DNA of 64,000 nt, taken from assembly GCA_020543525.1 (NCBI GenBank), contig JAHYIO010000039.1:2462848-2526847 (forward strand), in the 5' to 3' direction. Numbering within the stretch: position 1 is the stretch's first letter; the number at the start of each line of letters is the position of its first letter. Made by a program: the position numbers and the translations under genes. Of this stretch, positions 1 through 64,000 are shown one piece after another. Below the pieces are notes generated by a model, which did not search any database, was not told the origin of the DNA, and saw nothing but the letters and a program-made list of their open reading frames with translations. This DNA is from Coriolopsis trogii (taxonomy: Eukaryota > Basidiomycota > Agaricomycetes > Polyporales > Polyporaceae).

Positions 1-2
1 AT

Positions 3-176
3 TCGAGCTCGACCGACCTTTCTCAGGAGCCCTTTATGGATGTCCCGCCGTATGTGCGAGATAGTACATCGTCTCCAATCCCCGCTAGAGTCGAACGGAG
101 CGAGTGGAGCACTGTCATGGGCATCACGGAGGAGGACGAGTCCCTGTCTCCGCCTCCTGCGTACTCCCGCGACTAG
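3..176 (+). CDS. PT1: 3' end of a PY-tail family membrane protein (partial)
   Basis: Only the last 57 codons are in the window; the frame is open from the left edge and stops at TAG 174-176. The visible peptide is hydrophilic, Ser/Thr/Pro/Glu-rich, and carries two PPxY-type cores: VPPYV about 15 residues into the fragment and a C-terminal PPPAYSRD. Family members further right (for example those ending at 4558, 8658 and 15318) also end with PPSY or PAY within the last few residues, and that is the reason for the assignment. The DGGVRLAGG block seen in most relatives is absent from this stretch. It could be the end of another Pro-rich protein; membership rests on the PPxY pattern and on adjacency. 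Confidence 0.5.
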   Translation, partial: SSSTDLSQEPFMDVPPYVRDSTSSPIPARVERSEWSTVMGITEEDESLSPPPAYSRD

Positions 177-928
177 AACTCTTACGGGTCTCCTCTTCAC
201 CTCAACGAACGCCTTGTGCTCTTTTGATTCATGCACGTAGCTTTGACAACACTCCTTCGCTTCCTTCTCTTCCTCGCTCATTCATTCTACGTTATGTCTC
301 CTATCTGAATCCGGGAACCATCCGAGACGCGGACGTTGTATTTTCCCCCAGCATAGCCGACCGCATGGAGCTTTCCAACGCACATCAGCTCTGCTCTGCG
401 GTTGCTTCAAAGATACTCATAGCATATCTATTGCTCTTTAAGGCGGATGATGGACAAGATGTTGACCTTTGGCCGAACGATGGTAGTACGATAGCCTGAC
501 TTGGAACGCCTTGATGAGGTGGGACTGTCGGAGGCGTTTCAAAGTTTGACCGCAATGAGCGTTGACAGTTGCCATGCCCACATTGCCAGAGTGATCGTGA
601 ATGTACAGGAGCTATACATCCCTCACACCTCCATGCGGGCGAGTTTTTCCTAGCAGGTGACCAGCCACTCGAGAGCAACGCTGTTCATCGACACGCATCG
701 ATCGTGACCCGCATCATCTGCCATAACCTTTTCGACGCGGATACTATGAGAGTATTTAGGGTGAGTCGTCCATTCAGAACCCACCAAAATGTGGCAGCTC
801 AAGATCACATGTTAAACAGTGTATCGCCAGCTATATGATGCTCTACATCACGTTCTCCTTATGCATAAGGAGTTCCGTAGCCAGACAACGCCCCTCTTCA
901 CTTGCCTCCCCTTCTGCTGCATACTCTC
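177..928. other. Intergenic, no gene recognised
   Basis: About 750 bases between PT1 and PT2. Short open frames exist on both strands, but none shows a recognisable domain or a plausible intron chain. An upstream first exon of PT2 carrying a signal peptide could lie here. Confidence 0.4.
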
Positions 929-2511
929 ATGGACATTGCCATGTCTATCTTCTCGACTCACATTGAAATCATCGACGACGGAGACCCTCGTGTTATATTT
1001 AACGGTCCGAGAATCACGCTCGCAACGGAGAACGATAAAGACTTCAACAATACCACGACTATGTGTCCCCAATTTTCTCTCACGTTTGAAGGTACGCTTC
1101 ACTTGAAATCTCAGTTCCAGCAAGCAAGCTGACTGATAGTCTTTCAGGCTCTTCTGTCAAAATCTTTGGGCGATTAGTACCGTTTGAGGATGCCTACGGC
1201 CATGTGACACTCACCGACTTCACCTCGGGGCCACTCCAAGATATGCAGGAGATATCGATTGCCACTGTCTCATATCAGTCACGGGCCCTATTATACGCGT
1301 CCCCCGTATTAGATTTCGGTCGATACATTGTTCAGGTGGATTCGGCCGAAGGGATATACCTCGACTTCTTCAACGTTACCACTATGGCCATTGAGCCACC
1401 GGCATACTACGACAGACATGCTACGACAGACACAACTACTGTAGTCATCAGCACGGTAGTGACAACAACGACAGAGAGCACGGAGACGACAACAACGGCA
1501 GACACCACGAGGACCACTGCGACTAGTCCCACGTCTTCGCCCATATCAAGTTGAGTCTTCAGATCGGTTGGGTTGGACGACGACGTGGCTGATTTGATAA
1601 CTAGAAATCCCCGGGCCTATGAATCTAAGTCAAGAAAGTGCGCCAACGCCTAACTTCCCGATCGCAATAGTTATAGGCGTAGCATTCGCTGTGTTTGCGG
1701 GGATAGCTTTGGCGTCCTTGTTCATATCCCGGCTTCGAGCGTGGAAAACGAGGAAACGTTCTGCGTTGCCCTTAGCAAGCTCAATCAAACAACTCGGTAT
1801 GCATGCGCGATGCACCTCATATTGGATTGCGCTCATGTCGCTCACAAGCACCTGGTCTCGCGGATACCATGGGCGACGGCCTGACCAAACAGCAGTCTAT
1901 AACGTCTGTATCCGCAAGCAGTGACATCAATTCATCGAGGGGTGGAGTAGATTCATTGGAAAATTCTGCTGAATCTGCGAGTATTCGAGTGCACGCGCCG
2001 TCGTCCAACGTCTTCGTTGGAGGTGAGTGTTACCTTGTGTATCAAGATCTCCCGTTGACGAGCTCCGTGTTTGTGCCAGATACTGACCCAAATACCGAGA
2101 GGCAATCAGGAAGCGTATACGCGGCGAGCGTGTACAATATCGAAGAATCCCGCAGGAATCTTCGGAGACGGTATGTTCAGTTTGCCCTTTCTCAGTCAGT
2201 CACGACCTCACAAACCTACGATATTATCAACTCAGAGAGCTGTCACGCTCAAGAAATGACGTCAGGAAGCTACCGTCTAGTTCTGCTGAGTTGGTGCCGG
2301 AAGCCGGAAAAGTAGTCGCCTCACAGTGCATACCGACTACGCAGACGATATATCGGACTCGGATGTGACAGAAGCGAGCACATCCACAGTCCCTCCATCG
2401 TATTGCACCTCGTGGACACTTCCGCCGTCGTATCACACCATGTCGTCAGATCGTATGGACAACTCGCAGCCCCCTTCATCACCTGCACAGTCCCGGGCGG
2501 CCAGTTACTAG
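929..2511 (+). CDS. PT2: long-form PY-tail membrane protein with beta-sandwich ectodomain
   Basis: Suggested exons are 929-1091, 1148-1549, 1605-1796, 1849-2022, 2080-2170, 2236-2279 and 2327-2511, which join in frame to about 416 residues. The first two exons give an ectodomain that aligns by eye with PT6 and PT12 (IDDGDPRVIFNG early, then VKIFGRLVPF and YLDFFNV). A Thr-rich stalk follows, with a run of TTT and TET triplets. The membrane helix is NFPIAIVIGVAFAVFAGIAL and continues into a basic stop-transfer segment (RLRAWKTRKR). The tail holds two PPSY motifs (VPPSYCT, LPPSYHT). The DGGVRLAGG block of its relatives is missing. The start is uncertain: the ATG at 929 gives a weak signal peptide and an upstream exon is possible. 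The last two splice sites are tentative. The likely location is the plasma membrane, N-terminus outside. Confidence 0.6.
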
Positions 2512-3426
2512 AGGTCTGAAAAGGTACTTCACTCGCTCTAGCTGTTGATGTCAATGATATGTAGTTCAGTAGTACCCTGAGTCAGGCAAACCTGTATATT
2601 TTGTGTACAAATAGCGTCACTGGCGGTTTCGTCGCAGGCCCGGGCGGTGACTGAGTCGGAATGCGGGGACTTGACTCGGAGTTCAATGAGGATGATCAAA
2701 GGATGATCAGCATTCGGGATCTTACATCTCCAAGCGTCACCTACCAACTGTGCGGTTCTCGTGCAGGCTACGAGTGCTCCTCTCTGTGCCTTTGACCTCC
2801 ATGAATGCACAATGGTTCGGTGCTTGAACTGCTCTGCTGGTCTCTGAAGGTGGTTCGCCACTGGTCGTCTAGCAGCCGGGCCGGAGGTCCCCCGGCGAGT
2901 GACGTGACACTGTAACTCCGTCACGCTCTACTGCTTTGCTCTCGACGACGACGACATTCCCTTGCGCAACTCCCTGCTTCGCTACCAATCTAAGTTGTTC
3001 AGTGATAGAGCTCTACGTGTCTTCTTGCTTGCGAAATCTTCCACATCGATATTATGGCGGCGGGAGGATGGTCTGGATACGCAGGGGCTAGCAGCTACCT
3101 TCCAGCTCGGTAAGTCAACCTCTGTCCCTGTGCTACATCATAGGTTTCCTTTCCTCCTCGTCAACAAGACATGCGAATGGCTCTCCGAACCAAGTCACTG
3201 TGTGCTTTGGTACTCGCCGGTACAGGTCCCATCTGTCTATATCAATGGCCCGCGTGGGACCCCCTTCTCTTCATCGGCCGCGCAGTGTTCAACAAGTTAC
3301 ATTCAGCGCCACGACAACTCTTTCTATGTATTGGCATGTCTTCGAAGGACTGTGGCAGACCTCACGATATCCCCTCTTCTATATCTCCCTCATCGCTTGA
3401 CTCCATTAGCTGCCTGTCGCGGTGCT
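2512..3426. other. Intergenic, no gene recognised
   Basis: About 900 bases between PT2 and PT3. An open frame of 128 codons on the minus strand (2538-2924) has no recognisable domain and looks like chance. A few open stretches on the plus strand before PT3 could be a decayed ectodomain, but I cannot support this. Confidence 0.35.
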
Positions 3427-4558
3427 ATGGCCGACTCATCCAGCACACTCTTCAACAATCTGCCACTAGTGACGGCCTGCGCAGTCATCGGTGCTCTGTT
3501 CATAGGAGGCACGCTGTACATCTACTGCTTCAAGCGGAAGTACACATACACAGACTCTGACGATAAGGAGAAGTCCGGTGAGTACATCATCATCTTTGGA
3601 CCCTTTCGTGTCTCATAGTATGGCTCGGATATACACAGGCGGTTTGAATCCATCCGATCCAGGCGCGAGCATCTCCAGGTCAGCGGCCGCGACGACGTCC
3701 AGCCAGCTTGAACACTTCCAACGGGGACCTCTCGCGGCGACGTTACCCCGAGGCATAGAAGAGCCGCTAGCACCTAATTGCGTCCCATCTGTACACCCTT
3801 CGTCATCACGACCGACCCATAGAGATAGTGTGGTGATAGAACAAGTCCCGGAGTCTCCATCGTCGCCGAGCGATCGCTCATTCTACCAAGACACCGAGTC
3901 GCAACGCACGGATCAATCGCGTTTCAGCGTCGTGGATCAAAGAGACAGTGGTGGAAGTTGGGCATCGGCCTCCGTACACTCTCCCACCGACGACGCAAGC
4001 ATACGCGCACAACCAGACGCGGACATCCATGCATTGCAGGTCGTCAATGGTGCTAGGACAGAGAGTACCCGCGATCCGTCATCGCCGCCTCCTGCGTTCT
4101 CACCTCCATTGACGCCATCGACCTTCGATTACGATGATGATGGCCTCTCGCTCAAAACATCGTCTACCCTCCCGCCGTCCTATCGCACCCGGCATTCTGC
4201 CCCTGATCTCTCTCACCCACTGCCTCCCCTGCCAGGCCCCCAGGTCCCGGGCTCGCCACGCACTCCGCCTCCGTCCGCCTATTTCCAGCGTGGTCACAGG
4301 CTGTCTCAACACACGGAGTCTAACGCGACGAGACCTTCGGATAGACCCATAGCTGTGTCTGAAGGAGAGGAGGGTGTAGAGGCGCAGCGTTTGTGGGGGA
4401 ACGACCGGCGGACGCGTCTTCGCCAGAAGAGGTCGCGAGATGGTGGCATACGTCTCGATGGAGGCCCATTGGGCATGTCCCCACCGCCGCCGCCTGATGA
4501 TGGTACTAGTATGGACCTGGGATCCACGCGGCCGCCTTCTTATGCCGACGCAAGCTAG
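3427..4558 (+). CDS. PT3: short-form PY-tail membrane protein
   Basis: Two exons, 3427-3577 and 3639-4558, joined by a phase-1 intron with good GT-AG sites, give 356 residues. The ATG at 3427 opens a short N-terminus (MADSSSTLFNN) directly followed by a membrane helix (LPLVTACAVIGALFIGGTLYIYC) and a basic stop-transfer FKRK. The rest is a long cytoplasmic tail. In order it holds a Ser/Pro-rich region, TSSTLPPSYRTRHS, PPPSAYFQRG, SRDGGIRLDGGPLG and a terminal PPSYADAS. There is no ectodomain or stalk. The PPxY motifs are the class bound by WW domains, so a link to a WW-domain ubiquitin ligase or trafficking adaptor is inferred. No enzymatic domain is visible. The splice phase matches exactly. 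Confidence 0.8.
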
Positions 4559-6052
4559 AGATGGTTCGGATGTATGGCTCAGTATGTCTTGCGTGTACCT
4601 TGGCACATGGGGAACGAGGACTGAATATATCGTCGAGCACAGGTCTATTCGCTTGTGTCTTTCATTCCAAGTGTGAACGGGGCGCACCACGGACTGCCTG
4701 TCTTCATGCTGAGCCGCGTTTGAGTTTCTACCTCTGCGACTTCGCTCCCTATGCGCAGGACCTGGCGAAATATCTATCTCGATCGAACGCGGAGAGACGG
4801 CCGAGGAGAGACATCCGGGCGGGCCGTGAAGATCATGGTCATTCTTCTCAAGATTCTGACTATCCTTATGACGATCATGACAACTCGGTTGGCTATGCGT
4901 CACACAACAAGAAGATGGATGAAGTCAAACATCGGGTCGTGTACGCAAAGGAGGGTACGCATCGCATTGCACCTCTGTTATCCCTCCGTATCTCACCAGC
5001 TCCCCACAACTCTCCCACAGGCAAGGGCGAATACTGAAAGCGGAACAAGGCGAGTGGGTGTTCTCCCCCAACGGTAAGATGGTCGCGGATACACCTCACG
5101 CCAATGACAGTGGCGCTCCTTCTCCGACTATCGCCACCGAAAGCTCATCCGCACACGAGTCTCGTTCCGACTCCCCGGACCTCGTCGATGGCAACCCTGC
5201 GTGGTCGCGTAAGGGGGCGACAACTGCGGCTGTGGACGTCGAAGGGTTCGCCGTAGCACCTACCAACTTCCAGATTCATCTTGTTGTACGAATCGCACGG
5301 CCCGAACCCGCAAGACGAAGATGACCTGCGGCATAACGGGATATGTGGGTTCGGGAAGCCTTGCGGGAGTAGCAGCGTTCGGCTTTTGACGCGCTTACAC
5401 GTCCACGAATTATGGCAGGCAGACGAGTTCTCATGCAGCACAGAATGTACCCCTGATGTCTCAGAATATGAGTCGATAGACAAATGGGGACAGTATGGGT
5501 AACCCATATCCGCCAAGGTTCATGAGTCTTGACACCCCTGATGCAAACCCTGCGGATATGCTGTAGGCGCACACAATGGGCGCGCACCAAAACGACGCTG
5601 CGGTCGGCGTCTCGCGGATGCTGCTCAATTGAAGCATCTTCCTACATCGCAGCGCAGCGAGTCAGAGGTGACTCGTACTCGTATCCGGTATGTTCTCCCT
5701 TCATCTCCCTCAGATACAAGGCCAAGAAGAGCACGATCATTGAGCGCTCCGAGCACAGGTTCACCGCGCTTGCCCTTTACGTTCTCCTCCATGATAGCAT
5801 CTGTCCAATAAATTGGGCGGCGTCCACTTGAACCTGTTTCGGCTGAGCTGTGCAACACTGACGCTCCTTTCTTGTTTGTGAAGGACAGGGAAGCATACAA
5901 GCGTCTCGATGCGATGCAGACCGGCGGTTTGGTGACGAAAATACACCGACGCATTCCCTACATATGGCCACGTCAAGGCGTACACGGTCTCCCCACACTG
6001 CTGTTCACTTTGACATTCGACCTTTTCCTTCTTTGCCCGGCGCACTGTTGTC
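4559..6052. other. Degenerate stretch, possible decayed PT copy
   Basis: Plus-strand frames hold scattered pieces that look like a broken relative: a hydrophobic run around 4833-4890 (VILLKILTILMTIM), a plausible intron ending near 5022, and a Ser/Asp-rich segment around 5085-5270 like a PT tail. None joins into a continuous gene, and neither the STLPPSY nor the DGGVRLAGG block is recognisable. It is reported as unexplained sequence rather than a gene. Confidence 0.3.
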
Positions 6053-6520
6053 ATGAGCCTCGTCTACCAAATCTGCATCGAGGTCGGGCTGGTCCTCGTC
6101 GTCGTTGCCGTCGTCTCGTACATCTACTGGCGCCAACGGCAGCAGGTGAAGCAACTCCAAGCCAGTGCAAAACTTGGATACGATGGTGCGCACACATCAT
6201 CGCTTATCATATCTGACATCGCGTTGAGATACTGTTACGCAGACGACTACTCTATGTACAGCAGAGATCGCTCATGGGGGCGCTATTCTACGGAGGACCT
6301 AGAGAGCGTGGTGACCTCGGACGAGGCCCGGACGCGCTGCCACCCCATCATGCAGGCACCGCCAGCGCATCTTCGGCGCTCCGAGGACGACAGGACGGAA
6401 CATATCTATATGAGACCTGTTGACGTCCTCCCCAGAGTGTCGCCCATGAACCCGGTGGTTCCGGTCCCAACCCCCGCTGTAACGCACACACGGCGAACGT
6501 CCACAATGTCGTCTCGCTGA
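6053..6520 (+). CDS. PT4: small single-pass membrane protein, reduced PT-like
   Basis: The frame from ATG 6053 to TGA 6518-6520 codes for 155 residues, or 136 if a 57-nt intron (6186-6242, GT-AG, phase 1, a multiple of three) is removed. After a very short N-terminus comes a membrane helix (ICIEVGLVLVVVAVVSYIYW) and a basic stop-transfer (RQRQQVKQ). The tail is hydrophilic, with YSMYSRDRSW and a Pro/Arg-rich end, and lacks both STLPPSY and DGGVRLAGG. The short N-terminus, helix, phase-1 intron and hydrophilic tail match the short-form PT design, and it sits between PT3 and PT5. I infer a truncated or diverged copy; it could also be an unrelated small membrane protein. Confidence 0.45.
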   Translation: MSLVYQICIEVGLVLVVVAVVSYIYWRQRQQVKQLQASAKLGYDGAHTSSLIISDIALRYCYADDYSMYSRDRSWGRYSTEDLESVVTSDEARTRCHPIMQAPPAHLRRSEDDRTEHIYMRPVDVLPRVSPMNPVVPVPTPAVTHTRRTSTMSSR

Positions 6521-7509
6521 GAGACGGAGAGCATGCCGGTCCTTGAAAGGCAGCGTAGCGCCTCCTCCTGCGGACCTGTCTTCCTTGCGCAACATATTCA
6601 CACTTCTCCGACGCCCTTCACGCGACTACCACCATCCTCCTTGCACTTTTGCTCCCATCTCCTCCTCGATCAATCCATCTCGAGGCACGAACGAAGGCAC
6701 GAGCCCCATCAGACCCATCTTCTGAGTCTTCCTCGTGGACGCATCTCCGGAAAGAACATCGGTGTATCCGGAGACGAGCAAGGCGCATGAGGTGGTAGGG
6801 AAGGAATGGTCAGGTCTGGACATGACGTGGAAGGGCGTGTTGGACGGATGTCATCTCCAATCTTGATGAAGTTGACCCAAGTATCTATGCGTACTATTGT
6901 AACTCCCGCGACTGTCGTATCCCGAGGGTTCCAGTCGGATTAAGTTCAAGCCTCGTATCATATTGACTCTAATGTATCTACATACAAACGTATTCTGTGC
7001 ACCGTAGGGATGGGCACCGTAATATCATTACCTCCGAAGCAGGCGAGATAGGTTGGGATAGAGGAGGAACTCGCAAGGTCGCAGTTGGGCCTGAAGGTCA
7101 CCGTCTCCTTGCGTAACTCGCACATACGTTCGACGGCTTTACTACGATGATCAGCCCATCCAGCACATTGCACTACAGGACGAGATACTGACGACAGTAC
7201 CTGTGACTCTCAGAGAGAAACTGTCGGGACGCCGTAACACATCCTCGTATCCACATCATATCGAAGCGCGCCGCCAGATTCCATCGCTTCTTACGACTCC
7301 ACTACGACACTTCGAAACAGTTGGCCGGCGGCGCAGTCTCTATACCAGCTTGATGCTCTCTCCATACCCACGAGCGATAACTAGGGGCAAGGGCTGGTCC
7401 CTAGATGATTGGGAATGCAGGGCTGTTCCCCATTCTTCGCTGCGCCACCTCCAATCCTCTCCTTATTATTGAGTTCGTCGTTTTCGAAACTTCCGTTCCT
7501 CGCTCCACC
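6521..7509. other. Intergenic, no gene recognised
   Basis: Nearly 1 kb between PT4 and PT5. The first 250 bases are rich in Pro/Ser codons in one frame and may be the decayed 3' part of PT4. The rest, with the PT5 promoter, shows nothing I can name. Confidence 0.35.
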
Positions 7510-8658
7510 ATGAGCTGCCTGGACTCCAAACTCATCTATGTGATGGTGGGAGAGACGTTCATCGTCGTCGTCCTTCTCGCTCTAGTGCTATTCCAATGGG
7601 TGTACGCTCGACGATGTCGCAAAGCGGAGGAACGACGCCTTCGTGCAAAACAGCTCGAGAGCACTGCTAGTACGTGGTTACATTAAATGTTACGACATCG
7701 CCTCGTCTGACTCGCTTCTACAGGTCAGAATAGGGTGGACGACTCGCATGGTCAATTGGCAGCGCAGTACTACTATGGTCGAAATGCCGGGCCTTTGACA
7801 CCCAATACGACCATATCTGCTGCGTCAACGCAGCCTCTCCTCTCCTCCAGGTTTACGGAGCTCATAGACGATCCGAACGACTTCCAAGCTTTCCCCACAT
7901 ACGAAGCGTACTACAGGGCGATGAGCTCGAGAGCGGCTTCAATCATAGGGCCGTCGTCGAACTCGCCGCCGCACTCGAGTACACTCCTTCCGCCACCGTT
8001 TCCGGCTCACCTCCGTTCGACGGAGATATCTCGAGTCACAATCTCCACCCTGCTCGACGACTACGCCGAGCCGGGTGAAGCTCATGTCGAGAGCTATTCT
8101 GAAGGTGCCATGGACGATAAAGCCGGTGCAAGGCCTGCGTCCCCTGCCGCCACAGTGACATCTTCTGAGTCCGACGGCGCAAGCGGACATTCTGCGAAGA
8201 CCGCCACATCTACCCTTCCACCATCGTACCGCCTGCGTCGATCCATCCCCGTCCCGCCAGCGCTGCCGTTCCCCGTCCCTCCTCTTCCTGCCACTCCTCT
8301 CGAAGAGAGCACCAACATCAACAACGCACCTTTATCTCCTCCTGCATCCCAAAGGCATCGCTCTACGCGACGGCAGCAAGCGCCGCCACCACTTGAAGAG
8401 ATATCCAGAGGATACGAGGAAAGTTGGGACAATACGGGAGCCTTGCTGGTGACCTCGGGGTATGCAGATGACGACGGACCATGCCTTGACGGTTCACCAA
8501 AGTCGCTGAGGTATCCGAAGAAGTCGGTCGACGGAGGAGTCCGTCTCGCTGGCGGTCCGTTGGGATTGGCGTATCCTCCGATGATAGGTGCTGCTGAAGG
8601 TGCCGCCACTCGATCCGGGGCACTCGCAAAGCAGCCGCCGTCCTATTCCCATTCTTAA
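7510..8658 (+). CDS. PT5: short-form PY-tail membrane protein
   Basis: Exons 7510-7669 and 7724-8658 join at phase 1 to give 364 residues. The start ATG opens MSCLDSKLIYVMVGETF, leading straight into a membrane helix (IVVVLLALVLFQWVYA) and a basic stretch (RRCRKAEERRLRAK). The tail is long and Ser/Pro-rich. In order it has TATSTLPPSYRLRRS, a Pro-rich run (PVPPALPFPVPPLP), KKSVDGGVRLAGGPLG and a terminal PPSYSHS. There is no extracellular domain. The N-terminal Cys3 is the only cysteine before the helix. The architecture and motif order match PT3, PT8-PT10 and PT13-PT15. Function is unknown; the PPxY motifs suggest recruitment of WW-domain proteins to a membrane. Confidence 0.82.
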
Positions 8659-9023
8659 GTCTGCTGCGGACGAGACAGCGTACGAGAACGATACAGTGCC
8701 TGGGATCAGAACTTGGTTTGCGTTGAGCGCACCGTTGGAACCATTGACGTTATATTTCAGTACTCACTTGTTTTGCATATGAACATATGCATTCCACAGT
8801 TGTTTCGAAAGTTCTCAATGCTCCGCTAGCTCTCTAAGAGACAACTGAACAGACTGAGATCATGGTGATGGTGAGAAGAGATCCTGGGCGCAGGAGAACA
8901 ACTAGTACGGGCGTGACTGTGGATCTGAGGCTGCTGGTACTGCTGAGTCAGCCGCACATTGAGTGCCTGGTTCGGACGCTGGTGACGTCCCACTACGAGC
9001 TGACTAAGAGTACAAAGTACTTA
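8659..9023. other. Intergenic between PT5 and a MITE-like element
   Basis: Probably the 3' untranslated region of PT5. No gene, tRNA or clear terminator signal seen. Confidence 0.4.
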
Positions 9024-9460
9024 CTGAGTGACTATCCGTAACGATTTGGATACAACTTTTGCTAGATGGCGGGCCGTGAAAAGTGTGACAGCCCCACCGT
9101 GAGATGGGCGTGATGTCTTCCGTAACGCTCAAGCGCACACGTTTAGATACCAACTTTCTAGATCTAGAGCCACGTCCGACAGGCCTCATTGCCTCAGCGC
9201 ATCATGCGCTTTCTCCCATAACGAGTAGGTACGGGATGTGGAGAGTGGAGCAAGACGATCTAAGCGAGGTTTAGAAACCGTTTAGAAATTTGGAAAGGGG
9301 GGGTACCCCCCTTTCCAAATCTCGAGGTTTAGAACAGGTGGGGCTCGTTTGGAAGAGACATCGGACTTTGAAATTGTCACGCTCGAAGCGCCACTCCTCT
9401 CGCTGCCGAGTTCTAGAGTCTCTAAACTAGTATCTAAACACCTTACGGATAGTCACTCAC
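9024..9460. mobile_element. MITE-like element with terminal inverted repeats and TA target duplication
   Basis: The left end reads CTGAGTGACTATCCGTAAC and the right end, on the opposite strand, GTGAGTGACTATCCGTAAG; similarity continues inward to about 28 bases (the GATAC segment). The dinucleotide TA flanks both ends (9022-9023 and 9461-9462), as expected for Tc1/mariner-like insertion. The element is 437 bp with no coding capacity, and internal blocks such as GTTTAGATAC and TTCTAGA recur in both halves in opposite orientation. It has the form of a non-autonomous DNA transposon. The autonomous partner is not in the window. Confidence 0.65.
9288..9320. repeat. Perfect 15-bp inverted repeat with G-run/C-run arms
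   Basis: Arms 9288-9302 and 9306-9320 are exact complements (ATTTGGAAAGGGGGG) around a 3-base centre containing the GTAC core. It lies near the middle of the MITE-like element, where foldback elements often carry a palindromic core. It would form a strong cruciform or hairpin. Confidence 0.85.
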
Positions 9461-9607
9461 TAGCCCATCTACGTCTTCTTCGACTCATCACTGTTCTGTT
9501 CTGTTTACGGTTGACCAGACACACCAGAGAACACGTTCACCAACTGCTTCTTCGCGCGGACTAGTACAGGTAGTAGCTGCTCGGGGACCCATGGAGAGAA
9601 CACAGTC

Positions 9608-11010
9608 TCATCCTACCCTGGGATACCGCTCGTACAGAGGAGGCAAGGTACATACTTCGCTGGCGACATCGTCCGCCTCTTCTCCCGGATAGCCCCCAGC
9701 AAGTCGTACACCTCCATCCAGCGAACGTCTTCGCCCTGCTGCCTCCAACCTGTTTCTGGCCATTCTCTCGGCTTCCGGTTGAGAACGAGAGGTTGTGTCG
9801 CTACCGCTTGTGCTGGACCACCCGCTTTGGAGCAATGAGCCGCTCGACGCAGTCCAGGCGCCCTTCTCGTAATACGCGGTGGATGGCGACTCAGGAGTCA
9901 CTGATCAACATTGCGCCCGTCGAGAGTAAGTGAGTCGGTATACTCCATGCGGAGGCGGAGACAACAATAACTCACCGAATGGTTTCACCCTCTCTTGATA
10001 TGCCAGATGCCTTCGGTGCCGCTTCCACCACCACGCTCCCCCAGCGAGAGCGATCAGGACTACTACGCCTATCGTGACACCTGCGATCATACCTGCCGGT
10101 GGTGACGTCTCGACAGATGTACTATCAGTCTTGACGGGTGTTCCAGGTACCGGTGTGGTAGAGGGTTGGTCATTTGTCGATGCTCCCGGTGCACCGCTTC
10201 CGGTAATGAACGGGGTTGTCGTTTCTGAGTGTGCGGCTAACGGTACCTGAGGAGGGAACGATGACGACGAGGTGGATAAAGAATCTGTGTTTCTTGCGGA
10301 AGACGGTGAAGGAGTTCCTGGCGTACTGACTGAGGGTGGCTGCCGTACGGATTCCGGACCGGACGTTGTGGATTGATCCTGAGTATTACGCGAAGGCGCC
10401 GGGTCCGACTGCTGGGCTGGCTCGGTTGGTTTGCTCGCTGAAGGTAGTGACTGCGAGCGGGAGATCTGAGGCGGTGTTGGGGTAGGCGGTGGGCTGGCTA
10501 CCCAGCCTGGAGGAGCGTCGCCTCTGAAGCGGACGAAATCCAGCCAGTATTCGTTCCCGAGGTTAGTCATGACAAGGGTATATTCTCCGTATGGGACCTT
10601 AGGAGAGGTGTAAAAGGTCTGGCGGAACTGAGGAGACGTGACGATGTTTGGAGGCTCAAAGAACACTGGGCCTGGCTGTCCGCTGAGGTCGTATTGGGAT
10701 CTCATGTTGTACGTGCCCGCTCTCTCGTACGACCCGATCACTTCGAACTGAGTTCCTGTAGAGCGCGCGCACGATGTCTCGTGAGTATGACTTGCTATAG
10801 AAACAACAACATACCCATAACTAGGACAGTCGCAGATGCACCAGAGACATTTGTGTAAGTGATGGTGCTCCCCCAATTCTGCTCGTTGACGTCCAGGTTA
10901 CGGATCCAAGCGCCATGGAACTTGATGTTTGGATCCGCGTCGTCATATATGCCGAGGACTTGGAGTATGAAGCATAAGATAAGGAGTGTGAGTCTAACAA
11001 GCCGGCGCAT
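9608..11010 (-). CDS. PT6: long-form PY-tail membrane protein with ectodomain and Ser/Thr/Pro stalk
   Basis: Exons on the minus strand are 11010-10815, 10755-9976 and 9900-9608; both introns are phase 1 and the total is 422 residues. A signal peptide (MRRLVRLTLLILCFILQVLG) is followed by a beta-sandwich-like ectodomain: FHGAWIRN, YTNVSGASATV, then FEVIGSYERAGTYNMRSQY, RQTFYTSPKV and the hallmark MTNLGNEYWLDFVRF. Such modules in basidiomycete membrane proteins resemble galactose-binding-like folds; ligand unknown. A stalk of about 140 Ser/Thr/Pro-rich residues leads to the helix (MIAGVTIGVVVLIALAGGAWWW) and basic KRHRR. An intron sits right after the hinge VKPFG. The tail has RRSLDGGVRLAGG and ends CTLPPLYERYPRVG. 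A cell-wall or surface sensor-like layout is inferred. Confidence 0.85.
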
Positions 11011-11899
11011 TGAAGGGAGTGGAATGAGAGACGAAAACGAAGGAGAAGACGTCGCCTGGTGGTAGTATGTCCAGGAGGGCTGCGAAGGGGCCTAACAACA
11101 ACAAACTTAGAGCAGGCTCAGATCTGTTCAAAAGACGGGGTTACCTCCCATGATCCGCCGCTCTGCTTCTGCTACGTCTGACAGTTGTCATCTATCGGTG
11201 ATGGGCTGGTACTCCCACTATACCCTCTTCGGCCCGATGAGATCCTGAGCAGACATCGCGAGTCAGGACTCAGAAGTTCCGATAACACGCAGGAGTAAGA
11301 TTACTTGCCCTATTAGACTGCCCACTATCTCTGTTAAGTTCAGAGTACGAGTGATGATATTTTGTGTAGCTTCTGAGTCCTGTTGGACAAGTAGCAACCC
11401 TCTCCCACATGCGACACCTTTGCTCTCACGCTGGAGAGCAGGTCGTTGATGGTGCCTGCTTGGTGGTGGCCCTGGCTTAGATAGTATTTGTGCATACACA
11501 CACCTCGGCTCGGGATTCTGATGTGACCTCATCCTGCACTACCTTAGTATGCATGTGCAAGAGAACCAGATCACTGAGGTGGGTGCTCCCTACCGAGCGT
11601 CTCGATTCCCTTATTAGGCGACGCGCGCTGGCGGATGTTGGCATCGATGCGGCGAATTCTGTCTCTTCTCCTATCCACATCGAACCTGCCGCTCGCCTGT
11701 CACACGTTCTTCTCCTCATGCTTCATGTTATATTGCCCAAGATCCAAAATACATAGAAGGCGGTGACCAAAGTGCACACACCCAAGCGCAAGTCAGCTTG
11801 TTACGACTGGTTCGACAGTCTCCAAGAAATTGGCAAGGCAGAGCGAGCGCGGATCGTTCGCCTCACGGCTATGTCTCTAGCGAGTCAAGCCTGACTTGT
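11011..11899. other. Intergenic between PT6 and PT7
   Basis: About 890 bases upstream of PT6 and downstream of PT7, both on the minus strand. Short open frames on both strands have no recognisable domain. It should hold the PT6 promoter; no TATA box stands out. Confidence 0.4.
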
Positions 11900-13534
11900 T
11901 TACACGAATGCGTAGGGCTGATACACGGGTGGCAGAGTGGATACTGCGCTCCTTACCTCAGCGAGGTCGACACTACGTTCTCGCAAAGGGCCTCCAGCAA
12001 CCCGCACACCGCCGTCCAAGGACCGACGCGGTGTCGCTTCGGGTACGTTCATCTGCATAGCTCTCCACTTGGACGATGGAGCAAGGCGGGTTGGCGAGAG
12101 TGTCGAAGGCGTCAGCAGGGATAGACCGTCTGCATTGCGAGGCACAGAGCGACGGAAGACGAGAGGCGATGTGACGGAGGGCGAGGGGGGTGCTTGGTCT
12201 TGGGCAACATTGGTGCGTATGCCAACTTCGGGATGTTCCTCCAATTCCTCATGGGTCGTAGTATAGCCACCGGCATTGCTCAACTCCGCATCGATTTCGT
12301 CGACAACGCTGCATGGCAGCTGCTGTTGAGCTGACGACGACATATACCACCTTCGTGAGAGTTGAGATATCTCTGATGTCGGAGACATCAGCCCAAGATC
12401 TTGGGAAGCAAGGGTAAGCATTCGTGTTCCCCTATTGTGCACGACACCCACCAAAGGGATGAACGTCTCTCGTAACAATACGGACAGGCTTTCGAACGCG
12501 ACGACGACGGCACCATACGACCAGTCCAGCTACCATGAGTGCGACCAACACAAGGCCGCCCGCTCCTATTCCTGCATACATTCCGGGGCTCATGGAGGGG
12601 GAAGTATCTCTCTGCGTTGGTGGCGGGCGTGTCGCACCTTCGCTAGTGGTTGTGGATCCTGGTAGTGTGCTGATCGCGGATACCGTCCCGAGCGACTCGC
12701 TTGCGGACACGGTGGACCCGTATGAGGTGAGTATAGATTTGCTGCTAGACTGCTGCCGTTCTGGTCGATGTCATAGCCTTGTTCTCGGGGGAAGATGAAG
12801 AGACAAGCTTTGTCTCTGTTGGAAGAATCATAGGGCTCGACGTAGGGGACGTTCCAGGCGGCAAGCTCGTCACCGGAACCTGCGTCGGTACCGGGGTCGA
12901 GATTGTCGTAGACGGCGTTACTGGAACGATGAGCTGGATATAGTCCAAATAAAACTTTTGTCCCAGATTGTGTACCGGAGGTGAGGGCGTTCGACATGAA
13001 GAATGGCTGTCTAATCTCGGCTTCTTTGATCGTGGCGGGGGGCATATACTTTGAGATATTTGTAGAGTCGACGCTATACTGCGAGGCGAACTCGAATGTC
13101 CCGAGCACCGGGAATGCGCCGAAGACCCGTACCTGAAGCGCTGTCTCAAGCTCCATCAGCGATGCTAGTCTACTAGCTTGTGCAACTTCTAGCTCACCGT
13201 CAGAGAAGGTCAATGTTGCTGTTGAGCCGGAAACGTTGGTCGCGGACAGCGTGGCTCCCCAGTTGTGGGGGTCAGGGATAAGATTTCTCACCCATGACCC
13301 AGAGTACTCGATCCTCGAGTCGGAGTCATCCACGTTCAGGGCAGTCGCAGGTGGTGCAGCGCATCTGGAGTGTGTGAAGAGTGCAGTAACAGTAAGGAGT
13401 GTGGGGGAAGGAACGACGATCGCATCGCTATCTGTGGGGGGAGTGGCAGGCGCAACGTACTTTTGGGGTGTAAGGAGAAATCCCTGCATTGCGATCGGCG
13501 TTCGCAGATGCATCTTTTCGTCTACAGGTCTCAT
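11900..13534 (-). pseudogene. PT7: long-form PY-tail membrane protein, reading frame disrupted
   Basis: The first exon (13534-13198) encodes an N-terminus and the first half of the ectodomain (YSGSWVRN, TNVSGSTATLTF). After a phase-1 intron, from 13140, comes ALQVRVFGAFPVLGTFEF and RQPFFMSNALTSG, where the frame breaks near 12990. The expected continuation (HNLGQKFYLDYIQ) is in another frame, and about 20 bases are missing relative to PT12. A second break lies near 12710-12747, before the membrane helix (MYAGIGAGGLVLVALMVAGLVVW). The tail follows an intron after the VHPFGG hinge and is intact: RRSLDGGVRVAGGPL and terminal STLPPVYQPYAFV. Paralogues have no intron at either break, so real frameshifts (or assembly errors) are more likely than splicing. 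Without these it would closely resemble PT6 and PT12. Confidence 0.65.
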
Positions 13535-14445
13535 CGAGAGAATCCGCTCGAAGTCTCGCAGTGTTTCCCACTCTGCCCACTACCACAGTGAACATTGACA
13601 TTTGCCCATCCTCAGACCGACATCTTCTACGTCAACACTAATGCTGCACTGGTACGTAGATCGTTCGTGAGAGGTAGTTTACTCCACGTTCACGTACCAG
13701 TGGAGAGGCTAACTGGCTGGATTCTGCAGACGCATATCTCGATACGATCCTTTCGGTGACTTTATGCGTACAGGGATGAATGCGAGACCGCCATTAACGA
13801 CGATCATGGCATGGAAGGAATAGGAAGACATTTATCTGTGTCACTTGCGCGTAAGTTCAAACCCCGTGCCTTGCTCGACGATAACTCAGAGTCGCTCAGC
13901 CGATTCTGACTCTATCATCGATCAACGCAGCAGCGATTCCAGTTCACAAAACCTTGAGCCTTTACGGAGGCGGATTACGTCTGGACAAAGTCATACAGGA
14001 AGCTCTTTCGCACCACTCCCATCTCGGTTTGTCGTATCAAGCCCGCTCATCACACACATCCGTCGGTCGCGGGTCTGCAACCCCTGTGTTGGGCAAAAGA
14101 AGCAGTTCTCATGTGGAAGACGCCGTTAGAGACGTGGTCAGGGATCTGTCATGTCGTTTCATGGCTTCTTGACGAAGCGTGGCGCAATAGCTGATGCTCT
14201 GGTGTTCGTGCCATCACACGATGGATACAGAAGTGCGTGCCCTCAGTCCATATAAGACTCTCGTTAGGTATGCTCTTGCACTTGCTTGAGTAGCGAATCC
14301 GAAACGTTGACTAAGGTGAGCGTTCTTCGAGCTCTGCGAGTCTTCCATCTGCTTTCTCAACGATTGGCAGCAGAAATAGCAGCGGCTTTGTCTCACGATT
14401 CATCGTTTGGTGATCTCCTTCGTTCCTGCCCCTGCCACGAACCGT
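13535..14445. other. Divergent intergenic region between PT7 and PT8
   Basis: About 900 bases between two divergently transcribed PT genes, containing an 11-bp inverted repeat (listed separately). No gene recognised. Confidence 0.4.
13647..13702. repeat. 11-bp inverted repeat in a divergent promoter region
   Basis: CACTGGTACGT at 13647-13657 is exactly mirrored by ACGTACCAGTG at 13692-13702, leaving a 34-base loop. It lies between the divergent genes PT7 and PT8. It could be a regulatory site bound by a dimer or simply a hairpin; nothing else supports a role. Confidence 0.6.
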
Positions 14446-15318
14446 ATGTCAGTAAACGGACTCGCCGTCGCCAGTATTGTTGTCATCGTAGCTCTCGCTA
14501 TCAGTACGTCGCTTTTTCCATTTTCCATTGACCTGCCGGGCACAATCTGATATCTTCAATACACAGTATTTGCCACACGAGTGATCGAGAGGGATGACTC
14601 TTCTCATGTGACTACATCCCGCCTTCTACCCAACCGATCTCGGTCGCCTGGAGACGATGAATCATCACGCGCTGTTACGCCCGTGAAGCCTTCTCCCGCG
14701 CTCTCTGACTGCGATGTACCCATCCCATCCTCTCCTGCTTCGAACAACGGTGACTCGCCTCTTCCACCTCAAACCCCCGTCAAAGCTCAAGATCTTTTGC
14801 CGCCCCCAACCCCCTCAAGTTTTGAACCAAGGAGTTTAGCAGAGGTCGATTCGCTCTCTATCGTGACCGCTTCGACTCTTCCGCCATCATACCGCACTCA
14901 GCGATCCGAGCTCGACATGACCGCGCTCTTGTCTCCTCCTGCGTATGACTCCCCTTGGTGTACGATCCCACCACCGTTATCTGCATACCTGAGGGGCGGA
15001 AGGCTCAGGCAGCAGAGGCCATATGGCCCTCGGACGTCAAGCTCGCGTCCCATCGTCGCCGGACCTCTAGCGCTACCCGCCCCCAATGCTGATGGAATCA
15101 CGTCTTTGGCAGATACTGCGGGCGATGAAGTTGTGCCAGCGCTCAACCATGGAGCACAACAGTTCGGCGAAGTGCGGCCTCAGAGAAGGTCTATGGACGG
15201 ACGCGTTCGAATTGCTGGAGGTCCGTTAGGTGCACCCGACCGTAGCGAAAGAGATATTGCCTTGGTGTACGGGCCCGAAGTCACGGGGGTGGATTCGCCT
15301 GCATATTTGGACACTTGA
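14446..15318 (+). CDS. PT8: short-form PY-tail membrane protein
   Basis: Exons 14446-14503 and 14567-15318 join at phase 1, giving 269 residues. Exon 1 is only 58 nt and encodes most of the membrane helix (MSVNGLAVASIVVIVALAI); the intron falls inside the helix, which ends with IFATRV in exon 2. The tail has, in order, TASTLPPSYRTQRS, PPAYDSPW, YLRGGRLRQQRPYGPRTSSS, RRSMDGRVRIAGGPLG, and a C-terminal block DIALVYGPEVTG ending in SPAYLDT. This last block recurs in PT13-PT15. There is no ectodomain. The micro-exon plus helix-splitting intron is also seen in PT10, PT11 and PT13-PT15, linking them as one subgroup. Function is unknown; the tail is probably a docking platform. Confidence 0.82.
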
Positions 15319-15853
15319 ATGGACGTCCTGCGATGAGTTGTATCACGACTTCCGACGGCGTCTACCTGATGCCATTGTTCTGTAGTGTTGCATCCTGATT
15401 CGCTGAGCTTGTCATACTCACGTCTCATGCCATCTAAGTTGACTCACCGCAACATAGTACGAGGAGGGAGAGTTTGGCAGGTTGATGCACCTGACGTGGC
15501 GTCCATCATGAATCTGTCAGGCTGAGAAAAAGGTGAGCGGACAACTCCTGTGCAACCTCCGATGCCTGTTGATGAGTCGATTTCCCAGGTTGTAATACGA
15601 CTTTGACTAGTCGCTGTTATGACCGGGATGCCCCTCGACTTCCTGCTTCGTCGGGGCTACGTTACCATCTCTTCTGAGCCAGGCTGTTCTCGTAGCCTGA
15701 GAACTGCGTGTACTTTTGGTCATGGCGAGCGGCAGGGGGCAACGAGAGGGTATGTATACACGACTTACATTTTGTTGCAGCGACACACTGCCGGTCGCCC
15801 ATATTCTGGACACAGCTGCAAGCACGTTCTTCGCCCACTGCACGTGATTACGG
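15319..15853. other. Intergenic between PT8 and PT9
   Basis: About 530 bases. No recognisable gene or regulatory signal. Confidence 0.4.
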
Positions 15854-16991
15854 ATGCCTGCCGATAGTATCGACGCGGTGATAGTTATTGCTATTGCAGG
15901 TATTTGTCCATACTCTGCTTGGCACGTCACCATGTACTGATGCAGACGGTTGGCAGTGGTGACATTGATAACAATTACGATTCTTGTGGGCTGGAGATAT
16001 AGCAAGCTGCTACCATGCGAGTACTTCACTTGATACGGGGTTTTACTTCACTTACCACTTCGCTCTACTAGTATTCGTACGCAAGCGTCCTTTGCAATCT
16101 TCTGGCCTGCAGTCCGAAAACAAAGACATTTCGTTGACGAGGTCCATTCTGGGCTATAGAGCGATTGGTGCAGATATAGAACAACAGAGTAGGGAGGGTA
16201 TTTCTCCTCATAGCTCTACCTCCTGCTTGGTGCCCGACCATTGGACCCCCGGGAGAAGCAGTCGCGCAGACTCGTTGACCGTCGCAGGACGTCCGGACAC
16301 AAACGAAGCCCTCTCGCGCCAGCACTTTCCCGACCTGTTTACGAACGATACATCGCCCATGCATCATCCAAGGGAAGTCGTCACACAACCCCGACCATCA
16401 CAGGCAAAGAGTCGACAGACAGACGCCTCCCCTCCTCTAAGTAGGGACAGGGGCTCGCCGGACACGCGGTTTTCCGTGGAGAGGGATGACACGAGCTCCA
16501 TCATAACGTCCTCAACACTACCACCATCATATCACACGCGCCGGTCTGTGCTGGACCTTGCACACTATCCTCAAACTCCGACGTCATTACCTGCCCCGCC
16601 TGGGTACAGCTCGCCTTGGAGTATTGAACCACCTCCCGTGGCATTCGTACGGGGAAAGCGTCGAAGGGCATCACGTCCCGTTGGGCCGAGGTTGTCGACT
16701 CAGCGTCCTGACAGTCGTGCGCGTCGCCGGGACGATACCTCACGCACCGTGTCGAGCACATCAGCAGTCATGACAGTACCTGCGAATAGCGGGGCTCCGG
16801 ATTCCGCCGAGGGTCTGCAACGAGGAGACGCAAAGATACTTAGGAAGTCTCGGGACGGCGGCATTCGTCTTGCAGGTGGGCCTTTAGGAGGACCTGTTCG
16901 TGCCCTCGACGTCCGAGCTGGAGAGCCGGACGCTTGGGAGGACGAGGGAAATCTAGGGATAGAGCCGCCTCGGTATCAAGCTGATGACTGA
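15854..16991 (+). CDS. PT9: short-form PY-tail membrane protein
   Basis: The tail is clear: an open frame to TGA 16989-16991 contains TSSTLPPSYHTRRS, PPGYSSPW, RGKRRRASRPVGPRLSTQR, RKSRDGGIRLAGGPLG and a terminal EPPRYQADD. The 5' end is less certain. An ATG at 15854 opens MPADSIDAVIVIAIA (46-nt micro-exon, phase 1, as in PT10). A following exon from 15957 could complete the helix (VVTLITITILVGW). Joining this to the tail frame near 16072 is out by one base with the nearest AG, so either a later acceptor is used (about 16141) or there is a small indel. Length would be about 330 residues. The tail resembles PT10 most closely. Confidence 0.7.
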
Positions 16992-17780
16992 ACTGTAACC
17001 GCACGCGGTGATGAGTCCCTGAAGGCAATGTCGTGCTGCATTCGCAGAGTTTCATCCTTAGCGCTAGGTCTCCGCACCCAATCTGCTTGCAGCCTTGCAC
17101 AGCCTGCCTCCCACATGCAACTCACAGGTATATTGCTGTACCTCCCGTTTTCGACGCTATCGAGGCCCACGAACGTGGTGAGCATTCTTACGACACTAGA
17201 CCTCCAACATCGTAGGTGCCAGCGACTCGGTGCATGGCATTGGCCAGCCTTCCGACGCAGGGGTTGTGCCCGTAGTACGATGCTGGTGGGGAGGCCTACC
17301 TGACCAGGATTGCTGTCCGACGGAGAAAGCAGTATTGCGAGATTATTCAACCTCTCAACTCCCTCACGAAGCCAGGTGCGCCACTCTCACCGTTGCTCCA
17401 ATGACTTGGACAAGCTACTGTATGGGCACATGGCTTTCGCGAACAGCGCCATGTGTACTAAGATAGGATGAGATACAAGATTCATATGGTATGCTTCTGT
17501 TCATTCAAATTCGAGGTGAGTCATGCATCCTTGGGGGAATTTGAGCTTCTCTGACGAGACCGAAAGCACAAGGATGGTCGGAAGACAATACAAAAAGAGC
17601 TTCCCCGTCTTCTGCAACTTCTGCGGTCGTGGTCACCGGTTCACCACGTTTTGCTCTTGTGGTCACAAAGCGCCCCTGGAATCCTCGGCTCCGCACGACG
17701 TCCAACCTTCTTATTGTCAAAGCCCTGATAGCGCCGCGGTTTGTATCTCTCATCCTCTCCGAGTCACCGCCTACCTACTC
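16992..17780. other. Intergenic between PT9 and PT10
   Basis: About 790 bases. No gene recognised; it should hold the PT10 promoter. Confidence 0.4.
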
Positions 17781-18735
17781 ATGCACGTCGATGCTGCCCT
17801 CGCGTTCATAGGCGCTGCCACTATAGGTGGGCCTGCACTTGTCTCCTGACGATGTGATGTACTTACAGGGAGAGATACCAGGACTAGCATTTATAACGAT
17901 ATTAGCTCTTTCCGAGGACATTGCTGAAGACGATAAGCTAGCGTCAGATGGCTTTCGCTCAAGGGATACGAAGGAGACGCATCATGAGACTGCAGAGGCC
18001 GTCACTCCTCTGGATCTAACATCCAACTTCACGTTCTCGGCTCCTGGAATAATGAGTCGCGCAGAACCACTCGCCTCAGAATCTTCAGAGCCATCCAAAG
18101 AGCTCTCCGATCCTCCTGTTACCACCCTATTTGTCACTCCTCTACTGTCTCTCTCTCAAATGGCGGAAACCATCGCACAGCCTGTGCCGGCCCTGGCGAC
18201 TCAGGCCAAGACTCCCCTCCTACCACTCGTTGACTTTCCTGTCGACGGAGGGGATCATAATGCATGGATGTCAATTTGTGGGGACGATGCGAGCTCTGTC
18301 ATGACATCCTCGACTCTCCCGCCCTCTTACCACACACGCCGCTCGGAGCACGACCTGCCAAGTGACTCGCCAGTGCTCACATCGTCGCACTGCCCGCCCG
18401 AATACACCTCACATGGAGCCATAGTGCCACCTCCCTCCGCTTTCATGACGGGTGGTCGGCGAAGGGCGTCGCGGCCTGTTGGGCCGAGGCTGTCCATCCA
18501 ACGCGGCAGTCACGGAAGTCCTCTGCATCGTCAAGAAGCCACCCTGGACACAGCTCCTGATGTTTTGGGTGGTGTGCGTGCTGCTGAGGATGCGGACCGA
18601 AGTGACGTGAGAGTTCCTAGGAGGTCGCTGGATGGTGGTGTACGCCTTGCCGGTGGTCCCTTGACTCTAGGGCTCCCTGTCGTGACCCTCGCGCTCGATG
18701 AGGAAGTGTCTGCCAGTGAGGGCGAGAGGATATAG
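17781..18735 (+). CDS. PT10: short-form PY-tail membrane protein
   Basis: Exons 17781-17826 and 17882-18735, phase 1, give 299 residues. The 46-nt first exon encodes MHVDAALAFIGAATI, and the second completes the membrane helix with GLAFITILAL, so the intron splits the helix. The tail carries TSSTLPPSYHTRRS, PPEYTSHG (a changed PPxYxSPW), GGRRRASRPVGPRLSIQR and RRSLDGGVRLAGGPL. It ends in an acidic stretch without a final PPxY. The GPRLSxQR patch and surrounding sequence match PT9 nearly residue for residue, which points to a recent tandem duplication of PT9 and PT10. The membrane helix is short (about 20 residues) and the N-terminus outside is only a few residues. Confidence 0.78.
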
Positions 18736-19300
18736 TAGGAGCCTAGACCCGCCGTCCCATCAGTATGTCGCTGATAATAGCTGAAACTGCGATTGCATAC
18801 ATGTATATTGTTCGGTGTCCCGAGGCAATGCCTACCTGACCGTGACTCGTGATTGAGTTTGATGTTTTGGAGTGTCAAATAAGGCTGTATAGAGTACTTC
18901 GGAGATAGGAAAACCACAAATTAGGTTAGCCATCTCTTTGCTACCTTGATGTTCCGGTATTCCATCTCATCAACTATACGACGCGGTTCGCCCGACGAAA
19001 GTATATTCGACGAAACTGGACTGTCAGCGCCCTGTGACGCACGCGCTCGCAGAACAGTGCCCGTGAGTATGCATCTGTCAATGTGTACTAAGGTGAGGCT
19101 CACCCTCTGTCTTCTGCGGCCACATAAGCACAGACATCTGCCACTTCTATGACTGAGTCAGTGTACACACAACGTGCTCGGCCTAATAGAGAGGCGATAT
19201 TGACAGATGCAGATGATGCGAGTATCAGGAGAACCATAGGCCTCCTGTATATTCACATGACGTTCTGCACTTCGCCTCCCACATACCTGGGGCTACCTCA
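18736..19300. other. Intergenic between PT10 and PT11
   Basis: About 560 bases. A short open frame at 18949-19152 has no recognisable features. Confidence 0.4.
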
Positions 19301-20234
19301 ATGACTGTCGTGGGTGGACTCCCAGTTGGTGCCGGTGGTACGTTCGCTACATACTATACAGCTGCGAATGCTCGCTGAACTGTTCTTGCAGTCGGCATCG
19401 TGCTAGTCTTGGCCCTATTTTGCGGAGCGGCTCTGGCATATTGGGCGGAGCGTCGCGGATGGTTGCCTAAGTGCTGGAGAGGACGAAGAGATGGTGAGCT
19501 TTCCTCTTACACCCTCATCGCCCGCCCAAGAGCTTCTGCCAATACGAGCCATTACAGCACCCTTCCCACTTCTCCCTACCGCGAATCGTAGCAAGCGACC
19601 GGCGCGGAGGGATTGGGATCGTGGCTCGTTCTCCTCGCATAAGCGCAAGCGATCAAGCTCGTCGAGCCTACAAGAAGAGCCGGACGTCGAGTTCGTGTCC
19701 GACGTCGAGAAAATCTCCGCGCTGAGCTCGCGGCTGAGGACAATATCCCTTATCCGTCTCAAGTCCATCTCCTCCGTGCCGCCCGCTCAAACGCGAAGGG
19801 ACAAGAGAGCGGACGTAACGCATCCGGAGATTCTTCCTCAAGTCATTCACATCACCTTGCCGGAGCACGAGAGGACTTCGGACTCACCTTCTACTCGACC
19901 GGTGTCGCCGGAAACCAACTCCGGGCCTACGCCTCAGGAGTCCTTTGATGTCGAGCTCGAGTTGATACCACCGATAGCCATCCCTTCGCCGAGCTATGGG
20001 TCTCCTCGCAACCCGCAACCACCGCCTTCTTCCTTCAAGGGCAGGAAACGTCGGGCTCGACGTTCATCGAACGCTCGGCAATTGCGAGTGGCTGCAGGCG
20101 CGCGGCCAATATCAGGAGGGCTGAGGAGGAATGCGGAACCGGAGGCGAGCGTCGTCCCCTTCCCATCTCTCCCTGAGTTCGATTTCGGCAGTCGCGATGT
20201 GGAAAGGGCACCTCGCGAGACGAGCGAGGTATAG
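19301..20234 (+). CDS. PT11: diverged short-form PY-tail membrane protein
   Basis: Exons 19301-19337, 19392-19493 and 19558-20234 fit with two phase-1 introns, giving about 271 residues (an AG at 19530 would add nine). The micro-exon (MTVVGGLPVGAG) is followed by a membrane helix (VGIVLVLALFCGAALAYWA) and a basic segment (CWRGRRDG). The tail is Ser/Arg-rich. The canonical STLPPSY block is missing, but PPIAIPSPSYGSPRNPQPPP followed by a basic GRKRRARRSS corresponds to the PPAYDSPW-to-GPRxS region of relatives, and an eroded SGGLRR may be what remains of the DGGVRLAGG block. The C-terminus lacks PPxY. It is probably diverging under relaxed constraint or specialised; frame integrity suggests it is still coding. 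Confidence 0.65.
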
Positions 20235-20430
20235 GCTGTCTGGAGCAGCGAGGTTACACAGATCTGTCTCCTACATTGACATTCTACCACCTTTCTTGCA
20301 CTTGCCTTGGGTATCGTGGCACCCGCTTCGTTCGCTCAGCACTAGCCTCCGGACTGCCATGGGCACTTCCGATTACGCGCATGTTGTAGATCATACCACT
20401 TCGTCGGCCCATGTACATTAGTAGCCCATA

Positions 20431-22193
20431 TCATGGATAGTACTGGTACGACGGCGGTGCGGTCGAGAAGATGCTGTCCCTGTCCACCGGGGGCGGCAAG
20501 ACCTCACGTCCTGGGGGACCACCAGCAAGCCGCACGCCTCCGTCGAGAGACTGCCGCATCGGCCCCGGTCGTGGCAGCGGAGGAAGGGTGGACGCGGGAG
20601 AGACCATGTCAGATGCGCCCACTGTGATTGATGTCACGCAGACGAAGATGTGACGATGACGGAGATAATTCCGAGTTAGTATCAGAGTCCACGCGTGTGA
20701 ACGGAACATGAACAGAGTGCTTACCCGTAGAGGGCGCGAGCGCAGAACGGCCGACTCGCACGCCCGACTGCTTCGACCTGGTCGTGTCCGTTCGCTGGAC
20801 TGCTGTTCCCTGGGCATACGCAGGGGCAGCGTGTGTGGGACTGGGCTGCGTACCGCTAGCTGGGCTCGCGAGCGCATCTGCCTGAGCGTACCGAGGGGCG
20901 CCGATGTCGACTGCGGGCGGGGCTGATGAGATGAGTGCTTCGCGGCTTTGCGTGGTTGCCAACATGAGCTTCTCCCGGTCGAAGGGAAAGGCGGCTGCAT
21001 CCGTTGGCGCTGTCAGGTCTCGATCTACATGCACCACGATGCACCGCGGGATGCGAGAATCAGTAGGCTGATGCGAAGACAAGCACGATCTGGGTACTCA
21101 CCATAGGGGAACACGTCGGTCTCTTTACTCGCGCGTCTCCGATACCACCAGAAGAGCGCACCTAGCAGCAGTACTATCAGGACGGCACCGACGACTATTC
21201 CTACGACGGCCGCTGTGCCAAGGCCTTCATGATGATTGATGTTCAGTGCGGTGCCGCCAGTTGGAGTTGCGGACCCGAATACATCCGGAGTGGTGGGCGA
21301 CGTCTTCGAATCGGGGAAGGTAGCGGGCGTGGTAGCGAGTGCGCCGGGAATGATGGAAGGACCGTCTGTAGAAACGGTGGATGTAGTTGAGGAGTTGCTG
21401 CTACTGGTGATAGAGAGCGTTGTATGCAGCGTAGAAGTTGACGTAGTGGTCGGCGAAAATGACGGAGAGGACGAAGAGGAAGAGGGAGAGTGAGAGGAAG
21501 AATGTGAGGAAGTAGATGTGCTGCGTGAAGACGTGGGGGGAGGTGTTCTTGTAGTTGTCGAAGACGACGGCTGCGCGGTTGTTTCCGACTGAGGCTGAGG
21601 CTGAGGCAAAGGGTCTTCTGTTACAGGATCCGCGCCATCAACGGGAGAGTCTATCACGACTTGCGCAAAGTCGAACCAGAATTGCCTTCCCAAGTTTGTG
21701 ATAGTAAGCGTATGCTTGCCGTCGGAGAGGGCATCCGACTCGAAGAACTTCTGGCGATATTGGGACTTGGAAACGGTGGGGTTGGGAACGTAGGTGGTCG
21801 CCGGACCATCGTCAATCGAGTACGACGACTTCATGTCATATGTTCCGGGGGGATCGAATGCACCGTACACGGTGATCTTCGACCCTGCGTCAAGTATGAG
21901 AGAGAGCATAAACACGAGAAGCATCACCCGAAGGCCACCTGATACTCACCTGAAAAGTATACGACCGCAGATGCGTCAGGAATGTCACCGTAGGCCGCCG
22001 TCCCCTGCCAGTTCAGCCCCTGAGGGTCGTCGTCACTGTGCTTGAATGTCCACGGCCCGTAGTAATGGATGCGCTCGTCTCCGTTGTCGATAGTATCTCT
22101 CTCTGTCGAAGCCGCAGAACCAAGGGTAGTAAAGAGAGTTGCGAAAAGGAGTGGTGTGTAAAGGAAGGGATAGTGCGCCAGCGTGGCAAGCAT
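20431..22193 (-). CDS. PT12: long-form PY-tail membrane protein with ectodomain and Ser/Thr stalk
   Basis: Four minus-strand exons (22193-21950, 21884-21102, 21009-20725, 20621-20431), all introns phase 1, total 500 residues. An N-terminal signal (MLATLAHYPFLYTPLLFATL) leads to the ectodomain: HYYGPWTF, DASAVVYFSG, then KITVYGAFDPPGTYDMKSSY, RQKFFESDALSDGKHTLTIT and NLGRQFWFDFAQVVID. A Ser/Thr stalk of more than 100 residues, expected to be heavily O-glycosylated, precedes the helix (AAVVGIVVGAVLIVLLLGALFWW) and RRRASK. An intron follows the VFPYG hinge. The tail contains an APAYAQG motif, STLPPLPRPG, RQSLDGGVRLAGGPPG and a terminal TAPPSYQYYP. The ectodomain plus membrane exon (783 nt) is nearly the same size as that of PT6 (780 nt). 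It looks intact and is the best reference copy for the long form. Confidence 0.87.
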
Positions 22194-22992
22194 CGAGCAC
22201 CGGAAAGACTATGGTAGAGGGTGAGGCATAGCGAATGCGCCGAACCGCACGTACCTGGGACATATAGGTAAGCACAGGGAAATTCACATGGTCACCATCT
22301 CGATGCGCAGTGTAGCCCGATCGCTGATGGCCCTGCTCAAGCGTACCAGTACTGGGCTTCTACCCGTACCGGAGTGTATTCGTGGTGCGCATACTGCATG
22401 GGGTGTAGTTCGTGAGTAGACAAACGGAGGACACCCATATCGTCAAGAGACTAGCTGAGCAGAGATCCTCCGAGGAGTCTGACTCCTGAGAGCGGTAGAG
22501 TGAGTCGATGCGAAGGACAATTCACTATGATGAACATCAGCAATTCAGGCACACCATCTCGAATAAGTCCTTACTCACCAAACCAACAGGAGAGCCGCCG
22601 GATAACACTGCGAAATTGATTTTATGGACCAATCATGGCAAAGCTCGTTGTTGCGTTGCATCACGGTAAGTATGTGGCTGATCATGTCAGCAGTTCACTG
22701 ATGCCGCGCCGTCCGGCCAATAAGGAAACGTAGACGCGGAAGGGCATCGTTTTATCACCTCCACACACCGTGTACACAGCTACTCACTGAACTGCTTGGC
22801 GAGCAGGATGAATGGAAAGAGATGGCATATTCAATTCTTTCGGGTGCCCAAGCATGCAGAACTGACTCAATAGTGAACTGAAGCCGTGTGCAATGCGCAA
22901 GAAACCTTTGTACGCAGCGCTAAAGTAAACTTACTGAACGTTTGCAGCTCGTCTCCGTAGACATCCCATTCTCTCCGTCGAAACCCAGTGGC
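22194..22992. other. Intergenic between PT12 and a BTB pseudogene
   Basis: About 800 bases holding the PT12 promoter (divergent to the BTB locus). No gene recognised. Confidence 0.4.
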
Positions 22993-24296
22993 ATGTTCGG
23001 CTTCAGCGACTTGAGCATATTCTCGTCTCGTTGGAGCTCTCCTCTGCATACTCAGCAACATACCGTGCGTTCGAGGCCGTTCTTCTCCGACGACAATGCC
23101 AGTGGGACAGACCGAGTGGCACTATCTTATTTCATCAGGAAGAGAGTAAGTACCGCCATTCTAAATTGCAGTCTGTCACTGACACAACAACCCGACCGGT
23201 CTGAATAGCCGATATCCGATGACTGGGACAATGGTCCGCAGCCCCCGCGCAAGTATGCCCGAACCGGCACGATACAGAGGAGATTTACGTTCGATACGCG
23301 GTCTGCAAAGTTTTGGTTTCCCAACGGGAACGCCCTGTCAAACTGCATCGCTGGATGCTTGCCTTTCATTCTCGCTACTTTGCGACGTTGTTCAACGCCC
23401 GTGACGAAGACGGGGCGCAAGAAAACATTGACTCATGCCTGGTATATGGCGTCTCAGAAGGGCTCGTTACCGGAGACTTTACGAGACTACTCACCGGGAT
23501 TGAAGATCCACAGTGAATGCCTCCGAGTCCGTCCCTTATCTATGCTGAGCGATGCCGTTTACAGGGCATACATCCGCAACCCGCCATCCCAGAGCACTGC
23601 AATCTCTCTCCTCCAGGCGGCCTCGAGTCTCTGCTGCGACAGTGTGCTCTGCCTTGCAAAAAAAAAAAAAAAAGAGACTTGCCGAGCTCTGGGATGCCAC
23701 TACCACGCCAAACCTGGATGAAGAACCACGGACGTACCTCGAGGCAATATATATCATCTCCATTACGCGCGATTACGACGTCCCATCCGTGCTGAAACGC
23801 GCATTCTACGAGCTCCTCTCCAGTAAGCCTTCTGGGACGCGCTCTCCGCCGACCGGACGCAGATCCGCTCCAAGTTGTCGGCTATCAGCTGTGTGAGGCT
23901 CGCCACGCCTTGCAGCGTAGCTGGCGTGTGTTCATCCCGACTCTGCCACGCATGGTCGACGGAGGCCAGTCCAAGTGCCCTTGCGTGTGGAACATGCGTT
24001 CGACCAGCCGCCTTCCGACGGCTTGCGACCCGTCTGACTGGTCCACGCCTCGGAATCGGAGCCGGCGCTGGCGCGCGTTCGCGTCGAGGAGTAAGATCAT
24101 GGAGGAGTGCGCGGTGGATGCGTTGCGGTCGAATGTTGTCGAGCTGATGCGGAAGAGGTACAAACTGGGGGAGACATGGTGCGAGACGTGCCTGCAGGAC
24201 CGAGAGGAGGGCGAAGAGGGGAGAGTGGTGGGAGAGACTGGAAGAATGGCTGGGACTTTGCTAGGGAGTTCGTATGCGCGTAGTGGCCGGTCGTAG
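22993..24296 (+). pseudogene. BTB/POZ-domain protein, multiply frameshifted
   Basis: Pieces match the BTB/POZ proteins at 24.7-28.3 kb and 50.2 kb in order, but in changing frames. An N-terminal Ser-rich part ends near 23145, followed by an intron. Then comes AKFWFPNGNAL (the family's FW(F/Y)PDGN signature), a break near 23335, VKLHRWMLAFHSRYFATLF, and an intron after 23514. A 16-A run at 23658-23673 breaks the frame again, then RAFYELLSS, another shift near 23824 and one near 23885. The C-terminal Cys pair is preserved as WCETCLQDR. The intact relatives have none of these breaks. The poly-A tract may be a slippage site. A dead paralogue is the simplest reading. Confidence 0.75.
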
Positions 24297-24712
24297 CTAT
24301 GTATCAACGGGAGTCGGATACAAGATGGCAGTAAGTACGAGGCTGCCCGTGGAAGCGCCCGTGCAGGTCACAAGCACGATACTTACTGATGTTACCGCGA
24401 CTATTGCGTCTGATAACAGCCGCCTAACATCTATAGCGACCACGACCCTCGAGTGCACCATCGCCGACGGAGAATCGACCATCCTGGATCATTTTACAGA
24501 CGAGTGTCACCGTATGTGAGTCTGTCTCACCCTGCAACTCATATGCTACTTCCAACCAACCTGCGTGAGCGCTGTCGGACTGAGCTTGAACTGGTTGCAT
24601 TAGAAAGGAGGAACCTGAGACCGACATCTTTGACGAACTAGCATTCTCACACTCAGGTTCCTGGCTCAAAGAAGACGCCGCTGAGGACGCGGACATCAAG
24701 GAGGAGCCAAAG
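24297..24712. other. Intergenic, possible 5' exons of the next BTB gene
   Basis: An acidic open stretch around 24625-24712 (DELAFSHSGSWLKEDAAEDA) could be an upstream exon of the BTB gene that follows, but no in-frame join could be fixed. Confidence 0.35.
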
Positions 24713-26448
24713 ATGACACCGAAAGATGGCCTCGCAAGAGACGAGTCGCCGCGGGCAGGAACAGTGAATAGTGGCAGGCGATCCCACCCCGCATCATCTC
24801 AAGGTGTCGACACTGGCAGAAAACGGGTACAACGGCTTCCTCATTACCGCACTTCACTTTTGCTGACAAGGATGGACACGTCATATGACTAGACTGCCAG
24901 TCAGTCCGACTCTGCTTCGAGCCAGAAGCGTTCTAGGACGGGTGGCAGGGCGGATGCAAACTCGGACGCAGTGCCCTCCAAACCTCTCACCTGGATCACA
25001 ATCCAGCCTCCGCCCATATGGAAGGCCTCATCCGGCACAGTGATCCGCATCCCTCGGACACATACACCTGCCAGTGCGCATGTGTCGTCATTATCGACAC
25101 ATGCAAATATTGAAGTTCGTAGTGACGGCACTGTCTTTCCACTGTCTTCCCGGAAATGTTTCCCTACTCTTAGATCACTCGCCAGGAGCCTTGCCAGACC
25201 TTCGGATGCACAAGCGAGCTCGTCTGCAGATGTCACTCTACGCGTCACCTCGAATCCGACACCACCAGCGACCGCTGAACCGACCCAAATGCAGACACCC
25301 CCTATTGCTCATGTGCAATCTCCTCAATACCCCTCAGCATCGTCCACCAGTTCTACCTCCAAAGCGGGTATACCGCCCAACTCTTCTCAGTCAACTCCTT
25401 CATACAAATCACCGCCATCAGAGTCTCCAGCACTGAAGTCTGGCGTGCACGTCGTTCCTTCTGACTTGCGGTCCAAGCACTTTTGGTATCCGGACGGGAA
25501 CATCATCCTCGAACTTGGCAACACGTATTTTAAGCTCCTGCGCTCGCGACTCGAGCGGCACTGCCATTTCTTCCAGCGCTTGGCCCCAGCCAATCAATAC
25601 GCAAAAGAAGACACCGAGGACGACAAGGATGCCCAGCCGTTATATGACCTATCACCAAATATCACGGCCGAGGACTTTGACACTTTTCTCCGGTACCTCG
25701 AGATACCCATGTGAGTTCTCAGCATCCCTTAGCCCCTCTCCGTACGCAGTTCCAGTTTGCCGGCGCTGCTCACCTCTCATCATTGTCTCTCACTAGGGAG
25801 CACTCCGTCGGGAATGCACCACCCCAAGTCGCCCTCTCCCTCCTCCGTGTTTCGAAAACGCTCTCTTGCCCGGTCGTCTATGACCTCGCGCTCAAGAGGA
25901 CCTTCGGGCAATGGGACCTAGGACACCCCGGTCCTCCCCAGCACGGCGACACGCTCTCGGGGATCCCGTACCGCGAAGCCCTCGATATGCTCCCAGTCGC
26001 CGAGGAGTTCAACATGCGCGCGGTCCGCAAGCGCGCGACGTACACGCTCCTGACGAGCAGCGTCTTCTGGGCGGACGTCACGGAGAAGAGGCAGGAGGTG
26101 AAGATCAGCGACGCTCTCCTCTTGCGGCTGTACAGGACGCGTGCGTCGCTGCAGGCGCAATGGCGCGCGCAGGTCTTCACTCCTCTGGCAGTAACCAGGC
26201 AAGGAGCGGGCGCCCATGGGGACGGAGAGGCGTGCGCGGCTGCGTGGTGCGGGGAGTTCGCAGCGTATGCGGTAGCTGAGGTTTGGGACCCGATCCGCCA
26301 GATTGACGAGGTGAGGACGCAGCTTGAGGCGCTGAAAGACGATGGCAAGTGGTCCCATAGCTGTATTGACGACCGGCTCGCGTCTTGGGAAGAGAAGCGC
26401 GCGAGTTGGTGGAAGGAGGTGGACTCTTTACTCGGTGATGAGGCATGA
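24713..26448 (+). CDS. BTB/POZ-domain protein
   Basis: The two main exons are 24901-25710 and 25797-26448, joined at phase 2. The first carries a basic KRSRTGGRAD segment, a Pro/Ser-rich linker and the BTB core: SKHFWYPDGNIILELGNTYF (the first strands), RSRLERHCHFFQRL and the ITAEDFDTFLRYLE helix-strand at the exon end. The second continues with PPQVALSLLRVSKTLSCPVV and a helical region (VRKRATYTLLTSSVFWADV), typical of the basidiomycete BTB proteins whose domain end is followed by an all-helical C-terminus. It ends with WCGEF and two Cys-containing segments. The 5' exon (from ATG 24713 or further upstream) could not be joined in frame with confidence. These proteins are usually protein-interaction adaptors, possibly Cullin-3 linked, but no partner is known. 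It is convergent with its close paralogue at 26724-28306. Confidence 0.72.
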
Positions 26449-26723
26449 TCTGAGGACGTGTACCCAACCTGAACTGCTTTGTATGGCCGATTTGGTGTGA
26501 ATCTCTCCGCCTTCAGCTATGTCTCAATTATTGTACACTCGATAGATTCGATGATGCTGTGCTAGCAAGTTCGTTGTACCAGTCGAAAGCCCGCTATCGT
26601 GGAGAAATGATCTGCAATGTGAATAACATCGGTTACATTGAACCACACTCTGCTTCAACTTCAACTTCATTGTGATAGACTATATGCATTTCCCGTTGGC
26701 AAGACGTAGCTCGCGAGCTAAGC

Positions 26724-28306
26724 TCAAGCATCGTCAAGCATCGCATCCATCTCCTGCCACCACGCCACCCGAGCCTCTTCCCAAGACGCGAGTCTGTCAG
26801 CAACGCAGCCGTCGCACCACTTGCCACTCTCCCGCAGAGCCCTGATCCACGCCTGCACTCGGTCGATCTCCCGGAGCGGGTCCCTGACCTCGGTCGTGAC
26901 ATACCCGGCAAAGTCCCCACACCAGGCTGCGACCCGTCCCTCTCCCTCGATTGCACCATGGCATCCGGGTGTGTTGCACGGTTGGGACGGAGGTGCGAGA
27001 CACTGGATGCGCCACTTTTCCTGGAGAAGTGCGCGCGCGCGGTAGAGGCGGAGGAGGAGAGCGTCCGTGATGCCGACCGACGGCCGCATGGTTGCGTCTG
27101 TGACGTCGACCCAGAACGCTTCGCTCGCGAGAACTTCGTAGAGCGCGCGTTTACGGACGTCGGGCATTTGAGCGTCTTGAGAGATGGGTATGATATCGAG
27201 TGCGTGGTGGTAGTGGATACGCGAGAGGGCGTCTGCGTTCGTGGGAGGACGTGCTGGCAAGGGCTGTGACTCAGTCCAAGGCCTGAGGATTCGCTTCTGC
27301 ACGGAGTCGAAGACAAGAACACATAAGAGCTGTCGAGAGGTATGGAGCAGCGACATAGCGATGGTGTGCGTTTCAATGGAATTGTCCCTGTGGTGACCCA
27401 TGAGCAATCGCAGATACGAGCATTGGCTCCTGAGGCGTTACTCACATTGGACACTCTAGATATTTGAGGAAGGTGTCGAACTCTGAGAGCGTAATGTCTA
27501 GCGAGACATTATAGAGAGGGAGAGTGCCGTTATCGGCTCCTGGGTCCCCCATAGCATGCTCCGGGTCGTTTACGTAGAATTGCGTCGGCAGAGTCGAAAA
27601 GAGCTCCCGGAAGTACCGGCAGAATCGTTCAAGACGAGAACGATAGAGCTTGTAGTACATGCCACGAAGACTGAGAACGACGTTCCCATCCGGATACCAG
27701 AACTCTCGAGAGCGGTAATGGAGAGGGACTAGTATATGCGCTTGCGCACCAAAGTCCTGCGAGGCGCTGTGGACGGGCAAGTCTCTTGGCATGACTGCAT
27801 CCGACCCTGCTGATGGACTATCCAAAGTGTTTGGAGGAGGTCGATTCATCACTGAACTAGTGGTTGCAGAGCCTGGCGCTGCGCACTGGCCCCGAGCCGG
27901 CGCATTGATATCGTATCTCTGGTCGCCCACTTGCACATTCACAGAATAGAGCGTACCGGAGCTGCCAGTAAAACTGTCAGATGGCGATTTACTGTGAAGA
28001 GGCCGGGGAATGTGCACAAAGTACTGTACATTACCTGGCAGCGAGCCCAGCCTTTGTCTTGTCGCCCGTTCTTGTGGTAGGCTTTTTGCGTTTCTGCCCC
28101 GACCCCGACGGAGAGTCATCATCCGAGTCAAACATGCGCTGTTGAGGGAGTCGTTAGAGGAACACTCTCGACACAACCGAAGCACTTGGACAAGGGGGCA
28201 AAGCTCGTACCGTCCTTTTTGCGGATGCCCTACTAGCCTCCATCTTGGCGAGTACCGCGTCTGCTGACTGAGCAAAATCGTCGTCCGAGTCTATTATCCT
28301 TCGCAT
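26724..28306 (-). CDS. BTB/POZ-domain protein
   Basis: Minus-strand exons 28306-28211, 28138-28035, 27991-27446 and 27387-26724 join exactly (phases 0, 2, 2) into 469 residues. The start MRRIIDSDDDFAQSADAV is acidic, and a second acidic-basic segment (FDSDDDSPSGSGQKRKKP) may hold a nuclear signal. The BTB core begins REFWYPDGNVVLSLRGMYYK, continues RSRLERFCRYFRELF and crosses the last intron at FDTFLKYLECPM. The C-terminal half is helical, with RKRALYEVLASEAFWVDV, NTPGCHGA, AAWCGDFA, WCDGCVADR and a Trp-rich end. Five Cys and one His in these segments could bind zinc. It is convergent with a paralogue ending at 26448, and the two share the same intron inside the BTB fold. Adaptor function is inferred from the family. 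Confidence 0.85.
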
Positions 28307-28454
28307 AGCACGTTTGAGAGCTGGCGAGTATAGCGTGAATGGTGATCGCAAAGTTAGTGCAAGTTTGTGGGACAAGGCGAGTCCAAGCAAGTCGCGATCG
28401 TGAGTCGCGACCGGATATCGCCGGCCCGGACGCTACCGTCGCGCGTGCAAGTTC

Positions 28455-29541
28455 TTGTCTCAGACGTTGTCTGTCTTCCTCCACCGTCCACCCACTTTGT
28501 GCCATTCCTCGCGCTCTGGAGATATATCTGAAGACGAATCATGGGAGAAGAAGTCTGACTGCAATCATTCATATTGTCGGAAAGGTCTTTTCTACGATCA
28601 ACTACCACAGCATACACACCGCCAGTGCAACCATTGCCACCAGATGAAGCGCTGCAAGGACAGCACAAACGGCGAGACCGCTAGCTTTCAGCTCAAACGC
28701 TGCGCCGGGTGCCATATGGACTCGTACTGTGTGAGTACTTCCGACGTCCAGTTCACCGACGACCAACGCCCTTCTCACTGACTTCCATGGCGTTTGTCGA
28801 AATCGGTAGTCAAAGGAGTGCCAGACGGAGGCGTGGAAGAAAGGACACAAGAACACTTGCAAATTCGTCTCCGAGCTACGCAATCACGCTACCCAGATCT
28901 CCTCCAACCCACAAGCCTGGCCTGAACTCATGGAGTGGGTCCGCTTCCATCACAACACGCTCATGAACGCCACTCTCGCATGCTACATCGAGCAGAAGGG
29001 CACCGACCTCGACGTCTCTGAGAACAGCATTTTCACCATGATCATCCAGTACCGCAACGACCCTCGCGTGCCCATCGAGCGCAAGTTCGAGCTCCGGGGC
29101 TCAATGATGATTCGCAGTGACCCCAACTCGGACGAGGTGGATCCGTGGATCCGTGGCAAACTCGTGGCCGCCTCCCGCCCGCAAGCGGTCACGATGAGCA
29201 AGCGCGAGTGCGGGGCTGACTACTGGGCTACCGGTGCGTACCTGCTCATGGTTCGTTTCAATCCGGAGAAGGACGAGATGCTCCCGTTCTACAAACACTT
29301 CGCGATCGACCGTCTATATCAAAACGCCCGCCTCGCCTGTCGAGACCTCGCGCATCAGCTGAAGGAGAACCTGGAGTACGGGCAGAAGATGGACTTTTGT
29401 TGTGGGCGGATCGAGGGTTTGTCTGATTGCTGCTGCGGAGGCTGGACCCATAGGTCAGTGAGTTGCCACTTTTGCACGCAATGTGAGACCGCACCGAATC
29501 ATTCTCCGATCTGTGGTAGAAGGTGCTCGCGAGCGAAGTAG
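28455..29541 (+). CDS. MYND-type zinc-finger protein
   Basis: Three coding segments are clear: up to 28730, 28810-29453 and 29520-29541. The MYND finger is split by the first intron, with QCNHCHQMKRC and KRCAGCHMDSYC before it and SKECQTEAWKKGHKNTC after it, so the Cys/His spacing is canonical (C-x2-C, C-x2-C, YC-x-x-x-C, H-x3-C). Downstream about 200 residues contain WVRFHHNTLMNATLACY, RKFELRG and a Cys cluster near the end, FCCGRIEGLSDCCCGGW. MYND fingers generally bind Pro-rich peptides or accompany SET domains; no SET domain is present here. The start is uncertain: the frame is open from about 28455 but lacks a convincing ATG, so an upstream exon is likely. It is the convergent paralogue of the gene at 29998-30967. 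Confidence 0.72.
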
Positions 29542-29997
29542 ATTGACAAAGTCCCCACTGTTCCAGGTGGGACTACGGTCAACTCGACCTCTTCTGCGAG
29601 CCTCTAATTAGGATGGACGCAAATATCAGACTTTTTCCTCACGATCGTCGATGCGAGCAAATGGCACGCACAAGGCACGCATCGAGTACTCGACTGAGGC
29701 CTGAGGGCGCGAACGCGCTGTGACTAATTCACGTGATTTCCGTCACATCAACTCGCGAGGGCTTCCTCCTGGCCAGTATCGTGTTATACGTCTTGCAGCC
29801 ACTGCCAGGTCGATCGAGACCAACTTTGGACTCTGCAAAGAGTGTCTGAAAACTGGCAGCTAAGCAGCGAGTCTATCTGGCGTCACAAGATCGTCTAACT
29901 CCTGACGACTGCCGTTTGCGCGCGTGCGTAAAGATTCGCTATACCGGGCAAGCAATGACTTATATTACAGTTGCTGCATACAGAGACTCTTATGGAT
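29542..29997. other. Convergent intergenic region between two MYND genes
   Basis: About 450 bases containing both 3' ends. No additional gene seen. Confidence 0.45.
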
Positions 29998-30967
29998 TTA
30001 CCACGGCACCTTCGCTTTGTGACCAGACTGCAACAGACGTCAGCGAGCCAGAATTGTGTGATACCGCACCCGGAACACGTACCACTTCATGAGTCCAGCC
30101 CCCGCAACAGCACGTCGGCAGCCCCTCTATCTTCCCGCAACAAAAGCGCAGCCTCTTCCCCTCGTGCAAGTTCTCCCGCAGCTGTTCCAGTGGGTTGCGA
30201 CAGGAGAGGACAGCATTCGCGCGCCACTTGTCGATCCCGAAGGTCTTCCAGAACAGGATGCCGTCCACGCCAGGCTCCGTCTTGTGTGGGCGGAAGCGCA
30301 CGACGAGGATGTATGCACCCACATTCCAGTAGTCGCTGCCAAAGTTCATCTTCGCCAACTTGATTATCCCCTCGCGCTCCGCGAAGACGCTCCGGTAGAG
30401 CTCGGCACAGTCAGGATCGTCCTTGGGGGACAGGCGCGCGCCGCGCATCTTGAACTGCTGCTCGACGGGCAGGCTCGCGTCGTTCCGGTAGTCCAGCGAA
30501 ATGTGAAGGAGGTGCGTGGCGGCGACGTCCGGGATCTTGTCCTTCATGTGCAGCAAGCACGCGAGAGTCGCATTGATGAGTGTCGCATGGTGGATGGTGA
30601 CCCAGGAGGCCAGGTGCAACCACGCCTTCGGATTACCCGAGAGTTCAATGGCGCGGTCGCGACCGATAGTGTGGATTTTGCAGATGTGCTTGTGGCCTTT
30701 CTTCCAGTGTTCCTTTTGGCATGCTTTGGACTGTACGTGCAATCGTAGTCAGCGCATTGCAAGCTGTGATCATATCACGGACTGGAGACATACACAATAC
30801 GTTACAATGTTGCATCCCGAACAAACCTGGAGCTTCCAATCGACGCTGTTGCCTTCGCAGCGACGCATACGGAAGCAATTCTTGCAGTGGGCATGGGTGT
30901 GCAGAGGTTCCGCGTCGTGGAAGAGATTGAGGTTGCAGTGAGTGTGGTCAATCACGGTGGTGTCCAT
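29998..30967 (-). CDS. MYND-type zinc-finger protein
   Basis: Minus-strand exons 30967-30794, 30730-30083 and 30027-29998, all phase 0, give 283 residues. Exon 1 (MDTTVIDHTHCNLNLF...) carries the first MYND ligands (HCKNCFRMRRC, CSGCNIVTYC) and exon 2 completes the finger (SKACQKEHWKKGHKHIC). The remaining domain aligns with its convergent neighbour: WVTIHHATLINATLACLL, QQFKMRGARL, NFGSDYWNVGAYILVVRF, then FCCGKIEGLPTCCCGGW just before the last intron. The CCxxxIxGLxxCCCGGWTH Cys cluster is conserved between the two and may be a second metal site. No SET domain. Role unknown; protein-protein interaction through the MYND finger is the general expectation. Confidence 0.85.
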
Positions 30968-31358
30968 ATTTTTGTGTGCCGCGTAAGTGAGGGGCTAGAT
31001 AGGATTCGGGTAGAAAGGGTGTAAGAGATCGATCGAGGGTGCTGTTGTCTTGTAGCGCAGACGAAAGGTACGGTACAATGATTATATAGTTCAGAGAGGG
31101 TGAAAGCCGCCACTTGTCGTCAGCTTTGTTCCTGTCATCACTTTACATCGCCGTCAGTGACAAACCGCAAAAGCTGTGGCCCATGCGGTCAACTGAGCCA
31201 CGTGTGCTTAGAAAGACACAACCACCCTCAAACTGACAATAGAAACAAGAAGGGCCGCAGCTGGTCTTCTAATACTGTGTGGCCGCGCTGGCGACATACC
31301 ACCTGAGTAGCGATAGTGTGGCCTAATGCACTCCGGCACTCGGGGCATGTAGAGGCAA

Positions 31359-32543
31359 TTAGCAATCCGATTGATAGGCAGGCAACCCCAACCCAACCAC
31401 CTCCTCGCCGTATACTAACACAATCTCGCGCTCTTGCCCCTCGCTGGGGCTGCCAAGCGGTCCGCCGGCAAGCCTCAGCCGTCCGTCCACAGGCCTTCGC
31501 ATCCTGGGGATCGCGGTGGGTGGGGAGACGGCTCCTCGAATGGGCTCATCATTCGTGAGGGGATTGCCAGGTAAGACGTCCTCGTTTGTTCCTAGCGTTG
31601 TCGTACCTGGTGAGGGTTCCGTGGGATAGGTTCGTGTGTGAGCGGTGCTCTGTACGTTCGAGGACGTCCGCGGGCCTCGTGGGCGGCTCCGCCCTCGTCT
31701 CTCTACACCAGCGCCGCCCCGGACGAGTGCGGAGGGTGGCAAAGCCATACTGGCGCTCCATGGCGAGTTGTATGCCAAGTCGACTTCCGAGCGGCGCGTG
31801 CGGTACGAGGGTGGGAGTGTCGAGGAGGTCATCAGTGAACACCCGTCTGCGCCTGTGTCTGCGCCCGCGTCTGCGCCCGCGTCTGCGCCCGCGTCTGCGC
31901 CCGCGTCTGCGCCCGCGTCTGCGTCTGCATCCGTATCTGAATCGGGTACGGCAACGTCTTCTGCCTCGACCAGCCGTAAGCTTGGGTCTACGAGAACGGG
32001 AGGATCCTCGTTCGTGGTCCGCGGCGGCCCATGTGCAGGGAGAGGACGCGCAATGCACAAGCTAGCATTTGGGCCAGCCGGTGGAAGATGTGGACCGTAG
32101 CCAGGGCGTCGCGGTGTGAAATTTCGAGCGGGGAGCTCGGAGAGTAGCCCTGCGAGTCTCGCAGTCAGCGATGGTGACTGCTGATGGGGGTCTCGCTCCG
32201 CTGCGCTGCCCGACTGAGCGCGGGGCGCCTCTTCAACCTGGAAGGGGTGTCTCGGGCGAGCAAGTCCGTTCTCCTGCAGCTCGAGATCGCGTTGCGTCCG
32301 GAACTGTTGACGGACTCCTGTGAAGCAAGGGATGGACGCTGTATCTGACTCGGGATTAGACGAACTAGGAGACTTACGCCTTCGCTTGACTTCCACATGC
32401 ACAGCATACCATACAGACACCATGCAGAAAAAGAGCACTGTGCACGTGCGTGACCTGCGTCAGTTCGTTGTGTGACGTTGCAGTTGCAAGGACGTACCTA
32501 GACAAGTAGCTATAATGTTTATGGTAGTGAAAGTGATGGACAT
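31359..32543 (-). CDS. PT13: short-form PY-tail membrane protein with Asp/Ala/Gly repeat
   Basis: Minus-strand exons 32543-32498, 32437-32378 and 32317-31359, both introns phase 1, give 354 residues. The 46-nt exon 1 (MSITFTTINIIATCL) and exon 2 (VLFFCMVSVWYAVHV) together make the membrane helix, split by an intron. A basic KRRR ends exon 2. The tail contains RQQFRTQRDLELQEN, a low-complexity acidic run built from Ala-Gly-Ala-Asp units (listed as a repeat), TSSTLPPSYRTRRS, YNSPW, RSRPRGPRTSS, RPVDGRLRLAGGPLG and REIVLVYGEEVVG ending in LPAYQSDC. It is closest to PT14 and PT15, with which it forms a head-to-tail tandem. No ectodomain. Confidence 0.85.
31844..31932. repeat. Coding minisatellite, 12-bp unit
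   Basis: The unit GCGCCCGCGTCT occurs five times without change at 31861-31920, with degenerate copies on both sides. On the minus strand it encodes the Ala-Gly-Ala-Asp run of PT13. The 12-bp period keeps frame, so copy-number change alters protein length only. Confidence 0.9.
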
Positions 32544-33205
32544 CCCAGCTGCAAAGTGGAATCTCTAGGAGAAACCGCGTGAATGGAACCAGCGTGTGCT
32601 TTATGGCCAGCGCAGGTTGCATAGTTGACTTCACGTCCGAACTCAATCTAGGTATCGGTGCGATCTTGGCCAGTTTTGTGACAGCGTCGGAAATGTCTGA
32701 CTGAGTCGAGACATCTCAGACGCCGTTCAGGCCTGCTTCAGACCCTCGAGACATCCCGCTATCAGAGAATGTCTGAACTGCCAACGGCGTTGAAGAACTT
32801 AGTATAACCACCTCAGCTTGACTAATGAGTGGCCGGCTTTATACCAATGACTAGCAGAGATCAAACAGTCGGCTGACGTCCGACCCCACTCTACAAGAAG
32901 TGGAGGCATCAGTGCTCGCAAATGACAGACGTTGATCGTTGCGATGATGGCCTTGACCAGTCGTCAGGTCATCCGTGCAACCGGAACACGCTGTGTTCTC
33001 GCTCGTTCACATTATGGTTGCATAGGGAAGAATAATGAACAGCAGCGGTTCACCGTCTCGCAAAACAGCGGCCTCGGCCGACACAACCAAGTACGGTGGA
33101 CGAACGCTCACCTACGACCCAATCCGTCCGTGCACCCCGACGCCAGAGCTCGGCGGGAAGGATTGGAAACATGCACCCTACTTTGCATGGCGGGATTTCA
33201 GCTCT
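32544..33205. other. PT13 promoter region, duplicated upstream of PT14
   Basis: Sequence around 32824-33030 resembles 34687-34890 upstream of PT14: matching blocks include TTTATA, a GCCTTGAC(C/G)AGTCGTC(A/T)GGTC stretch, TCATCCGT and TGCATAGGGAAG in the same order. The arrangement indicates that gene and promoter were duplicated together. No separate gene recognised. Confidence 0.55.
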
Positions 33206-33479
33206 TCACTCGACCCGAATGAGCAGCGCCACCTCCACATCACCAACCTCCTCATAGACCATGGCCAGCGCCATCTCGCGTTCTACATCAGAATCGGGGA
33301 CGCTGGACGAGCCTCCAGCGGGCCTCATCCATCCTTCCACTGCGCTCCGTTGGATATCAAATGCTGGGGATCTCCTGGTGTCGGCCAAGGCAGGTATTGG
33401 ACGCTCTCGCAGGATGCGGATCTCGTCCTCGTTCTCGTCCTCGGCGTCGGTGTCCTCCGTTCCCAGCCAGCCTCGCAGA
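33206..33479 (-). pseudogene. Relic PT C-terminal tail
   Basis: Just downstream of PT14 on the same strand, one frame encodes SAVEGWMRPAGG followed by REMALAMVYEEVGDVEVALLIRVES-like sequence. This lines up with the DGRVRLAGGPLG block and the REIVLVYGEEVVG C-terminal block of PT13-PT15 at similar spacing. The rest of the gene is absent. It is most simply the leftover 3' end of a deleted PT copy. Confidence 0.5.
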
Positions 33480-34648
33480 TCAGCTCTCCACTCGACCCGG
33501 ATAAGCAGGCAAGCCCGCCCGGACGACCGCCTCGCCAAGCACCAACACCAGCTCGCGCTCCCCCCGCACCTGCTCCGGGTCCAGAACGCCAAGCGGGCCC
33601 CCAGCGAGCCGCACCCGCCCGTCCACAGACCGGCGAACAAAGGTGGTGCGAGTGGGCGACGCGGCTCCTCGCTCGGGCGCATCGTCATGCTCCGCGGGGA
33701 GACCGCGCCGCCCGCCTTCCTCGCGAGTATCAGCTCGACGCGCACGCGACGCAGTGGCAGGGGCGGGGAGAGTGGGTAGAATGGGTAGAGCGCGTAGAGC
33801 GGGCGTACGCTGCACGCTCGAGGACGCCCGGGTCCGAGTCCGCGGGACGCGTGTCTTGCTCAGTCCTCCCCGTCTCCCGTGTCTGGAGGACGCAGCGGGC
33901 GCGCGCGCGGTGTGCGTGCTCCAGGGCGAGTCGTACGGTGGCGGGGACCCGAGGGGGACAGGCGTGCGGTGCGCATAGTCGAGGTTGGACCGGCGCGTGC
34001 GGTAGGACGGTGGGAGGGTCGAGCTGGTCATTAGCGAGCGAGCGTCGGAGGGCGAGTCCGAGTCCGAGTCCGATGCGGCCTCTTCGTCTACGTTGGCTGA
34101 TTCTGTCTCTAGCTTGGGCGGAGAGCGCGGTTCCAAGGCTGGAGCACCAAGGCGGGGTGGCGCAATAACCCGAGTGTCTACTTCAGACATCGGCGGGCGA
34201 GGGTCAGCCTCAGGAGGCTGGAGCGGCTCGGAATCGGTAGGCCTGGCATTCGACGCAGACTCTCCGCGTCTCGCGTGGGCAGGTGGCGGCGACGGCCTCA
34301 ATGATGGTTGCGGACGTCTGTGGGCGATGTGGAGGATCGTTCGGTCGGATGGGCTGCGGGGGTGGGATGCGTCTTCGGCTTGGAGCAGCTCGAGATCGGG
34401 CAGCGAGTGGAATCCTTGGCGTGCGCCTGCGGGGGGTTCGGACAACTAATAGTGAGAGACGCAGGCAGCAGGCAGGGCCCAAGGACTCACGCGATCGGAA
34501 GCAAGCTGCAAAAGACATTGCGCAAAAGAGGAGCACTGGCGGTGCACACCGGGGTTTCGCGTTAGTGGCTTGCGTGACGCTCTTTGGCCTGGGAGGACGT
34601 ACTGAGACAGGTCACGACGAAGCTGGTGATACTGAAGCTGAGCGTCAT
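33480..34648 (-). CDS. PT14: short-form PY-tail membrane protein
   Basis: Minus-strand exons 34648-34603, 34535-34491 and 34426-33480, phase 1 throughout, give 345 residues. Exon 1 (MTLSFSITSFVVTCL) and exon 2 (MLLFCAMSFAACF) build the membrane helix around an intron, followed by RSRARQGFHSLPDLELLQ, matching PT13. The tail includes an acidic SDSDSDSPSD run, TSSTLPPSYRTRRS, PPPYDSPW, RRSVDGRVRLAGGPLG and ERELVLVLGEAVV ending LPAYPGRVES. Base composition is very G/C-rich here, which leaves long open frames on the opposite strand; the motif order, splice phases and paralogues fix the true strand. It is the middle gene of a three-copy tandem. Confidence 0.85.
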
Positions 34649-35269
34649 CTCCCTGATAATCGCTGTCTCTCTTGCACGAGTGCGTGTGCTTTATATCGGT
34701 GAGTAGTAGCAGAGGAGCCGACTGTCGTTCAAACTTCATCTCATCAGCAAGAAGTTGAACCATCGGTGTTCGCAACTGCCACCAGACGTCGGTCGGTGCC
34801 ATGATGGGCCTTGACGAGTCGTCTGGTCATCCGTCAAACAAAACACCTTGTGATTTCGATCGTTCAAAGGCCTGCATAGGGAAGGGGATGAAGAGGCTGG
34901 TCACCGTATCGGACACAACGACCGGCGTGTTATCTAGAGCTAAGCATGATCAAAATAGACGTGACATTTGGGTGTCGAGAATGGTTGTGAACAGGGGGTG
35001 GTTCGGCCGTCCTTCATTGATGAGAGCTAGCCTCGAGTTTGCGAACCATTCTTTGCACGGACTCTTGTGATACTCGATCTATCCAATCCCACACGCAGTA
35101 CATCCACGCTCACCTGCAAACCAGTCGGTACGGTACGTGCACCATCGCCCAACGTGTGCCAGCTCTCGCGTCTCACCCTCTTCACCACGGACACTGATGT
35201 AGCAGCCAGTCGCACGACGCACGATGACGCGACGACTGACGAGTCATGCCCAACGTCCCCAGCATCCTC
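34649..35269. other. PT14 promoter region
   Basis: Contains the second copy of the duplicated promoter block (about 34687-34890) and the 3' flank of PT15. No gene recognised. Confidence 0.45.
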
Positions 35270-36593
35270 TCAGCTCTCCCCCCGGCTTTCGACCCTCCCC
35301 TGATAAGCAGGCACCTCCACCCCAACGACCTCCTCCCCATACACCAATACCACCTCCCGCTCTCCCCACTCCAAAGCACTCAGATCGAGCACCCCAGGCG
35401 GGCCTCCCGCAAGCCTCACCCGTCCGTCTGCCGACCGCCGTCGGTGCACGCTCGAGGCCGGTCCGGATGAGTCGGCCGCGTCCAAAGAGACGAGCGGGAG
35501 TGGGACGGTCTGGACGGTCTCGCTGGAGGCCGCGCGCGGAGTCGTCGCCGTGCTCAAAGTCAGGTTTGAGGACGCTGCCGATGGAACGGAAACGGACGCA
35601 GGACGGGGACGATCCTGGGCGTCGCCAATGGGGCTCGTCGGGTGCGCACACATATCGCTACCAGTGCCAATCCTCTGCACGCTCAAAGACGTCCATAGAC
35701 CCCGTGGCCCGCCCGCACCCGCGCCCCGTCTCCCAAAGTACGCAGACGGCGGCGATGTGGTGCTCCAAGGCGAGCTGTACGACGGTGGAGAGGCGAGCGT
35801 CGAGACCAACGCGGAGTGGGAGAAGTCGAGGTTGGAGCGGTGGGTGCGGTATGATGGCGGGAGGGTCGAGGAGGTGATTATCGAGCTTTCGTCAGCGTCG
35901 GTGTATATGTCTGCTTCTGCGTCTGCGTCTGCGCCGGTGTCGGGGTCGGGGTCGGCGTGCGGGTGCGGGTCGTACTCGGCCTGTGTTTCAATTAGCTGGG
36001 ATGGTGAGGGCGGGCGCGAGCGCAGAGTAGGAGCAGATGGGGAGTCTGTTTTGGTGATTGGGGGGGGGGGGTGGAGGGAGAGGGCGCCCGGTAGGTGCCG
36101 GGAGGACGTCGGCCAAGGGCGGGAGAGAGAAAGGCAGCAGAGAGGCTCGGATGAAGAGCTTGGAGGACGGCCTCGCAGACGGCCCGGGCAACGGCGACTG
36201 CTGGTTCTCGCCGGCAGTGGAACGGGGTATCTGATCGGATTCGTTACCTGTGCGTGTCAGCCTGTCTTCGATTTGGGGTATCGAGCGGGGAATGATCCTG
36301 CTCTCCTGCAGGTCGGGATTGTGCGGGGTCCTGGAGCGTCGTCGAGCTCCTGCAATGGATACACGCATGAGTATCGTGCCCGCCTCGTAGTGAATGGAAG
36401 AGGGACGACACTCACTCGACGACTTAGCCTCCACATGCAGAGCGATCCAAATAGCCATGGCAGCCACGGAGAGGAGCAGCGCTGCGGACGGTCCTGTATG
36501 GATACATGCGGATGTGAGCTCTTGGTATGTGGGAGACGTACCGAAAGAGAACGCTGTTGCCACGATAGTCCCTGTGGTAAAGTTGCTGGACAT
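35270..36593 (-). pseudogene. PT15: short-form PY-tail membrane protein, frameshifted at a 12-G run
   Basis: Minus-strand exons 36593-36542 and 36493-36416 (MSSNFTTGTIVATAFSF plus GPSAALLLSVAAMAIWIALHV) make the helix, with phase-1 introns as in PT13 and PT14. The third exon starts at 36349 (RARRRSRTPHNPDLQESR) and should run to 35270, but it is 1080 nt, one base too long to stay in frame. The frame breaks at 12 consecutive G on the plus strand (36060-36071). Beyond it, the expected motifs are intact in the other frame: TSSTLPPSYRTHRS, PPSYSSPW, RRSADGRVRLAGGPPG and REVVLVYGEEVVG ending VPAYQGRVES. This may be a real inactivating slip, a slippage-prone polymorphic tract, or a homopolymer error in the assembly. 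Confidence 0.7.
36060..36071. repeat. Homopolymer run of 12 G inside a PT coding exon
   Basis: Twelve G in a row on the plus strand (poly-Pro codons on the minus strand of PT15). It coincides with the point where the reading frame changes. Confidence 0.9.
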
Positions 36594-37111
36594 CCCTACT
36601 GTGACGTTGTAGAATGGGATCGTTCTGGCGACCAACGACAGAACGGGCGAAACTGCACGCGTGCTTTATGGCTCATGAGGATTGATTAGGCAACTGATGT
36701 ACGAGGTCGAGATGTGAGAAGAGGGAGGCACCAGTGTTGGTAGCAAGCAAATGAATGCGGTCGCCATGTCAGCTCAGAGCAGAAGCTTCCTGCATCATTC
36801 ACTGAGAACACTTCGAATTCCGGTTTGTGTTACCTTGCGTGGTGACAACAGCGGCCACAGAAGATGTTCATTGCAAAGATGGGACAGAGCCCGGGAAGAG
36901 ATGGCGCTTACGGAGCATAGAGAAGACGGTGGAATGCACGTACCATGTTCGCTATTGCAGAGGACACACTCCTAGGCTACCGAGAAGACCAGACATCACA
37001 GCTCCTAGCGGGATATGTATCGTACATGTGAGTAAACTTCCTGTTTGATGGTCGTGAGCGTTGACGAGTGTCGTGCGAGCGTATACGCACCTTCCTTTGG
37101 CCAATTTGCGC
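36594..37111. other. Intergenic between PT15 and an EthD-like gene
   Basis: About 520 bases with the PT15 promoter. No gene recognised. Confidence 0.4.
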
Positions 37112-37813
37112 TCACTGGCGATCCCAGGTCCTCAATAGCTTGAAGAGCCTGACGTCGAGCGCAGTGGGATATGCCAATGCGTTCTTTGCCCAGGGAGTCT
37201 CGATGGCGGCCTTGAACTCGGGCGAGGCGAAGACGGCGGGATCGGACCACTCGTGGAGGGCGAGATAGTTGAATGTAGTGGTGGGCTTGAGGGAGTCGTC
37301 TGAGCCAGACGCGCCCGAGTCGCGGAGGGTGTAGCGGGAGGTGCGGACCCAGTGGGGGGACTTTGCGAGCATGGCGACGTGCTCTTGGTTGTACCAGTTG
37401 TTGAAGTCGTCCTCGTGCTCGGGCGGGATCTGGGCGTGGAGGACGGAGATGAGGATGCCCGGATTGAGGGGGCTGTAGGCGTCGCCGTCGCGCGGGGGGA
37501 CGGGGACGGGGAGGGACTGGTAGGTGCGACGGTCGAGGAGGGCGATGCGGGAGAGGATGTCGGTCTCGCGGACGGTGCGGGAGCTGGCGAGGTCGGCGTA
37601 GGGGGGCTGGTTGACGGCGTCGACGTCTGTGAGGTCGTAGAGGGCGAGATAGGAAGGCTTTTTGCCATCGATGGCGGCCCAGCGGGACCAGGAGTGGAAG
37701 GCAGGAATGGGGATGCGGAGGGGGACGTGCTCGTTGTCGTACCAGTCGTTGTACTCTGCGTCGGAGACGGCGTGGCCAGGGTCGGAGAAGACGAAGAGGA
37801 TGCCGGGGGCCAT
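37112..37813 (-). CDS. EthD-like dimeric alpha/beta-barrel protein
   Basis: A single uninterrupted exon of 233 residues starting MAPGILFVFSDPGHAVSDAE. It consists of two halves of about 110 residues, each with the EthD-type helix motif: DWYDNEHVPLRI near residue 24 and NWYNQEHVAMLAKSPHW near 140. Matching strands are YLALYDLTD and YLALHEWSDP. Such two-domain proteins fold as a ferredoxin-like dimeric barrel; relatives act on small aromatic or polyketide compounds or have no known substrate. The conserved Trp-Tyr-x-x-Glu-His is present in both halves. There is no signal peptide. It lies head-to-tail with a paralogue at 37957-38727, with a third at 45424-46176. The region upstream carries paired palindromes (listed separately). 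Confidence 0.8.
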   Translation of the reverse strand: MAPGILFVFSDPGHAVSDAEYNDWYDNEHVPLRIPIPAFHSWSRWAAIDGKKPSYLALYDLTDVDAVNQPPYADLASSRTVRETDILSRIALLDRRTYQSLPVPVPPRDGDAYSPLNPGILISVLHAQIPPEHEDDFNNWYNQEHVAMLAKSPHWVRTSRYTLRDSGASGSDDSLKPTTTFNYLALHEWSDPAVFASPEFKAAIETPWAKNALAYPTALDVRLFKLLRTWDRQ

Positions 37814-37907
37814 CGGGGGCGGAGAGTTGGGTTGTGTACGACGTTGGCGGGAGGGAGTGGACGGAGGAGTGCCACAATCACAACAAGCACAAACAGAGCC
37901 AGGCTTG

Positions 37908-37941
37908 TGTTGGACAACATATCGGTATGTGTTGGACAACA
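37908..37941. promoter_or_regulatory. Two 12-bp palindromes spaced 22 bp apart
   Basis: TGTTGGACAACA occurs at 37908-37919 and 37930-37941, identical, each self-complementary, starts 22 bp apart (about two helical turns). They lie 95-128 bp upstream of the EthD-like start at 37813, followed by a related TGTACAACATGT. This spacing suits cooperative binding of a dimeric regulator on one face of DNA. No promoter element was otherwise seen. Confidence 0.6.
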
Positions 37942-37956
37942 TATGTACAACATGTC

Positions 37957-38727
37957 CTACACAGCCCAGCGAGCCCAGGTGCCGACGACGCGAAAGACGC
38001 GGATGTGGTAGCGGCTGACTCGGTCGTCGTTGAGCACCTGCGCCCGCCACGGCGTCGTCGTCGCCTGCTTGAACTCGCGCGTCCCAAACACGTCCACCGA
38101 CGTCCACTCGTGCACCGCCAGCCACTGCCCCGCCCGCCCCCCGCCCTCCCGCCCCAGGACCTCCTTCAGCCCATACCGCCGGCTCCGCACCCACCCGGGC
38201 ACCCGCGCCAGCAGCGGCATGTGCTCCTCGTCGAACCACCGCGCAAACTCCGCCTCTGCAGACGCCTCCATCTCCACCTCCACTACGCTCACGTACTTTC
38301 CCTCCTCCTCCGCCCCCCGCCTCCGCTCCGCCACCGGCTCGTACACCCTCCGCTCGATCCGCTCGACCCGCTCCTCCATTCCCCTCCCCCTCCCCACCCC
38401 CATCATCCTCCGCACCTCGGACGCACACCCGTCGTCCGACTCGTACCCCCCGTCGCCCGACTCGTCCCCGTCTCCATCCCGCCCAGTCAGCGCCACATAT
38501 CCTGCGTCCCGCACCGCTTCCGCCGACGCCAGCTCGTACAGCGCCAGGTGCTCCGGCGTCTGCCCGTCGGCCGCCTTGTATCGCGTCGCGGACAGAAAGA
38601 CCGGCCCCGGCAGGTTCAGCAGCGGCCAGACGTGCGTCGTGTCGTGCCACCGCTCGTACTCGGCCGACGTGACAGACGGCCCCAGCGTCGTGTACACGAG
38701 CAGCATCCCGCGCGCCGAGTTGGGCAT
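37957..38727 (-). CDS. EthD-like dimeric alpha/beta-barrel protein, diverged
   Basis: Single exon, 256 residues, starting MPNSARGMLLVYTTLGPSV. The N-terminal half has a changed helix motif (RWHDTTHVWPLLNLPG), while the C-terminal half keeps RWFDEEHMPLLARVPGW. It ends with the usual strand HIRVFRVVGTW. Between the halves is an insertion of about 40 residues, rich in Gly, Asp and Arg (GRDGDGDESGDGGYESDD), absent from the neighbouring paralogue. The third codon position is very G/C-rich, giving long shadow frames on the other strand. The reading start is the first ATG. Substrate unknown; loss of Tyr-x-x-Glu-His in the first half suggests the site there may be lost. Confidence 0.78.
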   Translation of the reverse strand: MPNSARGMLLVYTTLGPSVTSAEYERWHDTTHVWPLLNLPGPVFLSATRYKAADGQTPEHLALYELASAEAVRDAGYVALTGRDGDGDESGDGGYESDDGCASEVRRMMGVGRGRGMEERVERIERRVYEPVAERRRGAEEEGKYVSVVEVEMEASAEAEFARWFDEEHMPLLARVPGWVRSRRYGLKEVLGREGGGRAGQWLAVHEWTSVDVFGTREFKQATTTPWRAQVLNDDRVSRYHIRVFRVVGTWARWAV

Positions 38728-39336
38728 TGTGATGTAATGAGTTCAGTGGTGAGTGCTCGTATTCACAAGCGAGAGGCAGGAGGTAGGTCGCGATGGACGC
38801 TCGCTGGCCGTCGTCCGTCTCTGCGACTTCGTGAGGCGGTGAGCGTGGCGTTCATGTGCAACTGTGCTTCGGTCTCCCCGGTGGACAGCTCGCAGATGCG
38901 CGTGATGCAGACGTTAGATTCACTTTGCAGCGCTCTCACGACACGCCCATTCCGTCCGTGAACGGTGACGGCCGCGGCGTTCATGTGATGGACCGATGCT
39001 CTGCACAGACCGCTCTCGATGCGTCCGCTCGCGAGCGGTCGTTCGGGTACTTACACGGTCGACATGTACATGTGTGCTGTTCGCCAGCGGTGCAGTGGTT
39101 TGGAAACCTTTCTTTAAGCAGCCATTGGGCGCGCGTGTTCAACATCGAGCAGCTGTGATCGCATTCCAAACGCATTCATCTTGTCTTCACGTGTCATTAT
39201 CTCTGTGTCTTCCCGGAGAACCGCATTGGCGTAGTCTGACTCCCTACCCCTAGCGTGTATTCAGCCCGATATAATATCACACATATGAGAGATTCGGTTC
39301 AATTACATCAGTATGCACTTCTTTGAACACTCGTAA
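38728..39336. other. Intergenic, no gene recognised
   Basis: About 600 bases between the second EthD-like gene (its promoter side) and the small gene at 39337-39733. Nothing recognisable. Confidence 0.4.
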
Positions 39337-39733
39337 CTACTCCTCATAGATGACCATCAAGCACAGAGTCTCCGTCTTAGTGTCGAGGTTGGACGCATAT
39401 TCGACCGAGCGAACCTCGTTCTCATGTTGGCCGCCGCGCCCGGTGATGACTTCTGTGGCGGAGGCCTTGTGTTTGATCTTTCTGCGTCGTGAGGAATGCG
39501 GTGGTTGTAGAGTAGGAGAGCTCATACCGTGCTTTTGGTCTTTTACCGCACTCTTGAATGACCAAGTACTCGTACGTTTCGCTGTTGTATGTGAATTCAC
39601 CTGGCTTGAACGTCGCGGGTTCCGACTCCCTACAGAACGACCGAGCATCAGTGCTGAGTGGCATCGAGAGAGAGAGAGATACACACACCTGTCGCAGGAA
39701 ACGCTGATTTTCTTCACGTCGAGGTTGAGACAT
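39337..39733 (-). CDS. Small conserved-looking hypothetical protein
   Basis: Minus-strand exons 39733-39687, 39629-39528 and 39481-39337, phases 2 and 2, give 97 residues. The protein begins MSQPRREENQRFLRQ, continues FKPGEFTYNSETYEYLVIQE, has a basic stretch (KRPKARKIKHKAS) and ends SNLDTKTETLCLMVIYEE. The alternation of polar and hydrophobic residues suggests a small beta-rich fold. There is no signal peptide or membrane segment. I do not recognise the family. The splice choices were the ones that kept the coding-like segments in one frame; an alternative donor at 39546 would put the last exon out of frame. Confidence 0.6.
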
Positions 39734-40075
39734 TGAAATCCCGAATTGTCTCGAGAGGATTCCACACGGTATGTTGTCTTGGCTCTCCTCATGTGGCGGT
39801 CTCGACGTTACCAATGTACTATGGCATCAGGTGCTCCAAAATCCGGCCGAGGGTCGCTGACGGACTCCCGTGCTGCGTGGGTTCATGGAGGCAGAGCAAA
39901 GGGCCCAAGAGTCGAGAGTGGGCAGAACTCGTCAGTGTTCGTCAGATTTACACTCGAAAGACAACATTCTATAGGCATAACGATGCTCGCTTGTAGACAC
40001 GAAGAAGGTGCACGCGCCGTGCACTCAATGCGCCGCTGATGCCTCCATAGAGCGCTGCTGGCTTGGTGCGTGCTA

Positions 40076-40342
40076 CTAGGAATTCAAAGCGCGCTCACGG
40101 GGCGGACCGCCCTCAGGCTGGAATTGAAACGTTCGCCGCACAGAATATGCAGATGATATCATTTCGACGGGGCCTACGGACGGCAGCCAGCGCTCGGAGA
40201 CTGTCACAGAATGGGTGATGCCCATTCCCGGGGACACAACATAGCCCTTGTCGTCTACAAGCGAAAACCGGGACGTGAAGTCTCTACTGGTCAGTTGTGC
40301 AAAATCGACGGTATGGGTAGACTGTGCCTGCTGCCCCGGCAA
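40076..40342 (-). CDS. Hypothetical protein, 3' part only resolved
   Basis: A minus-strand frame ending with TAG at 40076-40078 holds a segment with coding character (TSRDFTSRFSLVDDKGYVVS, SVTVSERWLPSVGPVEM, FQFQPEGGPPRERALNS). The upstream exons, perhaps starting near 40696 (MTLIKLTAFFRPSSTPRRG), could not be joined with confidence. Family not recognised. It lies between two small orphan genes and may belong to the same type of small beta-rich protein as the gene at 41458, but this is a guess. Confidence 0.4.
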   Translation of the reverse strand: MPGQQAQSTHTVDFAQLTSRDFTSRFSLVDDKGYVVSPGMGITHSVTVSERWLPSVGPVEMISSAYSVRRTFQFQPEGGPPRERALNS

Positions 40343-41375
40343 TTATGCAATCATCATTTGGCCAAAGGCGCGTTGTCACGAAGTAACTCGAGTCACATTC
40401 GGATTCAGACTCGAGTCGTTGTTGGTACCCATTCACTCGGGTGCTCAAACACTGCAGGCATAATTGTGATTGAGCGACCTCTTCTCTTCCCGGAGGCTGG
40501 TCTATCTTTCAGCTTGACACGGACACGTTAAAGGACTGGTCATCTTCCCGCCTGCGGGATCGACCAACTGACATTCAAACGTCCAACAATAGCAGGTATG
40601 CCAGTAACTGCGTGTGTATTTGCGTAGCATGCTGACTTGCCCCCTTCTTGGAGTTGAACTCGGACGAAAGAATGCTGTCAGCTTGATCAACGTCATCGTG
40701 TCAGCTAGGTACTCTCAATTCTCTATTCCAACCCCGAGACGTTCATAACTCCTCCAGGTCTGTAATGGGCTATACGTCATGATGGTGCTCTGAAGAATTC
40801 GCCGCTATCAATAACTGAGGGTGCCGCTTGTCCGTCATGTGCCTTCTCAGTTGAATAGTAGCGGCATCTCGACAGCAACGTCTAGCAGAGCGGTGTGTAC
40901 GTGTTGTTGCCACCTATCACAATAGTCCTCTATCATCTTCTCATGAGCATCGAAAACATCGCCGCGACGGCGAGTTGCCTCGTCAGCAACCCCAGTACCA
41001 AACACTGGCAGTGACGTGGCCTTCATTGCCCCCTGTTGTACGCTGACTGGTGGCGTTTTCCTGCCGCTAGTTCAGTGGCGACGCGTAGAAGAAGACCCGA
41101 TGACGGGAATACACCAATATCTCTGATGCATCAGTACTTGGTACGCGATAACCGGTGGGCAATATCACTCACGCATAATGTGTCAACTTGCGACCCATTC
41201 AGGTCGATTGGTGAGATCACAACACAAGGGGCACTACTGACACATTTTTGGCCTCTGTGAGCGGAGCGGCGGCCCCTGTCACGATGCAGTCTCTTGAATG
41301 ATAGACAACTACGGAGGCAAATCCGGGGCAACACGTAGACTCACCATAAAGAAAGGCAACAGTGAGTGTTCGACA
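40343..41375. other. Mostly intergenic
   Basis: About 1 kb with possible 5' exons of the preceding minus-strand gene. No further gene recognised. Confidence 0.35.
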
Positions 41376-41383
41376 TATAAATA
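41376..41383 (+). promoter_or_regulatory. TATA box of the gene at 41458
   Basis: TATAAATA lies 75 bp before the ATG at 41458, followed by a C/T-rich stretch (about 41400-41455) as is common around fungal transcription start sites. It is the clearest TATA box in the window. Confidence 0.6.
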
Positions 41384-41457
41384 CCAGGCAGCGTTGAGCT
41401 TCAGTCCTCCACCAACATACAGACGACTCCCTCTTCCTCACCTCAGCTGTCTTCAAC

Positions 41458-42229
41458 ATGTCGAACAACACCACTGTTATCTGTGGTCTCAACGATTACC
41501 TTCACGACCACTCTGACTTCTCCGAGCACGTATCCCGTTATGCTGCCTCAGGGGATCTAGACTACAGGAACATTACCTTCACCGTCCCCGCGCCCAACAA
41601 GCATGACTGGGTTGCTTACACGCTAGTGAAGGATACTCAGCCCATCGACCGTACCATCATCAAGCAGGCCCATGTGGATGCACACGCTATGGAAGCTCAT
41701 CCTCCCATGGCAGAACTATTGTATAACAAGCAAACCTCGCAGATCAAGAGCAAGATCACACTTGGTCAAGGAGATATAAAGCTTACCTACACATACCGTA
41801 GGTAAGTTGTTGGCCAACACTCATTACCCTTGTTGGCAGTAACGCCTCTCTTTAGGACCGCCACCAAGACGGAGCCTATCTCGGTCAACTATAGCATTAC
41901 GGAAGTTGCAAAAGACTTCCCTCTCCAGTCTTACGAGATGCGGTTCAAGGATGGCATGATACAGGTAATTTGTTCGTCTCACCACCAAGAGCCATAGCTT
42001 ACTGCCGGCACAGATCATAAGAGTTCCTGAAGACGTGACCATCCTCCAGCTTTTCAAGGACAGAACAATTGGTGGAAGGAGGATGACTATGATCTACCAC
42101 AAAGGAAGCCTCAACCCGATCACAGTACCGGAACAAGAGGTCATCGAAGGAGCGCCCCCGGAGTCTCTCGAACAACAACTCCTCAGGGCCCTTATGCTCC
42201 TCATGATCGGTCGTACCTTCCTTGGGTAA
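41458..42229 (+). CDS. Orphan protein with a strong promoter
   Basis: Exons 41458-41801, 41856-41964 and 42014-42229 (phases 2 and 0) give 222 residues. The start MSNNTTVICGLNDYLHDH follows a TATA box at 41376. The protein is hydrophilic, with a beta-rich middle (YRNITFTVPAPNKHDWVAYT, SKITLGQGDIKLTYTYRR) and a hydrophobic C-terminal helix (QQLLRALMLLMIGRTFLG). No signal peptide, known motif or catalytic pattern is evident. Codon use is more balanced than in the G/C-rich neighbours. I do not recognise the family. The C-terminal hydrophobic segment could anchor the protein or pack in a core. Confidence 0.72.
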
Positions 42230-42898
42230 AGTGGCGCCTACGCGAGGTCAGAAGGAGCCCATGTGTACTATAACCACAATGTATGGTCCGATTGATGTAT
42301 GAAGCCACGTGATGCCAGAATGATCATACAGAACGCGAAAGACGCAGGCCGAGCTAGAGTTGAACGGGACCTGAGAGCATCAATGCGCACACAATGTCTT
42401 TTCACACATCGTTGTTTGCCCTAAACATATTCAGCGAAAATTTAGGAGAGCGAACGCAGCACACTACGTTTGCCCACATGTGTGATCTTCTCCCAAACCT
42501 GCCGTCGTGACAGTCATCACCGCCTCCATCAGGGTCCATGCGCACGGCCGGCACAGCCTTCAAGACGTGACACGTGAAGCCATGCATAGCGCATGATGAT
42601 GTACTACGTCAGGAGTAAGCGGCTCTCTTAGTTGGACGCATTCTGACTCTTCTCTGCTCGTAAAACTAACAGGGGACCTATGAGAACAGGGCATGGCGAT
42701 TCCATAATTCATGCAAGAGGTTTATCAGTCTTCGCCGTGTGTCAGAGCCTGTGACGCGTGCATCGCATCGCCCCCTACATCGAGGCGCGAGTCAATGAAT
42801 TAAAGGCAGTCATCCAGAGAGGAGAGGAAACAAACACGCGAAGAGAGCAAGAGATTATCCAGTGAGAGTGCAAAGTCCATCCATCCTCCTCGCACCGA
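42230..42898. other. Intergenic, no gene recognised
   Basis: About 670 bases between the 3' ends of two convergent genes. Confidence 0.45.
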
Positions 42899-44340
42899 TC
42901 ATCCATAGCGCGCGCGAGACGTGCGGCCTATCAGCTCCGTCTCCTCGCTGTCGGACGAGTGCCAAGAGGAGATGCGGACGCCGTCAATCGTGCTCGCGCC
43001 GGCCGTCTCCCGCGTGCGCAGCGTGTCCGCGCTGTCGACGGTCCGCAACGTGGGGGCGGGGCTCGTCGCGCGGCCCACCGCGCCGGGCGCATACGACAAG
43101 CTCGAGCTCGTATACCGCGGCTGGGAGACGAGCGTGGCGACGTCCGAGCTGTCCGCGACGGATGCGGACGCCGAGGCTGCAGAGACGGACGCGGAAGTGG
43201 AGCTGCGCGGTCCGCGTGTGGCTGTGCCCGCGCCTGCGCCTGCGCCAACACGGCCGTAGACGTTGTCGAACGCGGAGGGCGAGGTGGACCAGGCGACGGG
43301 GCTGAGGGGCGGTTTGATGCCCATGGCGAGCAGGCTGGCCGTCGCGCGCGCGGAGGGTGCGAGGGTGGCCGAGTCTGCTTCGGACGAGCGTGCGGCGGAG
43401 CGCGTTGTGGTGGTCGTCGTTGTCGTCAGAGTGGGAGAGGGAGAGCGGGAACGGGAGCGGTGTTTGGACGGGGGGAGGAAGGGGAGGGTGACGTGTGATG
43501 CGGTGGAGGTGGATGATGGGTAGGATGGGAGCGTCGTGTGTGATGGGTCTGCGTGCCAGGGCACTTCAGTGAAAGCGAGGGAGGGACGATGGAGATGAAC
43601 GCACCGTCGAATGGGTTGACTGCATGCCCTGCCCGGGTCTCCTTCATGTCCCTCCCCGTGCGAGAGAAACCCTCGAAGCGCGCGTCGCCGTACTTGAAGC
43701 CCAAGAGCGTGCCTGAGCCAAATGTGCCCCTGCGGAGGAGGAAAAGGAAGAGAGCGACGAGGACTAGTGCGAGAAGGACGCCGAGGACGATACCGAGGAC
43801 GCTGAGGAGGCCGAGGGAGTGGTCGTCTGGGTCGACGATGACGGGGCTGGTCGGCCAAGGGTCGGATGAGAGGAGAGTGGTAGTGACGCCGGTGGCTGCG
43901 AGGGAGGTGCGTGTCCAGGTAGCAGTGGCGGTAGCAGTGGCGGTAAGAGTGGATTGTATGGTCGAGTAGGTGGTCAGGGTACCGGTAGAGGTGAAGAGCG
44001 AAGAGGCGGATCCGGTGACGGTAGAGGACGGGTGAGAGGAGTAGGTCGTTGCAGAGTCGGGCGGGGGGCTAGAGTCGGACGGGAGAGAGGTTGTCGAAGA
44101 GTCGTACGGGTCTGATATGGAATGTGCGGAGAGAGGCAAGGTGGGAGTGGGAAAGGTGGGGGATGGACAGCCATTCGGGAACCTGGGAGGACATGGACGG
44201 CCAACACAGCCAGGCGGACAAGTCGGTTGTGGTGGATGGGTCAACGAGAGATCTGGCGGAAAGTGGTCGTCGCCGGGGTTGCGTTGATTGTCTGGGGGAA
44301 ATCGTTTGGAATGAGTGGGTATGGATGTGGGATGGGGCAT
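42899..44340 (-). CDS. Stalked single-pass membrane protein
   Basis: Minus-strand exons 44340-43605 and 43563-42899, phase 1, give 466 residues. The ectodomain is low-complexity Pro/Ser/Thr with one Cys-containing segment (PTCPPGCVGRPCPPRF) and a long Thr/Ser stalk (TLTATATATATWTRTS). The membrane helix (LLSVLGIVLGVLLALVLVALFLFLL) is followed by RRGTF and, just before the intron, the hinge HAVNPFDG, like the KPFG/FPYG hinge of the PT long forms at the same phase-1 intron. The tail is Ser/Arg-rich with TLPSYPSS and an imperfect SQPRYTSS. No signal peptide precedes the chosen ATG, so an upstream exon is likely. It may be a cell-wall stress sensor-like protein of the WSC/MID2 type by layout, not by sequence. 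Confidence 0.72.
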
Positions 44341-45423
44341 GAGAGCGAGGAGCTTGAAGGCGATGTGTGGATGGATGCTACGAGAGAACTGGTGGCATGG
44401 GAGATGGTCGTCGTTGGCCAGGAGGGGCAGAAGACGGAGGATCGGAGCGTGTACAACAGCTCGGTGGACGACGCTAAGCGGTCAGTGTTGAAGAGAGCGC
44501 GGAGGAGAGAGGAGACGGCGGGGAGAGGGCGGGCATGGCGGCCAGGCTGATGGCCGAAAGCAGCCGTGGGAGTGCACGTGAGGTCTCATCACATCTCTCG
44601 CCGTCTCTTGCGTTCAGACGTGGTTGCTCCTCACCGTGCTCGACAGGGAGGAGAACGCAGGGAAGTGGACGGGACGCGTCGGTCCGCAGCACCCGCCTCC
44701 TCCTCCCGCCCTGTCACGCGTCTGTCACAGTCACCACCCGACGACGAGCACCCGCCTCGCTTCACCCGCGCGGCCCCCGCCACCTGCTATCCAACCCGTA
44801 CCTCCATCGCCTCGCCATCCCACATCTCGCTCAGTCGTCCCCACCCGACACGCGCACAAACATCGTCCTCCTGCGACCGCTCTGCTTCCATCGATACATC
44901 AACAACCCGCGGACGCGTCCATCACCAATCCGCACGTACGTCGTTCCCCGTCTTTGTCTTAGTCGAACACTTTGCGAAACAAACCCGAGTAGCCTCCGGG
45001 TCTACATCGATGCAGATTCAGAGGCGTCCGCCCCGCGCGCACCACCACATTCCCGTCTGTGTACCACATCCAACATGGAGCCACTGCGCTGGCCCGACGA
45101 CGGACGCGACTCCCTTGCCCAAACGAGGGGCTATCATCGTGTCCACCACCGTTGGCGGGCTGCAGAATACAGATGAGAGACAACGGACACGGCACGTCCC
45201 GCGTCTTTGTCTACTCACATCTTCCAGGCCGTCGTGGAATCGTCGCGGGTCCGAGTCTGTTCTGTAAGGCTTCAGCAGCGCGCGCAAGTACTGGCATGGC
45301 CTCTGCGCAATGAACAGTCGTCGATATCCCCTCCACGTCTCATCGGAAAAACGTGCTGACGAGTTCACAGTAGGTGCGCACACCGTCTCAACATCTGCTA
45401 TATCTTGCGCTCTCTGCTATCAG
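44341..45423. other. Region with long G/C-rich frames, no confirmed gene
   Basis: Open frames of up to 233 codons on the plus strand look compositional (Ser/Arg/Pro runs). A minus-strand segment near 45200-45330 (QRPCQYLRALLKPYRTDSDP, RRFHDGLEDV) has coding character and may be an exon of an unrecognised gene. It should also contain the upstream exon of the gene at 42899-44340. Confidence 0.35.
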
Positions 45424-46176
45424 CTACTCGCCGCCCCAGCCCTTCGAGAACCTAAACACCCGCCTCTCGTGCTTCACGACCACCCCGCTCCGCATCACCC
45501 TCTCCCTCCCCGTCGCCCGCCCAATCTCCTCCGTCCCAAACGCGTCCATCGACGCCCACTCGTGTATCGCGACGTACTTGCCCGGCGCACGCCCAGGCAC
45601 GCGCACGTCCACCCCCGTCCCAGTCACGCTCAGCACCCGGTCCGCGACGAACCGCCGCGTGCGCCTCCACCCCGGCACGCGCATGAGGAGCGGCACGTGC
45701 TCGGTGTCGTACCATGCGTTGAGCTCCGCCTCGCCCGCCGCGTCGTCCCCTCGGACGATCAGCTCCACGACGCTCACGTACGGCCCTGGCGCGCGCGCGT
45801 CGTAGTCTGCGCGGGGCGAGCACCCCGCCGGGGTGGGGACCGGGGCGTACACCCGTCGGTCGAGGAACGCGAGCTTGGCGAGCACGTCGCGCTCGCGCGC
45901 GCTCCGGGTGCGAGCGAGCGCGGTGTATGGCGCCTCGAGCACCGCGGACGGCGAGCAGAGGTCGTAGAGCGCGAGGTGCGTGGGCGGCTTGGCGTCCGCT
46001 GCGGTCCACCGCGTGCAGGAGAGGAAGAGCGGGCCGGGGAGGCCGAGCCGGAGCGGGATGTGCTCGTTGTCGTACCCGTCTTCGAACGCGTCCGGGGCGT
46101 TCTCGCAGCCCCGCTCGGTGTAGACGAGGAGGAGGCCGCGCGTGGGCGTGTTGTCTGCGATGGCCGGTGCCGACAT
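45424..46176 (-). CDS. EthD-like dimeric alpha/beta-barrel protein
   Basis: Single exon, 250 residues, starting MSAPAIADNTPTRGLLLVYT. As in the two paralogues at 37-38.7 kb, two half-domains are visible: DGYDNEHIPLRLGLPGPLFL in the first and AWYDTEHVPLLMRVPGW in the second, with strands HLALYDLCSP and YVAIHEWASM. The Tyr-x-x-Glu-His motif is kept in both halves. It ends RRVFRFSKGWGGE. There is no signal peptide or intron. It is closer to the conserved first paralogue in motif integrity, although it is 7 kb away. Substrate unknown; families with this fold include enzymes acting on aromatic polyketides. Confidence 0.8.
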   Translation of the reverse strand: MSAPAIADNTPTRGLLLVYTERGCENAPDAFEDGYDNEHIPLRLGLPGPLFLSCTRWTAADAKPPTHLALYDLCSPSAVLEAPYTALARTRSARERDVLAKLAFLDRRVYAPVPTPAGCSPRADYDARAPGPYVSVVELIVRGDDAAGEAELNAWYDTEHVPLLMRVPGWRRTRRFVADRVLSVTGTGVDVRVPGRAPGKYVAIHEWASMDAFGTEEIGRATGRERVMRSGVVVKHERRVFRFSKGWGGE

Positions 46177-46444
46177 GGTGGGTGTGCAGTCTGTATCGCG
46201 TTGCTACTTGTACGCAGCTATTCTAGAAAAGGTTATGGTTCGGCCTCTCTGTGAGTCTCACGGCGGGCCCCGCGTCCGTCGTTGGGGCCCTGATCTCGGG
46301 TCGAAAACACCCAGGGCGCAGGTCCCAGAACAGGTAAGATACATTCAAACACAAATCGTACACGATGCCCAACAATACAGCGATGACACGACTACCGGTA
46401 CGTGTATCGATCTGTACGCACGCAACGTCAGTCTCCGTCCCGTA

Positions 46445-46791
46445 CAGCAAACCACGCCACTCACTCGCATATCGGTTGGGGGTGGCCCTCCACGGCTTGA
46501 ACATGTGGCGCAGACCCTCGACAGAGTACGGGATGTCGTAGTCGACCAACGCGCCTTCCCTCTTTCCGCCGGGCCACTCGAGCATGATGATCGTGTTCGT
46601 GTTGATGTCCCCGTGGAGGTAGCCCGCGACTTCGTACAGCTTCTGGTGTGCTAGGGCGGCTGTCAGTAACCAGGAGGGTACGGGAGATGGAGAGCACGAA
46701 TCGGGCATGGTGGAAACTCACCCACCACGGCTCCTAGCATTATGAACACGAGCTCCCGGCTGTTGGTAAAGTGCTCGAGGTTGCGAGGAGA
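46445..46791 (-). pseudogene. FunK1-type fungal protein kinase fragment
   Basis: Two minus-strand pieces separated by an intron (46660-46721) encode HFTNSRELVFIMLGAVV and AALAHQKLYEVAGYLHGDIN, then ALVDYDIPYSVEGL and EWRGLLYG. HGDIN-x-N is the catalytic loop of the fungal FunK1 kinase family and DYD stands where DFG would be. The N-lobe is reduced to a short stretch and the C-lobe breaks off soon after the activation segment, about a quarter of a full FunK1 protein. Such fragments are common in Agaricomycete accessory regions. Judged non-functional. Confidence 0.65.
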
Positions 46792-47951
46792 AACGGCCTT
46801 GAGACGGCGCGGACGGCGCCGAGGGGCTATACGACACTCAGCACGCGTCCTCTTCACCGTGCAGACCCAAGGGCGGAGAACGTACTTTCAGAGGTTGCTG
46901 AAGTTGTCGCAGGCATTAGGATGTGGTTGGTAGCAAAGACAATGTGGGGGCTATCCAACCCTTTATATGTCCAGATAGGCGCCGCGCGACAAAAGACTCT
47001 TGACGATGACGCAGCCATGTCTCAAAACGACGAACCAAAGAGATGCGCGCTGCTCGATCCTACCCTCTCGTCCTCGTCGCCGAGCTCGACCAGCCCTTAC
47101 ATTCTCCCCTGGGCAGAACACCGGCTTAACAGAGGGCGGCACGGTACGAATGCCAGATACACCTACGATGCGCAGAATACCAGAACAGCGAACGCAAAAA
47201 GTGCGATGCAGTCTCACATTGCAACCCGTATTCCCGTACATGATTGCAGAGGCGACGCGCTCGCGAGTGACTAGTCGTTGTCGTGGCTTCAAATCAAGAT
47301 CGTTAGTATGTGTTCTGCGCCCAGACTCATGGCTCAGGTGAAAATCTCACCTGCTATCACGTCCACGCTCAACAAGTGAGTGCACACGCCCGCAGGGTCG
47401 AAGTGGACTCCAAAAGTTCGGCGACAGCGTCAATGACTAGCAGAAGGATGTCACGGTCGAGAGGACGGCCGGTCTGCTCCTCCGTATGCTGCATACCACC
47501 AAAGCACGGTGGAGGAGTTGGTGGAACACCGTCGCCAGGTACAGTCAGACACATGCGATTACGTAGGCATTGTATGTGACAATTGTTGTCAAACTGACCA
47601 CGAACCGTTAGAAGGCTGCTGCCTGCATGCCGTCACGGGCTAAAACAACTCACCGTAACCATATAAGGCTCCTCTGTCAGCTCGAAGAGTATCAGCACAG
47701 TCGCGAACAATTTATATCTGTTGGAACGGTGCACCCACAAACCAGCCTCATGGCCACAGCGACTTTGATGGTCGGACGCTCTCATACGCGATGTTGGGTC
47801 TACGTAAACAAGGGCAATGTAGAAAATGTTCCGCATTGAGTGAGTATTGCGCACCACTCGCACGCTGTTAGTATGGTGCCCATTTTTCGCATCTGTGATC
47901 CACGATCGTCTCAACGCTCCAAGAGGGCTAGGAAAACGAGACTCACGAACT
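46792..47951. other. Intergenic with a possible F-box remnant
   Basis: Between the kinase fragment and the BTB gene. The only recognisable item is at 47369-47554 (minus): GRPLDRDILLLVIDAVAELL followed by STLRACALTC, which resembles the start of an Agaricomycete F-box domain; it stops immediately after. No other gene seen. Confidence 0.4.
47369..47554 (-). pseudogene. F-box domain remnant
   Basis: Sixty-one codons ending in a stop. The segment RPLDRDILLLVIDAVAELL ... TLRACALTC has the hydrophobic spacing of the first helix pair of an F-box in mushroom proteins. Nothing following it on the strand continues the domain, so it is either an exon whose partners I cannot find or a decayed copy. Confidence 0.35.
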
Positions 47952-50062
47952 CTACTCGTCCTCGCCCTTCAACCCGAGCAACACATCCAGCTGCCTCCAT
48001 AACTTCTCTCTCCTCTCCAGCCACATCTCCCTCCTCTCGCCAGCACATCCCACACAGTACCCGATCCCAGCCCAGTCCACGTCAATCAGCCTGTCAATAC
48101 CCTCAAAGACGTCCTTGAAGCCCGCCTCGAACACCCCGTTCTGCAGCAGCCGCGCGGCCCACCCCTCGCCCGCATCGGCTTTTCGCGTGCGCGCGCAGGC
48201 CTCCGCGGCCTTGGCCTTGTCGATACGTGCGTGCGGCCCGTTGATGAACGGGGCGAGGGGGCAAGGTCCAAGCGCAGACGGCAGTGGAGTGGAGCGCGCG
48301 AGTGCCAGCCACTCTGTCTCGAGTGCGGCTTTGGCGCCGACGAGCCGGACGAGGTCTGAAGCGGCGAGACGAGCTCGGGGTGCGTTCTTCTCGTCCTCTG
48401 GTGTTTCATGGTCGAGTGCTGAACGATGCTTGCCCTTGCCGTCGGAAACGGACTCGGCATGGATGTAGACTGCGAGGTCTTGTCCGAAGCCGGGCGCACG
48501 AAGGAGCTCGTAGTACGCCCCTTTGAGAACCTCTGGAATGTCGCACTCGTGTGCAAGGAGGATCGTCTCGACGGCGTACTCTTTGGGTTCCCGTGTGATT
48601 TGGGACAAGTCTTGCGGCCAACGCTGGCGAAGCAGGTGAGCGGCGAATGTGTAGATCGTCTCGAATTGTAATGTATGCGCTGCGCGCAGCAGCGAGGCGA
48701 GCACAGGGAAGGCCGGAGGATTGATCGCGTATGCCCTGACAGCATCGCAGTGACCCCATGAGTTAGATCCTTCGAGTAGACATTGCAGGAGACGTACACT
48801 CCGACGTCGAGGGCTTCAAGGAGTCGTTCAAAGTCGAGGACACTGACGCCCTTGACGACATACACCTTCTTACTGAAGTCCGAGTCGGTAGAATGCGTGA
48901 TCAACGTCGAGCATGAGAATGTGTAACACCGGAAAACGACGTACCTGCCGGCATCAGGCTCCAGAAGCTTAGCAAAGTACGCGGATTGGTGTACCAAACG
49001 GGAACGATGGAGGCGATAGAGCGTGTTCTGCACCTGGACAGTCGTCGAGCCGTCGAGGTGCCAGAATCCGACGCTCTTCCTCGGGTCTGGGCTGACGGCA
49101 TCCTTTCCCTTTCCATCATCTTTCGACATCCCCATTGACGTGTTGGACGAGGAAGGAGGTTCGGGAACGGCAAAGGTTGCGGAAGACTTGGACGGTGTAG
49201 GACGAGGCGCGGGTTGGGAGGCAGGCGGTGCTGGGACTTGTGTGCGTTTAGCGCGTTTTGACGGCCTGGATGTCGTTCCCGCATGTAAGCAAGGAGGAGC
49301 TCGGGTCACGCAGCTGTGCTGAGACAACGAATATGTGCAGCGCGCAGCATTTTGCAAGAGCTAGCTCAAGACGAGCCCGAGAAGGCTTCTTGAGTAGCAC
49401 CAAGACAGCTATGTCGCGCCACAGAAGGTGTGCAAGCCGTTGATCCTTGAGACGTCGGAAGTGCTCAGGACAAGGGGTCGATAGTAGACGTTGCGCAGAG
49501 TGGCTAACAACCTGCGCAACGCCCTCCTCACAGTGGAGGAAGACGATAACACCCGAGGACGTACTCACTGAGTTGCAGACGGCTGCTGAGGGATATCCGC
49601 CGACTCTTGCGTGGACTCCAAGACCCTCTTCTTTCCTCCTATCGATTTCGCAGTGTTCGCAGACGCGCTCGAGGTAGCAGCATCTGACTCGCTGGGACCT
49701 GCCGGGGTGTTTTTGTTGACGTTTTTGGTAGCGCTGCGGGTTTTGCGTGGGCTCGGCTGTCGCGCCGGGGTGCGAGGAACCTTTTCGTCGACGTTTTCTG
49801 CTTTCGGAGCGAGGTCGGATGGCTCCGCGCCTGGAGAGTCGCGTGTCGTAGGCGGTGTGTGGCGGGCGGGCGAATACGCGTCGGCAGGTGGAGTCTCCTG
49901 GGAGGGCTCTGCGGACGAATCTTGCGACGTCGAGCCTCGGCTGTTGCTCGCAATGATCTGAGAGAGCTCGGGCAGACTGGAGCCAGAGTCCGAGTCGTAG
50001 TCTAGGTCGGAGTTGGACGCTGGGTGAGAGCTAGAGGAGCGGGCGTCGTGCGGGGCAGACAT
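47952..50062 (-). CDS. BTB/POZ-domain protein
   Basis: Minus-strand exons 50062-49569, 49265-48945, 48872-48798 and 48735-47952 (all phase 2) give 557 residues. The start MSAPHDARSSSSHPASNSDL opens a long acidic and Ser/Pro-rich region, with KTRSATKNVNK and RPSKRAKRTQ as likely nuclear or basic segments. The BTB core is VGFWHLDGSTTVQVQNTLYR, HRSRLVHQSAYFAKLLEP, KVYVVKGVSVLDFERLLEAL and AYAINPPAFPVLASLLRAAH. The C-terminal half is helical with GYCVGCAGERREMWLERREK near the end, the Cys pair shared with the other BTB proteins here. The first intron is 303 nt, five times the usual size. Divergent from the BTB gene at 50235 with a 172 bp shared upstream region. Confidence 0.83.
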
Positions 50063-50234
50063 GATGACGAGCAGGACGACGACGACGAGCGAGACAACGG
50101 CGGGCGGCCGCGGGGCTGAGGACGCGTCGCGTAACGTGCATGTCACGCGTTTGTCACGGAGGCCCCTATCCCTTGTAGTCTTGTGCGATAAGTACTCGCC
50201 GCCGTTGTCCTTGTCTTCGTCGCACTCGCCCTCA
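50063..50234. promoter_or_regulatory. Bidirectional promoter region of two BTB genes
   Basis: Only 172 bp separate the two divergent starts, so the core elements of both genes must lie here or overlap the first exons. It contains TGTCACGCGTTTGTCACG, two TGTCACG direct copies around 50140-50158. Co-regulation is plausible but unproven. Confidence 0.5.
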
Positions 50235-51569
50235 ATGTCCCTCAAGCAGGAACCTGGTCTCGACGCTCATATTCAGCCCGCGCACTGTGCGTCAGGACAA
50301 CCTCGAGAGCTGTCTCCGCCTGCTGCTTACCTAGTCGTGTTTCTAGCCGGCAACATGTCCGACGGCCAGGCCGCAAGTACTACCAGCGTGAAGCTCGAGA
50401 CCGTACCATCGGACGGTAACAAGAGAGTAGGGGCTATATCCACACCTCGTCAACCTCAGACTGAGCCGTATCCAGAAAGCAGATCCCGCCGCTGCCGATT
50501 CCCATCCAGCCGACCCACTTCCCAAGCGTACGAGGCTGGAAGACTCCCAGGCCGGACCCGGTCTCAGAGCTCCCAATCCGCCGCCTTTCGTTCGGTCTGC
50601 CGACTTCTGGTTCCCTGATGGCAATGTTGTCGTCCTTGTCGTGGATACTGTCTTCAAGTTATATAAAGCCCGCCTCGCCAGATTCTCTACGACTTTCGCT
50701 GCCGCCTTCGCGAACGAAGGCCACGGGGCTGGACGGATGGTCATCGATGGGTGTCCCGTCCATGCACTCCCGGACGTGAACGTGGAAGATTTCACTCGAT
50801 TTCTCGAGGTGCTGGAGACTCCGTTGTGCGTCTATCCTCTAGTACTTTGTCCCCTCCTCGTTTTGAGCACTCGTGACTCTTCAGGGCGCTGCAAACAACC
50901 CCGTTCCCTCAGGACGCTGCCATCTCCGTCCTGCGCATCTCTCACAAGCTCGATTGCGTGACGACCCGGACGTTCGCCGTCGAACGCCTACGTGCGTTAT
51001 GGCCGAGCGACAAGCCACCACTCCCAGCGAAACCGGGAGCATACACGGACACGCTCAAGATCATTCGCGTCGCGCGCGACTGCGAGGTTGACGAGCTCAA
51101 GAAGGCAGCCTTCTACGAGCTGATCCGCAGCGAGGACTTCTGGGCAGCGTACTGGGCGAAGCGGGACGAGGTACATCTCGCACTCACCAGCAAAGACATT
51201 ATCGTCCTCCAGAAGCACAGACGACAGCTGGAGTCGGCCTGGTTCCAACTGATATTCACGCCTCCGGGCGGGAAGACAGGATGTGTTGCGACAAAGGAAC
51301 ACGTGTATACTAGGCCGCGCTGCTCCAAAGAACTGTTGGATCTGGAGACCCGCAGCTGCCAATGGCGTGGCGAAGCGGTAGGAAGAGGGGACTTTGATGC
51401 TGGGCGAGCGGATCCGCTTGGACATCTGCAGGTACTCTTGACGCGGACGACGGAGCCGTTGTTGGACTCGGGATGGTGCGAGCGCTGCGTCGAGGAGGCG
51501 AGGGTGGTCTGGAGGCAAAAGCAGAACTCGTGGTGGAACGCCCTTGACCAGCTGTTTGCAAGGCTGTGA
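50235..51569 (+). CDS. BTB/POZ-domain protein
   Basis: Exons 50235-50426, 50476-50825 and 50885-51569 (phases 0 and 2) give 408 residues. It starts MSLKQEPGLDAHIQPAHC. The BTB core is ADFWFPDGNVVVLVVDTVFK, YKARLARFSTTFAAAF, VNVEDFTRFLEVLETPL and, after the intron, DAAISVLRISHKLDCVTTRT. The C-terminal domain is helical (FYELIRSEDFWAAYWAKRDE), has scattered Cys (CSKELLDLETRSCQW) and ends WCERCVEEARVVW, parallel to the other three BTB genes. The closest layout is that of the neighbour on the minus strand, although the N-terminus is much shorter. Likely an adaptor-type protein; partners unknown. Confidence 0.83.
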
Positions 51570-51911
51570 TATGTCGCACTATAGTCATCATGTCTCATCT
51601 CTTGACACGGCGGTCCCGAGACGCAGTTGGTGAGTGCGCCAGGATGATGGAGAGCGTGATAGACGACATGGTGAGAGTCAGAGAGCAGTCAGGAGAGAGT
51701 GCAAGTCAGGACCAGTCAGGTCGACACGGTTCGCAGTCAAGTCCTCCAGCGCTTGTCACGCCGCCGCGGAGGAGTGGCTCGTTAAGGAAGGAGAGGCCAC
51801 GTGGCCGTCGGTGCCGCCCAAGCCTCCGAAAACGTTCATATCGCCCTCATCCACCGTCCTCAGCCCCCATCCCCTCAAGCTCGTCCCCCGCCGCCCCCCA
51901 AAACACTCGCA
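51570..51911. other. Intergenic and RPP1 5' region
   Basis: About 340 bases between the BTB gene and the ribosomal gene; the last part, rich in pyrimidines (CCCCATCCCCTCAAGCTCGT), is typical of an Agaricomycete ribosomal-protein promoter and leader. Confidence 0.45.
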
Positions 51912-52512
51912 ATGGTCAGTAGCGCACCGCCGACGCCCTCTGGTGCAGTTGTGGCACATTTGGCGCGAATGCACAGTCAAAACACGCTGGATTGCACCCT
52001 TCTGCACCGGATGAAGCCTGTTTCACCGATCGTGCATGCTCATACTCTTCCTACAGGCCTCCTCAGAACTCGCCGCTACCTACGCTGCCCTCATCCTTGC
52101 CGACGACGGTATTGAGATCACCGTACGTGCTCCTATGCGCAGACTTGGCTGATTCTCGTATTCACGCGAACCTGCCTCCAGTCGGACAAGATCCTTGCTC
52201 TCACGACCGCGGCCGATGTCGAGCTCGAGCCCATCTGGGCATCTCTCCTTGCGAAGGCTCTCGAGGGCAAGAACGTGAAGGAGCTCCTCTCCAACGTTGG
52301 TGCTGGTGGTGCTGGCCCCGCTGCCGCCCCTGCAGCAGCAGGCGCTGCTGCGGGTGGTGCTGCCGCCGAGGCACCCAAGGAGGAGGAGAAGAAGGAGGAG
52401 GAGAAGGAGGAGTCCGACGACGACATGGTGCGCATACTCGTCTCATTTCTCTGTAATCCGCAAGTGCTGACCGTCTTCGTCTTCCGATCAGGGCTTCGGT
52501 CTCTTCGATTAA
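51912..52512 (+). CDS. RPP1: 60S acidic ribosomal protein P1
   Basis: Exons 51912-51914, 52057-52122, 52182-52427 and 52492-52512, all phase 0, give 111 residues, the normal P1 length. The first coding exon is only the ATG. The second starts [20 protein letters not shown] and the third [20 protein letters not shown] with [18 protein letters not shown]. An Ala/Gly hinge, a Lys/Glu acidic segment and the conserved stalk ending SDDDMGFGLFD follow. The last Gly-Phe-Gly-Leu-Phe-Asp comes from the 21-nt terminal exon. P1 pairs with P2 in the ribosomal stalk and recruits translation GTPases. It is the only clear housekeeping gene here and stands among accessory families. Strong expression is expected. 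Confidence 0.95.
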
Positions 52513-54624
52513 GCTATCGTCTCCTTCGTATGTTGTTGCTTTGGTGTTCCTCGTACTGCATAGCATCTCCCCATCGCCCTCACACTGCGTTGTACTATCC
52601 ATGTCACACTTACTGCGCATGCCAAAATGACCTGAAAACACCACATCCCGTGTGATTTGATTCGTGGCAAACTGCGCCAAGGACGCGTCAAGCACTGGGA
52701 TGCTGCGGCTGCCTGTTCCCTTCGTGTTGGCCACCTCATTGGGCAGGTGTGTCACGACGCTCGTTTGCGCTATCCAGTGCGTGTCTTACAATTGTCAGAC
52801 CCATCCAGGACCTGTTGTCACCCTTCTGGAAGCGCATTCGCTAATGACCTGACCGTGTAACTCTATGCGTCCAACTGCACTCAATATCGCCTCCCGTTAC
52901 TCGTCTTGTACAACGTCTTCGAGCGGATCTCGGACTTTCAGGACCATGGCAGCCGTCGCTGCGCTCGAAGTCCTTTGTGCATGTTCTACGGGACAACGTG
53001 GGCATGATTCGGTTTCCAGCTACGTATGACTCTTCAAGCCGACCACTTTCTCGCTTTCCCACTGTAGCTCCGCCGCTTTCTGTCAACTTCGCAGCCACGT
53101 TCGCACGTCTTGCATCCGCCTCATGTGCGGTTCTATCTAGCCCATTGTCACATGGGATGGTTAAGAAGCGCTAAGCGGCACCCTCGAGTGGCTGATATCG
53201 CTCTTACGGGTGAGCTGGTCCCGAGACGTCAACGGACAATTTGTAACCGTGGTACGGCGGTAAACTTGTACAGCGGCAAATACGTGTCCCTCCTCTATAG
53301 CCCGGCGGGATAGCTCTCACCTCGACTTTGTCAAGACCATCGTGCAACCACTCACTGCTCAGCCTCCTTGGCCCTATGCAATGTCACTCTATATTGGGTA
53401 AAAGTGAGTCCATTTGCGAATTTCGCCTTTACAAGTCGGAGTGGCCGACGATATCGAAGCCAATGCTGATAACTTGTGGTGGAACATATGACTAGACGCA
53501 CCGATGTCGATGTTCTTCCGTTCATCAAACCAACGGGGCTTCTTGTTCGCAATTTGCGCATTCGGACTACTGGCACCGCGTGGACCGACGAACATCTCGC
53601 CCACGTTCTTCACGGCCGTTCGGTCAATCCCTCGTGGATTTCGCACCTTTGGATATAGCTACCAGAGCTGTTGCCTCCGCCGCGGCAAGCTCTGAGTCGA
53701 TAAAGACTCGTCGACACACTCCCTCGACACACACGAGTCCAAAGTCATTCGACGAGCGTACGGAGTCGCTCCGTTTCACATGCGGTGCAGACTCGGACGG
53801 GCTACAGAGGTGAGAGACCGCTCGTCTGCGGTCGGCGGTCGGCGTTGTTCACGCACACCACGCGGGTGCTGGTGCCCAAGCTGCGTTCATGTCCCCATTT
53901 CGCCGGAATCCACCGAAGTCCGGGTCGTCCGTCAAATGGTGAAGGTCTCTCGCGGGGCTAGGTCGCTCTAACCGCAGACAACAGACGCACAGACAGGCGC
54001 AAAGATCAAGTATGTCCGTGCTCTGCGCGACATCTGCAATTGGAATCGCTGTAGCTGCCACTATGAGGTAGTTACTGCGCTTACATAAACGGGAACTTGT
54101 CTACTACGCGACGCGCGCTACGTAGTACTGTCGGGCAACTTTCTCTCAAGCTGCTTGCACCTTCCTCTCTTCGCAATTCCACTACTCAAGTGAAGACTGC
54201 GGTCAAGCGCCGATGATGGAAAGACCGGTGCTATCTCTCAATTGCCACCCTGTCTGTCAAAGACCGCTCTCGCGCTCGCAACCACACACTCTTCTCAAAC
54301 ACCGACCCGCCCTCGCATCCTCCAAGTGCCAGAATACCTTCCCCAAACCTTCGCACCCGTATCCTCCCGCGCGCTTATTCCCACAACTGTCTATCCTACC
54401 TTCCTCGTCCACACATCTGGGCCCTACTGTCTGCCTTCTCTGCTCTCTTCCGGAGTTGAGATACCGACGATAACGCAATGCCGCTTCATCCATCATGTCT
54501 CTCATGTCATTTCCAGTACGTCTTCATGTCAAACAACAGCTTCTCATCCAGGAATACAATGTCTCGACCTCATATATTTCTGCTCTCAGTGGCACTCGTT
54601 ATCGACGCAACTCTACGCCCACCC
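52513..54624. other. Long intergenic region, no confirmed gene
   Basis: About 2.1 kb. Minus-strand frames near 53389-53646 (WFDERKNIDIGASSHMFHH) look weakly coding, but no domain or intron chain could be supported. The last 300 bases contain the promoter of the O-methyltransferase gene. Confidence 0.4.
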
Positions 54625-56719
54625 ATGGCTCAGTCCTTCGCCACTCTCCGCGCCCTCCACGCAGAGCTCGGTGCCGCACTCGACGAGATCGAGGGCGTGT
54701 ACTCGTCTCAATCGCCTCGTCTCGATTATCCCTCCCTTGACGTACCCTGTTATGTGAACGCGCCCCTGAAGCACTCCCTCGAACAAGACAAGGCTGAAGA
54801 ATTGCGTGTTCATCCCACTGTTCTGGCAGCCACGAATCGCATCGTCGCTGCCTGCGGTCAGCTCAGCGCCAGCGTGAACAAGCCATGGTTCTCGCTTATC
54901 GAGACAGTCAACGCGGTGAGATCATGTCCGTATCGTACTCTATACGAGTATTCATTGCATTTGCGCAGACGAACGTCGTGGCCGCGCTGCAATTCTTGGA
55001 GGCTAGCAACGTCGTCGAAATACTTCGCGAGGCCGGGCCGTCTGGCCTGCACGTCGACGAGATCGCTCCCAAGGTGACGACTCTTCATAGAGCAAAGACC
55101 AATGCGGACACCCCGGATCTGGATCCGTACAAACTGAGCACGTCTTCGCTTCTTTTCATGATATCGTGCTACGGCTGACTTTGAAGTTTGTTCTTCGCCG
55201 CTGACGCGCACAGGTCACGTCCTGCGCATCCTCACGACTTATCACTGGCTCAAGGAGGTTACTCCCGATGTCTTCGCCAACAATCGTCTCTCTTCGTACA
55301 TTGACTCGGGCAAGTCGTTCGAACAACTCAAGAACTCGTGCGTCCTTGTCGCGGTAGGTTTTATTCTACTAAACTTACCGCACCCACAGTCCAGGATCCA
55401 AGTACCACGAGACGGACGGGGTTGCCGCATACTGCGCGACTGCGTGAGTTTCTTCTCGCTTTTAGCGACGAAGGACACTGTTGACCGTCAACAGCGCGGA
55501 CGAGCCGTTCAAGATTATGACCAACTTGACCGACTGGCTCCTCAACGACAGCGGCTCAAAGTACGCCTCCGCCTTCAACTTCACCTACAAGACGCCGCTC
55601 CAGTACTACTCCTGGATAGAAGAGCCCGGCAACGAACACCGCCTAGCCCGGTTCGGACACGCAATGCACGGCACGCAACAGTTTGAAATCGCAGAGAACA
55701 TCCTCTCCGGTACGTCCGTCCGTTTTCATCATGGCCGTGTGCGTCAGCCCCGTATTCTTGTTCGCTGCTCGAACGGGAAGCATGCGAGATAGACCCCCAG
55801 GGGCCTTGTGGCCGCCAGAATGTTGACTTTGCGTGAAGGATTCCCATGGGCGGAGCTTCCCAAGGACTCGGTCGTTGTCGACATTGGAGGTGGCATTGGC
55901 ACCATCTCGCTCATGGTCGCCGAGGCGTATCCGCACATCCATTTCGTCGTCGCGGACCGCGTGCCCGTGTGCGCCATAGGACGTTCGGTGCGTCGTCTTG
56001 GATGTACTTGGGTGGCATACGGGCTGAGTGTTACCTACCGTTCACCTCGGGTACCGTATGGCAGGCGTGGGGCTCAAAATACGCCGACATCTTCGACGCC
56101 GGCCGCGTCACGTACCACGCGCATGACATGTTCGCGCCCCAAGTCCCCTTTGACGTCCCCGGCGTCGGCCAGATCGTGCATCCCGACGTCTACCTCCTCC
56201 GCTTCATCGCACACAACTGGTCGGATGAGGAGGTCCGCAAGTGAGTGTCCCTGTCCTCCCGCCTCTCTCTCCCTGTGGACATACCCTCATACATGTGTTA
56301 TCATCGCACAGGCTTCTGCAACATCTCCACAATGCTGCGGGGCCCAACACGAAGCTTCTGTTGATCGACATCATGCTCCCGTACGCGTGCATTGACGAGG
56401 AAAGTGGCAAGGCCGAGGCTATGGGCGGGGTGCGCTCGCTCGTGCCCGAAGGCTCCCCGCTGCTCCCGAACCTCGGGCGCGGGAGCGCAACTGGGTACAT
56501 CCTCGACATCCAGGTCGGTTTTGTTGTTTCAATGGAGACTGTGTGGACTATACTGATGTCGGATGCGTGTGACGGGAATAGATGTTGGGCCGATTCAACG
56601 CAAAGGAGCGGACATACCGCGAGTGGGACGTGTTGACGCGCGAGGCGGGCTGGAAGATCACGCGTGTGAAGCGCGCCGTTGGCTCGCTGTTTGCGTACAT
56701 GACCGCAGAGTTGATGTGA
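54625..56719 (+). CDS. Family-2 O-methyltransferase
   Basis: A multi-exon gene from ATG 54625 (MAQSFATLRALHAELGAALD) to TGA 56717-56719. Exons recognised: 54625-54915, 54969-55137, 55214-55337, 55390-55443, then 55495 to about 55713, about 55801-55970, about 56071-56241, and two more ending at 56719. The N-terminal dimerisation domain includes NVVAALQFLEASNVVEILRE and DPYKLSHVLRILTTYHW. The SAM-binding core is VVVDIGGGIGTISLMVAEAY, and HDMF plus FIAHNWSDEEVRK carry the expected catalytic-region residues, followed by LLLIDIMLPYACIDEE. This matches plant COMT-like and fungal sterigmatocystin-type methyltransferases that methylate phenols with S-adenosylmethionine. The second intron appears to start with GC instead of GT. 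Substrate unknown; no secondary-metabolite cluster is visible. Confidence 0.85.
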
Positions 56720-56815
56720 GCACTGTCGTGTGGGAGCTTTTGTATTTGTATAGATTGTCGTTGCGCTGTAATTTCTCGTCCTTGAATATCAGTTGACAAA
56801 GTAGAGAGTAGGAAC

Positions 56816-56875
56816 CACCAAGGGGGTCGCGGAATGTCCAAGTATAACGCGCAAGGGGGTCGCGGAAAGTAAGCG
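56816..56875. repeat. Short direct repeat next to the LTR cluster
   Basis: AAGGGGGTCGCGGAA occurs twice within about 40 bases (near 56819 and 56854), just outside the solo LTR. It could be an old target-site or slippage duplication. Confidence 0.5.
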
Positions 56876-56889
56876 CCTGACCGGGGGTC

Positions 56890-57217
56890 TGTCGCGACCT
56901 GTGGTCAAGCGAGACGAGGAGGGAATCCGACAAGTCGAGCGAGGGTGAGAGGCGAGTCTTGTGCAGCGAGAGTGGAGCAAGGCTCGACACACAGGGCTGG
57001 AGACAAGTTGTATTGAGAGAATGTAAGTGAACAAAAATACAGCGAGGCTCACCTGGAGACAAGAGGTCGAAACTGAAGTCTCCAGGTGGCAAGCGTCTAC
57101 TACTTATATACGGAGAACAATAAGCGCTAGGGACAATAGGTCACAGGCGCGTACAAGAGCGCTGGAACAATAGTGGAAGCGCGGATGAAGAATAATGGAA
57201 ATGAGGGGTTCATGACA
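56890..57217 (-). mobile_element. Solo LTR of a Ty3-type element
   Basis: A 328 bp sequence that, read on the minus strand, starts TGTCATGAACCCC and ends GTCGCGACA, so it has the TG...CA ends of an LTR. The 5 bp GGGTC flanks it on both sides (56885-56889 and 57218-57222), a target-site duplication. It is about 90% identical to the LTR at 57552-57881. There is no internal sequence, so it was formed by recombination between two LTRs. Confidence 0.82.
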
Positions 57218-57265
57218 GGGTCCATACATATCTTGAGGCCAGGACGTCAATCTGAAAATATTGAC

Positions 57266-57551
57266 TAATGAACCCTGAACCTGGAAGGCTTGGAGCGACC
57301 TGTAAGTCACACAAAGAGAGATCTTCAGTCAGTGAGCGAACAACTGAAGAGCAGAGGGGCAAACAGACTGCCTTATATACTGGAGAGAGGAGTGCATGAG
57401 TAAGCGAATGAAGCAGTCACATGTTAACCATAGGACAATGAGTAAGAGTCCGTACTTGGCGTATGAGTAAGAGCCGAGAGTATTCTGAGTAAGACATAAG
57501 ATCTAGAAAGTTCTGGTGCATTATAGAACGCACTGGAAGCCAAGGGAACCA
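57266..57551 (-). mobile_element. Reversed piece of a Ty1/copia LTR
   Basis: The reverse complement matches the 3' two-thirds of the forward copia LTR at 57915-58481, including TTCTATAATGCACCAGAACT, TATATAAGGCAGTCTGTTTG and CAAGCCTTCCAGGTTCAG. Its 5' third is missing because the Ty3-type LTR lies against it. It lacks a 120-bp internal duplication present in the forward copy. After its end the flank diverges immediately, so this was a separate, older insertion. Confidence 0.75.
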
Positions 57552-57914
57552 TGTCGCGACCTGTGGTCAAGCGAGACGCGGAAGGAGACTGAGGTGTCGA
57601 GCGAGGGTGAGAGTACGAGTCTTGTGCAGCGAGAGTGGAGCAAGGCTTGACACACAGAGCTGGAGACAAGATTGTATTGAGAGAATGTAAGTGAACGAAA
57701 ATACAGCGAGGCTCACCTGAAGACAAGAGGTCGAAACTGAAGTCTCCAGGTGGCAAGCATCTACTACTTATATACGGAGAACAATAAGCGCTAGGGACAA
57801 TAGGTCACAGGTGCGCACGAGAGCGCTGGAACAATAGTGGAAGCGCGGACAAAGAACAATGGAAATGAGGGGTTCATGACAGTACCCCCCTCCGAATGCT
57901 CGTGTCCTCACGAG
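57552..57914 (-). mobile_element. 3' LTR, polypurine tract and internal stub of a Ty3-type element
   Basis: The LTR occupies 57552-57881 (330 bp, minus orientation, TGTCATGAAC...GTCGCGACA). Directly before its start on that strand is GGAGGGGGGTAC, a polypurine tract (57882-57893), then 21 bp of internal sequence (57894-57914), where the copia LTR begins. No matching 5-bp duplication was found, so this is the 3' end of an element cut by the copia insertion or by deletion. Confidence 0.75.
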
Positions 57915-58481
57915 TGTTGACATTCTGGATTTACGGCTCTACCGGTCCGGAGTTGTGCACACAACCTTTGTATGGTCATGTTTACTTATGTTTAGATAGC
58001 GCTTATTATAGGCTGTGTTTCTACTTACCATATACGGTTTTCTCTATGAAACTACTGTACGTTCCCATGACCATATGGTTCCCTTGTCTTCCTGTGCGTT
58101 CTATAATGCACCAGAACTTTCTAGACCTTATGTCTTACTCAGAATACTCTTGGCTCTTACTCATACGCCGAGTACGGACTCTTACTCATTGTCCTATGGT
58201 TAACATGTGACTGCTTCATTCGCTTACTCATGCACTCCTCTCTCCAGTATATAAGGCAGTCTGTTTGCCCCTCTGCTCTTCAGTCATTCGCTCACTGACT
58301 GAAGAGTAAGTCCCACTCATTACTTATGCTCTACTACACTTTACTTACTAGTACTTGTAGTCTCTCTTTGTATGACTTACAGGTACTAGACTATGCAATA
58401 TAGTTGTTCGCTCACTGACTGAAGATCTCTCTTTGTGTGACTTACAGGTCGCTCCAAGCCTTCCAGGTTCAGAGTTCATCA
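57915..58481 (+). repeat. 5' LTR of the truncated Ty1/copia element
   Basis: Starts TGTTGACATTCTGG and ends TTCATCA, directly before the primer-binding site. It contains TATATAAGG, a promoter-like TATA, near 58250. About 120 bases (roughly 58284-58403) are a duplication of the segment with TTCGCTCACTGACTGAAG, which is single in the reversed copy. Confidence 0.75.
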
Positions 58482-58493
58482 GGTTATGAGCCC
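58482..58493 (+). other. Primer-binding site, half initiator tRNA-Met type
   Basis: GGTTATGAGCCC follows the LTR directly. It is complementary to the anticodon arm of initiator tRNA-Met (GGGCUCAUAACC), the half-tRNA priming used by Drosophila copia and some fungal Ty1/copia elements, rather than to the tRNA 3' end. Confidence 0.7.
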
Positions 58494-59537
58494 TGTGCTC
58501 TAATCGGTTGCTTCTCTATCGACACCTCTGCGCGCAACTCTTTGTACATTGACTCTCTGCCCGTGCATTCCACTTTCCTACTCTCTTGACTGTGCCCGCC
58601 GACACTGCTGCCAGGGGGACATTTCTGTGCTCGTGACGCAGCCCTGAGCACTTTCGTAGTCAGTCTCTAGTTAACTATCGTTGTAACACCTGTTGTGCTC
58701 TCCAGGCACCTAGGTGATTCAGGCATCCCTCAGCCAGGCCACGCACTTGCGCCCGCCAGCTGTTGTACCCAGGGTGGTTAGCACCTTTGGACCGGAGGAC
58801 AACCATTTGGACCCTCCTTACGATACCTTTTTGCCTCGGTAGTTACTATAGCATTTCTTGGGCACAGTTGGCGACTTCTACCCAGATTGTCGGTAATTTC
58901 GGCTTACTGGCTCTCTGGTTCACCTCAAAAGGTGCCCCTGTCCACCTTCCTCTCGCACGTGGCACGTCAATTATCGCGTATACTTTGAACCACCGTTCTG
59001 GAGCTGACTCTCCCAGCATCTTCTCATTCCTCTGAGACTAAAGTCGAGGACATCGTTGATACTTCGACAGAAGCATCCTCTGACAGCTCAGGCAACGAGG
59101 AATCCTGCCAGGATCTTCCACACGTTTGGGACTCTGATGAACAAGTCGACGCCCACCTTCAAAGCGACGGTTGGTACAATTGTGCCGTGAGCCTCTGTCC
59201 TCATCGGTACAACAACATTGCTTTACCCGAAGATTCTACATTGTTCGCTTGGCAGCCTATCTCCCCTTACCAAGCAGACGAGGAGTTTCTTGCTGGAGTC
59301 AACACAGCTCTTCCAGTTGCATCCGATACACCCTACGACACACCACTTGTCGTAGCGCTTCCTCTCACCTCTAACACCCCATACGACACCCCTCTCGTCA
59401 CATTTCCACATCTCTCTCCAATCGAAACTCTCCCTCCTCCTCTCGTTGCTGTGCTTCCATCTGTTGCGCCTATATCCTTCACTCTAGACTTCGACAACGA
59501 GGACTATCTCCACTCTTCTCAATATCTGCTTTCAATC

Positions 59538-61334
59538 ATGGGAGACGTCAAGATTGACTCAATCCCTATCCTTTCTTCGGCGAACCAGTACAATGACTGG
59601 GCTGCAAAGCTCAAGGGCTACTTCATCTTCATGGGCTGTTGGGAGATTGTTGAAGGCACCAAGACTGAGCCCTCTCCTGCCGGTACTACCGCCACTGCGG
59701 CGGAGCTAGCCGCCATAGAGGCATGGCAGAAGCTCAATGGGCAGGCTCGCGGCATGATGTACATGCGAGTCTCACCAAACTTCCACTACGTCCTCGATGC
59801 GAAGGTTCCGGGTCAACGCGGTGCTGCTCCTCGCACCATAACAGCTGCTGAGACCTGGGCCGCCATCAAGACGAAGTTTGGCATGCCCAACAGTGCTCAC
59901 GTCTGGGGCATGTTTGAGTCACTCGTTGCAGAGCCTCGCATGAACGATTCGAAGCCTCTCCAAGACCAGATGATGAAGATCATCAACCGCCTTCACAATA
60001 TCGACAGCAATAGCGTCAAGCTCAGCGAGACCATGCAGGCTCTCCTGTTGCTGTCGAAGGTCCCCGAGTCCTACCAGTCCATGGTTTCTGCGCTGATGGC
60101 TATCACGGACATCGACAAGGTCACCCTCAATGATATCCAGTTGAAGACCTTGGCTGAGGAGTCGTTGTGCAAGAACGGACAGTCCGCCAACAAGGTCTCC
60201 CAGACCAAGCTGAAGCCTAAGGGTCCTTGCTCCTTCTGTGGCGGTAGTTCTCACCACGAGTCCAACTGCTACAAGAAGCACCCGGACAAGTGTCCCAAGG
60301 GCAAGAAGAAGGAGAAGGAGAGGGATAAGGACAAGGACAAGGGGAAGAACAAGGACACTACTTCTCATAGTTATGCGCATGTCGTCTCTGAGTCTGTATC
60401 TGCTGTGAATGTACTATCGGGTCCCTCGAACATCACTGCTTCTTTCTATGATGAGGCTATGGCCTCGGACAGCTCGAAGTGGACCATGTGGCTTATGGAC
60501 TCAGGAGCCTCTCAACACATCACTGGCGACATGTCTGATTTCTCCACCTACCAGCCTTTTGAAACCACTGTTCCTTTTGGCACGGCTGCGTCGGGTGAAA
60601 GTAGTGTTATCCATGCGCTTGGATCGGAAACGGTTGAAGGGATTGCGTACATCGATAATCAGAGCGTCCCTGTCACTCTCAACAACGTCTACTATATCCC
60701 GCATGTGGAAGGTCGTCTTTTCTCGACGGGCTCCATCGAGCGCAATGGTTACTCCTTGTTCCAAGGCGAAGGTCGCATGTGTATCTTTGACAAGCTACCT
60801 GATAGTGCTGTCAAACATGGTTCAACGATTCGTATCATGGGTCGAAAAATCCTTGAGGCAAGGTACAACCTGAATAGCAACACATACTGGACGCTCCTCG
60901 AACTCCGTAATAGTCAGCGTGTCCACCTCAATGTCCATCACTTTAAGACCTGGCATCGTTGCTTTGGTCATGCGGGCAAGGACGTGCTGCGTCATCTTCC
61001 TAAGAACACCAAGGGAGTTGATGCCGTTGATCCTGCAGATGAAGAGCCATGTGATAGATGTGCCTTTGGCAAATCCACTCGCGCCCCCTTCCCACCTTCT
61101 GAGAAGTGTGCGACTGAAGTTCTCGAGCTTATCCATACGGATCTCGATGGACCGATGCGTACTCAGGCTATCGGAGGATGGAAGTATTTTGCCGGTTTCA
61201 TTGATGATTACTCTGGTCTTGCCCGCGCCTACTATCTTAAGCACAAGTCGGACGCTATCAAAGCATTCCTCGACTATAAGGTATGGGCTGAGACTCAGAC
61301 CAGTAAAAAGATCAAGAAGGTCCGCTCTGATTGA
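59538..61334 (+). pseudogene. copia Gag, protease and N-terminal integrase
   Basis: Open frame of about 600 codons, starting at MGDVKIDSIPILSS. In order: the UBN2-type Gag (YNDWAAKLKGYFIFMGCW), a zinc knuckle (CSFCGGSSHHESNC, C-x2-C-x4-H-x4-C), a Lys-rich stretch, the aspartic protease (WLMDSGASQHITGD), the GAG-pre-integrase HHCC zinc site (HHFKTWHRCFGHAG to CDRCAFGK), and the integrase core with its first two Asp residues (HTDLDGP, FIDDYSG). It ends at TGA 61332-61334, next to a seven-G run, where a one-base slip breaks the frame. The frame is also open upstream to about 58990 without a clear start. Ty1-type fusion protein, cut off from its polymerase. Confidence 0.85.
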
Positions 61335-61346
61335 GGGGGGGAATAT

Positions 61347-61946
61347 ATGTCTAGTGAGTTCAGCGAGCTTCTTCGTTCGCATGGCATCGAGCACCAGAAG
61401 ACAGTTGCGGGTTCGCCTCAACAGAATGGACGTGCTGAACGCTGGAACTGTACCATCACCGAGAAGGCCTTGTGTATGTTACATCAGGCTGGACTTAGTC
61501 ACGGTTTCTGGCAACTCGCCATTGATGCAGCCGTTCATATCTACAATCGTCAACCTATGCGACGACACAAATGGCAATGCCCTATCACATTGTGGGACAG
61601 TACTATACTGGATGTCTCCTACTTTCGCGTGTTTGGGTGCAAAGCCTTTGTGCATGTGCAGAAGGCGAAGTGCGAAGGGAAGCTCGACAAGAAGGCAGTT
61701 GAGATGATCTTCGTGGGGTATGAGCAGGGTTCCAAGGGGTATCATTTTTGGAATCCGGCCACCCGCTCTATTATCGTGTCCCGCGATGTGACATTCGATG
61801 AAGAGTCTTTCCCTGCACGTAAACTTCCTGGCAATCAACCTGTCGCCCCCAGTGATAATCCATTTGTGAATAACCAGTCGGATAAGTCCTCAAATGACGA
61901 CTCTAGTGTTATGCGCCAGGGGCCTTGCCCCAAGGCCCCGAGGTGA
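61347..61946 (+). pseudogene. copia integrase, continuation after the frameshift
   Basis: The frame following the TGA and the G run carries the rest of the integrase core: GIEHQKTVAGSPQQNGRAER, including the catalytic Glu in NGRAER, and the C-terminal GKLDKKAVEMIFVGYEQGS and VSRDVTFDE segments typical of copia. The linker to reverse transcriptase then stops at the repeat junction. A one-base change separates it from the upstream part. Confidence 0.85.
61919..61939. repeat. 9-bp hairpin at the retroelement breakpoint
   Basis: GGGGCCTTG and CAAGGCCCC are exact complements with a 3-base loop (61919-61939), right where the copia sequence ends and the tandem repeats begin. Confidence 0.75.
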
Positions 61947-62640
61947 CAAAACAGTTTGGGCCATAGCCGGCCAACCGTTGCTCGGAATCTTGGTGACAAG
62001 GGGTCCTTCCTATAGCCAAGAAGCAGGAGTATCCAACAGTGTTGGTTTTGTGGCTGTGCGCCCAGTCCCCATGGAGATATAGCCAGGTGACAAGCCTCAA
62101 TGCCTTTTGGCACCGGGTGACAAGCTCAGTGTGGAGCCCATTGTGACTCAACCCCTGGGCAGAACCCAGGTGACAAGGGGTCATATGAAAGCCAGGATAC
62201 AAGGCTACAAAATGAGGGTAGAACCAGGACGATCCATGGAGTCTCCGCTGAGAAATGGCTTGTCACCTGTTGTCACTGGATTCTAAGGCAGAGTTGGTCC
62301 AGGTGGTGACAAGCTCATTGTGGCTGCCCCTCTGGTCGGAACCCAGGTGACAAGGGGTCCCCTAGGAGCTATAACACAGGGCTACAAGATGGGGGTACAA
62401 TCATGGGAATCCATGGAGTTTCCGTGGAGAAACAGCCAAGTGACAAGCAGAGTTTACGTTCTGGAGCTGTCATCAAGGTCATTGAGAGCCTGATTGTGGG
62501 CCAACTGTTGGTCGGAACCTTGGTGACAAGGGGTCCTTTGTATAGCCAGAAAAGAGACGAATCCAACGGTACCCATTTTGTGTCTGTACGATGTGTCCCC
62601 ATAAAGAAACTGCCTTGTCACCTCCGGAATATCGCATTCT
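61940..62640. repeat. Tandem repeat with a period of about 177 bp, four units
   Basis: The marker GGTGACAAGGGG recurs at 61992, 62168, 62345 and 62522, that is 176-177 bp apart. Other landmarks keep the same spacing: TCCATGGAG-type and TAGCC-type blocks, and the GCC(A/T)(A/T)GTGACAAGC element. Units are about 65-80% alike by eye, so the array is old. No coding capacity. Similar short subtelomeric satellites are known in fungi, but I do not know this one. Confidence 0.78.
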
Positions 62641-62665
62641 GGCATGCTGGGTCTGGTAGATTTGA

Positions 62666-62762
62666 CCATGTGACCTGACCAGCTGTCCAGGTCATGTGAC
62701 TGAACTTGCTAGCAGTAAGGAAGTATGGTCACATGACTGGGTCACCCACCATGTCACATGAC
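62666..62762. repeat. Cluster of GTCACATGAC sites
   Basis: CCATGTGACC (62666), GTCATGTGAC (62691), GTCACATGAC (62728) and GTCACATGAC (62753) fall within 97 bp. The core is an E-box-like CACATG/CATGTG flanked by GTCA. They may be tandem-repeat debris or binding sites for a telomere-proximal or bHLH factor. Confidence 0.6.
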
Positions 62763-62953
62763 CACTTTGGGTGGTGCTGATGTGTCCAAAGGATCAATGT
62801 TGGCATAGCCTGTTTATTAAGTTCTTTGATGGGCAAAAGCATGTATACTTGGACAGCAAGTTTGACTGGTGGTGCTCTGCTTGTGCTAAGTGGTCCAACA
62901 GTTCTTGACCACCTTGAGGGATTACCATTGCCAACAATGAGTCTACCAACATT

Positions 62954-63678
62954 GTGCCTATCCTTCCTCCAGCCCCTCTGATCTCCTCCTCCACTACATT
63001 ATCTTCCCAAGTTGGTGCAGTTCAAGCATGTGCTCCTTGGACAACTCTTCCCCTAGGACCTTCTAGTACCACAGCTACAGCCAGCCACCACTCTGCCCAG
63101 GATGATGTTCAATGTGGAGCAGCATTTGCTGAAGCTGTACAGGCTGCCAAACGGGCAAGGCTAGATAGGGAAGGACAACTACAGCCACTACTTGAGTGGT
63201 GGAGGAAGGCTTTGGACAAGTTTTGTGGGCACTGTGGATTGTGCCAGATTACGAGGCCAAAGAACTACCCAATGCAAGATCAGCACAACATTGTGCATTG
63301 TGCAACTATGGTGGAGCTGCTAAAGAAGACAAATGAGAAGAGTACTTGGACTGGAATAAGCAGCTGAGGTACTATGGGTCAATGGGTGCATGCTCAAAGT
63401 GCCACATATCGTTCCTTCAAGATCTTCTTCATCCTACGAATGCTGGGAAGGGCAAGGGGACAAGCTGCAATGTGGCATGGCTGGACATGATAGGGCTGAT
63501 GGTATACTGGGCATACTACTCCAATGAGTGGTGTAGGTTGGCTGAGAGGGAGTTTGGGATAAGTTGGGTGAATAATACGTCATTTGCAGCATGGTTGGTG
63601 AGTAGGAACAAGGATGAGAGGTATGTGAAGATTGCTAGGTTTTGGTTGTGGTTGGTGGAGTGTTGGCTAAGGGAGTAG
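62954..63678 (+). pseudogene. C-terminal fragment of a telomere-linked RecQ-type helicase
   Basis: Two overlapping plus-strand frames. The first (to 63367) ends CGHCGLCQITRPKNYPMQDQ, and the second (from about 63346) reads WNKQLRYYGSMGACSKCHIS, then NVAWLDMIGLMVYWAYY and FWLWLVECWLRE with stop 63676-63678. The Cys-rich segment (CGHC...C, CSKCH) and Trp-rich end resemble the region after the helicase core in basidiomycete subtelomeric RecQ-like genes. No ATP-binding motif or DEAH box is in the window. The frame changes by one base near 63350, and the upstream part is missing. Lower composition of G/C than the rest of the window. The assignment to telomere-linked helicase is from memory of such families. 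Confidence 0.6.
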
Positions 63679-63927
63679 GGTAGTGTTTGTGGTGTATTGG
63701 ATTGGTTGTGTGTTGTAAGAAGTGTTGGTTGATTGTTTTGGGTTATAAAGTGTGTATGTGAAGTTAGGGGGAAGTAGGGCTGATTATGTGTTGTAAGAAG
63801 GGTTAGTTGGTTGTTTTGGGTGTAGGGTTGAAGCTATTGGGTGTAGAAGTGGTGAGGGGTTAGGGTTTAGAAAGATTTTGTAAATTTTTAAAAGTGTTAA
63901 ACAAGCTATAAGGAATGTTTAGTAGGG
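63679..63927. other. G/T-rich subtelomeric sequence
   Basis: Contains two copies, about 80 bp apart, of TGTGTTGTAAGAAG followed by GTTTGGTTG-type sequence, and degenerate TTAGGG-like words (GGGGTTAGGGTTTAG). No coding capacity. It marks the transition to the telomere. Confidence 0.7.
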
Positions 63928-64000
63928 TTAGGGTTAGGGTTAGGGTTAGGGTTAGGGTTAGGGTTAGGGTTAGGGTTAGGGTTAGGGTTAGGGTTAGGGG
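63928..64000 (+). repeat. Telomeric repeat array
   Basis: Twelve perfect TTAGGG units (63928-63999) plus a final G. The G-rich strand runs 5' to 3' towards the end of the window, so this is the right-hand chromosome end. TTAGGG is the telomere repeat of most basidiomycetes. Confidence 0.97.

Follow-up and report, generated by a model that had tools for sequence, protein, structure and literature searches.

Near one chromosome end of Coriolopsis trogii, a run of genes encodes small single-pass membrane proteins, each consisting of an anchor and an inner tail predicted to be disordered. The end of this tail recurs in receptor-like proteins of the same genome and of other polypores. It is well supported that these proteins share what is predicted to be a cytosolic tail, kept by selection at the protein level. 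The stretch of DNA analyzed, here called the window, is 64,000 nucleotides long. Since the contig end carries telomere repeats, (TTAGGG)n, at 63923–63999 (no strand assigned), the array is subtelomeric.

Nine gene models of the array, all with intact frames and coding for 269–374 residues, are tail-only genes, and the eight that carry the conserved blocks are termed core genes. Six of the nine lie on the plus strand. A1 (3427–4558, 356 residues) contains STLPPSYRTRHS and DGGIRLDGGPLG and ends in PPSYADAS, and A3 (7510–8658, 364 residues) contains STLPPSYRLRRS and DGGVRLAGGPLG and ends in PPSYSHS. All four blocks are present in A4 (14446–15318, 269 residues), whose end, SPAYLDT, is not of the [LP]PxY type, and in A5 (15854–16991, 326 residues), which ends in PPRYQADD and whose second intron is uncertain. 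A6 (17781–18735, 299 residues) carries STLPPSYHTRRS and DGGVRLAGGPLT and lacks a terminal PPxY, while A7 (19301–20234, 271 residues) retains degenerate blocks only and has neither a terminal PY motif nor any [LP]PxY. On the minus strand are A8 (31359–32543, 374 residues), with STLPPSYRTRRS, DGRLRLAGGPLG, and an LPAYQSDC end, A9 (33480–34648, 345 residues), with all four blocks and an LPAYPGRVES end, and A10 (35270–36593, 360 residues), with all four blocks and a VPAYQGRVESRGES end. In addition, a plus-strand frame at 6053–6520 has an N-terminal membrane helix and no conserved block; it is possibly a decayed tail-only gene.

No extracellular domain was detectable in the eight core genes, which encode a short start, one membrane helix, and a long tail predicted to be unfolded. 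A hydrophobic stretch is located within the first 70 residues of all nine models (mean hydropathy 2.1–2.8 over 19 residues). By inspection, it is followed by a basic stretch in five of the nine, from which we infer that the start lies outside and the tail inside. Missed ectodomain exons were considered and rejected: ten ectodomain queries searched against 264 kb at E ≤ 0.01 matched the window only at 10526–10986, 12883–13369, and 21586–22124, a search that a strongly diverged ectodomain, such as that at 0.97–1.1 kb, would escape. The proposal in the earlier note that the tail is more conserved than the extracellular parts is thus inapplicable to the core genes, because they have no detectable extracellular part.

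Receptor-like genes lie among and beside the tail-only genes. At the left edge, positions 1–176 (plus strand) hold the 3' end of one that starts left of the window, where its frame and membrane helix were found; it ends in SLSPPPAYSRD-stop and lacks DGGVRLAGG. The plus-strand gene at 935–2511, of provisional exon structure, is probably receptor-like, with a membrane helix at 1661, TLPPSYHT near 2419, and a diverged ectodomain of the first class at 0.97–1.1 kb, which was matched weakly (E 0.002) when the subject was 3 kb long and fell below threshold in the 264-kb search. Three further receptor-like genes lie on the minus strand. Those at 9608–10986 and 11900–13372, both with provisional starts, have CBM-like ectodomains at 10526–10986 and 12883–13369, respectively; the former continues with a membrane helix and RRRSLDGGVRLAGG and ends in CTLPPLYERYPRVG, and the latter carries DGGVRVAGG and ends in STLPPVYQPYAFV. 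The third, at 20431–22438, with exon details from an automatic model, has a CBM-like ectodomain at 21586–22124, a membrane helix, DGGVRLAGGPPG, and an APPSYQYYP end.

The shared tail end usually consists of a basic residue and serine, the block DGG[VI]R[LI]AGGPxG, some 14–26 residues, and a terminal LPPxYxxY-like motif. Most of the tail-only copies and the foreign proteins have basic residues with serine ahead of DGG; many of the genome's own receptor-like copies lack them. In addition to the shared tail end, the tail-only proteins have another PY block (STLPPSYxTRRS) at a more internal position, which is preceded by acidic and Ser/Thr residues. At least two [LP]PxY motifs occur in eight of the nine tail-only models, and all nine together contain 18, against 1.36 expected, an excess of about 13-fold over composition (residues 41 to the end, 500 shuffles per model). 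Among 29 copies of the DGGVRLAGG block, not selected for PPxY, 26 have [LPV][PA]xY among their final 14 residues; one copy, L029, has a DGGIRLAGG tail without PPxY. Of the tails with PPxY, 16 of 20 own and five of six foreign ones have a hydrophobic or aromatic residue at Y+3. These 29 block copies are written in 29 different DNA strings, with pairwise mismatches of 0.13, 0.008, and 0.69 at codon positions 1, 2, and 3. Third positions are thus near random, and recent duplication was rejected as the cause of the likeness. Together with the foreign copies, these values bear out the suggestion of the earlier note that the tail is under selection.

The motif blocks were found where they had been described and in open frames, and two of them stand out genome-wide: DGGVRLAGG was matched 29 times, against once for the reversed control, and STLPPSY 12 times, against twice. 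PPxYxSPW, in contrast, occurs at chance level (nine against seven in the control, four of the nine in the array) and was rejected as a genome-wide marker. A further candidate at C20:88331 (L032), with S for R and no supporting model, was rejected as a member and left out of the 29-copy counts. About fifteen candidate loci in the window are a fair count, but the blocks are not common to all, and the figure of at least 12 loci with the same blocks was too high. Within the window, STLPPSY occurs at eight loci (plus one WTLPPSY near 2.4 kb), PPxYxSPW at four, and DG[GR][VIL]R[LIV][AD]GG at 11, namely nine by regular expression plus those at 3427–4558 (D for A) and 31359–32543 (L for V). These 11 comprise eight tail-only genes and three receptor-like genes near 9.7, 12.0, and 20.5 kb on the minus strand. 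Nor do the limits of 3–36593 hold for the tail, since DGGVRLAGG matches continue for about 335 kb beyond the left edge of the window and also occur on other contigs. Of the 29 matches, 23 lie within 400 kb of the array's telomere.

At least two unrelated classes of ectodomain precede the tail end, one of them a CBM6/CBM35-like beta-sandwich. For this first class the beta-sandwich fold was recovered, while neither the genome's own protein nor P0001–P0007 matched any CBM family of Pfam. In contrast to CBM6/CBM35 modules, the CBM-like ectodomain here is linked to a membrane helix and a tail. Folds of this type are also seen in non-binding proteins, and a shared fold shows no function. A Kre9-like assignment of the second class was rejected, as no such Pfam match was found. 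Contrary to a restriction of the motifs to this genome, the DGGVRLAGG/PPxY tail end recurs in six other polypores. The proteins P0001–P0007, annotated as "hypothetical protein" or uncharacterized, come from Earliella, Fomes, Daedaleopsis, two Ganoderma, Trametes, and Sparassis. In ectodomain, stalk, helix, and tail end they match the own receptor-like proteins, with a PPxY end in all seven and a DGGVRLAGG-type block in six; all seven carry the ectodomain, and no tail-only protein occurs in this set. Both the tail-only nature of the core genes and the tail end that they have in common with receptor-like proteins, in this genome and in other polypores, had been missed by the earlier note.

A single, well-described family that would account for these proteins was not returned by Pfam or NCBIfam, in which all matches were below curated cut-offs. 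Pfam assigned no Rcr1- or Comm-type family to the nine tail-only models, and sequence searches of solved structures (PDB) gave best E values of 1.3 and 0.47. No description of the tail was found in the open-access papers searched. The fruiting-body protein SNB1, which has seven helices (PMC10949477), was rejected as unrelated. In two single-protein genome searches, close relatives of two tail-only proteins were found only in the array's own 33-kb stretch of the 38.8-Mb genome; because the first search missed two known members, this apparent confinement is a detection limit. Residues 208–374 of one tail-only protein, compared with 1994 candidate proteins, gave none at E ≤ 1. Protein searches that relied on 5-residue words in common, with no more than about 8000 candidates scored, revealed STLPPSYRTRRS-type tail-only genes in no other named species; tail-only genes elsewhere could have escaped them. 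A search with the nine-protein tail-only alignment had P0010 as its sole match, on a 1819-bp metagenome contig and 97% identical to A3.

A WW-domain partner, possibly Rsp5, is plausible for the tail judging from its motifs; a single partner for all these proteins, as the earlier note suggested, is conjectural. One gene in the genome has three WW domains adjoining a HECT domain (Rsp5 type); as seven other WW matches over the cut-off lie elsewhere, Rsp5 is not the sole candidate. We give roughly even chances to a reading in which the tail is a conserved docking tail for Rsp5 and in which the tail-only proteins have a role resembling that of Rcr1 in yeast or Comm in the fly. The PPxY/LPxY motifs would bind the WW domains of Rsp5, which would send the tail-bearing proteins, or their partners, to ubiquitin-dependent endocytosis and sorting. 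DGGVRLAGG would dock a second protein, and the tail-only proteins, tethered to the membrane, would either serve the receptor-like set as adaptors or compete with it. Yeast Rcr1/Rcr2, fly Comm, and vertebrate PRRG4 are short proteins that cross the membrane once, carry PY motifs, and act together with Rsp5/Nedd4; Rcr1 contains PPSY and VPEY and binds Rsp5 (PMC5578492). The tail-only genes closely resemble them in layout, with one helix and predicted cytosolic PPSY/LPxY/VPxY-type motifs, and the preference at Y+3 recalls the extended L/PPxY of Comm (PMC5578492). They differ in DGGVRLAGG, in their array setting, and in the tail end common with receptor-like proteins. Against Rsp5 docking count the missing terminal PY in A6 and A7, SPAY in A4, the lack of [LP]PxY in A7 and of PPxY in L029, and the chance-level occurrence of PPxYxSPW. 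In yeast, the effect of Rcr1 on chitin does not need Rsp5 (PMC5578492), which also counts against this reading.

The seven further WW matches would also suit a tail whose partner is a different WW protein or an adaptor controlled by phosphorylation, making its bearers signalling receptors and not clients of the ubiquitin pathway. The basic-serine stretch before DGG and the acidic, Ser/Thr-containing stretch before STLPPSY would then be kinase sites; but the former is missing in many own receptor-like copies and the analyses linked no kinase or adaptor to the locus, and we consider this unlikely. Terminal aromatic residues can serve as export signals. Nine of the 20 own receptor-like tails end precisely three residues after the PPxY tyrosine, in most cases with Y or F, so that the terminal aromatics (YRRY, YQRY, YRLY) and the tyrosine might be an export or sorting signal for COPII or clathrin adaptors, with the likeness to WW ligands secondary. 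As this would explain neither the retention of both prolines nor the STLPPSY that tail-only genes carry further in, it seems distinctly unlikely.

Alternatively, the tail-only genes could be functionless, decaying leftovers of receptor-like genes, for which their subtelomeric place, the degenerate A7, and the block-less frame at 6053–6520 speak. We regard this as very improbable in view of the nine intact frames. Moreover, differences are greatest at third codon positions in all 21 pairs of seven tail-only models, and A3 and P0010 differ at only 10 of 307 aligned positions (including three gaps and one predicted start Met), with the three blocks unchanged.

Beyond Rsp5 docking, a wider and rather doubtful reading is that telomere-proximal, lineage-confined "receptor tails without receptors" adjust how dozens of receptor-like proteins, whose ectodomains are interchangeable and in part putatively carbohydrate-binding, are trafficked or signal. 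They would do so by providing or sequestering a common partner through a new conserved docking motif, DGGVRLAGG, coupled to an extended PPxY. In mushroom-forming fungi, many surface proteins have yet to be placed in a pathway. A conserved tail end that is combined with exchangeable ectodomains suggests a cytosolic route used in common, and it supplies a single peptide for partner finding. The tail-only array might likewise provide a natural adaptor or competitor set for probing whether this route is ubiquitin-dependent trafficking.

A small gene finder, with 29 long open frames as its training set, was used to model the tail-only genes, whose first exons were settled by listing splice choices. 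Nine models gave clean frames of 269–374 amino acids, and a six-frame reading of the window bore out the motif positions given in the earlier note. When aligned, eight of the nine carry both the STLPPSY block, a second and more internal PY motif, and the DGGVRLAGG-type block, and the ninth retains degenerate remains. The layout consists of fewer than about 20 residues, one helix, and the tail; in six of the nine models, exon 1 is 46–58 nt long and the first intron falls within the membrane helix, according to predicted splice sites. Structure prediction for eight tail exons gave a mean pLDDT of 50, with no strand reaching three residues and no helix reaching four, as expected for a disordered tail. 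In the tail-only gene A8, a 12-base tandem repeat (6.7 copies, 31844–31923) encodes an Ala-Asp-Ala-Gly stretch immediately before the STLPPSY block.

Ectodomain queries, ten in total (four of them taken from this genome and six from polypore proteins), were searched over 264 kb. They revealed 26 clusters; the first class (CBM6/CBM35-like β-sandwich) accounts for 16 and the unrelated second class for 10, some being self-matches of the queries. Three clusters lie in the window, and none from these ten queries was assigned to a tail-only gene. Judged by sequence, the tail-only genes are without a detectable ectodomain.

The tail end extends beyond the tail-only array. A genome scan with a degenerate DNA pattern for DG-x-x-R-x-AGG gave 29 matches versus one for the reversed control pattern; 23 are on contig C36 (2.128–2.498 Mb), two on C4, one on C6, two on C20, and one on C30. 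The STLPPSY pattern matched 12 times, exclusively on C36, versus 2 in the control, and relatives of two tail-only queries were found only at C36:2466899–2499064. On C4 (198000–201700), a DGGIRLAGG tail (L029) follows a membrane helix that looks N-terminal. This copy lacks PPxY, no ectodomain was detected for it, and it may be a distant member of the tail-only set that lies on a different contig.

Twenty-nine copies were read, i.e., 28 of the 29 matches (one on C20 was left out) and the 3427–4558 gene, and their 29 DNA strings all differ. At the first, second, and third codon positions, the mean pairwise mismatch of the block is 0.13, 0.008, and 0.69, respectively. The choice of copies partly forces the first two figures low but has no such effect on the third or on the terminal motif. 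This motif, [LPV][PA]xY in the final 14 residues, is present in 26 of the 29 copies, the exceptions being A4 (SPAY), A6, and L029. For seven copies of the STLPPSY block, the corresponding mismatches are 0.03, 0.10, and 0.61. The VRLAGG of the block resembles the ubiquitin C-terminus, but Ala replaces one of its Arg residues and Pro mostly follows; the likeness is probably a coincidence.

A protein search with a receptor-like query identified seven proteins from polypores, with E values between 4.6e-101 and 1.9e-9; two further matches, in other fungi, were weak. All seven end in PPxY, and six contain RRR[SA]xDGG[VL]RIAGG, the seventh having a diverged form. When these proteins are aligned, 7 residues (D, G, R, A, P, P, and Y) are invariant in the 37 columns running from DGG through PPxY, compared with 12 in the ectodomain of ~130 residues and one in tail residues 317–470; thus, conservation extends to the ectodomain, and the middle of the tail alone lacks it. 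Protein searches with one tail-only protein and an alignment of nine did not detect the tail-only form in a named species.

In tail-only proteins, [LP]PxY occurs about 13-fold above the expectation from composition. The residue at Y+3 after PPxY is hydrophobic or aromatic in 16 of 20 receptor-like tails of this genome and in 5 of 6 foreign tails examined. Precedents are described in PMC5578492, where the fly Comm motif GLPSYDEAL is termed an extended L/PPxY motif and, in yeast Rcr1, VPEY binds Rsp5 with help from PPSY; Rcr1 activity in chitin deposition is described there as independent of Rsp5. HECT matches occur at four loci, on C3, C20, C28, and C30. Only that on C3 (2651609–2652605) adjoins WW domains, three of them within one 500-aa frame (2652916–2653473); seven more WW matches above the cut-off lie elsewhere in the genome. 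Because of the motif excess, the Y+3 residue, the Comm and Rcr1 precedents, and the single WW-HECT locus, we propose that the tail end may dock Rsp5. Receptor-like proteins would then be cargo of an Rsp5 route, and tail-only proteins would be adaptors or competitors. DGGVRLAGG is conserved to the same degree as PPxY, and a separate partner of its own would be expected.

PY-motif membrane adaptors are a known kind of protein. Searches of the family libraries (Pfam and NCBIfam), of the PDB by sequence, and of open-access literature did not turn up this tail. Within their reach, no description was found of an array of tail-only genes whose tail end is common to receptor-like proteins of differing ectodomains.

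C36 is a 2.53-Mb contig of the 38.8-Mb genome, with the window at its right end, where telomere repeats (TTAGGG) occupy 63923–63999. The nearest protein relatives come from polypores, and the genome is therefore probably that of a polypore. Close to the telomere are pieces of a Copia-type retrotransposon (59187–61946, + strand) matching Retrotran_gag_2, Pol_BBD, gag_pre-integrs, SH3_retrovirus, and rve_3. Three genes (24543–26275 +, 26724–28306 −, and 50064–51.5k +) share an xFWxPDGNxxL...FKLxRxRL pattern of BTB-like appearance, but a Pfam search of two of them gave no match. Two short proteins, 28930–29697 (+) and 29998–30547 (−), are alike by eye and had no Pfam match. The protein at 37112–38650 (−) has an EthD-domain match barely above the cut-off (23.5 versus 22 bits), and 42899–44340 (−), with no match in the single frame scanned, resembles it by eye. 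A + strand frame at about 52.0–52.5 kb ends in ESDDDMGFGLFD, an ending typical of a ribosomal stalk protein P1/P2.
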